DNA of 64,000 nucleotides from Eutreptiella sp. 'Long Island Sound 2002' (Eukaryota > Euglenozoa > Euglenophyceae > Eutreptiales > Eutreptiaceae), in the NCBI GenBank assembly GCA_964036045.1, contig OZ038386.1, forward strand, positions 19,554,225 to 19,618,224. The letters are read 5' to 3'. The translations under genes were made by a program, and so were the position numbers. Positions within the stretch are counted from its first letter, which is position 1. The number at the start of each line of letters is the position of its first letter. Shown in pieces: positions 1-64,000 of this stretch. Under the pieces are notes generated by a model. It was given only the letters and a program-made list of their open reading frames with translations, was not told the DNA's origin and ran no database searches.

Positions 1-2830
1 GACCACCACCGTCGCCACGCCCTCTGCCCTTACCAGAGAAGGGGGTTCCTGAAGGATTTCCCTTACCCTTACCCTGTGATCCTGGAGCATTTCCTTTGTT
101 TGTACCGGATTGAGGGGTTTGGCCTGGATTTCGATTTCCGCCTCCGGCGTTGCCATTAGGACTTGTCTGGCCGTTCGGCTGCCCACCGGAGCCGGATGGA
201 GTCCGATTTCCTTTGCCTTGGGACCCGCCAGGGACTCCGGTATTTTTGTTTCCACCGGAGGGGTTCGGATTACCCTTTCCCCCCTTAGCACCATGCACCT
301 GTCTGTCATTCCTGTCTGAATTCTGCGAATTACTGACATTTTCACCAATCACCTTGTGATCGTAAGCAGACCATCGGTGATTAGCAGTGGAATGCGTCTT
401 AGCTCGGTTCGTAGAACCCAAAAGAAGGCAGATGCTACAATGATCCTGAACATTCCGGGTGTCATTCACCTTTTTGTTGCCCTTTTGGGCCCCATTTTGG
501 GTGTTTTGCTGGGTATTCTTGTTTCCCCCAAGACCCTCATGGAAATTTTGATTGGCGGCGTCAGCGAGCCGCTCAACCTCTTCCCACAGTTCCTGCGGGG
601 TGAACGAAAACACCCAGTTCCTGGCCTTCAGGCGATGGCCATGGTCGCTTACTCCCCTGTTGAGGACTTGGACAAACAAGTCCCGATCCTCGTGTTCATT
701 AAATTTGATTTTCCACGTGTTTTCAGTGAATTTCACCTTGGAAAACGACGTGGGGGAGCACTTTTGAAGTGCCTCCCTGACCGTAAACCTGTTGGCCGAG
801 GCGTCGAAGCCATCGACTTCCGCCCACCAGGTCTTGACCTTTTCTTCGGACTGTTTATTCCGAAGGGTGGCGGCGGTTTCTGAGGGGATCTTGTCAAAAA
901 TCAGATTTTTCAGCTCGGCACTAGAAAATCTTTCGCCTGAATGTTCAGATTCTTCTACGAGATTCCAGAAGCGCTGTCTCTTGTCTTGCACTTCGTGCAA
1001 GATTAATCGCGAGAACGAAGGAAAATTCTTCAACATCTGGTGGTAATGGTCCTCTGGCAGCCGGGATCCACGTACCTCCAACTGTTCCCACACCTCATCA
1101 AAGGTAAGGGGGGAACTTGAATCCTCACGATCACTCCAGGTCCTGAGCCAAGTGTTGGCCGGCGCTCCCTCAAGGCAGTCCAAGAGCGCCATCAGGAACT
1201 GATCATCCTGGAGTTTTTGAGTCTTAACCCACAGTTTAAATTCCCGTTGGAACTGAGGCCAACGTCTGGGGTTCCCATTATACTTCGGCTGCTTGGCAAC
1301 CTGACGAAGTCGCAATGAAGTAGGATTTAGGAGTGAATCCAGCCCAACACCGGCCGTAATGGCAGACACCTTGGCGGCATCATTAGCCACACCAGCTCCG
1401 GCGAGGGTCTGGGCGAGCAACATCTGGGCTATTGCATTGGAATCAACAGCAGGAAGGGTAGTACGGGAGGCAGTTCGTTTGGCATTCTGAGCCTCAGTCC
1501 TAGCCTTCGCCGACCTACTCTGAGATCGAGAGATTGTAACCCTTTCCTTTAGCTTAGTCCTGCTGATCCTGGCATCGGTGGTCTTAGAGTCCACCGAAGG
1601 AGCACTCGAAAAAATTTCTGTCGCCTCCTCCGACGGTTCTGTTGTCTGTTCCACCGATGATGCGCCCTCAGATCGCATGTGTGTCTTGAAAAGATCTTTA
1701 ATTCCCAGCGTCTGAATGATGAGTTGCATTTGATCTTTGAGCAATTGGAGCTCAGTATCTCGCTGTAATCTGCAAGAGCAGTCGGCAGGACAGTACATAC
1801 CGTGTCCTGAAGGGCCTGAGCAGGCTGTCGGACCGCTAATCTCAGTGGTCCGCAGCCAGGAGTCCACTTGGGGAGCTCCTTCAGCCCTAATTTCCAGGCT
1901 TGCCTGCCTGGCTGCCTCTAAAATTCCTTCCTCAACCGCGGCGGCTAGATCGTCGCGGATGGAAACAGAGGGATGAGGGGCGGAGGGCCCGGCAACAGGT
2001 GCCTTGGTCTTCTCCTTTGGGAAGGGGTATGCCTCCCAGATCTGCAAAAAAATGGTAAAAGATTCATCTTCTTGAGAACACCACCACATCCTGGTATTGT
2101 TTTCTTCTTGAAGGAGGAAAAAATATTCGAATAAAAAATCAGAGGCGATTCTTTCTTGACCTATCAGCTTAGACGTGGCTAATAGACAAAGGGCCTCAAG
2201 CGCCTCAAGGTTCCGGGTCACTTCTGAAGACAAATGGTTGTCCAATTGTGCCCATGAGGCTGGTCGATTGTAGTTAGGTACCTCACCTGGACCACCCATC
2301 TCAATGTCGTCAATGTCGGCTTCGATGGTCTCGAATGAAGGACATTGGTAAGGGATGTGGGTACCTGCCAGCTCCGTAAGGTCCACCGGAGCGTTGCCAT
2401 CGGCGTAGGCTGGGAGATTCCAGCTGCTTGATGGCCAATTTCGACTGGGATCTTGATTGTAATCTGGGCCTCCACAGCTGCTGATTTGTGCCCTTCTTGG
2501 ACAATTTGGGCTTGCGCAAGGCATTCCTCTCAAGGCCTCGTTCGCACAGCACCACGGCAGCGTAATCGTTACGTCTCCTGAGGTGGCGGAGTCTACGGGG
2601 CCGTACTGGGGAGCTAGCTGTGGTTGGGACACCAAAGGAACAACATTCAGGTAGCCTCTGCTACCATGAAAGTGCTGCCCTGGGTCGTTGTGGGTGCCGG
2701 AGGGCTCGGGGCCGGCAAGACCAGTGGGGCAGGCACGCGAGGAGTCTCCCTGGATGTTGTTATTGGGGGTAGAACCGGATACTCGAACACCAACGGAGGC
2801 GAGAGCAGCGACAACAGAAGCAAGGTCCAT
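1..2830 (-). CDS. gag-like retrotransposon polyprotein, partial (runs off left edge)
   Basis: The minus strand is open for 943 codons from an ATG at 2830-2828 to the window edge, with no stop. I translated it by hand and checked the frame at several points. The middle (about residues 510-640) has the aromatic-rich pattern of retroelement capsid/gag domains, including PKYNGNPRRWPQFQREFKLW. A zinc-finger-like C798-x2-C801-x11-H813-x4-H818 follows, then a Gly/Asn/Pro/Lys-rich low-complexity tail typical of nucleic-acid-binding gag ends. An in-frame TAG 11 codons upstream makes 2830 the first available ATG, unless a leader intron is removed. Protease, reverse transcriptase and integrase would lie beyond position 1. 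The frame is intact, unlike its neighbour at 3.5-7.8 kb, so it may be a younger insertion. Family level (BEL/Pao-like versus other) is not decided. Confidence 0.7.
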   Translation of the reverse strand, partial: MDLASVVAALASVGVRVSGSTPNNNIQGDSSRACPTGLAGPEPSGTHNDPGQHFHGSRGYLNVVPLVSQPQLAPQYGPVDSATSGDVTITLPWCCANEALRGMPCASPNCPRRAQISSCGGPDYNQDPSRNWPSSSWNLPAYADGNAPVDLTELAGTHIPYQCPSFETIEADIDDIEMGGPGEVPNYNRPASWAQLDNHLSSEVTRNLEALEALCLLATSKLIGQERIASDFLFEYFFLLQEENNTRMWWCSQEDESFTIFLQIWEAYPFPKEKTKAPVAGPSAPHPSVSIRDDLAAAVEEGILEAARQASLEIRAEGAPQVDSWLRTTEISGPTACSGPSGHGMYCPADCSCRLQRDTELQLLKDQMQLIIQTLGIKDLFKTHMRSEGASSVEQTTEPSEEATEIFSSAPSVDSKTTDARISRTKLKERVTISRSQSRSAKARTEAQNAKRTASRTTLPAVDSNAIAQMLLAQTLAGAGVANDAAKVSAITAGVGLDSLLNPTSLRLRQVAKQPKYNGNPRRWPQFQREFKLWVKTQKLQDDQFLMALLDCLEGAPANTWLRTWSDREDSSSPLTFDEVWEQLEVRGSRLPEDHYHQMLKNFPSFSRLILHEVQDKRQRFWNLVEESEHSGERFSSAELKNLIFDKIPSETAATLRNKQSEEKVKTWWAEVDGFDASANRFTVREALQKCSPTSFSKVKFTENTWKIKFNEHEDRDLFVQVLNRGVSDHGHRLKARNWVFSFTPQELWEEVERLADAANQNFHEGLGGNKNTQQNTQNGAQKGNKKVNDTRNVQDHCSICLLLGSTNRAKTHSTANHRWSAYDHKVIGENVSNSQNSDRNDRQVHGAKGGKGNPNPSGGNKNTGVPGGSQGKGNRTPSGSGGQPNGQTSPNGNAGGGNRNPGQTPQSGTNKGNAPGSQGKGKGNPSGTPFSGKGRGRGDGGG

Positions 2831-2860
2831 GCTGATTGTGGTCCGGCAGAAAATCCCAGT

Positions 2861-3197
2861 CTATGAAGAAAATTGATGCGAATTATTCTAAATACATCTG
2901 AGTGTCCAAAACTGTCTGAAAAGATTTAAATAATCCAATTATGTAAAAATGTTTGGCCGATCTGGCCCGCGAGCACGCGTCAGCGGCAAATGGCGATTCC
3001 AGCTAAAATAGCGGAACGCGGCGGATTTACGGGAAATGGACCGCGGAATCAAATCCGGCATATCAGAAATATATAGGAAATATCCTGAGACTGAGCTGCG
3101 AGGCGGCGATTCCGCCGAAGCAAAGAAAATGACCAAAATGTAGCCAATCTGGGCAGAATGTCTGAAAATCTGAGCAGATGGGGCTAGCCGCACTTAC
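2861..3197 (-). other. possible leader intron of the gag-like gene
   Basis: Reading the minus strand, AAT|GTAAGTG at 3198/3197 is a near-consensus donor. TTTTCTTCATAG|ACTGGG at 2861/2860 is a good acceptor, 30 bases before the gag ATG. Together they would remove 337 bases. A TATATAT string lies inside at 3069-3075 and could instead be a promoter element with initiation downstream of it, so the two readings compete. No paired long terminal repeats were found. Confidence 0.3.
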
Positions 3198-3437
3198 ATT
3201 CGGTCAGCAAGTTGTTTCCATAGGTGTTTTGTCGTGCCGTTTGTGCAAAAAAAGGTGAACAAGTCGTCCACCAGCTGTTGGTCCCCCCACCCGCTGTAGT
3301 GGTCGTTCACCGGTTGCAGCCAGTGGTGGGACATTTTTTAAAAAAGGTTTGTCACGCGTCAGTTCAGGTGGTTATGCAAATATTTTGTTCAGAAAAGCGC
3401 GCGCCACTGGCGCAGCCGCCGCCGCCAGCGCTGGCGG

Positions 3438-3480
3438 TGGTTCAACCGCGGTTCAACCGCGGTTCAGCGGTTCAACCGCA
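3438..3480. repeat. tandem GGTTCAACCGC motif
   Basis: GGTTCAACCGC is repeated three times, once with a one-base change, over 43 bases. Each unit is partly self-complementary (GGTT...AACC). It is followed by TTCAACTGGGTTAAACCGGGTTAAACC. It sits where the truncated retroelement at 3.5-7.8 kb ends and the upstream region of the left gag frame begins, so it may mark an insertion boundary. Confidence 0.6.
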
Positions 3481-3501
3481 CCCCTTCCGAGTTCAACTGG
3501 G

Positions 3502-3810
3502 TTAAACCGGGTTAAACCACTGTGTGAAGTACCTGATCCAAATGAGCACGTAGGGAAGCGTCTGCACCCGCGGGTCTAATAGCTTGATCTTGTCCTCCAT
3601 GTCCTCGTCGGAGTGTAAGTTGCTTGCCCCCTGAGTAATAGACGTCGGGAGGTGATCCTCCACCGACTCTTCGCCCTTGGTAGTATCCTTCAACCCTTGG
3701 TAGGCATATAGTAGGTCTCGTTCAACCATCTCCGGTGGACGATGGCAACATAGGCACGCTTGAGGGGGTTCACATACAAATTCCTCCGAGAGGTCGTCCT
3801 CCTCTGAATG
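3502..3810 (-). pseudogene. frameshifted continuation of the retroelement
   Basis: Shifting frame near 3800 restores sensible coding (EEDDLSEEFVCEPPQACLCC and onward) that reads through to LLDPRVQTLPYVLIW before running into unrelated sequence and a stop at 3502. A small insertion or deletion therefore split this frame from the one ending at 3770. The loss of similarity after LPYVLIW marks the truncation point of the element. Confidence 0.5.
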
Positions 3811-4714
3811 GGGTCCTCACATGGGCACCCCACACGCTCTTCATGAGCTTAAGATCTACCTCCCTTTGCCAGGTGGTGATCTTCTGTTTGAGGCCCTCCT
3901 TCAATTGGAATAGATCTCCCTTACGTCCTTGCTTCAGTGGCCATGAGCTGCGGGTGGGCTTAGCGTAGCATAGCTTTTTTGCCACCAACCTCCTCTTGGA
4001 GTCCACATACTGCCTTAGCCTGGATCCCGGGTCCAGCTCTTCGTCCACGGGGTCTTCCACCCTCATGGAGAGTAGGGGTTTCAGTGGGGCGACGTACTCG
4101 GCGTTCTCCACTTCCTCCACGCAGGTCTGCACGAAGAAGGCGTCATGCTCAGTTTCGTCATCTGAGTGGATAGAGCTGGGGAGCTCGGATAGTCCACACT
4201 CAGAGACTCCATCAGGAACAGGTACATGGCAGGGAGAGTTGGGGGCGTTGGTGTTAGTCACGACGTATTCATCTCCTCCGGGTATAGTCTCAATAGCATC
4301 TTGAGGTCGTAGTCGATCCTTCAAGTCACCCAAGGCGAGTGCATCACTTTCTCGTTTTATAGCCTGGACCAGAGTCGAGTCCAGGTCTTCCCAGGGGATG
4401 GAGGTAAGACTTCCATCCACCACACTGAGCATACTCCCCCATCTGGGTTTCCCCATAGGCGTCTTACGCCCCAGAGGCACGTATATGGCCTCATCAGGTA
4501 ACCGAACAGAGCTGATAGTCAGCCTGTCCAGGAGGGTTCGCCAGTACTCGTTGCCCCCATGGGCTCCCCAATCGGGGGAACACAGGACCATACGGGAACG
4601 TTCCAAGGCCACCTTGGTCAAGACCTTCCCCAGTTCACTGAGCCTGGGGTTCCCGTAGGCCATCCCGAAAGAGGGCCAGTAAAATTTGTAGCTGCAGTTC
4701 TTCCCCTTGCTGCA
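3770..4714 (-). pseudogene. post-protease region of the retroelement, function unknown
   Basis: The protease frame continues after the TAG at 4715. Notable strings are GNPRLSELGKVLTKVALER, VLCSPDWGAHGGNEYWRTLL and RLPDEAIYV, then an acidic region and a basic Lys-rich end. I recognise this block from algal retroelement frames but cannot assign a biochemical role. It is not a reverse transcriptase: no YXDD-type motif is present. The same block, badly decayed, recurs on the plus strand at 10417-11041 (NPLFLELAKVLTNIAFEG, LPNGPIYV, LSEIASTIPSVD). The frame ends in a TGA that appears only because of a frameshift near 3800. Confidence 0.55.
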
Positions 4715-5305
4715 CTAAAGGTCCAGGACATGTTGCTTGTCGCTGGTGAACAACTCCACACTCAGGTCTTCTCTAGAGTAACCCAACTCCTTCAGACCTT
4801 GGTCTAGGACTTCCCCCAATAGTTGATAGTCCTCAGTTTTGGAGGCCGCCATCATGTTCGAGGGCTCCTCCTTCGATAGCCTCAGGTAGCTCGAGGTGTG
4901 CTCAGACTGCTCCAGTGGCACAGACTCTCTGCCCTCGCCGTGGTCCACGTAGAGGAGGTAGGGCGCTTGCAGCGTCAGGGATTGTATCTGGGAGTGCTGC
5001 ACGAAGAAGTCAATGCCCAATACAAAGTCGAAGGCTTCAGTGTCCATCACATAGAACCGATGGGCGATCGTTCGGGAGCCCATAGGTACCTCCACTTCAC
5101 AGTCCCCGCAGCTATAAACCACATGCCCATCCCCCATTCGTATAGCCGCGGTGGTCATGGTGTTCTTCAGGCTCCCACAAGGAAAAATCTTCTTGGCCAC
5201 TATAGATATGCTGGCCCCAGTGTCCAATACCCCCAGGTATTCACGTCCCCCTAGTCGGATACGTACCCAGAACACCAAGTCCAGGGCCCCACCGGAGCGT
5301 CCCCG
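4715..5305 (-). pseudogene. retropepsin-like aspartic protease, in frame after TGA
   Basis: The same frame continues after the TGA. The catalytic triplet context is LGVLDTGASISIVAKK (Asp-Thr-Gly). Downstream FVLGIDFFVQH matches the second conserved hydrophobic-Gly motif before the flap-side helix of retroviral-type proteases. The spacing of about 90 residues is normal for a single-lobe retropepsin that works as a dimer. After it come an acidic linker and a TAG at 4717-4715. The protease would cleave the gag-pol polyprotein. All visible catalytic residues are intact, so the loss is at the level of the flanking stop codons. Confidence 0.7.
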
Positions 5306-5884
5306 TCAGAACTCCGCGGGACAAGTCACCTCGAACCCCTTGTTCCGCAATTTGGGGGCCATCCTCATGAAACGGCTTCTCTTCTTAGCGTTGCCGTCAT
5401 CACCGCCTTCATGCTCACGCTTAGCCCCTTGTTCTTGCTGGGCCTGTATTTGTGAGCGTGTGGTCGGACCAGACTGCCCCCCAGAGGGCTCGGAGTTCCC
5501 CCCTGGATTAGGGTTGGGGCTGCCTCCGTTCTTGTCCGGGTTCTTGTTGTCCTTGTCTGGCTGGCGGTTAGCGCCTCCTCCTTGTCCACCTTGCCTCTTG
5601 TCTTGCCCTTGTCCACGTCCTTTCGACCTGCCCTTGCCGGAATCGTTGCCTTTGCCTTTGCCTCCACCTTTGCCAGAGCCTTTGCCAGGATCCTCACCCT
5701 TCAGCTTCGCCGACAGGCGCTGCTTGTGGTAGCACTCATCCTCATAGTGCTTCCTCTTCCCACAGAAGGCACAGGTGATAGTACACCTGTAGTGATCCGG
5801 CATCTTCGCCTTGGCGCCGGTGTTGGTCTCCTGCTTCTTCCCTTGGACTACGAAGCAGTCTCGCTGCTCGCAGTCAAGGGGGTG
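5306..5884 (-). pseudogene. nucleocapsid-like CCHC zinc knuckle region, in frame after TAG
   Basis: This continues the gag frame without shift after the TAG at 5885. About 28 codons further comes CAFCGKRKHYEDEC, an exact C-x2-C-x4-H-x4-C knuckle. A long Gly/Lys/Asp/Asn-rich segment with GKG and PDK repeats follows, then a basic KKRSRFMRMAPKLR stretch. The frame ends at a TGA (5308-5306). Knuckles of this type bind RNA in retroelement gag proteins. The segment is called a pseudogene because it has no independent start expected to be used, and both borders are single stop codons in an otherwise continuous frame. Confidence 0.65.
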
Positions 5885-7795
5885 CTACAGGTGGCCCTGC
5901 TCGCCTCTGGCATCACACCAGAAGAGCTCCTTGACGTTTTCCATGATACGGGCGTCTTTGGGGGTAGTCCCCTGTCCAGGTCTGGATCCTTGGTACCCTT
6001 TGCCTTGGCTTCCAGAGCCTCCCCGTTCAGGACGGTAGTTGTTCAGGTGCTGGTCGCTTTCTTTCTCCAGCGCCAGCTCCAGAAGTAGCACACATAAATC
6101 CTCGTATTGGAGGGCTCTCGCCTTGCGCTCTGCCGTTGAACGGCACTCGTCCCACAGCTCCCGAGGGAGCTTAGCCACCAACCAGAAAAGCAGGTCGTCG
6201 CTGCTGTAGGAACCGGGCGTCAATCGTCCAGCCCAGTGATCTAGGTCAGCCAATAGCTCAGAGACCCTGCCAGGTTTGGGGTTGCTGGGCAGCACGGCCA
6301 GGTTCTGGATCTCGGCCCTGATGGAGAGGTCGGTTTCATAAGTCGGGTACTGCCTCTCCAAGGCAACCAACACATCGGCAAAGGTGGCGGACCTAGTCAC
6401 GATCTGCTTGACCTGCTTCTCCAGGTACTTGGTCTTGCAACACTGCAGGAGCAGATCGCACTTGACCCGTCCGCTAGCGTGGGTTTGGCTGGTCAATCGT
6501 AGGAACCGGCCAAAATTCTCAGCGAACTCGCTGAGGTCCTTGCCTGTGAACTCAGGCAGGCTCACCACAGTCTTGGAGGTGGCAATGGCCTTAGCCTCCC
6601 GAGACCTGCGTCCCTCAGGGCGCCGGGTCTTCCTTTTCTTCTTTTTCTTCTGCCCACTTGGGTTCTCAGGGTCCTCAGGGTCGTCGTCCTCCGAGGGCAA
6701 AGCAGAAGTCATCGACGGCGGCTCATCATCGGAGGGGTCTCCGCCTAGGTCACTGGAGCCATAGGGCTCCATCTCCACCATTGCCCTCAGGGCTCTCAGC
6801 CCCAGCCGGTCCAGCTCTGCTCTCGTAGAATTCCCCACGTGGCTGTAGGGTGGCTGGGCCGTCCTCGGTACGAAAGGGCTTCTTGGTATCGCTGCAGGGG
6901 TCGGAAGCGGTCGGCTCCTCAGGCTCCCCAGGGTGTTTGTCAACCCTGCCACCAGGTGGTTAGCCTGTACTCGATGGGGTGAAATTCCCACCATGGTAGG
7001 TGACGCTTGGGGCGGAGTCAGCGGCTCTAGTTTAGCCCGAATCTCTTCAGTGAGATCGCCCACAAGTTCAGAGGTGGCTCCTCGGAGAGCCTCTTTTATC
7101 TCTGATCGCGTCAGGGACCTGTTGGAGGATCTCCCCAATCCTCTACTCCTGCTCCCGCATGACTCAGGTCCTCTCCTCAGCCCACTCAGGGTTGCATACC
7201 CAGGAACATCCACATAGGCTCCCGTAGCGGGCAGAGGATGGTGATAGTCAGCCGCATACCATCGCGGTGCAGAACTGGAGGCCACCGGCTCACTGGTAGT
7301 AGTTGCCTCTGGAAACGCAGTGGTAGGTGGGTTCACACCATAGGCAGGGTAGGTAGGCATACCAGTAAAGCCTGTGACCTCAGCCATAGGCGGGTTGGGT
7401 ATGGGTGTGGATGTTGCAGCGGCTGGGTCTGGAGTTGGGAGTGTGGTGGTTGTAGGAGAGGGTGATGCGTGGAGGCCAGAAGCGCTTGGTGCGCCCTCGA
7501 AGGTCGAATCACTTGTCGGGTCGTGCCCATGGTCTACTCCTTCGTCTGCCATGCTTTCTCCAGCATCCTTCTCTCTCTCTCTCTTATTCTTCACAGGATT
7601 GGTGTCCACCTCCTCGACTGAGAGGGCCCGGAAGGCCGACTGAAGTCCTTCCAGCGAATCATCCGCCACGTCCACTGGCCCATGTAAGGGCACCGAAGGT
7701 ACAGCGCTAGGTCCAGGTCCAGATTCACCAGGTGCTGGCATTGCTGGTGCCTCAGGCGCCGTCCTCACGTCGGTGTCCTCCTTCTTTGTGTCCAT
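5885..7795 (-). CDS. gag-like protein of the decayed element
   Basis: This stretch has 636 codons from an ATG to an in-frame TAG. Residues 1-340 are Pro/Ser/Thr-rich and low complexity. A basic Lys/Arg block (KKKKKRKTRR) near residue 390 is followed by a compact helical gag core from about residue 410 (LPEFTGKDLSEFAENFGRFL onward), containing a leucine-rich stretch and an LPRELWDEC motif. The last residues, FWCDARGEQGHL, look like the start of a cysteine/histidine cluster that would continue beyond the TAG. The stop therefore probably interrupts the original protein. The role would be the structural protein of the retroelement particle. Confidence 0.65.
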   Translation of the reverse strand: MDTKKEDTDVRTAPEAPAMPAPGESGPGPSAVPSVPLHGPVDVADDSLEGLQSAFRALSVEEVDTNPVKNKREREKDAGESMADEGVDHGHDPTSDSTFEGAPSASGLHASPSPTTTTLPTPDPAAATSTPIPNPPMAEVTGFTGMPTYPAYGVNPPTTAFPEATTTSEPVASSSAPRWYAADYHHPLPATGAYVDVPGYATLSGLRRGPESCGSRSRGLGRSSNRSLTRSEIKEALRGATSELVGDLTEEIRAKLEPLTPPQASPTMVGISPHRVQANHLVAGLTNTLGSLRSRPLPTPAAIPRSPFVPRTAQPPYSHVGNSTRAELDRLGLRALRAMVEMEPYGSSDLGGDPSDDEPPSMTSALPSEDDDPEDPENPSGQKKKKKRKTRRPEGRRSREAKAIATSKTVVSLPEFTGKDLSEFAENFGRFLRLTSQTHASGRVKCDLLLQCCKTKYLEKQVKQIVTRSATFADVLVALERQYPTYETDLSIRAEIQNLAVLPSNPKPGRVSELLADLDHWAGRLTPGSYSSDDLLFWLVAKLPRELWDECRSTAERKARALQYEDLCVLLLELALEKESDQHLNNYRPERGGSGSQGKGYQGSRPGQGTTPKDARIMENVKELFWCDARGEQGHL

Positions 7796-8330
7796 ATTCG
7801 CCCTTCTTGCTTATATATGACAGATCTCGGCGCACTGGTTGTACGGCACGGGGTTGCTGCTGGTACGCAGAGACTGTCTGCCTCTTGCTACCAGAAGGTT
7901 TTATAGTGATTTCAACACTCTGTGTTTGTTGTGCCTCTCCTGCTGCTTGCTGCTGGTGTAGGGTTCCTGCTGCTTGTTTTTGATGAGGAAAATGTTTTAT
8001 TGTTGAAATACAACCAATCCGGGATAACCCAAGCCAGAGATAAGCAAGTAGAAGAAGATCAGGATCAAAGCATGAAGGGCTGCAGTCACAAAGAGTTAGA
8101 TAAAGACAACTATCAACAATAGACCACAGCAATTAGCATACATTGCAACTCAGGATGAAATATTTTACATGTTTGAGAAAAACTGATTGGAAAACTGCCC
8201 CAAAGGCTCACTCTCATCCACAGTGCTATCTTGAGATGTGCACTCTTTGTTTTTGGGTCCCATAGGTGCTGAGGTGGCATGGCTTGTGGCGCTGAGGTCA
8301 CTGCCATGTCACATGGGATTTCCTACTTAG
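7796..8330. other. leader of the decayed element and flank; no gene seen
   Basis: This is sequence upstream of the gag ATG. It holds CTGCTGGTA-like short repeats and no convincing start-proximal LTR, primer-binding site or promoter. Open frames here read into gag in the wrong frame and have no recognisable content. Confidence 0.4.
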
Positions 8331-8402
8331 CTAGGCTGACTGGGTATTGAACCCAGGACCTCTCAAAAAGAGGTGCCCCAGCCCCCTAGGGTGCATACCA
8401 CT
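8330..8402 (-). repeat. tRNA-derived SINE-like sequence
   Basis: On the minus strand the sequence reads from TGGTATGCACCC, an A-box-like position, to GGTCCTGGGTTCAATACCC, a near-consensus RNA polymerase III B box with its T-arm stem (GGGT...ACCC). The anticodon arm is present as CCTCTTTTTGAGAGG, but no full acceptor stem closes. It is therefore a tRNA-related repeat and not a functional tRNA. A related B-box unit is at 9160-9240. A 14-base string 3' of it (GTCACTGCCATGTC, 8297-8310) recurs at 9479-9492. Confidence 0.45.
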
Positions 8403-8833
8403 AGGATAGCTAAGAATTCATGAGAAAACATAGATAAATTCATAGGCTCTGCCTTCAGCATATCAGTGCCTCAGCAACCCAGGAAAAGATGTTTCAGTGC
8501 CTGTAGCTTGGGGATAAAGGGGTCCACACCACATCCTGATTTAGTGTTTGGTTCCATAGGTCAAAATGTGTTATCACCCATTTTGGTTGGGCCAATACTA
8601 AGATAAAAATGCATGAGTGCTTAGAGCACCTCTTATACAACTAAAGTATACCCTAAAGCATTGGAAAAGCACTTTTTCTTACTATGGATGCGTGTAACAT
8701 GACACTAACATACCTGAGAAGTGGGTTGTCCACCTGCTCTGTGGTGTGGGTTTCTGTTCAATGCTTTTTCCTAAAGTTTATTAAATTTTTGATGCAACTG
8801 TGCAAAAATTTCTTTTAAAAGTTTTAAAAACCA
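8403..8833. other. AT-rich intergenic DNA, nothing recognised
   Basis: Both strands are broken by stops. No repeat, RNA gene or conserved coding pattern is visible. Confidence 0.5.
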
Positions 8834-8994
8834 CGGCTCATACCTTCTTTTTCTGGAGCCGTTTACGCTTGCGCAACTCTTTTTGGGAGTCCGCTTCTGT
8901 TGCGCTTGTTTGCGACTATAGGTTTCGGCCTAAGATTGACGATTTCTAACGTCTTTTCGTCAATTTTTAGCGATTTGACTTCTTAAATCGCTAA
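8834..8994. other. cluster of four short hairpins
   Basis: Four inverted repeats follow one another. They are CGGCTC/GAGCCG (8834-8861), GCGCAAC/GTTGCGC (8871-8905), ATTGACGA/TCGTCAAT (8935-8964, 14-base loop) and TTAGCGATTT/AAATCGCTAA (8967-8994, 8-base loop). The last two are perfect 8- and 10-bp stems only two bases apart. The cluster lies about 170 bp before a tRNA-like B box and a T run on the plus strand. The function is unknown. It could be the body of a SINE or MITE, or a structured RNA. Confidence 0.5.
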
Positions 8995-9159
8995 CCCTTT
9001 CGCTAAACCACTGGATTCGCTCCCTGTTGATTCCATTTTCTATTTTTTTCAGCTCCTGGAGTTTTGTGCCCTCCATTGGGAGTTTTGCTCCGCCCTGGCC
9101 TTTGGTCAGGACGTTTACTAAAACGCTGTTTATACAGGGATCGCCGTCCGCATTAGAGC

Positions 9160-9240
9160 GTTCGACTGTACCCTAGTGGGCAAGCATGTGTGCTCCAGGG
9201 AGGGAGTCCTGGGTTCAAACCCCACTACCCCCAAATTTTT
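9160..9240 (+). repeat. tRNA-like B-box repeat with T-run
   Basis: CCTAGTGGGCAAGCATGTG resembles an A box. GTCCTGGGTTCAAACCCCA is a strong B box with a T stem, and AAATTTTT just after could terminate RNA polymerase III. The 5' acceptor strand does not pair with CACTACCCCCA, so it is not a functional tRNA. It shares GTCCTGGGTTCAA with the minus-strand repeat at 8330-8402. Confidence 0.45.
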
Positions 9241-10400
9241 ACCAACAGTTTTCGCCGCACGCTGGCGACTTTTGAGGAATGCCCCATCGAAGGGACATCA
9301 TTCACGGTACATTACACTGTTCTTCAAGGGTACCTGCAGTGTGATAGGCTTCTATGAACTATGAGAGTGTTTTTAGCTGGTTTAATGCATTTTCTGAGGT
9401 AATTTTGGGGAAATTTGAGCCTTTTTCCTTTGTCCTACTAGCTTAATTAACTAGTACTCCAGGGGGGGGTAAGACAAAGTCACTGCCATGTCTTACTTAG
9501 GGGACTTGATCCAGGCTGAGCCCCCCCTTAAAAACATTTTTTTGATGTTGAGACGCACTTAATCATTTTGGTCTTTCTTTTGAAGTTTGAAGTACACTTT
9601 CTCAAAGTAACTAGGGTTATAATCCTAGCCCCCCATGAAGTTCACCCCTACCACTCAACTGAGCGGAGGTATCTTCCTTCATGGAGGTTATACCGAAAGA
9701 AATTAGGCACTTCATACCTAAGGCCTTGTAGGTTAAGCCTAGTGGTCCCCCACCTCAAGACCCCTATACTCAATTGATTCTACCACTTATTGTGGTTCTA
9801 CTTTGTAACTGTTTCTGAATTCAGTTACTTGGCCAAGCCATATCCTGTGTCTGGCCTAGCTCCTATGCCCCAGATTCCTAACCAACTCCATCTCATCCAA
9901 AAGAGTGCACATGAAGTGCTTGGTGTTATCTTGGTGGCCTGAGTCATGCCAGCTTTCTCATAAAATCATCTATTTTGTTTATAAACCATTGGAGCTTTGT
10001 ATTTAGATGTACATTTGTCTATCTGCAGCCCCTATTTGTCACACATGTTGTGATTGTGGAAGGACTTATCCTGATTTGATTGATCCGGTGCCTGGACTTG
10101 CTCTACATTACCTCTGTGTGGACTTCATTTTGAGTTGTGGAAAATCAGCAAGGTTTTCAAAAGCATGTACAAGGAACAAACACAAGTGAGAGCAAACCAG
10201 AAACCTTTTCTCTAGGATAAAGCCTTTTTAGATTGATTGGCACCTTCTCTAAACATCTTATGCCCAAATTATGTTTGATTTTAATCTTTGAGTACATTAT
10301 TTCTCAAACTTTACAGTTGTCGTAAATTGAGCCCCAACTTCATGCGGCTATATTGGTGCAAGGACCTAAACAACCTATATCGGTACTGCTACAAACAGAT
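9241..10400. other. intergenic DNA with a partial SINE-like copy
   Basis: The string GTCACTGCCATGTC at 9479-9492, followed by TTACTTAG, repeats the sequence next to the 8.3-kb SINE-like unit. A near-palindrome ACTAGCTTAATTAACTAGT lies at about 9437-9455. Short open frames (for example 10007-10189, Cys-rich) have no supporting pattern. No gene is called. Confidence 0.4.
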
Positions 10401-10416
10401 TAGGTTGACCTGCACG

Positions 10417-11041
10417 AACCCTCTTTTCTTGGAGCTTGCGAAGGTTTTGACCAATATCGCCTTTGAGGGACTTCGGGTGATTTTTTCTAGACCTAGTTCG
10501 TGCATGTGAGGTGGGCATGCCTATTGGCGTCACACCTTTAACGGGATGGCGGTGGGTCAAGTACAACTTCCCAACGGTCCCATCTATGTGCATCAAGATT
10601 CAGATGAGACCATGCAAGCTCGGGAGTAGGCTATCAGTATGTCCATCTTTGATGGGGCTCTCAACTCTGAACTATGCCCAAAAAGATCATGGCCAAAAAT
10701 TGTTGCACGACCCTTTCTTGGACCAAAGAATACACAAAAGTGGGCCCCGTGTGGGGGAATGCCGCAGAGCTACCATCTTCTATGCAATTTGTAAGTTCCG
10801 GGTAATGACAAAGAACGTTGCCAAGCTTCTGCCCATACACCTTACAGCCTATATTAATTCTTGCTGCGTACCTTTGCCCCTCAAAATAGAGGTCCACCGC
10901 AGAAATCTACCACATTGACAAGTGATGAACCTCACGATGACCATGAGCTGCATGTGATTTTTCAATCTCTTCTTGCGAATGATGGTGATGAACTGAGTGA
11001 GATCGCTAGCACCATTCCCTCCGTTGACTCCAGTGTATGGT
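10417..11041 (+). pseudogene. decayed plus-strand copy of the post-protease retroelement region
   Basis: Three fragments in order match the intact-looking block at 3770-4714. NPLFLELAKVLTNIAFEG (10417 onward) matches GNPRLSELGKVLTKVALER. LPNGPIYV (about 10567) followed by a TAG and SIFDGALNS matches LPDEAIYV and SVVDGSLTS. LSEIASTIPSVD (about 10996) matches LSELPSSIHSDD. The fragments lie in different frames and are interrupted by stops, so the copy is dead. Its orientation is opposite to the 3.5-7.8 kb element, so this is a separate insertion. Confidence 0.6.
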
Positions 11042-12699
11042 CGTAAGGTACAACGCTTGGTTTGCCCAACTATCACTGGAAAAGTTGGAACTCTATGGGT
11101 CAACTTTTTTTCAATATACACCGTCATGCATGTTCTCAACGTGATGTTCGGCATAGGGGATGCCGGATGTTAAACACCTACCCGACAACATGCTTCTTTC
11201 TAAGCATGATGTTCAGGCATTGAGACAGCCATTGCACAGTAGAGCCGGTGTATTTAGGTCGCAGTACAAGTTTATACAAAGCAAAGAAACCATGTTCATT
11301 TGGGTGCCACTGGCACGAAACGCCCAAGACTCATTTTTGACGTAGTGCTTCACTAAATTAGAGATCAACGCCGTCTCCTCTTTAGCTTCTTCTTCGTCCT
11401 ATTCATCGTAGTTGTCAAACAAACCACATAGCCGGCATCCCCTTCACCTTGCTTTTGGTGCAAATTCATAAATTTTTGTGCCGGTTTTTGCTTCTTGTAT
11501 TCTAGTGCCAAATCTCAGTATGCCCATTTCCTCTCACTATCGCTAGAAAAATCAAAGGTCTTGAAACTACAAACAAGGAGCCAAGAAAATTTGTACAAGT
11601 GGCGTGATACATAGATGGAAAAACGTCTACACGGCGCGCCACTGCGCAACATATGCCACTGGTCACATAGTTGTACACCAAGAGTAGGTCAACTCTCCAG
11701 CGCTTGAGAGCATCTTACAACATCTTGCGTCTTGCAGTGTGGATGGCTCGCAACAATTCAGGTGGTGTGAACTTCATACCCTCAAATAGAGCTATGATGG
11801 CATGCACAATAGGATAGTTTTATCCCTTTAAAAAGTGGGCATCAAACCACCCTGGGTGGTTTTAAGGGTGGTTTTATCCCCTATTTGGGGGTGGTCTTAT
11901 GCCCGGGACCACACAGACCAAGCTCTAGGGTCCCATGTTGCTGTCCACTCTCGGTGGCTTAGCAACCTCACCCATTGGTGGGAGGCATGAGTCTTGTGTC
12001 TCATCATCTACAACTATGATTGTGCATCTTTTCGCGGCTACTCTTCATTCATTCATTCATTCATTCATTCATTCTGTGGCGGCTTATACCCCTACTGGGG
12101 GAAGTCCGTATGTGTTCAAAAAGTTGAGATATGGACGAAGGTTGCTATGTACAGAGAAAAGCATCATAGCCCGGTGCATGTGAGACATAGCATGTTAGTA
12201 TTGAAACCAAAAAGGGGGAGAGGCATAAAGAAAAACTGAGCTTATGAGTTGAGAGTCCCAAGGTAGGTTCGACGGTTTGTGTGTTCAATAGAAGATTTGG
12301 GTGTCTTAACCATCACCGTGAATTAAGCTGCAATTTGTTTTTGGGGCATAATGGCGTGCCATAGATTGTGGAGAAGGCCAACGGCGTCTCATCCCATTTC
12401 CATCAACCCCAAGCTGCAACCACCATCCTACACGCCACCTTTGTCGCCATTCACTCTCTATGAAACCAAGCAGCAACAGACCAAAAACGCTTGTAGGTGG
12501 CACTTTCCAAGATTCTTAGCATTGGTTTCCGTGAACCAACACACATGTCAATGCTGTGACATATGGCACTATGCAGAAGCAAGGAACACATATCAGGACA
12601 GCCACATGACCATGTAGATTACAACATGAACGAGCAGTCCATTACTATACTCAAAGCAAACCAAACAAAGTACATCACTGTGTTATTTTCACTGCTTTG
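11042..12699. other. intergenic DNA with dispersed minisatellite units
   Basis: No coding region is supported. Units of the 12.7-13.4 kb minisatellite occur in inverted orientation at about 11817-11885 (GGTGGTTTTATCCC). An ATTC tetranucleotide array lies at 12044-12074. Confidence 0.45.
12044..12074. repeat. (ATTC)n microsatellite
   Basis: About seven uninterrupted TTCA/ATTC units. Confidence 0.9.
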
Positions 12700-13384
12700 G
12701 GGGAATAAAACCAGCCTCCTTGTTAAAACTATCCCCTTCGGGCGCAGCCTCCTTGTTAAAACCACCCCCTTCGGGGTGATAAAACCACCCCAGGGCGATT
12801 TTATGCCACCAAAGCGAGAAATGACACGACACAGCAAACAAAAGCAATCCGAGCAATGCTGCCACAAAAGCAATGCATGTCGAACTGGATGAGTAGCAAA
12901 CCCAAACCATGTCTGAATTCCGATCTCGGACCCCATTTGTAAAATTGTCCCCAGCCATGTCAGACATCCTATAACACATATACAAAGAGCAATGTAAAAT
13001 AAAAAACCGAGTGTAAACCATATGTCGTTCCCTCACCCTCCATCACCTCTCCCACCTCCATACCCGAACTTGTCTTACGGTACTGTGGTTCTAGGTTAAT
13101 ATAGAAATGGGCCATACCCCTCCACCCCTAAAAAGGTGACAACCTCCCCCCGCCTCCCACTTGGGGGATAAAATCACCGAAAAGGGGAACAAAGCCACCC
13201 CAAAGGGGCGATACCCCCCCCCAAACGACCTAATGGGGGATAAAACCACCCCTTTGCAGGGATAAAAACCGATAAAAACCAGCCCGTTGCGGGGATAACC
13301 CACCCCCCAAAAAAAAGCGGGGGATAAAACCACCCCCAGGGGTCAAAAATGGCTAAATCGGGGTTGGGGGTGGTTTTATCCCCC
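12700..13384. repeat. GGGGATAAAACCACCCC minisatellite with terminal inverted copy
   Basis: Degenerate units of GGGGATAAAACCACCCC recur about ten times, densest at 12705-12800 and 13130-13337, with spacers of variable length. The unit is nearly symmetric (GGGG...CCCC). The last complete unit, 13319-13337, is a perfect 19-bp inverted repeat of 13366-13384, across a 28-base loop. The same unit appears in flipped orientation at 11.8 kb. Confidence 0.7.
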
Positions 13385-13570
13385 ATTTCGAAGTGCTTTT
13401 ATACCCACGACCATCGGTCTGTGGAGGTGATGTATACTCTTTGACATGAACTATTTGTTTTTGTGGCATAGGGACACATCACTCATAACATTGTTGATGA
13501 TATCATGGGTTATGACTTCATGTGTCATGATGAGTCACCATCAGTAACTATGGAGTGGAAAACATCATTA

Positions 13571-14019
13571 GGGGGCGTTTTCGCACAGCGCGTGCACAGT
13601 GCGCGCACAGCGCCAGTTATTACGGTGTCCCATATCTTAACATCGGCACTAGTGCCGGGTAGGACAGGGCATATCCACACAATGTTACCCAAGTGGTCCA
13701 CGGCCACGGTAATCTTCCACACAAAACCCACATACTTGGGGTTAAATAGTATATTGGAAAGAGCACCACCAATAGAACTGATTGGCATGGCATCAGTGAA
13801 ATGGGTCACAAGATACGGGAAATGAGGGGCCGGTGAGTCGGCACTCGGGATGGCAAAGGAGATGGACTCAACTTTGCACTGCCGATTCACCACCTTCACC
13901 GCGTCTCGGAAATACTCCAAGTGGACTAATCCGTCGGGCGCAAACCCCACCACTGTGGCAAGAACTCACACCCCATTGGAGCGAGTGTAGAACACCCTAT
14001 CTCCAACATTAAAGTCCAT
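13571..14019 (-). pseudogene. N-terminal domain plus PIF/Harbinger transposase fragment
   Basis: The frame begins with an ATG at 14019 (MDFNVGDRVFYTRSNGV). A TGA at 13968-13966 breaks it after 17 codons, and it then continues in frame as VLATVVGFAPDGLVHLEY. That first part looks like a small Tudor/SH3-like barrel (VGDRV...ATVVG...V.LEY). From about 13840 it turns into transposase: TDAMPISSI carries the likely first catalytic Asp, and AVDHLGNIVW followed by SADVKIWD carries the second conserved block of DDE_Tnp_4 proteins. The rest of the transposase, including the third acidic residue, is missing where the element ends. The frame stays open into flanking DNA to 13525. Confidence 0.6.
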
Positions 14020-14281
14020 GGTGAATGCAATAGAGGGTCTGAGAAATGAGAGCAAAAGATGATGCCCCGCGGCAGACACCCTGAGAATGTATCACCATAT
14101 ACCGGCCTCAGGGTGCCCGTTTGCAAGGGTACGTACACGCAAGAAGGGGGAGCGTTGATGCTACAAGGATACACAATGGCAATAGTACCCTGCGGCAATC
14201 CTACACCCAAAAAACTGCCTACCGGTGGTGGAGAATGGCCTACTTTTCGCACAGCGCGCGCACAGGGCACGGTACGCCCCC
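13571..14281 (-). mobile_element. PIF/Harbinger-type DNA transposon, internally deleted
   Basis: The element is bounded by TTA target-site duplications (13568-13570 and 14282-14284). Its ends are GGGGGCGT at 13571 and the complementary ACGCCCCC ending at 14281. Subterminal TTTTCGCACAGCGCG strings occur at both ends. TTA/TWA duplication and G-rich short terminal inverted repeats are typical of the PIF/Harbinger superfamily. The enclosed minus-strand frame has a DDE-type transposase signature of that superfamily, so boundary and content agree. At 711 bp it is too short for an autonomous element. Confidence 0.7.
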
Positions 14282-14284
14282 TTA

Positions 14285-15368
14285 GTCAGCATCTGTTTGA
14301 TGTTGCTTCAAAGCATGGCTCCTGCATCTAGCTGGTAAACTAGACAACAAACAAAACCCAAAATCTTCATTAAAAAAAGCAGGCAAACTTTGCAACGTGG
14401 CCATTGCGGCCTGTGGTTCCGCGCACCACAACCGTGAAACAGCTTGAACTGCATCGATAAATGTTGTACGCATGGATCCCAGCCCAAATCAAAGAGCAGA
14501 AATGCATTGCTGTTTTCCAGGGGTTCTGGCTACCAACGAAAAACGACTTTCTGTTTCTCGTCCACCATCGTTATGATTATGAACCACCCCACCCAGTAGC
14601 TGCGTCTACAACCCTAAAGCAAATCAAAGGCAAAAGATGAACTCCCACATCTGCTGAATAGCTTGGTCAGACTTGTTCAACCCAGACACAGAGCGTTCAA
14701 CTGCTGCATGAACTACAAAACTCAGATCTTACTTTCGCAACAAACTGCGTCGAAAGCGGGACTCAGATGCAAAGACAAAAGGGTGTAGGTCTGGCCGCTG
14801 GCCGCTGACCGCTGGCAGAGCAGAACAATTGTGCAGAAACACAATTGGGATGGAAGAACAGGTTCGAAGAAAAGGCGTATCGACGGACAAAAACAATGCA
14901 GGGGTCATCACCGGGGGGTGAAATGGAGAACGGAGAGAATCACTGGGCTGGAGGTAGATGCCAAAGTCAACACCAAAACCAATGTATTTGCAGTGGGGTG
15001 GGGCAGCAGAGCAAGGGGCTTGCCATGGAAAACCACAAGGACCTGGAAACTATCTGGTGAAAAGAAATTTAACACTCATTTAACAATACACCACAAATAA
15101 TACTGCCAATTCTACAACAGCTGCCACATGTGCATATTAGCAAGCAATCGCTGTGCAACGAAAACTGTGGCTGCAGCAATGTACATTTTGGACCTTATTA
15201 ATTGAGGACGGACCTCACGATGTATCGGTAGTGCAAATTGACAAAACCGCCCTGAAACTGGGTCAGAGAGGCTTTGATGGACTCAACAGACTTAAATCAT
15301 CTGAAAATTATCAACTTGAATGAAACTGAAATTGAATGATACAATATGAAAGCATCGTACAGGAGGTT
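14285..15368. other. intergenic DNA, nothing recognised
   Basis: No coding pattern, RNA gene or repeat was found on either strand. Confidence 0.5.
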
Positions 15369-15373
15369 ACACA

Positions 15374-15414
<41 letters not shown>
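15369..15414. repeat. (CA)n microsatellite
   Basis: This is a 46-base AC array with one AT interruption. Confidence 0.95.
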
Positions 15415-15417
<3 letters not shown>

Positions 15418-15954
15418 GCGTAAGAGAGCTCAACAACCAGAAACCTAAGCAGCAGGCTTCTCCCTAAATCAGGAAAATGTCACAACAGGAATGCAGGGGC
15501 AGATCTGGAAACAGTCACGTGAACGGCTTCTGCAGGGGACCAGAATTACAACTGATGGGGCTGGCAACTTCTCATGTTCCAGCAGCCACCAATACTCAAA
15601 CTGTTCGGGGGAGTTCGAGACCAGCATACAGGCCTGTTCAAGCAAAGCGGAACAAGGGCATCTCAACAAGTGGCTGACAGTACCACCACTGAAGCCCTGG
15701 TGGGGTGTGACAAACGGCCAGCAGTGACGTCTGCACTATGCCTGAGGCCGCCAGACTGGGTGGCTTCTTTGGTATCGCCCTGCGAAAACAGCATTCCCAT
15801 TCCCCTTGCCCTACGTCGGACACACAAGTGAAAGGAGGAGAGGCGGTGTGGGGCAGAACCGGAGCCCAGGGGCAAAACTGGGGCCCAGGGGCAACTGCAC
15901 TGCAAAGCATCTCAGAGCCGAGCAGTGCGAGAGGCCAAGGTGGAGCCAAGGAAC

Positions 15955-16425
15955 CCACGAGCTGAGGCGGAACTGGGGGCTGAGGATCTGAGGAGCTGAA
16001 ATGGAGCTGAGGAGTCGAGGGGCCACTGCACTGCTAAAGAGTTCAGAGCTGAGGAGTCCGAGGAGCTGGGGCCGGAGAGCTCAGGTGCTGAGGTGAGCAG
16101 CCGAGGTGATGAGCAGCTGAGGTGAGACTGCAGTGCTCAGGAGCTCAGAGCTAAGGAGCCCAAGAGCCCACGAGCTGAGGAGTTGAGGAGCTGAAGTGGA
16201 GCTGAGGAGCCAAGGAGCTGAGGAGCCGAGGAGGAGCTGAGGAGCTGAGGGGCCACTGCACTGCTGAAGAGTTCAGAGCGGAGCAGTCAGAGGAGCTGAG
16301 GTAGGGCTGAAGAGCTCAGGGGCAGAGGTGATGAAGAGCTGAGGTGAGACTGCAGTGCTCAGGAGCTCAAGGCTGAGGAGCTGAGGAGTGGAGGAGCTGA
16401 AGTGGAGCTGAGGGGCTGAGGACGA
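15955..16425. repeat. GAGGAGCTGA minisatellite
   Basis: Imperfect copies of a 10-base unit GAGGAGCTGA fill most of about 470 bases. Larger near-repeats are also visible: GGGCCACTGCACTGC(T) followed by GAAGAGTTCAGAGC occurs at about 16020 and 16250, and TGAGGTGAGACTGCAGTGCTCAGGAGCTCA occurs in part at 16119 and 16342. The structure is therefore a higher-order array of about 230 bases on top of the short unit. No frame is conserved across it. Confidence 0.75.
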
Positions 16426-17155
16426 GCAACGGTGGGGGAAACCATGTGTGTCCCTGACTGAGGGGATCGGGGCAGATTTGCTGTGGCCCAGGGCCGCGGG
16501 GCGGGATACAGGGAAGCCATTGTCTTCTTGCGGCCTGATCTGGGGAGTAGCTAGTAACCGACGAAGATGAGCCACTCGGGTATGCAGGAACGCCGGCTCA
16601 AGCAGAGGATAAAGCACGGAAGGTACCCAGAGGGACAGGCCCTGCCCCCCAACGGTCCGACGGTCTAAACCCCTGGATTACCGCCTGGAATACGAATCAC
16701 TGCACTGTGGTGGTGGGGGGGGGGGGTTCCAGTAAGGTGAGGTAAGCGAAGGTGTAGGTGGAACCGGGTGGAAACTGTGGTCCGGGAGGGGGGGGGGTTA
16801 GAAAACGGATTGTTTGCAGGGAAGCAGTCGGCTGGGCGGGTAAAAAAAGTGGGAAACGTACCCTAACCTAACCTAGAGTAGATGTGCAGGGATGCACGCA
16901 GCGTGCACTTGGGTTGCACGTGCATGTGGGGTGCACGCTCCGTTTCATGGCTTGGGCTGCAGGTTATCCCCAACCCAAGGGCGTGCAGAGGACGGAAAGG
17001 CCCCTCCAAGGGCCCGCGCGTCACGCCTGCTGCGAGGCGGCGCCTGGCGTCCACGGCTGCTGGGGGCAACTGCAGTCAGCCTGCATGGGGGGGGGGGGGG
17101 CGGGGGTTGGCGATGGAAAGGACATGCACGGACAGACACATGAGGACTGGGAAAC

Positions 17156-17191
<36 letters not shown>

Positions 17192-19832
17192 CGTCTAAGC
17201 CGATGCCGGTGGTCCATGGCAAACAGGGACGCGCTACACCTCCTCGGAGTTGGGACCAGGGCAACCAGGGAGAAGAAGAAATTTTCCGTTACGCCGGAAC
17301 TGGAGAGAGGTCCCCTACCCCTGACCCTAACCCCAGCCTCGGCGACAATGGGCGGTCCTTAAGGGCGGTCCTTGAGGGAAAAAGCAACAGAGAGAGAGCC
17401 CCAAAGGACCGCCCGGGTTGGGACTGATGCTCGCCGCATCAGACAGAGGGGGGCTGGGCCTGCTGGACTCGCCCGGAATGCAGCAGGTTCCTACCGAGTG
17501 CCGGGACGGGGCGCATGGCCCAGGGCCCAGTTCCTAACGACCCCCGGGGCCCTGGACGGGTCAGGACAGGCAGGCGTGCCGGGGGTTTTGGGTCAAACGG
17601 ACGAGCTGATACGAGCCCATCGGCAGAGGGTGAGGCAGCGGTGGGCCTGCCGCAGGGAAGCGGCCGTTCTGGGCTGCGAAGGCGCTGCCGGTGACGACGG
17701 GCATCGCCGAGCGCTGTCATGGCAGCGGATCGGCGGGTCGCGCGGCCCCCGTCGCACGGGCCCCTTTGCATGAGGACAGGGGCCCGGAAGGTCGAAGGAC
17801 GCCCAAACGGAGCCCGGGCCCCACGCACAGCGAAAGCGGCGACAGTGCGATGCGAGGCAGTGCTCAGTCCGGGGGGGGGGGGGGGGGGCAACACAGGGAA
17901 TTCTGGCGGTTGCCGGTCAGAGAGGAGTTTGGGGGGGGGGGGGCTGGGGCGCACCCCTCGCACTTGCGTTGAATGGGGGGTACTAAGGCCCTGAGGCTAC
18001 TCCTCGGGACACGGGCCTCACGGGCACCCCCGGGCGGGAGCTGTGCCACGGAGGTCGAGTGACTGCCGCCGGGCGGTGCTGCCGGGGGTACGTACTTGTC
18101 CACCGTCGGAGGAGGGAATCCTCCGCGCAACCGCCGGAGGAAATCACTTGTACTCGGGGAGAGTGGGGCAGTTGTCCCTCTGTTTACAAGTGCTGCGCCT
18201 CAGCGTCCCTCCCACGCCGGCGCTGGCACGCTCCACACACAAAGTCTTTCCCAACGCCGCGGATTTTGGACTGCTGTCGCAGCTTTGGCCCGTCCCACCC
18301 ACGCGCGACCGCCACAGCCCCCACAAGCGATTGCCGAGTTGGACGTGACCGCACCCCGGGCCCCAGCGGCCGCTTGCCGGGCGCACAGCGGCTGGCGTGC
18401 CCCGGGGCCTTTGGCCCTCCCACACCCCCCGGCAGGTCGGCCTTCCCCGTCCCCACCCATTTCCCACATCGGTGGGGGTGAGCACGCCTGACATGGGACG
18501 AGCCGAAATGGGGCCATTGAAACCAGCAATGGCGTAATCCACATGGGCTGATCCCTTTGCATTGCGCTGCATCGGGGCAGGGAAGGCTGGCGCCCCCTTT
18601 GCTACGGTACCAAAAAATTACCCCCAAAAAATTAACGAAAAATTGGGGTCTGTTCGCTAATTCTGGCCTTAATTCTGGATTAAAATTTGCTTTGTTTCTC
18701 GTTTCTTTGCTTTTCTCTGCACGACATTGGTTCCCGAGCGCTGCTGTATTGGTGTACAATACGAAGGGCCCTGTCCATGTTCAACATAATGTCGTACACA
18801 GTTGCTGGTTCCGTTCACCAGGGGAATCGGATTATTGTGGTCACTGAGCTGCTGAACGCGTACGCTGCGCACAGGGTACCATCGGCCGGGCATTTGTTGT
18901 GCATCGGCCCTCATCCCCCTCTACCAATGCTCCAATGGGGGGCAGCGCAGTGCTATGGCACTCAATCATGGTGTGTGCAATTGTCTGAAAAAAAATGACG
19001 TGCGCGATCCGGAGGCACCACTTGACAGGCCACAGCAAAATACGAAACGTGTTGCGAGTTTGGATCGGCACTGCCCATCGGGCCTCATGTCGGTTGGATG
19101 CGATTGCAGACCCCCACCCCCAATGTAATGTCACACGCACTGTCTATAGCACCTGGTCGTCACCGTTGTGCACTCAGCCACAGGAAGGGGGGGGGGATGA
19201 CAAAATCGATGCGGTACGCAGGACTTCGGGCAGATGAGATCGCCTGTGGCTTCATGAACACAAATTCAGTGCTGTCCCCTGTGGCCCAGGCCACACTTGT
19301 GAACAGGGACAGCGATGCGAAGGTCAGTCAGCGAGATGGGGATACTGAACATCGTTGAAGCACGGACCTCCGTCTCGGCATTCAAAGGGCATTGGTGTTG
19401 ACTTTGGACATCGTTGTGCAGGGGAGCCAAGGCTCGTGGTACCGGCATTTGAGCAGCCCGCAGAGGAGCTTCTTGCGATGCAACCACTAGATCTGGTACA
19501 ACCCCATGCCACCTTTGGATATGAGTCGGATGCACGCGGGACGTTGTGTTTCTTTTTTGACACTGGCCAGAGGCCACGCTGTGGCGTTGCTGTTCAGAGT
19601 GGCTGGTTCGGTCCCCGAATCGCGCTCCGCCCCCGTCCGGAGACCACGGGCTGCGGTGGGCGATCAACCGACGGAGGTTGGCGGTTAACCGATCCCGATC
19701 AGTCAGCCCGACGCATGCGCCCAGGGCGAGGGGGGGGGGGGGCATGGGCCGTAAAAGACAAAGAAAAAAGGAAAGGGCTCCTGATGGCCCCCCTTTGGGT
19801 CATGTGTCGCGATCTGAGGGCCCCTCGGGGCC
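16426..19832. other. 3' flank of the giant gene; poly-G tracts, no supported gene
   Basis: GC-rich sequence with G runs of 10 or more at 16715, 16788, 17087, 17871, 17931, 19187 and 19730. A (GA)n array lies at 17164-17191, and GGGCGGTCCTTAA motifs occur at about 17350 and 17363, with an inverted copy near 17403. Overlapping open frames of 100-190 codons exist on both strands (for example 18184-18759 minus and 18059-18481 plus). Neither strand shows a convincing domain, so none is called. Confidence 0.4.
17164..17191. repeat. (GA)n microsatellite
   Basis: An uninterrupted AG array of about 14 units. Confidence 0.95.
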
Positions 19833-20173
19833 TCACTGCAGGCCGTCCAGGGGGTTGGTCGGGGGCTGCCGGGCCAAGGGGTTTGCGGCCTCGCCTGACG
19901 AGCGGGCGCCGGAGACGTGGGGGTCCGGCGATGCCCCCGGCCGGGGCGAGAGGCTGGAGCTCGACGAGAGGTCCTCGGGGTGGGCGCTCTGGGCGCTGGG
20001 GGGGCGCCCGGGCTCAGCCGGGGGGGGCGGCGGGCTCAGGAGGTTTGTGTGTCGGGGCGCGGTGGCGGCGCCCGGTGGTGTGGAGGGCGCCGGGGGCGGC
20101 GGCGGCGGGACGGTGGCCAGGTCGACGGCGAGCACTGAGGCCGGGGACAGGGCGGCGGCCGTTCGGGGGGAGC
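19833..20173 (-). CDS. terminal exon (D) of the giant surface-protein gene
   Basis: The minus-strand sequence GTCTGCTGCAG|GCTCCC at 20174/20173 is a good acceptor that completes a phase-1 codon. A second phase-compatible acceptor is GGGAG|ACAC at 20201/20200. The exon encodes about 113 residues of Pro/Ser/Ala-rich tail and ends ANPLARQPPTNPLDGLQ at a TGA (19835-19833). The two NPL motifs match those in the tail of the giant exon (NPLESLNK, NPLEIKL) and in exon B (NPLDIVV), which is the main reason to place it in this gene. With this acceptor the in-window coding length from the first complete codon (63998) to the stop is 39,201 bases, an exact multiple of three. Transcript evidence is absent. 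Confidence 0.55.
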
Positions 20174-22099
20174 CTGCAGCAGACGGGGCAGCGGTTGTGT
20201 CTCCCGAACAGGCAGACACAGGGATGCGGGAGGAGACAGGAAGGGGGGGCGGGGGGAGGGGGGGGTGACGAACAGGGCGGTCCTTAAGAGGCAAAAAAAA
20301 GTGTTCCTGAACGGCAGTTTGGCGGTTGGTGGCGGTTGGCGGTTGGCGGGTGCTGGTCCCTTGGGGCGGTCCCTAAGGGCGGTCCTTAACAAAAAAAAAT
20401 CTAGTTCCATCAGTACCCCCCTCGTGACGAATGGATTGATGGCCGTCTGAAGCTGGCGGCGCCTATTGGCCTCTTGCCAATGGGAACGCTTCCTGGGCAC
20501 CGCAGGGGAAGGGGGATTATCTTTGGGGTAATTAGCACCGCGTTAACTTTCCTCACTTTGGGCGAAGAAAGTCGCTCAAACGGGCACAATGGCGAGGCAC
20601 AATACTCCAAACAGACAAAAATGTTTCCACTCCCCATTCAAAAGTCCGGTTCACAAAGGGTACCATTTCCCCTGTTCCACGATAATTACCCAAATTGCGT
20701 GCCGCAGGATTAGCGTTCCCACTCCCCCCCTGTCCTTTCCCTGAACCCTTTCCCTCCGCAGGTGGCGGTGCCCATTGGCCTCTCCCCCCCTCGTGCACTT
20801 GCTCTCCCGGTCTGACCTATCCCTAACCCCTACACTCCCTTCCTTTCCCTCGGTGGGTGCTGCCAAACGGGGGGGGGGGGGTTCCGGACTTCCAACAGCC
20901 CCAATCAATTTTTCCTTCAATAAACTCCATGTGTTTCCACTACAAAAATACTCTGGGCCCAGGCGGGGGGGGGGGGGGGCTGGATCTGCGGGACTAGCAC
21001 CTGCACTGGTATGGCCTGCCCATCTGACTCAGGGCCGCCCACCCCACAGTAGACCACCAGCGTCGTGGGGGGAGTGGGCACTGGGCATTCACTTTTTCTC
21101 GGCGGGCTCACTCGGTCGGTCAATTGCCAACGGCTACGACTTAACGGCTGCACCCGACCTCGTCACCTGAGGCTTGTGCCAGGCCAGGGCCCTCCGCAGC
21201 CGCAGCAACGCCGGAAGGGAGACCCAAGCAGGCGGCCTCCCCAGTGGCTGAGCGCTATGACCCCAACGTCATGGGTCCCCGCCCTGCCCAACCCACTGGA
21301 CGTACCACGAACTACCCTCCGCCACTTACGCCTCACCCTCCCGGCGGCGTGCCACAGGAATTCTGCCAAAGGGCGGACTTAGGTGCACACCGATGGTGAA
21401 CAATGAGGAACAACCAACTTGGGCCCCAGCGGCGCCCGGAAAACTTTTTGGGCCTCCCGAGGCACACAAATCACCCCCCCCCCCCCCGGCGCACACATAC
21501 GTAACACCCGGAAGTACCAACCGGCATACTTCTTCGGCCTTTCTGGAGCGAGCACCCCCCATTTCCCCCATCCCCCCCCCATTTGTGGTGAATGCTGAAA
21601 GGAGGTCTTACCCCCCAAATCGTGCAGACTCGAAATGCTGAGAATGAAACAGGGGAACGCTAAATGACTTTCTGGAGCGAGCACCCCCCATTTCCCCCAT
21701 CCCCCCCCCATTTGTGGTGAATGCTGAAAGGAGGTCTTACCCCCCAAATCGTGCAGACTCGAAATGCTGAGAATGAAACAGGGGAACGCTAAATGAAACA
21801 GGGGAATGCTCAGGATGAAACAGGATGCTCTCACTCGGTCCTGGGGCGGGGGGCGGGGGGGGGCTGTTCAGTCCACTTCCGGACCCCAACCCCTGCAGCG
21901 CAGGCCCCTGCAATTACCCGGAGGAGAAACGTGCTGTGAGCCCCGTGTCAACGGGAACGGTTCACTTTTTGGGGGCACTGCCTCTTGGCCCGGGGGGCGG
22001 TCCTTAAGTGCTGTCCTTTGTTCCCAAACAAACCCCAGCCTATGGACAATCGCCCGCGCCCTCACCCCCACAGCGCCTCTGCCCGAACAACAGCCATAC
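20174..22099 (-). other. intron 3 of the giant gene
   Basis: Donor ATTGATG|GTATGG at 22100/22099 and acceptor CTGCAG|G at 20174/20173, both phase 1. It contains a perfect 129-bp tandem duplication (21539-21796), poly-G runs at 20869 and 20965, the only long C run (21474-21487), and GGGCGGTCCTTAA motifs at about 20275, 20377 and 21995. The donor call is less certain than those of introns 1 and 2. Confidence 0.5.
21539..21796. repeat. perfect 129-bp tandem duplication
   Basis: Bases 21539-21667 and 21668-21796 are identical by eye, including a nine-C run. A shorter AAATGAAACAGGGGAA string continues the pattern just after. Identity implies a very recent duplication or an assembly artefact. Confidence 0.85.
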
Positions 22100-22411
22100 C
22101 ATCAATCACAGACGTCAGGGCTGCAGGATCCTGCACAACGGCCTGCTGCTGCCGGTGCACAGGCGTCAGGGGGGCCGGTCCTGCCTCCAGCAACGCCTGC
22201 TGGGGCGGGGGCTTGCGGCGCTGACGGGCACGCGGGGTCATTACAGGGGTGGTGGACGCGGCTGCGGCATCGCGAGCGGACTGGGTCGGGCTCAGGGCGG
22301 CGGGCGCGGCCGCGGGTGCGGGCGGAGTGCCGGCCGCCCACATCTCGGGCAGGTCCAGGGTCTTGGAGAGGGCGGTGGAGAGCCGCACATCGCCATCCGC
22401 AGTGGGGTCGT
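22100..22411 (-). CDS. tail exon C of the giant gene
   Basis: The acceptor CGTTCTCGTCACAG|ACGACCCC is at 22412/22411. The proposed donor ATTGATG|GTATGG is at 22100/22099. Length is 312 bases, a multiple of three with phase 1 at both ends. It begins DDPTADGDVRLSTALSKTL, closely matching exon B (DDPLDIGEVQLSTALSETL) and the last part of the giant exon (DETDIVADVQLSAALSQTL). The remainder is Pro/Ala/Arg/Gln-rich with an RARQRRK basic patch where exon B has QRMRRAANT. It lacks the NPL motif. Because it is symmetric it can be skipped without changing the frame. Confidence 0.7.
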
Positions 22412-23490
22412 CTGTGACGAGAACGTGCAGGAGGGAGGGCAGCGCCCACACAGCGCTGACAACAGATCGGCGCGTACGGCCTCGAGCAACACTGAGCAAC
22501 ACGTTGTCTTTTGCAGGCGTCGGTGCCCTGCGGTTGTTGTCCAATTGGGTGCGAGTGGAAGTATGACCACCCTGAACACCAGCCACCACCGGGGAAGGAT
22601 GTGTCCACAAGGCAAAACCAGCAGATTCGGACAGCAATCTGGCATTTTCAGTGTGAAATATCGTTTGTTTTGACTCACTATCTGAATTTTTGGGGTAGGT
22701 ATCTGAACAGTCCTGTATATGGGAACACAGTAGTTACCACGGTCACCTTGGCCATACTGCACATTAAACCCCATCCCGGAGGGGTGAGAATTTTGGGCAT
22801 AGTTTGGAGTGGCGAAATTTGGTGCGGTGAAAAGTTGGCACAAATTCTCAAATTCAATGGCAAAATTTGGGACAACATTTCCAGATCATGGCATAAGAAC
22901 AAGCATACACACCAAATTCTTCCAGGGAAACTGTGTCTGGGAATTAAGCCAGGGGGCTCAGGTTCCACAGTGCAGTACGTCAACAACTCAACTACCACCA
23001 GAGCCTCCTACTGTTCAGTAAAACAGGATTCCTACCTGGAACATGATGTGGTCCTGAACAACATGTGGTGCTGATATTACCTGACCACCATGAAACCTTA
23101 ACAAACGGCTTCGATCCTTAAATACCACGGCGAAATTCAGCACAATTTTGTTGTGCCAAATTTCTCCATTCCAAATTATGCCATTCCAAATTTTCACCCC
23201 TCCGGTAGGTCAGCAGGGCCCCTCAGGTCAAGGGGCAGGGGGGGCGCTGACTGCACACTGCAGGTGCAGCCAAGAATCCTTCCTCTACAAAACAGAAACA
23301 CTGGAACCTGACGTAATGGTGGCATGCCAGTCCAACAGATGGCCACCTAAGGTATTTCTATATTTCCCCCACCATGAAATCTGGGTCCGCGGGGGGGGGG
23401 GGGGGGAGGGGTACTCCCACTCCTCCTATGGTGGTCAGCCATTCTAATACATCCCTGTCAACCCCCCCGTCGTATTGCACCTCTGCACAC
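22412..23490 (-). other. intron 2 of the giant gene
   Basis: Donor GACGCAG|GTGTGC at 23491/23490 and acceptor TCGTCACAG|AC at 22412/22411. The first 100 bases match the start of intron 1 (GATGTATTAGAATGGC against GAAGTATTAGGATGGC). It carries a MITE-like inverted-repeat element at 22776-23205. Confidence 0.65.
22776..23205. mobile_element. MITE-like element with long imperfect terminal inverted repeats
   Basis: The left end CCGGAGGGGTGAGAATTTTG continues with GGAGTGGCGAAATTTGG. The right end, read on the minus strand, is CCGGAGGGGTGAAAATTTGG followed by GGAATGGAGAAATTTGGCAC. About 65 bases of imperfect inverted repeat enclose about 300 bases. No target-site duplication or coding sequence was found, so the class is open. 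Confidence 0.5.
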
Positions 23491-25755
23491 CTGCGTCCCG
23501 ACCAGGCACAGAACTGCGGCTTGAGCGCCGGGGCTGCGGCCGCAGCGAGACTACTATGTCCAGCGGGTTGACCGCGGGGCCTGAGCCGGAGCGGCGGAGA
23601 GGGTTCACGGCGGGCGGTGGTGGCGGCACCGCTGCGCCTTCCGGGTGCGGGACGGGCTGGGGCGGCCGGGCCCCCGGCAGCTTTGCGATGCGGTGCGCGG
23701 CCCGCACGGTGTTCGCGGCGCGTCGCATGCGCTGCGGCACGCGCGTCTCCAAGGGGTCCGGAAGGGACAGCGTCTCGGAGAGGGCGGTGGACAGCTGAAC
23801 CTCGCCGATGTCGAGGGGGTCGTCTGTGCGGAGGGCGAGAGAGCGACAGCAGAGCACGTGCATCCCAGTGCCAGGAGCTTGCGCAGAAGGGGAAGAGGAA
23901 GAAGGGGGGCACAGTGTCACATTGCAGCGCAAGGGAAGGGCATATACCGCCCCACCCCCGAGGGATGTTTTAGAAGAGAGGGGGGGGGGGGGGGGGCAAA
24001 GGTTTGTGTACCAAAAATAGCCCGACAATATTTTCCCAATGGTAAATTTAGTCTTTTCCCACTATGGCCGCTCTGGTCTGGAGGAAAGGGGGGTCCAGGG
24101 GGGGTACTCCCGCCTCCTCCTACGGTGTACGGCCATTCTGGTACTTCCCTACGCGGGGAGGAGGAGTGGCCTCAACCCCGCAGGTGACCGGAGTGTCTCG
24201 GCAGTGAGTGTGTAACCGACGGTGGTGGCAGGGGACTGGGGCGGCCTTTTACTAGCAGCCCAACAAACCAGACCAACAACATTGGAAATAAATAAAATGA
24301 CAGCGGCGCTCTGCCCGGCTTTGGCGCTATTATGGCCGTTGGTGTTGGGCAGGGCGGTCATTAACGCAACAATGAGAAAACCAACTGCCGGCCTCCGGTA
24401 TCCTCGGACCTCAGCACAGGGCCAGCCGACCAGTAACTGCTGGCGGCCGTCGGCCCACCGGCGTCGTTTTTTTTTTCTGTTACGAGTAACTGCCGTCGGT
24501 TACGCAGCAACCGCCGTCGGTTCACCGAATCCTGCCACCCCAGGCGGTCCTCAGCAGGAAAGAAACGAAGAAAAGTATTTCGTTCCCAAACGCCAGGCAG
24601 CATCGTTTGCGGTATACATTCCAAAACAAGATTGTTGGTCCTCAATCTCTGAAGCCGGGGGCCGAGTCTCACGCGCCTGTCGCGGCCTTCGTCTGCCTCT
24701 TGTCCCCGCAACCCGGACCCGGAACCCGAGACCAGCCGCGTGTCGCACTGGGTTTGTGTGGGGTCGATCAGACAAAGCCAGACAACCCCCGAGTGCCGTC
24801 ACTGCCCTGCGAATGCCGCTCCTGGCGCTCTATGTCCGACTCACCCAACACAAATGCTGAGAAGGGAGGGACGGGTGGGTGGGGTACGGTTGGAAGGCGG
24901 TGGATGGGGCGGGGTGTTCCATAAGGCCAGTTGGCCCCGCGTCGCACGGCCAGTGCCGTGTCTTCGGTGTCCGCTGCTTGTTTCTTGCTGATCGAGGCCG
25001 TGTGGGGGCGGGAGCAGGCCTGTCCGTAATGCCCAAAACAACAAAACCGCCGACCTCCGGTACACTCGGGTCCAACTGTGCTATCGGCTGTCGGTTACCG
25101 GCCAACCGGCGTCGGTTGAGCTCCAACTGCCGTCGGTAACCGCAATCCTGCCACCCAAGACCACAGGCTGTAGTTTGCTAACCAAAAAAAGGGGGCATCT
25201 CAGTCCGAAAGGGACGCCGGGGGGGGGGGGGGTTGGATGCAGGATGCGATGGGGAGTGCACTTTTGTGGATGAAACAAGAATTTTGGCCCCATTCGTCGT
25301 GGTTGCCGCCCTTTGCCCCCCTGGCGTCCACTCCCCCGCCAGCGCTGACAGGCACACTCAGTCGACTGTGAAGTCTGGAGGGTGCTCTCCACCGCATTGG
25401 ATTTGGGAGTCGCACCATAGGGCCCAGGGGGTCCACCAGGGGAGGCACATCAGGAATGTGTTAGAAGAGGGGGGGGGGGGGGGTGGCAAAAGTGTGTGCA
25501 CCAAAAATGGCCCGACCAGATTTCCCAATGGCACATTTCGTTTTTTCCCACGATGGTCACTTTGGTCTCCACATCGGGGGGGGGGGGGTCAGCCCCCCTG
25601 TGTGACATTCCGTCCGGTCGCTGTTTCTTTACGGGGCCCTGGACGGTCACCCGTTCTTCCCTTCGCATGTTGCGCCGGGTCGCTGCTTTCTGTCGGCCGC
25701 TGCGGGGTCAGCCCCCCCTCCTTCTGCGGTGTACGGCCATCCTAATACTTCCCTC
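23393..25755. repeat. three copies of an intron-start repeat block
   Basis: Minus-strand motif AGGGAAGTATTAGGATGGCC followed by GTACACCGCAGAAGGAGG lies at about 25700-25755, 60 bases after the exon A donor. Variants occur at about 24105-24155 and, 50 bases after the exon B donor, at about 23410-23455. Poly-G plus CACCAAAAAT units accompany the first two (25469-25510 and 23980-24020). The arrangement suggests exon and flanking intron were duplicated together. Confidence 0.65.
23491..23823 (-). CDS. tail exon B of the giant gene
   Basis: The acceptor CTCTCTCGCCCTCCGCACAG|ACGACC is at 23824/23823. The donor GACGCAG|GTGTGC is at 23491/23490. Length is 333 bases (111 codons) with phase 1 at both ends. 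The encoded unit reads DDPLDIGEVQLSTALSETL, LSLPDP, QRMRRAANT, a Pro-rich middle, two NPL motifs (VNPLRRSG, VNPLDIVV) and PGRDAG. In that order it parallels the end of the giant exon: DVQLSAALSQTLSLPEPW, QRMRRAMNA, NPLSGPGG, NPLEIKL, PAADAG. The G ending the giant exon plus AC here makes an Asp codon, so the join is in frame. Confidence 0.8.
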
Positions 25756-25783
25756 ACATCCTCAAGGCAACCCCTGCACACAC
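23824..25783 (-). other. intron 1 of the giant gene
   Basis: Donor GATGCAG|GTGTGTGCAG at 25784/25783 and acceptor at 23824/23823. If retained, translation would run 45 further residues and stop at 25647. It contains two copies of a block (25450-25755 and 23960-24160) with a poly-G run, CACCAAAAATGGCCCGA and ACGGTGTACGGCCATYCT. It also holds CCGTCGGTTAACCG-like repeats at about 24480-24560 and 25080-25165. Confidence 0.7.
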
Positions 25784-28700
25784 CTGCATCCGCAGCGGGC
25801 ACAGGCCCCGGTTCCTCGCGAGGTACGTGCCGGATCCGCGACCGCGACGTGAGCTTGATCTCCAGCGGGTTGCCCTCCGGGCCCCCAGGGCCACTGAGCG
25901 GATTCTCGGTGCTGGTCCTCGCCGGACCGGGGTCTACCGCGGCCGCGGCTTCGCGAACTCCGCGGGGCTGCACCGGCGACGCCTGGGTCCGCTGCGTCGC
26001 GGCGTTCATGGCGCGGCGCATGCGCTGCTGCATGGGCGTCTCCTTGGGGCGGGCACCGCGCGCACGGCGCGGCACCCCGACCCCCGGGGGCGGCGCCAGC
26101 GGCGGCGGCGGCGGGAGCGCGGCCGACGGTGAGAGCACGCCCGTCGACCGCGGCAAGTCGCGCGGCTTGCGCGGCTCCGGTATCGGCATGTCGGGGTCCT
26201 CCGGCCGCACCGGCCGCTGCGGCGTGCGGGGCGCGGCCCCGGCGGTGGGCGGCGCCGCGCCCGCGCTGGCCCTCGGGCTCCAGGGCTCGGGCAGGGACAG
26301 GGTCTGGGACAGCGCGGCCGACAGCTGGACGTCGGCGACGATGTCCGTCTCGTCCAGCGGCACCGAGCGCGGCCGCGACGCCGGGCGCGAGCCGGCGATG
26401 GGCGTCCCGTCGCGGCTGTACAGGGGCCGCTGCGCGGACGGCGGCTCGCGCGACTCGCGGCTCGCGGCCCCCGACGACCCGGGGCGCTGCCGCCGGAGCG
26501 CGATCGCACCGGCGTCGGGCCGCTCGAGGGCCGGTGACATGCGGTCCAGGAAGTTGCGGGAGTCGAACATGGTGCTGCGCTGGGGCGGCCCGATATCCGG
26601 ATCGCCGGCCAGGTTCAGGCTGAGGTTGTCCCAGTCGATCGCGCTGTCGCTGCGAGGGAGGCTCGGGGTGTCCGCCGTGGGGCTCGGGAGCCAGCCCGGC
26701 TTGTGCAGCCAGGACTGCTTCTGCTCCAGCGGGTTGACGGGCGGCATGACGGGCGCCGCCGTGCGCTGGAACGGGTTGGGGTGGACCTTCGGGGACCGCG
26801 GCGTGGGCGTGAGCGGCTTCGCGGGCGTCGCGTGCGCGTCGCCCTGCCGCCACGGCCGGTTCGGCGCGCCGCTGGGGGGCGGCGCCTCGGCGGCGGCCGC
26901 CCCGCGGGCCTTCTCCATCTCCACAAACCGGGAGACGCGCTGGCGGCGCGCGCCGCGCCTGGAGCCTTGGGTCACGTACATGCTGGCGGTCTTCCACCGC
27001 GCGTCCGCCCCCTGCGGCACGACAACGGGGGGACGGCCACCGGGGCTGCCCGGCAGACTGCCGGTAGGGGTGCCTCGGACGGGGAAGCGGCCCGGCTTGG
27101 TTGGGGTGCCAGGGAACTGGCCGGGCTTGACTGGGGTGCCAGGGAAGCTGCCCGAGACTTGGCCCGGCTTGACTGGGGTGCCGGGGAAGCTGCCGGGGAA
27201 GCCGCCAAGGCTGGCCAGGGGATCCGGTTTCGCCGGACTGAAGGGGCGGTTGAAGAGGAGGTCAGGGTCCTCCCAGAGGTCTGGGAACTCGAGATCGAAG
27301 TCGCCCTCGTCGCTCTCGATCAGCTTCTTCGGCTTCTCGACCGGATCAAACACGAAGGGGGTCCCTATGGGCTGAGGAAGCTCCGGGAAGAGCAGCTCCG
27401 GGTCGAGCTCCTTGGGCTCGGGCTCCTTGTTGAGGGACTCCAGCGGGTTCATCGTCGGGACCATGACGCCGCCCATGGGGTCCATCCAGACAATGTCGGC
27501 CTGCTCCCGCTCCCGGCGCTTGGCCCGGAGCCGCCGGACGTAGCACGCGAAGCATACGAAGAGGCAGCAGCAGACAAGCCCCGCAAGGATCGGGATGCTG
27601 AAGGCCGGGTTTGACGCCATGAACTGCGCTGCGCCTGCCAGGAAGCCGCCGTCGGCAGCAACAACCGGGGACGGCGACGGCGAGGGCACGGTGGGGCTGG
27701 GCGCGGGGCTGGGCGAGGGGCCCTCGGTCACGTTGAAGAGGGCCACCCGCACCCACTTCAGCGGGTTGTTCCACCGCGCGAAGTTGTAGCACAGGGCCCA
27801 CTGGCCCGGCATGAGCGCGCGCGACACGTTGCGCTCAAAGACGGTGAAGTTGGAGAAGCGCTCTGCGGAGGGCATGCGGGGTGCGACTGGGGCGTTGATC
27901 TCGACGTTCGCGGGGCAGTCCCCGGGGCTGAGCTGGAACTCATCGTCAGGCGACAGCATGAACCCGGTCACCCGCAGCGTGAACTTCTCCCCGGTCACGG
28001 GTACGTACGGCTGCCCGGTCGCGATGTCGAGCACCTCCGCGGCCAGCGGCCCGGTGATGATGATGGGCTGCGGCAGCGCCTGGAGCTCGCCGCCCTGGGT
28101 GTAGCAGAAGGTGTAGGCGCCCTCGACGGGAGGGGCGAGCACTGGCAGATCCCTCACACTACAGGGGGACGTGGCGGCCGCGCCAAAGGGGACGGGGATG
28201 GCCGTGCCGGCGGCGAGCGCGGCCGCACAGAGCCCCTTCGAGGGCTGGAATCGGCCGTTAAGGTTGGGGTTGCGGAACGTGCCGAACGGCTCCAGCCGCG
28301 CCGGGCCGGTGTCGGGGCACGCCTGCGGCTCTGGGGCGCCGGTGGGCGTCGGGGTGGGCGTCGGGGTGGGCGTCGGGGTGGGCGCGGGCGTGACCGCGAC
28401 CACCTGCGGGCTGCCGGTGGCCGTGGGGGTGTGCGTGGCCGTCCGGGTCTGGGACGGCCCCTCACGGCGCTGCGGGGCAATGCCGCGGCGCTGTGGCGCG
28501 GTGCCGCCGGTGGTGCCGACGGTGCCGGGCGCATTGCCGCCGGGGATGAGCGCCATGAAGTACGTGTCCGAGGAGGTGAGGAGGAAGGAGGAGTACACGG
28601 CCCCGAACGTCATCAGGAACTGCTCCGCCGCGATGGGCAGCGCAGGGTCCGTGGTGTAGGCGAACACCTCGTTGAGGGTGGCGGTGGCTGTCGCCTGCGG

Positions 28701-31700
28701 GGACGCCGTGTCGCCTGCCGTCACTGTGTCCGTGAACGTGGCGGTCAAGTCGGCGGGAAGGGTGCGCGACGGTACCTCCGTCACGGTCGCTGTCGGGGGC
28801 CGTGTGGCGGTCCGGGGCAGCTCAAGCGATGCGGATTGCGTGATGCGGTCCTCCAAACTGTCCGTGAGGGTGAAGTTGAGCGTGGGGGCCGGGGTCGGTG
28901 TGGAGGTGATGGCAGCGGTGCGGGTGAACGGCAGCAGCGACAGGGTGTCGGCGGCGGTGACGCTCTGCGTGAGGCTGGCAGCGGCGGATACAGACCGGGT
29001 GGGGGTGGGGCTCTGGTACAGAAGCGCGGTGCGGGTCGAGGTCAGGAGCACGTCCGGTGAGGCGGTGATGTTGGCGGTCGTGGAGGTGGTGACGCTGGCG
29101 GTGAGCGACTCGATGGCCGTGCGGGTGGCGGTGCCCGGGCGGCTGCGGCTGGGGGTGTCCGTCCGGTTGGGGGTGCCAGTGCCGGTGACTTCTCCGGTGA
29201 GGGTTGGCAGGTGAGGGGTCTCGGGCGCGGTGGGGGTGCTGGTGCGCACGGCCGTCACCGTGCGGCTGCACGACGCGGTGCGGGCGGCGGTGGGCGTGGC
29301 CGTGCGGGCGGCGGTACCAGTGACGGTGAAGGCGGCGGTGGGGGTCCCGGTGACGGGGGCCGTCTCGGTCGCGCGCGCGGTCATGCCGTTGGTGGCGGTC
29401 GCGGTGGCGGTGCAGGTGCAGGGGGCGGTCGCGGAGGGGCTGATGCGCGAAGACGGGGAGAGGGTGTGGGAGGCGGAGACGGTGGCGGTGCGGGTGGGCC
29501 GCACGGTGCCCGACGGGGGGCTCGCGGTCGTGGTGAAAGTTGGGGTGGAGGTGCGGCGTCGGCTCGCGGTGGTGGTGGGGGTCGCGTCGGCGGTGAGGGA
29601 CAGCGAGCGGATGCCGGTCCGGGAGTCGGTTGGGCGGCAGGTGTCGGAGGGGCTGGGGCTGCCGGTGCGGCTGTGGGTGCGGGTGGGCGCGTGCGTGGCG
29701 GTCGCGGTTGGGGTCGCCGTTGCAGGCCCCGTGACGGAGCCCGTGCGGGAGGGGGAGGGGCTGCGGGGCGCCGTGCGGGAGGCGCTGAGCCGCGGGGACG
29801 ATGACGCAGTGGCCGTTGCGGTCGCGCTCGGGCCGGGGGTCAGGGTAGATCCCCGGCTGCGGCTGTGGGTCGCTGAGGGCGTGAAGGCCCGGCTGCGGGT
29901 TGTGGTCAACGAGGGGCTGCGCACCGGCGTCGGAGTCGGCGTCCGGGTGGGCGAGGCCGAGAGTGGCTCCGAGAAGCGCAGACTCCGCGTCGGGGACTGG
30001 GTGCAAGTGACGGAGACGGTGGCCGTGGGCCGCCGCGTCGTGGATGGCGTGGCAGAGGAGGAGCTGCTGGTGGAGAAGGTCGCGGTGGCGCGGGGGGTGT
30101 CGGTCGGGGAGGGGCTGCCCGGGCTGTTGGTCATTGACAGCGACGAGGCGGTGCAGGACTGGGACAGCGGACTCGGCGAGCGGGACTGGGTCGACGGTGA
30201 CGGGCTCAGGGACGCGGGGGAGGGGCTCGCGGAGGGGGTAAGGGAGGGCGTGGCGCTGGTGGTGACGGCGGCGGTTGCGACGGCCGAACAAGAGGGCGTG
30301 CAGGAGGGGGACGCGGTGCGCTCGGCGCTGGCGGTGGACGACGCGGATGGCGCGGTCGCGGAGGCCGTGCACGTGGTTGTGGGCCGCGCGGTCGGAGTGC
30401 CGGAGGGTGGGGAGGCGGTGCAGGAGGCGGACACGGTGGTGCCGGTCGGGGAGAAGGAGCGCGAGGGTGACGCGGAGGCGGAGCGACTACTTGGTGTGGG
30501 ACTGAGGGAGCCGAGGGATGGAGTCCCGGTGCCGGAAGCTGTTGTGCTGCCGCTGCGGGAGGCGGACGTGCACGTGCGAGTCGCGGTCGGGGTCGCGGAG
30601 GAGGCAGTCGGTGTGGCAGAGGGCGAGTTTCGACTCGCGGTCCCGGTACTGAGGGTGGGGCTCTGCGTCACAGGCCGTGTCTGGACTGCGGAGAGGGTGG
30701 GGGAGTGGGAGGTGGAGAAAGTGCGGGTGACGGTGCGGGCCTGGGTGTTGCTGATGGTGCCGGAGGCAGAGGCGCTGCCGCTCGGGGTTGCAGTGGCAGT
30801 TGGAGAGTCCGAGCGGGAGCGGGACCGGGACAGTGTGGGCGTCAGGCTGCGCATGCGCGACTCCGTCGGGGTAGACGTCGCGGTGGGGGTAAGGGTCGGC
30901 GGAGACAGCGTGGCTGTGAGGGAGCGGGAGGGCGAAGGCGATGCGGCGGCGGAGCGGGTGGGGGTCCGCGTTGCGTTGTAAGTCGGCGAAGGGGACGCGG
31001 AGGGCGACCACGACGGGGTGGCGGTGCGGCTGGGCGACCCGGGGCTCCGGGTCACGGCCAGGGTGAGCGTGACCATGCGGGACTTGGTGGGGGTGAACGT
31101 GGCGGTTCGGAGGCCGGTGGGCGACGCGGAGTCGGTGGAGGTGCGCGTGGTGGAGTGGGTACTGCAGCTCTGCGTCAGCGCGATGGTCAGCGTGGGTGAC
31201 ACTGAGACGGCGGACGGCGTCAGGGAGAGAGTGGACGGACTTGGGGTGGGCATGGCTGAGGCTGTGGGGGATAGGGACCCTGGACTGGGAGTGGCTGTGG
31301 AGGTGGGGGTGCAGGTGGTGGTTGGGGTTGCGGTTGGGGAGGCAACGGACGGGGTGACGGAGTCTGACACGGTTGCGCTGAAGGTGAGTGTGAGTGTGTG
31401 GGAGCGCAGCAGAGTTTCGGTCGGTGTGATCGACCAAGAGCCCGTGCCGGAAGCGGAAGCGGGGCTGGCGGTGCCGGTGTGAGTGGATGTAGGGGGCAGG
31501 GTCCGGGTGAGGGAGATCGAGGGTGAAGTTGTGGTGGTGAAGGTGCTGGTTGAGGACATGGTGGCGGACACTGTGGGGTTCGGGGTGCAGCTGCGAGAGG
31601 CGGTGGGGGTGGGGGACGCAACATCGGAAACCGAGGCGCTGTGGGAGACGGATCCGGGAGAGGGCGTTGGGCTGGGGAACAGCGCCAGAGAGGGGGTGAG

Positions 31701-34700
31701 GGACGCCGAGCAGGTGCCGGATGCGGTGGAGCTGCTGCTGCAGGCCTGCGACAGCGTTGCGGAGAGGGAGAAGGTGGCGGTCTGCGTGGGAGAGAGCGTG
31801 CGGAGGCCTGTGCCGGACAGGGTGGGTGTCGGGCTCCGGAATCGGGTGAGGGTTGGAGAGGGAGGCGATGCGGAGACAGTAGAGACGGTGCGGCTGCAAG
31901 AGGGGCTGGGGGTCGCGGTAACGGACCGCCTCGAGGGCGTAGCGATGCCAGTTTGGGTCAGGGTGGGGGTTTCGGAGCGGGGCGAGGGCGACTGTGTGTG
32001 GCTGCCAGACACCGACGGGGATGCGGTCCCGGAGCTGGACTGCGTGGAGGTGGGCGCGAAGGTGAGTGTCCGCGACGCAGAGGGGGACGGAGAGCGGGAC
32101 CGCAGCGAGGCGGAGCGCGTGCTCGTGGCAGACGGAGACGGGGTCGCGGTGGTATTGATGGAGGGGGTGCCGGTGTGCGAGGCCGTGGTGCGGGATAGAC
32201 TGAGGGTGCGCGAGGCGCTCAGGGAGGCGGTGCTGTTGGCGGAGGGGGTGGGTGTGCTGGTGCGGGACCATGTGGGGCCTGTGTGAGTGCGTGAGGGGGT
32301 GCCGGTGCCGCTTGGGGTGAAGGTGCCGGTCGCGGTGGGGGTGAAGCTGGGCGGCGACGGGACAGGGGTCCAGCTGCCCGTGCCTGATCCCGAATACGTG
32401 CCTGAGACCGAGCGAGACCGAGGAGAGGGGGTGAGGCTGGCGCTGCGGGTGGCGGTGAACGAGGGCGTGGAGGACGGCGGTGACGGAGTGACCGTGCGGG
32501 ACAGAGTGGCCGTGCGGGTGCGGGTGGCGCTGGCCGTCCGAAGTGGAGTGTGGCTGAAGGTCGAGGAGACGGTGGGCAGATGAGACCGCGTTTCGGTGGT
32601 GGTTAGCGAGTGGGACGCGGGCGCGGTCCGAGACACGCTTCCGGTTTTCGAGTGCGTGTGTGACCCCGTGGGGCTGGGCGTGCTGGTCTGGACCGCGGGA
32701 CGAGACGGGGTGCGCGTGTGCGTGCAGGACTCCGTTGGCGAGGCGCTGCACGTTGAGCTGAGGGACGACGTCCAGGAGCGCGTGAGAGGGGGGCTGCCGG
32801 ACGGAGTGCGGCTGGGGCTGTGCGTGTGGCTCAGGGTTGGGGATGGGGTGGAGGTGGTGGAGGCGGAGGCGGAGATGCTGTGCGACGCGCTTTGCGATGC
32901 GCTGCCGGTGGCGCTGCCGCTGGGGCTGAGGCTGGGGCTGCGGGAGAGTGTCGGGGATGTGGTGTGGCTGGTGGTCTGCGTCACAGAGGCTGTGCCGCTT
33001 CTCGTGCGGCTGGCACTGCGGGAGCGGCTCAGGGACGCGGATGCGGAACCGGTGAGAGAGAGGGTGGGGGAACGGGTGGAGGAGGTGCTGGGGGACAGCG
33101 AGGCGGGGGTGGGGGAGCTGCGGGTGTTCGAGGCAGTGGCGGAGGGGGAGAGGGAGCGGGACGCCGATGGGGACGGGGTGTGGCTCGAGGTGGCCGTCGT
33201 CCGCGTGACGGTGATGGAGGGCGTGGCGGAGGGGGTGGCCGTTGTGGTCACGCTGCCCGTCAGGGACGGGGAGGGGCTGGTGGTGGCGGTGCCGCTGACG
33301 GTGGGCGACCCGGTCCAGCGCCGGGAGCGCGTCCCGGTGTCGGTGGTTTGAAGCGTGACGGAGACGGTCCGCGAGGCTGAGGTGGTGTAGGTGGTCGTGG
33401 GGCGGGTGGATGGTGTGAGGGACATGGTGGGCGAGACGGTGGCGGAGGCGGAGGGTGAGACGGAGGCGGAGGGTGTGGGGGAGCGGGTGCCGGGGGACGC
33501 GGTGCACGTCGTCACTGTCATGGACCAGGTCCGCGAGCCCACCGACGGGGTCTCCGACGGGGAGGCAGGGGAGAGGGTGGCCGTGGGGGTCTGTGAGCGC
33601 GTCGCGCTGGCGGTGGAGTGCGACGGCGACACCCCGGTCGGGGTCGGGGTGCGGGTGAGGGTTCCGCTGGGGCTCGTGTCGGCGCTGGGGCTGGGGCTGC
33701 ACGAGGCAGAGCGGGTGCGGCTGGCGCCCAGGGTCGTGGTGGGGGTGAGGGTCCGGGTGGAGCGGGTCAGGCTCTGCGTCAGGGACCCGGACGGGGGTGA
33801 GGGGCTGGGGAACGCGCTGTGGCTGGAGCTGCGGGAGGGGCTGGGGCTTAGGGAGCGCGGCCGGGACGGCGTCGGGGAGTGGGAGTGACGGGACACGGAG
33901 AGGGAGGTGGTGCGGGTGACGCTGGTGGACGGCGATGGGGACGCGGAGGCGGTGGGCGTCGGTGAGGGGCTGGCGGTGGTGGTGGGCGTGAGGGACGGTG
34001 ACGGCGGCGACGGGGTGGCAGACGGCCGCGACGCGGTGGCGGATTGCGTGGAGGAGACTGTCGCGGTGGGGCGGGGACTGGGGGTCGGGCTGAGGGTGAG
34101 GGCGCTGGTGGCGGACGACGAGGGTGTCACACTGTCGCTGGCGGTGCGCGACCGCGAGGCGCTGGCGGTCGGGGGCGACCGCGAGCAGGTCGTGGTGGGC
34201 TGGGCGGTCAGGGTCGGGGATGCGGACCGGGACCCGCTGCGGGACGGGGACAGGGATGCAGTCGGGGACACGGAGGCGCCAGCGCTGGGCGAGCGGGACC
34301 CGGAGAGGGTGGGGCTGCGGGATGCCGAGCGCGAGATGGAGGTTGTCGCGGTCGAGGAGCGGGAGAGGGAGGGGGATCCGGTGGCGGACGGGCTGGAGCT
34401 GCGCGTGGCTGTCGTGGAGCGGGAGCCAGTCCAGGCCCAAGAGTGGGAGACGGTGGCGGAGCCGGAGGCGGTGGAGGAGGGGCTGCGGGTGAGGCTGGGA
34501 GTGTCGGAGGCGGTGGCAGAGCAGGAGAGGGTGTGGGAGGCAGTGAGGCTGGGCGTCGCGGACCCCAGGGTCTCGGATCGGGACGTGAGGGACCGGGTGG
34601 CGCTGGGGGTCAGGGTCGGCGTGGCCAGAGGGGACCGGCTGGACGAGGCGCTGGGGGACGGCGACCGCGTGGCAGAGGACCGGGAAGCGGACGCCGACGC

Positions 34701-37700
34701 GCTCTCGGTGGCGGAGGGGGAGCGCGCCTGCGTTAGCGTGGGGCTCGTGGATGGCGACGGGGAGGACGTCAAGGACACGGACCGGGAGCGGGGGGACCGG
34801 GTGAGGGAGGGGGTGGCGGAGGGCGAGGGGGACGGGGTCCGCGTGGCATTCTGCGACCCGGAGACCGAGCGCGACGCGGACGGTGTGCACGACCCCGTGA
34901 AGGTCTGCGTCGGCACTGCCGTGGCGGTGGGCGACGGCGAGGGCGAGGGCGACGGCGTCGGGGAGCGGGAGCGGGTGCCGGACGCTGCTGTCGGGGACAC
35001 GGCGTAAGATGTGGTCAGGGAGGGGCTGGAGGTGACGGAGTGGGAGGGGGTTGGGCTCGCGGAGCGCGTCCGCGACGGGGATGGCGTTTGCGATGCGGTT
35101 TGGGTGAGGGTGTGCGTGGGCGGGCTCAGGGACGTGGAGGCAGAGGCGGAGGCCGTGAAGGTGGTCGGTGACGCACTGCGGCTGCCTGACGTGGAGATTG
35201 AGGCGGTTGCGGTGGTGCTGGCGGTCGGGGACAGCGACGCGGGCGAGGGCGACCGCGACGGGGTGTGGCTGAGGGAGGCCGTGGTGCTGCCGGCAGTTGC
35301 GGACGTCAGCGTCGCAGACCAGCTCTGCGACGCCGAGCGCGAGCCCGTGGAGGTCGCTGAGGTCGACTGCGGTGCGGAGCTGGTGGCACTGGCCGTGGCA
35401 GAGCACGTGGGAGACAGCGTCAGGGTCGAGGAGGGGCTCAGTGACGAAGTTGCCGTCCAGCTGCGCGAGGCGCTGCCGGTGCGGCGCCAGGACCCCGTGA
35501 CGGAGCGCGACGGGGACACCACGGCAGACAGCGATGGCGACGGGGTGCCAGAGGGCGTGGGGCTGTGCGTGAGGGTTTGGGAGGGCGAGGGCGAGGGGGA
35601 GGCCGACAACGACCCAGAGGGGCTCGTGCTGCGGGTCGCGGTGCGGGACGGGCTTGGCGACGCGCTGCAAGATGCGGAGGAAGTGGTTGTGGCAGTGGTG
35701 CGGGTGGTGGACCCGGAGCTCGTTGTGGAGGGGGTGGGGCTCTGGGTGGAGGAGGGCGTGGGGGTGCGGGCGCACGACGCCGTCGGAGACCGCGTAGCGC
35801 TTGCGCTGACAGACACTGAGGAGCGGCTGTAGTGCGAGAGGGAGCGGGACAGGCTCTCCATCGCGGTGGCGGAGGCGGTGCGGGTGACCGTCGGGCTGGG
35901 GAGGGTTGGGGAGAGGCGGGCTGTGGAGGTACCGGAGGGCGACGCCGAGGCGGAGCCCGACGCGGTGACGGAGGCTGTGCACGTGGACACGGAGGCCGAG
36001 AGGGAGCAGGAGCAGGAGGAAGAGGCAGTGGGGCCCGTGGCACTGGGAGCTCGAGTGGAGCTCGGTGTCATCGAGGGGCTGAGGGATGCGGTGGACGACA
36101 GCGTGGAGGAGGCGGTGGGGGAGGCGGTGGCGTTGCGTGAGGGCGTGAGCGACGCCGTGCGGGACAGCGAGACGGAGTGGGAGACAGTCGTGGTGGGGGC
36201 ACGGGTGCGGGTGCGGGACGGGGTCGGGGATGGGCTGGCGGAGGCCGAGGCCGTGGCGTACCCAGAGAGGGTGGAGGTGACGGTGGGGGTGGGCGATCCG
36301 ACAGAGCCGGTCAGGGTGGAACCCGTGAGGGAAGCGCTGCAGCTTGACGACACGGTGCGGCTGTCAGACCCCGTCGCGGAGTACGACGGGCTTGGGGAGG
36401 CGCTACGGGAGGCGGAGGGGGAGAGGGTGGCCGAGCGCGGGGAGAGAGTGCCGGAAGCGCTGGGCGACCGGCTGCGGCTGCTGGTCCCGGTGGCGCTGTG
36501 TGAGTGTGAGGGGAGGGTGTGGGACACCGAGACCGAGGCTGAGGAGGACACGGTGCCGGTGTTGCTGCGACTGGGGCTCGTGGAGGGGGAGGGAGAGAGG
36601 GAGAGGGAGCGTGTGGAGGACGAGGTCATGGTAAGCGTGTGCGGCACGCTCTGGGACAGCGAGACGCTGATGGTGACGCTTGGGGTGTAGGTGCGGGTCG
36701 GTAGGACTGTGGAGGTCGGGCTGGGAGACTGGGACTGGGTGGATGAGGCGGAGGCGGTCTGCGTGTGGGAGGGGGTGGACGAGAAGGACGAGGACGAGGA
36801 CGAGGACCGTGTGGAGGATGCCGTGGCCGAGGCGGTTGGGGTGAGGCTGAGGGCGGCGGTGGCTGAGGAGGCAGTGCGAGTTGGGGGCGTGAGGCTGTGG
36901 CTGTGGCTGCTGCTGAGCGTCATGCTGGGGGTAGGGCTGGGCGAGGCAGTGGGGCTGGGGCTCAGGGACATGGTGGACACCGAGGCAGAGGTGGAGAGGG
37001 AGGGAGATCCAGAGGGCGTGGCGGTGATGGTGGAGGATCGGGTGGACCTGGTGCCAGACAACGTGTGGGTAACAGAGGCGGATGCGGTGCCAGTGCTCGA
37101 CGGGTGGGACTCGCTTAGACTGGGGGTGGGGCTAGGGCTGAAGGTTGAGGTCGTGCTGAATGACGGCGACGGTTGAGTGCCGGAGGCGCTCAGTGAGGGC
37201 GTCCGGCTGGGGGTCGGGGTGGAGCTATATGTCTCTGTCGGGGAACGCGAGTGGGAGGAGGTGCGGGAGCCGGAGAACGTGTGGGTCGGGGACTTGGAAA
37301 AGGACGAGGAGGGGGAAGTGGAGGGGGTGTGGGTGCGGCTGGAGGTTGTGGTGCACGTGGGGGCATCAGTGAGGGTGCCTGATGGGCTGCGGGAGACGCT
37401 GAGGGAGATGGACCCCGCCGACAGTGACACTGAGGTCGGGGTGGGGGATGGACTGCTGGTGGGAAAGGTTGGGGTACGGGACGTGCTCGGGGACAGCGAG
37501 GCCGAGGGAAGGGAGGCCGAGGGGGACAGCGACCGTGTGACACTGGGGCTGGGGGAGGGGGGCGTGGGGCTGTGTGAGGCGGTTGAGGTGCGTGTCTGAG
37601 TGGGATAGGGGGAGGGCGAAGGGGACGGCGAACCGCTCCCGGAACGCGTTGCAGTGGCGGATGCGGAGGGGCTGGCGGATGCGGACGCAGTGGCAGAGGC

Positions 37701-40700
37701 AGTGGACCGCAGACTGAGGCTTGGGGAGAGGGAGGGGGAGAGGCTGCGTGAGAGGGACTGGGTAGTAGAGCCAGTGGGAGTGAGGGAGGAGGAGGCTGAG
37801 AGGGACCCGGTGAGCGTAACCGAGGCCGACGGCGTGGCGGTCCGCAGGGCAGACTGCGTCGACGACGCTGACCATGTGGTCGTCGCTGAGAGCGAGTGCG
37901 TGGGGGATGCGGTCCGGCTCGCGCTTCGGGAACCAGACGCCGACGGGGAGCGCGAGGGACTCCAGGAGCCGGTCGGGGACGAGGTCGGCGTTGCGCTCGC
38001 AGAGCACGAGGGGCTGTCGCTGTGGGAGAGGGAGCGGGAGGGGCTGGGGGAGATGGTGACCGGGAGCGAGGCCGACACGGTGCACGTGGCGGACCCACTG
38101 TCCGAGGCTGTGGGGCTGGTGCTGATGGTGGACGCGGTGCGGGACCGGGAGTCGGTGGTGGATGCGGAGGAGGACAGGCTCTGGGCCACGGACACTGAGC
38201 CCGAGGGGGATGCACTGCCGGACACGTCCGACGACAGCGTCCTGGTGCGCGTCGCAGTTGCCGAGAAACTCGGACTCGGAGAGATCAGGCCGGACGTGCT
38301 GAGCGTCTTGGTGGGGGTCTCGGTGAACGCAGGGCTGACGGTGGCACTGGGCGATGAGGACGGCGTCCCGGTGCCGGACAGGGAGGCGGACACGGAACTG
38401 CCCGACGGGGTGAGGCTGTGTGACAGCGTTGCCGTCGGCGAGAGACTCATCGGTTGGGTAAGGGAGAGCGTGCGCGTTGAGGCGCTTGCGCTGCCGCCGG
38501 AGGCAGTAGGAGAGGGGCTGGATGTTGCGGATGTGGAGCGGCTCCCGGACGTGGTCCTGGAGGCGGAGGCGGAGGCGGATGGAGAGGGAGCGGACGGGGT
38601 GCCGGAGCGGGTCGCAGTTGCAGTGCGCGTTGCCGTCGGCGATGGGGTCGCGACGACAGTTTCGGACCCGCTGCGACTCAGGGATGTGGTGCGCGACCGC
38701 GAGTACGTGAGGCACGGAGTGGGGCTGGCGGTGTGGGTGGTGGTGCGACTGCCGGGGGGCGTCCGCGACGGTGTGTGCGACAGCGAGTGGGAGAGCGTTG
38801 CAGTCGAGGCAGAGGAGGAACGGGATTGGGAGAGGGAGAGGGCGGAGGGTGTAGGGGTGAGGCTTGGGGTGTGGGTGGGGGTGCAGGTGGTGGCAGAGGC
38901 AGACGAGGTCGGGCTGGGGCTGGGGCTGGGGCTGGCTGTGCCGGTGAGCGCGTAACTGGCACTGCCAGAGGGGCTGCAGGAGGGGCTGCCGCTGGCGGAG
39001 GCTGAGGGGAGGGAGTGGCTGACGGACAGGCTCAGGGGCGACGTCCGAGTCCCGGTCACGGAGCGTGTGGCGGTGTGCGAGGCGCTTCGCGATTCCGAGC
39101 CGGATCCCGAAGGACTGGGGGAGGGCGAGAGGGTGCCGGTGGAGGAGGACGTCCGGGTTGCACGGTGCGTGAGGGTGAGCGAAGTGCTGGGGCTGGGGCC
39201 GCTGCGGGTCGCAGTGGTCGCGGTGGGAGTCCCGGTTGCAGAGCGGCTGAAGCTCTCGGTAGGTCCGGTGGAGCTCGGGCTGGGTGTAAAGGCGGCAGTC
39301 CGGGTCGCGGTGGCACTCGCAGTGCACGATGCGGTGATCGACCAAGAGCGCGACCGGGAGACTGATGCAGTGGAGCGTGTTGGGGACAGGCTGGCGGTGC
39401 CGGTGCTGGTGACGGAGCGTGTCGGGGCGGACGCAGTCGCCGACGCGGTTGCGCTGGGTGACGGCGATGCGGAGACAGTTGCGGAGGGGGTGCGCGTGCG
39501 TGTGGAGCGGGTGGCGGTCGGGGAGGGGCTGGCGGCGCTGCAGGTGGCGGTGCGGCTCGGGAGGAAGGACGGGGACGTGGACCGGCTGCGCGATGCGCTT
39601 GCAGTGGCAGTGGAGGGGCTGAGGGATGGCGTGGCGCTTTGCGAGGCTGTGGGGGCGGTGGGAGTGTACGAGGCTGTGGGAACGCCGGTCAAAGTCGGCG
39701 ACAGGGATGACGTGGGCGATGGGAGTGTGTCAGAGGGGCTGACGCTGGGGGAGGGGGATCCACTTGGACTGGGGCTGCGCAGTAGGGTCGTGGTAGGGCT
39801 TGCGCTGGAGCTGCGGGAGTGGGTGGGGGTACCACTGGGAGCAGAGGTGACGGAGGGGGAGTGCGAGACGCTTGTGGAGGCGGTGGTCACGGACTGGGAC
39901 TGGGTGGCCGTCGGGGGCGAGGGCGAGGGGGTGCGGGACACCAGGAGCGACGTGCTGGCACTGGCGGACGCGGTGTTGGAGGGAGTGAAAGTGGAGGGGG
40001 TCAGCCGCGACTGCGACGCGGAGAAGGAAAGGGATGGGGTGGTGGTGGCGGTTGCCGATACACTGGGGTGTGTGGCCGAGGGGCTCCAGGTGCCGCTGAA
40101 GGTGCCGGTGCTGGAGGCCGACGGGCTGCCGGATCGAGACATTGATGGCGAGAGTGTCCCAGACCGGGAATAGCTGCGGGTGGGGACGGTGGTGGGCGTG
40201 GGCGTGGGCGAGCCAGGGCTTGCGGAGGCGGTGGAGGGGCTCGGGGACAGGGAGGCGGTGTGGGTGAAGGACGCAGAGGGGGATGTGGAGAGGGTGGAGA
40301 GGGTGGCGGATGCAGACGGCGTGGGGGAGCGCGAGCGCGTACCGGTCAGACTGAATGACGGCGACCCGGTCTGCGACGGGGACGCGCTGTGAGTCACGGT
40401 GAAAGTGCAGGAGGGGCTGGCGGAGGAGGCGGCGGACGGCGACAGGGACACTGACACTGACAGACTGGCGGACGCGCTGGAGGCCGTGAAGCTTTGGGTG
40501 GAGGTGGTGGAGAGGGACAGGGAACGGGTTGCGGAGAGGGAGTGCGTGGGGGTCGTGGTTCGCGACCCGGAGGGGGTTGCGGTGGTGGAGAGGGACGGGG
40601 GCGACCGGGTGGCGGTGCGGGTTGCGGCGGGCGACGGAGACGGGGACCGGGTTGGGCTGCAGGTGAGGGTGGAGGCGGTGGCGGAGGGGGTGGCGGTGGG

Positions 40701-43700
40701 CGAGCGGGACGCCGACGGCCGGGACCGGGAGAAGGAGCCGGTGGCGGACCCACTTCGTGACCCGGTCCGGGAGAGCGACCCGGTGCGCGACGCGGTGGTC
40801 GTGGGGCGCACGGTGACGGATGCCGTCGCTGAGGAGGTGAAACTTGGAGTGCGCGAGGCTGAAAGACTGCTGGAGAGGGTGCCCGGCGTGAGGGATGCGG
40901 TGGACACAGAGACGGACGGGCTCGTGCTGGTGGTGTGGGAGTGACTGTGGGTGCGGGTGCTGGTGGTCGACAGGGTCCAAGAGGAGGTGCTGGAGGGGCT
41001 GGGGCTGCCAGTGGGCGTCCGGGTGGGCGTGCCAGTGGGTGAAGGGCTCAGGGAGTATGAGGCGCTGGCGGAGGGGGTTGTGGTCATCGAGGGTGAGACG
41101 ACGGAAGTGGCCGAAGGCGAGGCTGATGGGCTGACGGACTGCAATGCGCTGTGTGACGGGGTGGCGGAGACGGAGGGATTGACACTGGCGCTGCCGCTGC
41201 CGGAGGGGCTGCGGGAACCAGTCCGCCGGAGGGATGCGCTGACGGTCGAGGTGCCGGTGGACGCCGTAACGGAGTGTGTGTGTGAGACCAAAGTGCAGGA
41301 TGCGGTCGCAGTGGATGATAGAGAGCGGGAGAGCGAGGCCGAGGCAGTGGACGTGGGCGTGAAACTGTGGGATGAGGCGGTGGTGGACGGGCTGGGGGTC
41401 ACGGTGAGAGACTTTGTGGGCCCTGCAGGGGACACTGTGACGGTGAGGGAGGGAGTAGACGCAGTCAAGGTCGCGGTCTTTGTGGGGCTCATCGATGAAG
41501 AATTGGAACCCAAGATTGAGGGGGTGCACGTGCGGCTGCAGCTGGCGGTGGCGTCGCGGCTGAGGCTGCTTGTCGCGGAGGCCGTGCGGGTGCCGGACGC
41601 GCTGCCGGTCCGCAGTGCAGTGACCGTCGGGGTTCGGCTGAGGGCAGCGGTGCGGGTTGCAGAAGGCGTGCCGGAGGGTGTTGCGGTGAAGGTGGGGCTG
41701 AGGCTCGAGCGCGGGGACCGCGTGCCGGTGTGGGAGCGAGTGGCACTAATGGAGCGGCTGACGGTAGCGGACAGACTGTAGGTCCTCGTGGGGAACTCCG
41801 TGGCAGTGGGGCTTGGAGAGGAGCTTGGGGAGGGGCTGGGAGGGGAGGGGCTGCGCGAGAGTGACCTGCTCGCAGTGCAGGTTGGAGACGGGGGACTGAT
41901 GGTGCAGGTGAATGTCAGGCTCAGGGACGGTGATGGCGAGACAGAGCACGTGCGAATTCCGGAGGTCGACTGCGAAATCGATACAGTTGGGGTGGGGCTG
42001 CCTGTTGGGCTGCGGCCCAGGGTGAGGGAGCCGCTGCCGGTGGCGGATGCCGAGATGTAATCCGAGCGGGTCCGCGAAACTGTGTAGGTCCGCGTCGCGC
42101 GCGGGGTGGCAGAATGCGTGAGGCTGGCGGACGGCGAGACGGAGGCGGTGGGGGACCCTGAGGCGGTGGTTGGGGAGGGAGAGCCCTGGCTGGCGGAGTG
42201 CGTGGACTGGGCACTGGCGGTGGAAGTGAGGGAGCAGGAGCGGGTGGAGGAGAGGGAATCGGCGGCGGATGGGCTGGTGCTGGGTGAGGGCGAAGAGGTG
42301 TGGGTGGCGGAGGGTGTGACAGAAGGGGACGCGCTGAGGGTGCGTGAGGCGGAATGAGAGGCCGTGCCAGACAGGGTCGCAGAGGATCTGGTGCGCGTGC
42401 GGCCTGTGCAAGAGGCGCTGGCGCTGGCGGTGAGGGTCGGGAGTGGCGTCTGGGTCGTGGTTTGCGACCGGGAGCAGCTGGGGGACAGGGAGGCGGTGGT
42501 GCTGTGTGTCGGCGTGCGGGACGGGGAGGGCGAGTCTGGCGTGCGGGTCTGGGAGAAGCTGAGGGTTTCGGTCAGCGGGGCGGAGCTCGAGACGGAGGAC
42601 GACTGCGTGGCGGACGGGGAGGCGGAGGCGGAACGGGAGGCGGAGGTGCTGGGGGTGCCAGTCCGGCTGCTGGAGGGTGTCGGGGACAGTGCTCGTGAAC
42701 GAGAGCGGGTGGTCGTCAGGCTGATGCTGGGGGGCGAGAGGGACAGGGAGTCGGTGTGGGTGTGCGAGAGGGAGAGGGAGGCGGTGGGGGATGGGGAGGG
42801 GGAGCGGGACTCGGACATCCGCGTCGAGGGGGAGAGGGACCGCGTGCCGGATGTGGTGCCGGTAGAGGTGGGCGCGACGGTGCAGGTGATGGAGGAGGAG
42901 GACGAGCAGGAGCCGGTGATGCGCGGGCTCACGGAGGGCGTGAAGGTGGCGTGAGGCGTCTGCGAGAGGGTGCTGCTGAGGGACTGGGTGGGGCTGGTGG
43001 TGGCGGGGAGGGTGGCGGAGAGGGTCCGGGAGGCGGTGGTGCTGAGCGATGGGGTGGCACTAGGGGTCGGGGAGCGACGGCTTAGGGACGGGCTCTGGGG
43101 TGACGCCGACAGCGTCGCTGTGGTGGGGGAGGCGGATGTACTGAGGCTGTGAGTGAGGGAGGGCGGGGTCGGCGACGGGGTGCACGAGGGGCTGGGGGGG
43201 CTGGGCGTAGGCGTCTGGGAGGGAGAGGGGGTCATGGAGCCCGATGCGCTCCAAGTCCGGGTGGCCGACGGATAGGCCGACAGTGAGCGGCTGGCGGAGC
43301 GCGACCCGGAGGCGGATGGGCTTGGGCTACGACTCGGGGGCGAGAGGGATGCGGTCGCGCTTGGCGGGCTCGGGGTGCAGGAGGCAGTGCTCGTGAGTGA
43401 TACGGACGTGGTGCGAGACTGTGTGGCTGTGGGAGCGCCGGAGGGTGTGCGAGTCGGAGATGGGGTTGTGGAGCCGGAGGGGCTGCGGGTTGTGGTGTCG
43501 GAGGGGCTCGGGTTGCGGCTCAGGGTCGGTGGGGACAGGCTTGGGGTTGCAGTGCGTGATGCGGTGCAGGTGAGGCTGCCGGTCTGTGTGGCGGCGAGGG
43601 TTGGGGACGGACTTGGAGTGGGGCTGCGGGACGCAGACACGCTGAGGGACGGCGTGGCAGAGAGGGACCGGGACTGCGAGGGGCTCAGCGTCGTGGTGGG

Positions 43701-46700
43701 CGACGCGGACCAGGAGGGGGAGGGGGTGCGGGTGTCGGATTGCGACCGGGTGCCGCTCGCGGTTGCGGACGGCGCGGTTCGGGAACGCGACACGGTGCTG
43801 GAGAGTGTGGCTGACGTCGTCGGGGAGCCGGTGATGTGGTCGGAGGACGACAGGGAGGCGGTGGGGGTGGGGGGAGACAGGGAGACGGTGGAGCGGGTCA
43901 GGGAGGTGCTGCCGGTGAAGGTCGGAGTCGGGGTCACGGTGCCGGGCGCGGAGACGGTGAGGGTACTGAACGTCACGCTGAGCGATCCGCGGGACACAGT
44001 TGGCGTGGCGCTTGACGTGCTGGAGACACCGCCGGAGGGGGTGCGGGTGACGGAGCAGGTGTGGGTCACGGTAGCGGAGGGGCTGGCGGACGGGGGGGAC
44101 GGGGTGGGCGAAGGGGGCGATGGGCTGCCAGAGGGGCTGAACGTCCGTGGAAGCGAGACGGAGGCAGAGGTCGTGGGTGTGGCAGTGGGACGCGACAGTG
44201 TCGGGGAGGCGCTGATGGAGAGGGTCTGCGAGGCGTTGCGGGTGTGGCTTGGGGAGGCGCTGAAGGAGACCGAGCCCGAGTGAGAGGCGGTGCGTGTCCG
44301 AGAGGTTGCGGGTGTAGCGGTGCAGGTGCGCGAGGGGGTGGGGGTTGCGCTGGGGGGAGAGGGTGTGCGGGTGGCGGAAGGAGGCGAGATGGAGGCGGTG
44401 TGTGGGAGGGTGGCCGTGGCGGAGGGCGTGGCGGTCAGCGACACGGTGGGGGTCCCGGTCAGTTGTGGGGTAGGGGGGCTGACGCTGAGCGTCTCGGTGC
44501 CAGTCTGGGAGAGGGATTGCGAGGAGGCGGAGGCCGTGCCGATTGTCCAGGTGCAGGTGAAGGTCGCGCTGCAGGTGCGGGTCGGCGCGGCGGTGCTCGA
44601 GCAGGTTACGGAGCGGGACGCGGACCGCGTGGCACTCGCGGTGACGGAGGCGCTGGGCGTTGGTGACCGGGACACGGACCCGATGGAGGGGGTAGGGGTT
44701 GCTGTCGTAGCTGTGAAGGTGGGCGTGCCTGTGGAGGTGTACGTGGGGGTGCTGGTGCGGGACGGGGGCGGTGTGGCGCTGCCGGTCTGCGTGGGCGATA
44801 CCGTGCCGCTGCGGGATTGGGAGGCGCTTTGACGGGGTGAGGGGCTGCCAGAGGCTGACTCCGACGGGGACAGAGAGAGGGTGTGGGACCGGGTCATCGA
44901 GGGGGAGGCCGAGGGTGGCATCGATGCGGAAAGGGTGAGGGTGGGTGGGGTCAGGGACTGCGACACGGTGACGGTGGTGGTGGGGGCTGTGGAGCGGCTG
45001 CAGGAACGGGTGCTGGAGGGTGAGGCGCTGGGGGAGGCGGTTTGCGTGGCGGTGCACGAAGAGGTCCCGGTGGCGGTGGGCGGCGTCCGCGACGTCGTAC
45101 GCGTGGGGGTGATGCTGCGGACGACAGTTTGCGAGTGGGTGGGCGGCGAGCACGTCGGCGATGCAGTCGCACTGGCGGACGCACTGGTGGTCCCCGTGGA
45201 CGTGCGAGTAAGCGTCTGGCTGAGCGTGGGGGTCGCGCGCTCTGTGAAGGACGCGCTGCCCGTTGGCGACCCGGAGATGGGGCCGGTGAGGGAGCGGCTT
45301 CCGGACCTGCTCCTGCTGGGGCTGGCACTGCGGGAGGGACGCGGCGAGTCCGAGGCGGTGGTGGTGCAGGTGCGGGTGTGGGCTGGGGTCACGGAGGACG
45401 AGGGTGTGGGGCCAGAGTGGCTGACGGTGCTGAAGGTTCCGGTGCCAGAGCGAGTGAAAGAAGGCGACAGCGAAGGCGATGTGGACTGTGACTTGGGGCT
45501 CTGGGTGCAGGAAGGGGAAGGCGAGGCAGCCCCTGTGGGAGAAGTTGAGGCGGTGGCTGACGGCGATTGCGGGGAAGGCGTGGGCGACGTGGAGCGCGTA
45601 CTGTAGGAGGCAGTGGACGTGGCCACGCGGCTGAGGGTTGCTGAGGTGGTCGGGGAGGGCGTCGCGGGCGACGCGGTGAGGGTGACCGAGGAGGCACTCG
45701 CAGTGCCCGACAGGCGGCTGTCTGTGCGGGTGGCGGAGGGCGAGGCACTGCGGGGGGACTGAGTGGAGGTGGGCGTGGGGGTGATGGTCACACTGGGGGG
45801 AGATGGGGTGGGGGGGGTAGGGGTGGCGGTGGTCCTGGAGAGGGTTTGCGTGGCACTACGTGAGGCGGTGGATGCGGAGTGGGTGAACACGGACTGGGAG
45901 GGGGGCGGCGTCGGCGAGTGGGACGCAGAGGAGCTGCAGCTGCGGGAGCAGGAGGCGCTCATGGGGGAGTGGGTCGGGGTGGCGAGGGACGTGACCGTCA
46001 GTGTGTGGGTGTGGCTAAGGCTCGGGGTGAGGGTTGCCAAAGTGGGTGTGTGCGTGAGTGTAGTCGCTGTGAGGGACAGCGAGGGGCTAGACGACGGTGT
46101 GGGGGTCTCCGTGGCGGTTGGGGAGCGGCTGAAGGTTGGCGGAGATGGGGAAAGGGTGCCGGTGCGGGATGTGGAGGCGGTGCTTGATGGGGAGGGCGTG
46201 GCGGTGGTGGACAGGCTGCCTGAAAACGTGTGGGACTTAGTTGGGGCCGTGGGGGATAGTGGATGGGTCGGGCTGGAGGTTGGAGGAGAGCGGGTTTCGG
46301 TGACCGTGGGTGTGCGGCTGCAGACATGGGACGGCGACGGGGAGGTGGTGAGTGTCACGGTGGTGGTGGGCCGCGTGGTGGGGGTCGGGGATGGGGACAG
46401 GGGGCTGGCAGTGGCGGTGGGGGAAAAGGTGGGCGAGCAGGTCTGCGTCTTGGGGCTGAGCGTGGCGGACGGGGAGGTGAGGGTCGGGTCGGGTCGGGTG
46501 GGGGTGCGGGAGGCCGAGAGGCTCGCCGTGAGAGTCGGGGTCGGGGAGGGGGTGCCTGACCATAAGGAGGAGGTGATGGTGTACGTGGTCTTGGTCAGGG
46601 TGGCGGTGGGGGAGGGGCCCTCGGAGATGGACCGGGACAGGGTGTGCGTGGCTGAAAGGGTCCGTGTCGGTGGGGACGGTGACGGCGTCGGGGCCCCCGA

Positions 46701-49700
46701 AGGAGACTTGGACCGCGAGAGCGTCGGGGGGGATGGCGTGCGGAACGAGGTCGCGGAGGGGCTGCGGGACCGGGTGGGGGGGCTCAACGTGTGGGAGGCC
46801 GTGGGGGTCGAGGATGCAGACCCGGAGACGGATCGCGTGGCGGAAAGGGAGCGGGTGGTCACAGTGCCGGAGGCGGCGGTCGCGGTGCGGAGGCGGGTGG
46901 CGGACAGTGTCAGGGTCGGGGTTGCGGTCAGGGTGCCAGAGGCTGTGCCGGAGCATGTGGCGGTGGGGGCAACGGTGGCAGTCACGCTCGGAGTCCCGCT
47001 GGGGGTGCCGCCAAGGGTGCTGGACGTCGTCGGGGTCACCACCAGGGTCACCGTCAGACTCAGGGTGTCGCGCAGGGTCGCGGTGCGAGAGCGCGCCGAT
47101 GTCGCGGAGGTGGAGAAGGAGCAGGTGCAAGTGCCCGTCCCGCTGACCGACAGGGACCGCGGCCGTGTTGCGGACAGGCTGAGGGTCTCAGACACGCCCG
47201 GACTGGCAGAGGCGGTGGGGGTGCGGGAGGGCGATGCGGCCGCGAGCACGGTGCCGGTGCGCGTGAGAGACGGCGGGGAGACCGAGCAGGAACGGGTACC
47301 GGAGCCGGTCGCGGTGGTCGTGGGCGCGGAGGTGCCGGTCGGGGTGGCGGAGTGGCTGAGGGAGCGGGAGACGGTGCGGGTAGGAAGGGTCCGTGAGGGG
47401 GCGACGGTGAGGGTGGGGGAGGGCGTGCGTGTCACGGACGGAGACCGCGTGCCGGAGGGCCCTGGCGTTTTGCTCGGGGGGCTGGCGGTGGGGCTTGCGG
47501 TGGGGCTCACGGTGCGGCTGCAGGTCGTGAAGGTCAGGGTCGGTGGGGACGGGGTTGCGGACTCGGAGGCGGTCCTGCTGCGGGTGGCGGTGGGGGCCGG
47601 GGTGAAGGTGCTCGAGGCGGTGAGGGAACGGGTGGTGGAGCACGTGGGGCTGCGCCTGTGGGTGAGGGTGGCCGTGGGGGAGCGTGTGCCGCTCGGGCTG
47701 TCGCTGCCGGAGAGGCTGGCGGTGCCGGAGCGCGTCGGCGGCGTGACGGACGGCGTGCGGGCGGAGGAAAGGGTGCATGTCGCCGACAGCGTCGGGGAGC
47801 CCGTGTGGGTGCGGCTGGGGACGCGGGTGTGGGAAGGGGAGCCGGAAAAGGAGCGCGCGGGGCTGCCGGATCCCGAAGGCGTGGCGCTGGGGGACTGAGA
47901 GCCTGAAGGGGAGGGCGTGGCAGGAGATGGGGTTGGGATGCGGCTGTGGGTCGGGCTGAGTGTGAGGGTGGCGGTGTGGCTGCTTGAGAGGGTGGTGTTG
48001 GCGCTCCGGGAGAGGGTGGAGCAGGTGGCAGAGAATGAGCACGAGGGGGAAAACGACGGTGAGGGCAAAGCGGTGCCAGAGCAGGAGGCGGAGGCGGAGG
48101 GGGTCAGGGAGGCAGGCGGCGTCCGGGTGGGGGTCGCGGACGCAGAGGTGGTCTGGGTAGGGCTTGCGCTGGGGGCGCTGGGGGTTGGGGATACCGACGG
48201 GGGGGACGGAGTGCGGGTGCGGGTGAGGCCGGGCGAGGCAGTGCTGGAGTGTGTGTGTGACAGACAGCTGCTGAGGGAATGCGACAGCGAGGCCGTGGGG
48301 GGGCTGAGAGAGACGGTGTCCGTTGTGGACCGTGAGGGTCCCGTGGGGGAGGGGGTTGGTGTGTACGGCGCCGAGAGGGTGTGGGTGAAGGTGTGGCTGG
48401 CGGTCACGGTGGGGGCGCGGCTGCTGGTGCGCGTGGCCGAGGGACTGCGGCTCCCGGAGAGCGAGGCCGTGGCGGTGTCGGTCGCACGCGTGGTGGGCGT
48501 CGCGGTGCCGGTTTTGGTGGGCGGCGTGTCGGACGGGGTCGCGGAGGGGGAGGCGGAGGGGGGGGTCTGAGAGAGCGAGCGCGAGGCTGTCACAGAGCGT
48601 GAGAACGTTTGCGTCGTTGAGCAGGTGTGGGACGGCGTGGGGGCGTTGCTGGAGGAGTGAGTGAAGGCTACGGTGGCGGACCTGGAGGGGGATGCACTGC
48701 CGGAGTCGGAGGCCGTGCGGCTGCGGGGGGTCGCAGTGGGTGTGGCAGACTCGGAATCCGTAGGGGACAGTGCGCGGGAGCAGGAAACGGTGCGCGACAC
48801 CGCAGATGTTGCGGTGGCACTGCCGGTGCGCGACGCGGAGGACAGTGACTGCGACAGCGAGCGCGACGCACTAAGGGATGAGCTCGGGCTGTGAAGCCCC
48901 GTGAGGGTTGGCGACGCGGAGTGCGACGGGGGGCTTGGGGTTGTGGAGGGGGAACGGCTTGCACTGCAGGTGTGTGTGGTAGTCAGGCTGCGGGTGTAGC
49001 TCCGGCTGGCGCTGGCATGGGCTGAGGGGGTGCGTGTGGGCGATGCGGCACCTGAGATAGACCGAGAGGCGGACAGCGTCACCGTGGATGATGTGGTGGC
49101 GGTCCGGCTGACGGAGAGGGCCGGTGACGAGGTGTGCGACGCAGAGGCGTCGTGGGACACGGTGCCGCTCGCGCTGGCGCTCCCCGTGGGAGAAGGGACA
49201 GTGTGGGACCGGGTGTCGCGAAGGGTGGCGCTGGCGCTGTGGCTCGGGGACGCGGAGACGGAGGCGGTGGCGGTGCGCGAGGCCGTGGTGGTCTGGGTGT
49301 GGGAGCGGGTGTGGGACGGAGGGGAGACGGAGGAGGTGCGGGTGGGCGCACGGGTGGCGCTTGGGGTGAATGAGGGGGAGGGCGTGTACGTGGCAGGGCT
49401 GGTGGCGTGGTCGGTGTCGCTGGGGGACAACGTGGGAGGGGACAGGGAGGCGGTGGGGCTCTCTGAGGGCGACGGGGTGAGTGACGCGGTCCGCAGCGGT
49501 GTGTCGCTGGGGCCGGATGGGGTGGCGCTGCCCGACGGCGTGGGCCCGAAGGTGTGGCTTGCGCTGTCAGAGGCGGTTGGGGACACTGTGGCAGAGGTCG
49601 TGCGGGTACGGGTGCGTGTCGGGGCGGAGAGCGACGGCGTGGATTGAGTCGCGCTCGGTGGCGTGGCCGACGGAGAAGTGGTCAGGGACGACGCAGATGC

Positions 49701-52700
49701 CGTAGCGCTGGCGCTGGCACTGCGGGAGCCACTGAGGGTTGGGGGAGTGAGGGTTGGTGTCCAGGTCGCAGTCCGCGACGCCGTTGCGTTGGCGGATGCG
49801 GAGCCGGTGCAGGTGAGCGAGCCTGAGCCGGTGGGGGTGCAGGTGGAGGTGGGGCTGCAGGAGGCGGAGGCGGAGCCGGTGGGTGCGGATAGGGTGAGGG
49901 AGCGGGACTTGGTCCAAGTCAGGGACAGGGAAGGCGTAGCGGTGTACATATGACTACGGGAGGGTGACGCCGAAGGTGAGTAGAAGGGCGAGGCACTGGC
50001 AGATGACGTCAGAGAGCAAGACGTAGAGTGGGTGGCAGTCGCGGCGCGGGTCTGGGTGGTCGTGGGGGATGCGTACGGGGACCGCGTTGAGCTCGGAGTC
50101 GGGGACAGTACCCCAGACACCGTCAGAGACGCGGTAAGGGTCTGGCTGCACGTTCGTGTGCTGCGCGGTGTCACTGAGGGCGAGGGCGAGGGGGGGCTGC
50201 GGGTCGCGGAGTAGGAGAGGGCGTGCGACAGGGTCGCGGTGCGGGAGGCGGTGGGGGTGCAGGTGGGAGGGGGCGCTGTGACGGAGGCAGTGGAGCGGGT
50301 GGGGGTCGGGGAGGCGGGGGATGGGGAGGGGCTGCAGGAGCCGGTGTGCGTGTGGGAGGCCCCAGAGGGCACGAGGGTGAGCGAGGGTGTGGACGTCAGC
50401 GTTGCAGTGGCCGTACTTAAGGAGAAGGTCTGTGAGGAGGAGACCGTGGGACGCTCGGTGGGCGTCGGGGTGTCGGAGGGAGAGGGCGTGCCAGTCCGGG
50501 TCAGAGGAGAGGCAGTGGGAGTGTATGTCGATGTGGGGGATGTGGTGTGCGACATGGACCCCGAAACGGGGGAGAGCGTTCCGGTGGTGACGGACACACT
50601 GCGCGTCAGCGAGGGACTCAGAGTGTGCGGCGGCGTTGCAGTGAGTGTCGCGGACCGGGAGGCCGAGGGGGTTACGGAGCATGTGGCAGATGCGGTGGGG
50701 GCCGACAGACTGCAAGAGAGGCTGAGCGACCTCGACCCGCTGCCAGAAGCAGTCATGGACGTGTTGCGTGAGAATGACCCCGTGAAAGAGGCGGACACCG
50801 TTCCGGATGCGGTTGCGGTGAGGCTGTCTCCGTCGGTGCGTGTCGCCGTGTGGCTTGCCGTGAGAGACAGCGTCGATGTGTGACTGCGAGTGTGACTCGC
50901 CGTTGGTGTAAGGGCATGCGTGGGAGACGGCGAGCGCGATGGAGACGGTGACGGGGATGGCGGTGAGAGGGAGCCGCTCGCAGTCGGGGGGCTGCAGGTT
51001 GCAGTGGGTGTTGCCGTCGGGGCTGCAGTGATGGAGCCCGACACGGAGAGCGACGCGGTGTGGGTGTGCGTGGGGCTCTGCAGCACCGAGAACGACGCCG
51101 TCACGGAGCTGCAAGAGCGGCTGGGGGGGCTCGCGGTGTCGCCAGGGCTGCCGCTGATGGATGCCGAGGGCGTCGGGCTGCCGCTGGGGCTGCGGGAGAG
51201 CGACGGGGAGGCCGCGGTCGCGGTGCAGGAAAAGGAGCGTGTCATGCGGTGAGTAAGCGTTGGGGAGGCGGATGCGCTGCTGGAAGTGGTTCCCGAGGCC
51301 GATGCCGTCTTCGGCGTGCTGGTGGGTGTGAAAACCGCGGAGGCGCTTTCCGAGCGCGACCGCGACCCAGTGCGCGAGCTCGTCCGAGTTGTAGATGCAG
51401 TGCCAGAGGCGGTGCCGGTGCCACTGCAGGACCCCGACACAGTCTGAGACACCGACGTTGTGGGAGCGTGCGTCGATGAGAGGGAGAGGGACGGGGAGGG
51501 GGTTGCGGTGGGGGGGCTTTCACTTCCCGTCGCTGAGCGTGAGGCGGTGGCGGGGCGCGTGGGGGGCGAGGGGGTGCCCGTGCGCGTCACTGTCGTTGTC
51601 TCTGTAAAGGTGGCGGTGAACGTGGCGCGGTGGGAGGGCGTGCGGGACGCTGTGGGCGACAGGGAGGCGGACAGTGTGCGCGGGGTCCCGGTGGCGGTCG
51701 TCACGGAGCGCGTCTCGGTCGGGCTCTGGCTGCCTGACCTCGAGGCCCGAGTGACGGACAGCGTCCCGTCGGCCGTTGCTGAGACGGAGGCGGAGGCCGT
51801 TGCGGAGGCCGGGGAGGGCGACACGCTGAACGTGGACGGGGATTGGGAGGCGGAGGCAGAGAGGGTCGCGGTGCATGTGGTGAGGGTTGGGCTGTCGGTC
51901 CGGCTGCGGGCCGTGGGCGTGGCCGTGTCCGTGCGCACGCGGGAGACGGTGCGGCTGGCAGAGGCCGTGGGAGTGCGTGGGGAAGCTGTGCGGCTGGTAG
52001 TCGGGGTGCACGCGCAACTGCTGGTCAGTGTGGCGGTCCTCGTCGGGGTGCCGGATACCGGGCCGCTGCGAGAGGCCGTGCGCGTGCGCGTGTACGACGC
52101 CGTGCGCGTAGGCACGTCTGATGGGGTCAAAGTCACGGACTGCGACAGGCTCGCCGTGCGGGAGCCAAGGGTTGCAGAGGCGGAAGCACTGGAGACAGAC
52201 TGCGAGGGGGATCGCGAGGCGCGAGTCGAGGTGGGGGATGGGGCGGTGAGGGAGCGGCTGCGGGTGTGAGACGGGCTGAGGCTGAGCGAGAGGGTCGGTG
52301 AATGGGATGGCGGCGACGGTGTTGGGGAGGGGAGGAGGGTCATGGTGGTGGCCGTGCTGGTGCAGGAGGCAGAGGGGAGCGAGACTGATGGGGATGGGGT
52401 GCTCGTGGGAGGGGACGGGGATGGGGAGGGGGTAGGGGAGAAGGAGTGGGGGGAGCGGGAGAGGCTGAGGGAGCGCGTGGTGGTCAGGGACAGCGTGGGC
52501 GTGGGCGTCGCGACTCGGCTGATGGACGGCGTGCGCGTGTCGGTAGCCGTTGGCGGAGACAGGGTGGGGGTGCTGCTGCCGGAGCGGGACTCCGTAGTGC
52601 AGGTTAGGGTCTCGGTGGGCGGGCTCTGGCTGCAGGAGACGGTGGCGGTGGCTGTGGGGGACACCGTGAGGCCCCGGGACTGCGACGGGGTGGTGGACAA

Positions 52701-55700
52701 GGTTGCAGTTGGTGTTGCCGACATGCGGTCGGAGGGGCTCAGCGACGCGGTCACCGAGTACGAGGGGGTTGCGCTGGGCACGTCGCTGGCGGAGGCCGTG
52801 AAGGTGCACGTGCGCGTCATGGAGGGGACGTGGCTGCAGCTGCCTGTGGCGGACCGCGTCTTCGTCGGGCTTTGGGGTGCGGTGAAGGACGGAGCGCTGC
52901 GGCTGAGTGACGCGGTACTCCGGCTGACGGAGCCCCGGGTGCGGCTCGGGCTCAGGCTCAGGGTCTGGCTGGCGCTCGTGGTGGCGCTGGACGTGGGGCT
53001 GCCGGTCGCGGTGAGTGACGCGCTGAAGCTGCTCGTCCGGGACCGGCTGGCACTGCCGGAGCCACTGCCGGAGCCGCTGGCGCTCGTGGTGCCGGATGCG
53101 GTTGCGGAGACGGTGGAGAGGGTCAATGAGGCGGACGCCGAGCCGGAGGCACTGAGGGTGCGGGACCCGGATGGAGTGAGGGCGCTGGTTCGGGTCGCGC
53201 TACGCGTGAAGGTTGGGGGGGAGGCTGTGGGGGAGACGGTGCTGTTGACGGAGCCAGAGAGGCTGAGCGTGGCGGAGCTGCTGAGGGTCTGGGTGGATGC
53301 GGAGCGGCTGATGAGTGATGGGGAGAGGCTCCGCGTGCGAGAGCCCGCGGACGCAGAGCGCACGAGAGAGGGGGTCGCGGAGGCGGACAGGGACGGGCTG
53401 TGGGACCGAGTCACGGAGGGCGTGGCCGTTTGGAGGGGGGTGGGGCTGCACGACTGCGATGCGGAGGGGGTGGCGCCGCTGCGGCTCTGGGTGGTGAAGG
53501 TGGTGGTGGGGCTGTTGGATGGCGTGGGGCTTAGGCACGCGCTGCTGCTGCGGGTGCGCGAGAGGAGGCTCTGAGACGCCGTTGACACACTGGGGGAGGG
53601 ACTATCTGATGACGAGGATGAGGCGGAGAGGCTGTGGGACGAGGTGCCTGACGGCGTTGTTGAGAGGGTGTCGGAAAGCGACGGCGCGGAGGGGGAGGCG
53701 GAGAGGCTGACGGTCGTGCGGGACATACTGGGGCTCTGCGTGGCGCTGCCGGAGCCAGAGGCGGAGGCACTGCGCGACGCCGAGGGTGTGGCTGTGAAGG
53801 TGCGCGTGGGGCTGAGGGTGGGGCTGGCAGTCGGGTTGCGGCTGCAGGGCGATCGGGTGAGGGAGAAGGAGGTGCAGGAGGTTGTTGGGGTGGTTGAGGC
53901 ACTGCGAGAGCTGAGAGTGTAGGAGGATGACCGGCTGGTCGTCGCGGAGAGAGAGGTGGACAGGGAGGTGGTAGCGTTGGCCGATGCGGTGGGACTGGCA
54001 GTGGCAGAGGAAGACAGGGTAATGGATGGGGACGCGGTTGCAGAGGGCCGGGTCCGGGATGGGGAGAAACTGGGGGGGCTGGCCGAGGGGGAGCCCGTAA
54101 GGCTGAAGGTCTCGGTGAGGGTGGGCCGGGATTCGGTGCCGGAGCAGGAAGGGGTGGAGAAGGTCTGGGAGCCGGCGGTGACGGACGTGGTTGGAGACGA
54201 GGTGAGGGTTGGGGTAGGGCTGGTGCAGGAGCGAGACCCGACTGTCAGGGACGGGGAGCGCGAGAGGGGCGACAGGGTGTAGGAGCGGGTGAAGGTGGCG
54301 GATAGGGTCGAGCTGCGGCTGGAGCTGGGGGTTGCGGTGCGAGTGTAAGAGGAGGAGGGAGATCCTGAGGGAGAGTGGGAGGGGGAGGTGCTGGGGGAGA
54401 GGCTGGGGGATACGGAGGAGGAGGAGCTGGGGGATTGGGAGATGGTGCACGACCCGGAGGTGGTGAGGGATAGGGAGGCGGTTGGGGACCGGCTGCCTGT
54501 GCCGGTGCTCGAGCCGGTGGCCGTGGGACTCGGGGTCAAGAGCGCAGAGCGACTCTGTGTGGCACTGCCGGTGGCACTGCGGGTGGGGGACATTGTTGGA
54601 AGGGTCGCCGAAGGCGAGGGGGATGTGGAGTGCGTGGAGGTGCAGCTTGGACTGCAGGTCTGCGTTCGGACAGTGGTGGTGGATGGCGTGAAGGAGATGG
54701 AGGCGGAGCCCGAGGCAGTCAGGGATGCCGTGAGGTTCAGGGAGGCGGAGCGGGATACAGAGGAGGTGGAAGAAGGGGAGGTGGTGAGTGGGATGCTGGG
54801 GGACGCGGTCGGGGTCTGCGATGGGGTCAGGGAGAGAGGACGGGACACCGTGAGTGAGGTGGTGGCAGAGGGGCTGAGGCTGTGTGTGTGGGAGAGCGTG
54901 CGGGTCTCCCTCGAAGTCGGGCTGTTAGTAGTCGTAGGCTGGGCGGTGCAGGTGTAGCTTGCAGTGGGGGTGGGCGTGCCTGATCCAGGAGACGCCGAGG
55001 CCGAAACGCTGCGGGTGCGAGACGGCGAGGGGGAGGGCGTGGGGGACGGGGTGGCGGTGGTGATGGTGACGGTGCGCGGGCTCGCCGTGGGGGTGCGTGA
55101 GCGCCCACTGCCGCTCCATGTCGAAGTGGGTCTGGGGGTCGTGGAAGGAGACGCTGAAGCGGTGCAAGTCAGGGAGGAGCAGGAGAGGGAGCACGTGGGG
55201 CTGGGGGTGGGGGTGGGCCCGGTGGGGCTGCAGGTCCGGGTGTGGGTCGGGGACGGCGTTGAGGAGAGGCTCGCTGTGGGGCTGGGCGTGGCTGCCACAG
55301 AGGGGCTGGAGGTGACCGAGACGGTGGTGCAAGTGGAAGTGCTGCTGCGGGAGACGGATCCGGAGAGCGTTTGAGTGCCGGTGATTTGGGTGGAATCGGA
55401 GGGGGATCGGGTTTGGGACGGGGTGGCGGAGGTGGGGGTCGGCGAGGAGCTGCGGGATCGTGATGCAGTTGGGGTGAGGCTGCGGGGTTGAGACGGGGAG
55501 GCGGAGCCGCTGAGGCTGCGGGAGGCACTGGGGGTGAGGGTACTGCGGGTCGGAGTGGCGGAGAGCAGGGACGGTGTCACGGAGGGAGAGACGGTGCCGC
55601 TGGGGCTGGTAGAGGCCGACGCGGTGGGGCTCTCGGCTCGGGTGACGGTGGTGCATGTGAGGGACGGAGTCGGGCTGTGGCTTGGGCTCGGGGTTGGGCT

Positions 55701-58700
55701 CGGGGCAGAGGGGGTCGAGGTGGTGCTGGGTGTGTGTGTCAGGGCCGGGGTGGGGGTCCGTGACAGGGTCGGGGTTGGGGAATGTGTGGGGGTCGCTGTT
55801 CGGAGGCGCGAGGGGGTGGCGGACGCTGTGCGGGTCGGTGGCGAAACCGTGGCCGAGGGGCTGGGGCTGCCGCTGCCGCTGAGGGTGGGGGTGGCGGAGG
55901 GTGTGGAACTGGGGACGGCCGTGCCGCTGCGAGTGAGTGAGGGGGTGGAGGTGTGGGAAGGCGAGGCGGTGACGGAGGAGCAGGAGGCAGAGGCCGAGGA
56001 GGAGTGTGACCGGGTCGAGGTGGGCGTGCGGGTGGGGACGATGGTCGCGGTTGGGGTGAGGGACGGGGGCGACAGGGAGACGGAGTGGCTGCCGGACGGC
56101 GAGAAGGTGCGGGTGGCCCGCGGCGTGGGGCTGTTCGTGGCGGTGCCCGAGTGTGTGGCGGTGGGCGTGCTGCGGGTGCCGGTCCAGCCGCTGCGGCTCG
56201 CGGTGCAGGACAGCGAGACGGAGGGGGAGGCCGTGGGGCTGCCAGGGCTGCCGGACAGAGAGCAGGAGGAGGCCGACGCGGAGATGCCCGAGGCCGACGC
56301 AGAGACGGACCAAAAGCCAGAGCCTGACGAAGTGCGGGTGGGGGTGGGGGTGGGGGTGAGGCTCGGGGGACGGCTCGCGGTGGCGGATGAGGTGAGCGAG
56401 GATAGCGTGGCGGTGGCAGTCCCGTGGGAAGGCGTCAAGCTGAGGCTGCAGGTGCGGCTGTGGGTGTCAGATGGGGTCACGGAGGGTGTGCCGGACCGTG
56501 AGGCAGAGGTGCTGGGGGTGGGGCTTAGGGAGGCCGATGAGGGGGAGAGAGAGGGACTCCAGGCGGAGGGCGTCTCGGTGGCACTTTGGGTCAAGGTGGG
56601 GCTGGGCGACCCCGGCGACTCGGTCTTGGTTGGCGGTGGGGCCGTGCGAGACACGGAGGCGCTGGCGGTGAGGGTTGAAAGGGATGGGGACAGAGAACCC
56701 GGCGACGCGGAGAGGGAGCCGGAGGCGGTGGTAGTGACGGTGGAGGACTGCGTACGGGTGCGTGACCCGGTCGCGCTGTGCGACACCGATAGCGAGGGCG
56801 TTTGTGTCGGAGAGGCGGTCCCGGTGCCAGAGGCGGTGGCCGGGGAGGGGGATACCGAGTGACTGAGGGACCCGGTCGCGGAAGTGGTCAACGAGAGCGC
56901 GGCGGACACCGTGTGTGTTTCCGTTGGTTTGGAGCGGGAGGGCGAGGGTGTGGGGGTGAGGGACGGCGAGGCTGAGGGGCTGGGTGGCGAGGGTGTGAGG
57001 GTGACGCGTGGCGTGGCCGAAGGAGAGGTAGAAATGGTGAGGGGATTGGTGCTGGACATCGTGAAAGACAAAGTGAAGGTGGTGCCGGAGAGGGTTGGGC
57101 TGAGGCTGGGGGACTCCGACAGCATCGAAGTGGCCGTTGCGGTTGGGCTTGCAGTGCCAGTGGGTGCGGGAGTCGGGGTGCCGGAGACGCTGGTGGTCAA
57201 GGTGGACCGAGTGGCGGTGGCGGTCGGCGTGGAGGAGGCGGTGGGCGTCAGGCTGGGTGGGGAGAGGGAGAAGGTATGGGTGGGGACGGAGGTCGGCGTG
57301 CGGGAGCCCGAGAAGGACATGGTGGGAGTGGAGCATGTGCCCGTGGGTGTCGAGGTGAAGCTGGAGCCTGTGGCTGAGGAGGAGAGGGTCGGTGATGGTG
57401 GCGACAGGGTACGGGAACGGCTGGAGGAACGGGTGTGGGAGAAGGTCTCCGTGTCTTGCACCGAGAGGGTGCGAGTTCGGGAGCGGCTCTCGGACGGGGA
57501 TCGGCTGGAGCTGCTGCTGAGCGTCCGAGAGGCGGTGAAAGAGAGGGAGGCCAGGGACGGCGAGGCTGAGGCCGTGGAGGCGGAGGCGGAGGCGCTGGAG
57601 GTGGCGCTGCGGCTCACGGTGAGGGACGACTCAGAAAGCGAGCGAGAGGGCGTGGCAGTGCGGGAGGCGGTCGGGGTCGATGCGTCGGAGGCCGTGGGCG
57701 AAACGGTCGAGGTTGGGGTGCAGCTGGACTGCGTGGCAGCGGTGAGGGAGAAGGTGAGGGTGGGGGCTACAGTGGCGGAGAGGGAGGCGGTCCGCGTGCC
57801 GGTGCTGGTGCGGGACGGGCTGTGGGTCCCAGAACGGCTGGGGGAGCGAGTTGGAGGCGACGCAGTTGCGGTACGGGAGCTCGAGGAGGAGGCAGTGTAG
57901 GACGTGAGGGAGGGTGAGCGCCGCGAGGCGCTGGGAGTGCCCGAGGAGCTGGGGGAAGGGCTGAGGGTTGGTGCAGAGGGGCTGTCGGAGGCAGAGAGGG
58001 AGGCGGTGGCTGATGCAGAGAGCGAGGGGTTGCGAGACCGGCTGACGGAGATGGACGGAGATGGAGATGGACGGGAGAGGGTGGCGGTCTGCGAGGCGGG
58101 GGACGGGGAGGAGGTCATCGTGAGGGAGGATGCGGTGGGGCTGGGGGTGTGCTGGCTGGGGGTCACCGAGACGGAGCCAGTGGTGCCGCTGAGAGTCAGC
58201 GTCCTGCAGCTGTACGTCTTGGTCAGCGGCCCGGTGGTGGATGGTGACCTGGTCCCGGAGGAGCTGGTGGTCGCAGTGGCGTGCGGGGTCTGCGTTGCAG
58301 TGAGCGTGCGACTTCGCGTGAGCGTGAACACGCCGGTCTGCGACGTTGCGGTGGGGCTGGGGGTGGCAGGGCTACCGGTCGCAGTGCAGGAGCGGCTCGG
58401 CGTTGGGGAGCGGGAGCGCGGGCTTGGGGTTGCGGTCAGGGACGGGGGGGTCAAGGTCCACCTGAAGCTCAAGCTGTGGGTGAAGCTGGGGCTGCGGGTC
58501 CACGTGGTGGCCGTGGCGGCGGCCGTAGTGAGCGATAGCGTGGGCGTGGGGGTCAGGGACGCGGTGTTGCTGACCGCCAGCGACGCCGTCGCTGTGGCCG
58601 AGACAGTGGGGGAGGTGGTCAGGGAGGCCGTTGGAGGCGTGCCAGAGCCGCTGACTGTGGGAGAGCTGCTCCGGGTGAAGGCGACGGAGGCGGTGCTGGG

Positions 58701-61700
58701 GGTGGCCCCGGTGAAGGAGGGGGACAGGGAGAAGGATGGCGGGTCTGTGCCGCTCGGCGACTGCGAGGGCGTAAACGAGGTGCAGGTCGCGGAAGGCGCG
58801 GACGGCGTGGGCGTGGGCGTTGCGGTCTGCGAGCGCACGCGGCTGACGGTGAAGGTGTCCGTCGCGGTGGAGCCGGGGCTTTGGGTGCCGGTGCGGCTGA
58901 ATGTCCTCGTGGGAAGCGCGGAGACGGTCCGGGAGGCGGTGGGGGTCGGCGTCGGAGTAGAGGTTTCGGAGTGCGTTCCGCTGCCGGACCCGCTGGGCGA
59001 GAACTTGTGGGACCAGGTGAAGGTGGGTGTGTGCACGTGGCTCGACGTGGCAGAGCGCGTGGCGCTGGGCGTGCACGTGCGACTGAAGGAGGCAGTATCG
59101 GAGGCGGAGGCCTGGGCCGAGGTGCTGGGGGAGACCGTGCCAGAGCCTGTCCCGGTCCACGTCGCGGTGAAGGTCGGGACTCGCGTTGCGGTCGGGGAGA
59201 ACGAGAAGGTGGGCGCGGGGGAATCGGAGAGGGTAAGGGTCGGCGACACCGAGTCACTGCCGGACGCAGGGCTGCCGCTGTGGGACACAGTGCCGGACGC
59301 CGATGCGGTCAGGGACGCGCTTGCGCTCGGGTGGGCGGAGTGGGTGGCGGTGACCGTGGCGGTGCGGGTGCGAGAGGGCGAGGCGGATTCGATGCGCGAG
59401 AGCGACGCCGTGGGACTGGGTGTCGGCGTTGGGGAGGCCGAGAGGGTCTGGGCACGGGACCGGGTGCTGGAGCGGGACTCCGAGCCGGAGCCCGACCGGG
59501 TGCGGGTTGTGGTGGTGCTGGGGCTGGGGCTTCCAGTCGCGGTCGCGGTCGGGGTCCCGGCGCGAGTCGCGGTGAGCGAGGGCGACGGCGACGCGCTCCA
59601 TGTGGGACGCGGGGAGGAGGAGGCGCTGAGGGTGGCCTGTCGGCTGCCGGTGGCAGAGGCAGTGCCGGTGGCGGACGGGCTGCAGCTTCGCGAGCCTGAG
59701 GCGGAGGAGCTGGGGAGACGGGTCCGGGTGGGGGTGGCAGTGGCGGACAGAGTGGCGGAGCGTGAAGCGCTGCCCGTGTGCCGGGGGCTGGCGCTCCCAG
59801 AGGCAGAGGGCGACGTGGTGATGGTCGGGGTCAGCGTGGGAAGCGACGGAGTGCGGGTGTCGGGAATGGAACGGGAGGCTGAGAGGGTGCCGGGGCGGGA
59901 GGCCGAGAGGGTGGGTGTCGGCGACGGGGTGCGTGTGTTCGTCAAACTGCCGCTGGGGCTGCCGGACCCTGTTGCAGTGTCAGTGCGCAGCGCGGACGCG
60001 CTGCAGCTCGGAGAAGGCGAGCCTGACAGTGACGTGCTGAGCGTCACGGACCACGTGGCCGAGACCGAGATGGTGTCACTGGGGTGCGAGGCGGACGCTG
60101 AGGGGGTCGGGGTGCGGGACGGTGGGGTGGGGGTTGCGGACGGGCTGGGAGGGGACGCGGTGGTCAGAGTGGGCGAGGCAGAGGGGGATGGGAACCGGGT
60201 GAGCGTCTTGGTGCTGGTGAAGGTGCTGGTGGGGGTTGCGGTGCGCGTGCGGCTTGCGATGTGGGTAGCGGAGTCGGAGGGGGAGTGGGAGGGAGTGGCT
60301 GAACTGAGGGTGGTGCTGAGGGTCGATGTCACACTGGGCGTCTGGGTACGGCTTTGTACCGGAGAGAGCGTGCGTGTGTGTGAGGCGGAGGCGGGGCTCG
60401 CAGTGACGGTGGTCCGTGTGCTGGTGGGGGAGAGGCTGGTGCTGGCGCTGGGGGCGCTGCCACTGGGCGAGAGGGTGCCCGTGCACGAGGCGCTGCGGGG
60501 GCTGCCGGAGCCAGACAGCGACCAGGTCGCGGTGGCGCTGCGCGACGCGGTGCTGCTGACCTGCGGCGTGGGGGAGGGGGTCGGTGTGCTCGAGCAGGAG
60601 CGGCTCCCGGTGCGCGTCGGGCTTGTGGTGACACTCGCGGTGCGGCTGGCCGTGTGCGACACAGCGGCGCTCCGGGAAAGCGTCGGGGTTCGCGACCGGG
60701 AGCCCGTGGCAGTGCCAGAAAAGCTGCGTGAGGGCACGTCGGAGCAGGTGCGGGTGGGCGAGGCACTATGGGACCACGTGAGAGTGAGCGTTGGGGATGG
60801 CGTGGGGGAGGCCGTGGCGGGCGACGGCGTGGCTGTGTGGGAGGCGGTCAGGGTCGAGGCAGTGTGCGTGTCCGTGGCGCGTGTCGGGGTCGGCGTCAGG
60901 GTCTCTGTGGACAGGGAGGGGCTTGGAGACCAGTCGGAGGCGGTGGGGGTGCGGCAGGCGGTGTGTGACGGGGTCTGCGTTGGGGGGCTGGGGCTGCCGG
61001 TGGGTGTGGGGGAGAAAGTCCGGGTGGGGGAGGGCGTGCAGGAGTCAGTGTGGGTGGGGGAAAGCGAGCTGGTGCGGGAGACACTGCGGGTGGGGACGTT
61101 CGTGGAGGTGGGAGTCCGAGTCAAAGATGGCACCTGGGACACAGACGCTGTGTGGGTCGCAGTGGGCAGCGAGGGAGTAGCGGTGGCAGAGGGGGTCGCT
61201 GTGGGGCTCCTGGTTCGTGAGGCCGAGCCGGACACGGTCCTACCGAAGGTTTGGGTCACTGTCGCGGAGGACACGGAGGCGCTGCGGCTGCGGGACTGCG
61301 GCGACGGGGTAATAGAGGGGGAGGGTGACGGGATGGGGGATGGGCTGAGGGTGAGCGTTGGGGGTGAGACGCTCACGGTGGGGCTCGACGTGGCGGTTGG
61401 GGTGGAGCGGGTCCAGGAAGGGGAGGCGGACGGAGAAGTGGACGGCGTCGGTGAGACGGACCCCGTGGATCGGGTGTATGTGTGGGAGCGCATGGATGGG
61501 GTCGCGCTGGCGCTGCGTGAGGGGGTGCTTGTCACAGAGGCGGTCCCACTGGCAGTGGGTGACTGGGACAGTGGCAGGGTCTGTGTTGTGAAGGTGCACG
61601 AGAGCGTTGCGGTGGAGGAGAGGCTGGGACTTTGGGAGACGGTGGGTGTTGCGGATGGTGAGTAGGGCGCAGTGGACGAGGCGGTCAGGGAAGAGGAGGA

Positions 61701-64000
61701 GGTGGTAGTGCGGGTGAGGGCATGGGTCTGAGAGCGCGACAGCGTCTGCGATGCAGTGAGGGAAGGAGTCGCGAAGTCCGACTGGGAAGCGGATGCGGAG
61801 CAGGTGTGGGTGAGCGACGGGGGAGAGCGGGTGAGGCTGCGGCCCTCGGTCGCAGTGGCGGTCGCCGTTACCGACAGGCTACTGCTGACACTGCAGCTTG
61901 CGGAGCTGGACACCGTAAGTTTGCTGGTGGTTGTGGGAGAGCCTGAGGCGCTGAGCGATGGCGTAGGGCTAGGGCTTGGCGAAGGGGATTGGGTCCGGGA
62001 GACGTGGGTGGGGGACACCGTGCGGGTGGAGGGCGAGCAACTGCGGCTGGCAGAGCCCGTGAAGGTGCGGCTGGGGGTGGGGGTGAACGTGGAGGGCGTT
62101 GCAGTGGGGGACCCTGAAGCCGTGGGGCTGAGCGAGGCGGAGACGGTCAGGGCGGCACTGGCGGAGGCGGACAGGGACGCACTGCCGGTCACGGTTGGCG
62201 ACAGGCCCTTGCTGTTGGTCGGCGAGGAGGTGTGGCTGAAAGTGAGGGAGGCGGAAAGGGAGCCGGTGGGTGGGGACCGGGAAGCCGACAGGCTTGAGGT
62301 CTCCGACACTGTAGTCGTCTGGACCCCCGTGGGCGAGACGCTGGGCGACCAAGAGGGCGAGGCGGATGAGCTGGTGGTGGGGGTGCGGGTCGAGGAGGGA
62401 CTGGGGGATCCTGACAGCGTTGCAGAGGCGGTGGCGCTGTCGGCGGCGGTCCAGGAGGCTGAAGGGGATGGGGACGCGGTCGGAGGGCTGTGCGTGAGGG
62501 AGGGGGACGGGCTGGCGCTGAGGCTGGGGGTGGCTGTGGTGGAGTGGCTGGCGGACATGGTGAGGGTGGTGCCCGTAAGAGAGTAGGAGCCGCTGGGGCT
62601 GGTAGAGGGGGATCCCGAGGGGGGGGATCGCGTACAACTAGGGCTCATCGTTGCAGTGCAGGACCCGGTGAAGGTGAGGGAGCCCATGCGGGACGCTGTG
62701 GGACTGCCAGTGTGCGAGACGGACCCGGAAAAGGTGTGGGTGGGGGAGGGGCTGGCGGAGACAGAGGACCTTGTGCCGCTTTGGCTCCCAGAGGCTGTGG
62801 AGGAGCGCGAGTGTGTGAAGGTGGTGCTGTATGCCGTCGAGGCGCTGGTGCTCAGGGTGGCAGACGGAGATGTGCTCCAAGTGTTTGAGGGTGACAGAGA
62901 TGCAGATGCGGAGGGCGACTGGGAAGCAGAGAGGGATGCTGTTGCGCTCACCGGGCGGGACTCAGACGCAGAGCGGGTGGCGCTGGGGCTGAGAGTGGGT
63001 GTCTCAGAGCGCGACAAGGTGCGGAGCAGTGAGACGGTGCGGCTGCGGGTCAATGTGGGCATGTCAGAGTCGGTGACGGTAGCAGTGAGGGTGAGCGCGT
63101 GCGACACGGTTTGGGACCGGGAGGCGGTGAACGTGGAGGCAGTGGGAGTGGCAGTGCTGGACCGGGAGGCCGAGCCAGACAGGGTCGTGCTTGGGGTCTG
63201 CGTCGGCACATGGGACACGGTGACGCTGCGGGAGTGGGAGGCACTGGGTGAGGCGCTCAGGGAGCAGGTGGTAAGGGTGGGGACCGACGGCGTGGGAGTG
63301 AAGGTGGTGGTCAGCGATGCAGAGGCGGTGTGGCTGAAGGTTCGGGTGGCAGTGGGTCCGAAGGAGGGGGTGGCGGTGCGGGAGGCGCTGCGGGAGCGGG
63401 TGTGCGTGGCGGTGAAGCTCTGGGAGCTTGAGTGCGTGGGCGAGGGGCCACTATCGGTGGGGCTCGCGGTGTGGGTGCGGCTGCAGGTGCCTGAGAAGGA
63501 GGCAGATGCGGAGGTGGAGCGGCTTCTGGTGCGTGATCCTTCAAACGTCGGGGTCAGGGTGCCAGAGGCCGTGGCGGTGATGGACGACGCAGTGGGGCTC
63601 AGCGACGGGGAGCCTGACCGTGAGGCGGAGCCGGTCAGACTGGCAGTCAGAGAGCGCGACGGAGACCCGCTCGGGGACTCAGAGGAGGTGTGCGTTGCGC
63701 TCTGCGACGCGGTGAAAGAGAGGCTGCAGGTGGGCGACGCGGACCGGGTAAGCGTGACGGTAGGGCGCGTCTGCGTGCCGGAGTGCGTCACACTGGACCC
63801 GGTGGGCGTGAAGAGCGACTGTGTGGGGGTCTTGGAGCGGGAGACGGACGGGCCGCTCAGAGAGGGGGTGAAGGTGCTGGTGAAAGAGCGCGAGAAAGAC
63901 ACAGACCTCACTTTGGAGTGGGTTGGCGATGCGGTTGGGGTGCCACTGAAGGAGAGCGAGGCTACGCCGGAGGCAGTGGCGGTGTGTGAGAAGGAGGGGG
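25784..64000 (-). CDS. giant Ser/Thr-repeat type I membrane protein, main exon (5' partial)
   Basis: One minus-strand frame is open for 38.2 kb, from the right window edge through 12,738 complete codons, and ends at a splice donor in phase 1. The true start lies beyond the window; the first in-window GTG (63911) is not a credible start. Order of parts, counted from the edge: Ser/Thr stalk to about residue 11,770; a six-Cys ectodomain about 11,890-12,090; a short Ser/Pro linker; a transmembrane helix 12,133-12,153 (FSIPILAGLVCCCLFVCFAC) followed by the stop-transfer cluster RRLRAKRRERE; and a cytoplasmic tail of about 585 residues. The tail has an acidic patch, four KPG/GTP repeats, basic segments, NPF and NPL motifs, and a final unit repeated in exons B and C. 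It is probably a heavily O-glycosylated cell-surface protein. Enzymatic function is not indicated. Confidence 0.85.
27060..27216 (-). repeat. KPG repeats in the cytoplasmic tail
   Basis: GSFPGTPVKPGQ occurs twice, then FPGTPTKPGR, then shortened forms (RGTPTGSLPG). The DNA units of about 30-40 bases are nearly identical, so this is a recent coding minisatellite inside the tail. Confidence 0.8.
27735..28330 (-). other. six-cysteine membrane-proximal ectodomain (part of giant CDS)
   Basis: Six cysteines occur in order: ACPDTGP, GLCAAALA, SPCSVRD, YTFCYTQGG, SPGDCPA and WALCYNFARW. Two share a FCY/LCY motif about 100 residues apart followed by beta-rich stretches (LPQPIIITGP; WVRVALFNVTEG). This looks like two related Ig-like or jelly-roll halves. 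Three N-glycosylation sequons (NFT, NVS, NVT) support an extracellular location. A separate hydrophobic segment, AEQFLMTFGAVYSSFLL, lies just upstream (about 28590-28640). The family is not recognised. Confidence 0.55.
28341..28386 (-). repeat. 12-bp tandem repeat coding (Thr-Pro)n
   Basis: Nearly four identical copies of a 12-base unit (GGGTGGGCGTCG on the plus strand) encode a TPTPTPTPTP run just upstream of the Cys domain. It is likely length-polymorphic and a G-quadruplex former on the plus strand. Confidence 0.85.
28690..64000 (-). repeat. protein-level Ser/Thr alternating repeat stalk
   Basis: About 11,770 residues follow an S-x-S-x-T-x-T pattern, where x is mostly Pro, Ala, Arg, Leu, Val, Gly or His. 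A hand count of one 100-residue stretch (about 63588-63887) gave 51 Ser or Thr. Runs of alternation are separated by connectors such as SPPSLTPTATSTPT and VPTRTY/FPTRTY, suggesting a longer diverged unit. Lys is very rare; Cys and Trp are occasional. Long exact DNA repeats are not evident, so the pattern is kept at protein level. The last roughly 400 residues before the ectodomain are richer in Thr and Ala and less regular. Confidence 0.85.

Follow-up and report, generated by a model that had tools for sequence, protein, structure and literature searches.

A 59-kb coding exon probably encodes most of a giant, mucin-like euglenid membrane protein

The proteophosphoglycans of Leishmania are Ser-rich, heavily modified proteins. 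As far as the available descriptions go, they resemble the product of the locus analysed here in being secreted or surface proteins of a euglenozoan. Giant exons are known from human mucins: according to the available text of a 2026 preprint (PMC13345508), one MUC12 allele encodes 23,080 residues and MUC12 is said to hold the largest human exon, while MUC16 hardly varies in length and has the most degenerate repeat. Giant proteins of a unicellular alga are represented by the PKZILLA gigasynthases of Prymnesium parvum, which the accessible part of their report describes as proteins that short-read transcriptomes fail to recover in full (PMC12300183). By description, these differ from the present case in being modular enzymes with another kind of function.

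The gene described here shares with MUC12 and MUC16 a giant exon and a membrane tether. It differs from their VNTR exons (very variable in length in MUC12), as these are described in the available text, in having a stalk that alternates with a two-residue period and holds no tandem array. MUC16, with its near-constant length and degenerate repeat, is on the same description the nearest parallel to this pattern. The anchor domain is unlike any Pfam family, in contrast to animal mucins. Since the tandem array and a known anchor domain are both absent, the gene does not fit an animal mucin family, and it probably belongs to a family of giant mucin-like euglenid membrane proteins with a non-tandem alternating stalk. 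No prior report of the gene was found in the literature on large exons, giant proteins, and Euglena genomes, surfaces, and flagella, searched mostly outside subscription journals.

The window, the whole stretch of 64,000 nucleotides that was analysed, is part of contig C9 in an assembly of 2,280,300,865 bases and 2,205 contigs. Flanking sequence was added on both sides, 100 kb on the right and 20 kb on the left, and is free of N; coordinates above 64,000 refer to this extension. In the window, one minus-strand frame has zero stops from 63,998 to 25,650 (12,783 codons). With the flanking sequence it continues to 85,253, giving a total of 19,868 codons between 25,650 and 85,253. The exon within this frame, exon 4 of our model, is bounded by a pyrimidine-rich acceptor (GCCGCCCTTTTCCCCCACAG, immediately upstream of 85,047) and a GT donor (GCAG before the junction, GTGTGTGC after it), and comprises 59,264 bp with 19,754 full codons.

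The initial annotation had described a stop-free minus-strand frame running from the right edge of the window to a clear splice donor, in a single exon of at least 38.2 kb and more than 12,700 residues. The donor is placed at 25,784, and the exon was right but understated, its full length being 59.3 kb. The other two minus frames had been called broken, with a longest open stretch of 1,831 codons; openness is indeed specific to the one frame, and the second-longest stretch in any window frame is slightly longer than claimed (1,958 codons, minus strand, 30,490-36,363). The size had also been called exceptional. This stands for a 59.3-kb exon, with the qualification that exons of such an order, built of tandem repeats, have been described; on the available text about MUC12, this is not the only exon to reach tens of kilobases.

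The openness of exon 4 far exceeds chance. A phase-specific first-order model built on the exon's own composition predicts 58.5 stops (SD 7.1, minimum 41 in 100 simulations) and none is observed, while the remaining five frames hold 94 to 856 stops each. At two paralogous loci, C7 and C6, the expected numbers are 23.9 (SD 4.7, minimum 12) and 11.5 stops (SD 3.5, minimum 4), again with none observed. The simulations thus rule out chance or base composition as the cause of openness in the window exon and in both paralogs. We regard it as highly improbable that the frame is untranslated, whether as an accident of composition, a pseudogene, or an assembly artefact. GC-rich, strongly skewed DNA does make stops rarer, and another frame of the exon has just 94 of them in about 19,750 codons; against this stand the missing stops, the ordered signal peptide, transmembrane helix, and splice sites, and the two paralogs, which are open in frame with dN/dS below 1. 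Repeat collapse in the assembly is ruled out, as there are no near-identical internal copies that could have collapsed; the absence of N from the flanks also speaks against an artefact.

The gene model comprises six exons and five introns, all GT-AG with consistent phases, and runs from ATG to stop (Table 1). The modelled protein has 21,727 residues and a mass of 2.16 MDa. The splice sites were picked with the frames in view, so that the model is a consistency check rather than an independent test. Exon 2 opens with near-identical 36-residue tandem repeats, unlike the stalk in exon 4.

Table 1. Predicted exons and protein regions of the gene, in window coordinates and their rightward extension
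Feature	Coordinates	Strand	Remarks
Exon 1	96,110-95,788	-	Starts at ATG; the hydrophobic stretch MLTVICFALLIVCVVGDV resembles a signal peptide
Exon 2	95,363-90,670	-	In phase
Exon 3	88,522-88,303	-	In phase
Exon 4, window part	25784..64000	-	Whole exon 85,047-25,784; 5' part lies right of the window
Mucin-like stalk, window part	28680..64000	-	Ser/Thr at alternate residues; S/T/P content declines below about 31,000
Conserved segment without alternation, preceding the Cys region	28530..28680	-	EVFAYTTDPALPIAAEQFLMTFGAVYSS...; shared with P0001, C7, and C6
Membrane-proximal Cys-rich region	27705..28322	-	Predicted Ig-like beta strands
Single transmembrane helix	27537..27608	-	PAFSIPILAGLVCCCLFVCFACYV, then basic stretch RRLRAKRRER
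Tail from giant exon, presumed cytoplasmic	25784..27536	-	Conserved motif QSWLHKPGWLP; module VQLSAALSQTLSLPEPW
Exon 5	23491..23823	-	Repeats the tail module (EVQLSTALSETLSLPDPL ... NPLDIVV); phase 1-1
Exon 6	22062..22411	-	Third tail module (DVRLSTALSKTLDLPEMW); TGA at 22,062 or donor near 22,099
Possible exon 7	19833..20173	-	Alternative end ...ANPLARQPPTNPLDGLQ followed by a stop; in phase with the exon 6 donor

Retrieval of the upstream sequence, proposed earlier as a check, supplied the start and the signal peptide, and the order claimed at the outset (stalk, Cys domain, transmembrane helix, tail) was confirmed. The product had been put at more than 13,000 residues, a minimum that proved too low against the roughly 21,700 of the model. 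Of the downstream exons that had been proposed, two are supported, since each carries another copy of the tail module and keeps its splice phase; the third is plausible. This possible exon 7 has a second in-phase acceptor at 20,134, and its end matches the one placed near 19.8 kb by the initial annotation. Splicing from exon 6 to exon 7 may add the NPL motif that closes the two earlier tail modules. A perfect 129-bp tandem duplication of two copies lies between the two exons (21539-21796). The introns before exon 5 contain look-alike end segments (25460-25525 and 23980-24040, minus strand; translated, GNLVGPFLVHTLLPPPPPP and GKILSGYFWYTNLCPPPPP), which suggests dispersed intronic repeats.

Only three segments of the 21,727 residues reach a 19-residue mean hydropathy of 1.6 or more: the N-terminus (2.41), the transmembrane helix around residues 20,890-20,920 (2.53), and, barely, one in the Cys region (1.65). 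On hydropathy and the gene model, the predicted topology is therefore that of a mucin-type layout, with a signal peptide, a single transmembrane helix, and a cytoplasmic tail. The small N-terminal domain in the unspliced exon 1 frame weakly resembles CHB_HEX_C_1 (PF13290; 15.6 bits against a cut-off of 22, E 0.016), a lead below the Pfam cut-off; no Pfam family reached its cut-off in exon 1 or the first part of exon 2.

Most of the predicted protein is a stalk of about 20,500 residues, counting from exon 2. The window frame is composed of 26.7% Ser, 20.6% Thr, and 12.8% Pro, and Ser and Thr account for a fraction of 0.498 in the exon 4 stalk, so that the extracellular domain is Ser/Thr/Pro-rich as in transmembrane mucins. 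The Ser/Thr indicator has an autocorrelation of -0.69 at lag 1, +0.62 at lag 2, and 0.075 at lag 40, and the residue between two Ser/Thr is mostly Pro, Ala, Leu, Arg, or Gly. The 205 cysteines dispersed in the stalk (residues about 1750-20600) could cross-link molecules.

No VNTR array of the kind found in mucins was detected in the large exon by internal DNA matches, 10-residue words, or TRF. Internal DNA comparison gave 298 matches at E <= 0.01, of which the best is 69% identical over 185 columns (E 1.75e-9); the best 15 of the 298 have identities of 69-87% over at most 185 columns. Any 10-residue word recurs at most three times in 18,900 stalk residues, and in the window part of the exon TRF found short arrays only, of at most 5.8 copies.

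This composition (Ser plus Thr about 50%, Pro 13%), together with the transmembrane anchor and the tail, is what would be expected of a general surface coat or mucilage glycoprotein, a transmembrane mucin or proteophosphoglycan-like molecule of the pellicle or reservoir whose exact length would be irrelevant. Kinetoplastid relatives produce proteophosphoglycans, on the descriptions available, which also favors such a role. We hold it tentatively, at somewhat less than even odds. Many mucins vary through tandem repeats, according to the accessible text of PMC13345508, and the present stalk is almost without them. In addition, the available text of O'Neill et al. 2017 (PMC5745450) reports no O-glycans by beta-elimination in E. 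gracilis cells and flagella, which counts against a coat of this type, and a 2022 paper repeats their absence in its introduction (PMC10038220). Because of the former result, mucin-type glycosylation is not established for euglenids, as far as that text goes.

Between the stalk and the tail lies the ectodomain. Six Cys of its Cys-rich region are conserved in four sequences, and four of these in all five sequences compared; the five-sequence alignment, cut around this region, has 44 invariant columns including the four Cys. An AlphaFold2 model of the ectodomain, built from three sequences, has a mean pLDDT of 52.9 and contains beta strands within residues 178-309 in addition to the transmembrane helix. 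With this low-confidence model, Foldseek returned zero matches at E <= 0.001. Weak matches at E >= 0.011 include Ig-like folds and the Wzt sugar-binding domain, and at such E values on such a model we set them aside as functional evidence. An Ig-like Cys-rich region is plausible on the predicted strands. In Pfam searches, the last 2,117 residues of the frame gave no match at E <= 0.1 and the ectodomain none at E <= 1; no family reached its cut-off in the exon 5 and 6 frames or in the two relatives described below (P0001 and P0002). Thus SEA, EGF, or other mucin-type anchor domains were not found by Pfam in the C-terminal 2,117 residues or the ectodomain.

A homology search with 956 residues gave no hit at E <= 0.01 among 7,994 candidates scored. 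When the search was scored on the Cys region and transmembrane helix, two relatives emerged among 7,987 candidates scored. The first, P0001 (2,101 residues, from an ENA contig of 2.3 Mb), has E 1.9e-64 and 50% identity in the Cys-transmembrane region, and 43% identity over 362 columns by BLASTP. It has the Cys region and a transmembrane-like stretch; the QSWL..WLP tail motif was not seen. In contrast to the window gene, P0001 as recorded has no long stalk, and its tail is longer, different, and repetitive. The second, P0002, is an 'Ig-like domain-containing protein' of Eutreptiella gymnastica (UniRef A0A7S1J5N..), a photosynthetic euglenophyte, and is the sole relative found with a named source. 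It was found with E 1.6e-19 in that search and is 27% identical to the window gene over 285 columns of the Cys region and transmembrane helix (E 6e-28).

P0002 shares with the window gene the alternating stalk (autocorrelation -0.54 at lag 1 and +0.47 at lag 2), the Cys-rich region, the transmembrane helix, the basic stretch that follows, and the tail motif, where its KQSWLVRPQWLP matches KQSWLHKPGWLP (KQSWLxxPxWLP). It differs in having just 1,497 recorded residues, beginning within the stalk, and the record is probably a partial transcript product. A search starting from P0002 retrieved itself alone among 1,547 candidates. A PDB sequence search gave four weak matches (best E 0.013), which were left unused.

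A DNA search of the genome with a 1,901-base query from the ectodomain region scored 27 candidates and returned 43 matches. Besides the window gene, these comprise two longer matches (C7, 67% over 782 query bases; C6, 66% over 693) and 40 short ones of about 40-140 bases, which are confined to a small P/T-repeat section of the query. The C7 and C6 loci are open across the 3.8 and 3.7 kb first fetched, respectively, and encode stalk, Cys region, transmembrane helix, and tail. Their contiguous openings of 7,932 codons (23,797 bp) and 7,901 codons (23,705 bp) reach the edges of the fetched sequence. The alternating Ser/Thr stalk, Cys region, transmembrane helix, and QSWL..WLP motif occur together in the window gene, C7, C6, and P0002.

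Upstream of each paralog, ten 800-base slices were sampled in 5-kb steps. Seven of the ten are open in the same genomic frame at C7, and likewise at C6, with Ser/Thr fractions of 0.46-0.56. The eighth C7 slice contains the exon start and the other two fall outside, as do the remaining three at C6. The C7 exon begins after TTTTGCAG at VVTMSQPIAG, matching exon 2 in the window gene (VITMNEPIAG) in both position and phase. At C6, two further pieces are open in frame up to 129,634,470, with a different N-terminal region. In all, the sequence read covers 30.1 of 63.7 kb at C7 (about 47% of the span) and 31.3 of 60.7 kb at C6 (52%); introns may lie in the remainder of either span. The N-terminal region of C6 (L070:1-160, plus strand; HIDLTAEAYLYKIYNLTLVVTNGVGNTARTVWLDLDIP) is unlike that of the window gene and gives the impression, no firmer than that, of a cadherin- or Ig-type strand pattern. 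Near this end, the C6 stalk (L069) has local long tandem repeats, unlike the stalks elsewhere.

From the Cys region into the tail (385-400 codons), NG86 dN/dS is 0.56 for window-C7, 0.55 for window-C6, and 0.39 for C7-C6, with dS of 0.85-0.98. Over the stalk, where the alignment is uncertain, the values are 0.57, 0.68, and 0.57 in the same order, with dS of 0.91-1.07. The two paralogs with the same C-terminal anatomy, the euglenid relative, and the membrane-proximal dN/dS below 1 support a real gene family.

Stalk length was counted from a conserved RRLL motif, or for C6 from its own stalk start, up to the first Cys of the ectodomain; the spans include the conserved segment of about 130 residues that precedes the Cys region. 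It amounts to 20,497 residues in the window gene, 20,408 in C7 (taken as uninterrupted), and about 19,435 in C6. The last 7,100 residues of the stalks were aligned globally with both ends fixed, with four controls. Identities are 0.422 for window-C7, 0.426 for window-C6, and 0.448 for C7-C6, compared with 0.392-0.407 in the controls; gap events number 127-170 against 231-238, and alignment scores are 8,156-9,569 against 6,132-6,741. The mean shift is 12.3, 22.8, and 28.1 for the same pairs, overlapping the 24.8-39.0 of the controls, and clearly separates window-C7 alone from them. Within a range of ±400, the best shift falls within ±40 in 8, 12, and 16 of 22 blocks for the three pairs, where about 2.2 would be expected. 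The block shifts and alignment scores suggest that the stalks are homologous and nearly in register, yet close to saturated. Stalk length may be under selection, or indels may simply be rare; the near-equal lengths fit both.

The window and C7 stalks are only 89 residues apart in about 20,500 despite 42% identity, as might be expected if the protein were the backbone of a flagellar hair (mastigoneme), with one or a few molecules per hair, anchored by the helix in the flagellar membrane, and hair length set by the stalk. Chlamydomonas mastigonemes presumably offer a parallel in their Ser/Thr/Pro-rich axial protein. A stalk extended at 0.25-0.35 nm per residue would reach about 5-7 micrometers, a point in favor; the long hairs of Euglena, at about 3 micrometers, are shorter, a point against. 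C6, with a stalk about 5% shorter and a different N-terminal region, also speaks against a hair backbone, and the flagellar placement is hypothetical. In its favor, the available text of O'Neill et al. 2017 mentions an association of xylose-containing material with the flagella of Euglena and refers to the work of Bouck et al. 1978 on mastigonemes. On balance we consider this role rather unlikely.

The near-equal stalks of two of the three paralogs count in turn against a coat, for which length would not matter. Human MUC16, however, is a coat mucin that is also nearly invariant in length with a degenerate repeat, on the available text of PMC13345508, so that constant length alone does not exclude a coat. 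A more specific proposal is that at least three euglenid membrane-anchored proteins with disordered stalks of some 20,000 residues, mostly or wholly in one exon and conserved in length and alternation though hardly in sequence, act as a micrometer-scale ruler for single-molecule surface hairs, such as flagellar ones. We think this unlikely. A length ruler for all three genes is weakened by the shorter C6 stalk and by a shift that is clear for window-C7 only. A surface coat and a flagellar hair may be regarded as the main candidate roles.

The frame is best read as one giant coding exon of a gene for a membrane protein. More specifically, it is probably (at roughly 0.75) the largest part of a gene whose product, a giant type-I membrane protein, forms a mucin-like surface rod in a euglenid. 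The evidence is sequence-based and consists of the open frame, the splice-consistent model, the signal-peptide-like and transmembrane segments, the alternation, the paralogs, and the conserved ectodomain. The weak ectodomain model with its poor fold matches, the negative Pfam scans, the small number of relatives found, and the O-glycan result from E. gracilis count against it. We infer that the gene is expressed and that its product is located at the cell surface. The signal peptide would send the chain into the secretory pathway, where the stalk would remain unfolded and extended; every second residue in it is Ser or Thr, and these would probably be modified. Outside the cell it would project several micrometers from the membrane, anchored by the Cys-rich, probably Ig-like region and the one transmembrane helix. 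The Pro-rich tail with its repeated modules would tie the protein to partners in the submembrane skeleton.

Three genes with similar stalk lengths, one of them with a single coding exon of about 59 kb that holds no tandem array, lend themselves to testing how a cell copes with a chain of about 2 MDa at each step: transcription, splicing, translation, and secretion. If stalk length rather than sequence is selected, the family could serve as an uncomplicated model of protein rulers and of the physics of a two-residue Ser/Thr period. The stalk proteins would also be candidates for the backbone of euglenid surface hairs or coats. Such genes are probably fragmented in short-read transcriptomes, and the class may be widely missed.

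Several other elements lie near the gene. A Ty3/gypsy-type retroelement with a chromodomain occupies 2-7810 of the window on the minus strand and extends to about -5386 outside it. It encodes reverse transcriptase, RNase H, integrase, and aspartyl protease, and its first 2 kb occur in at least 40 places (the window included; 3,595 candidates) at 98-100% identity. No RNA families at the gathering cut-off and no tRNAs were found within the window. Outside it, the segment L015:2256-7868 (window coordinates 126256-131868) is open in five frames on both strands, over 1,602 to 1,871 codons; it has a strong GC skew and resembles a satellite or tandem array. About 8 kb to the right of the gene start, a BMT5-like rRNA methyltransferase domain (L013:468-2564, plus strand; E 1.7e-31) marks a conserved neighbor.
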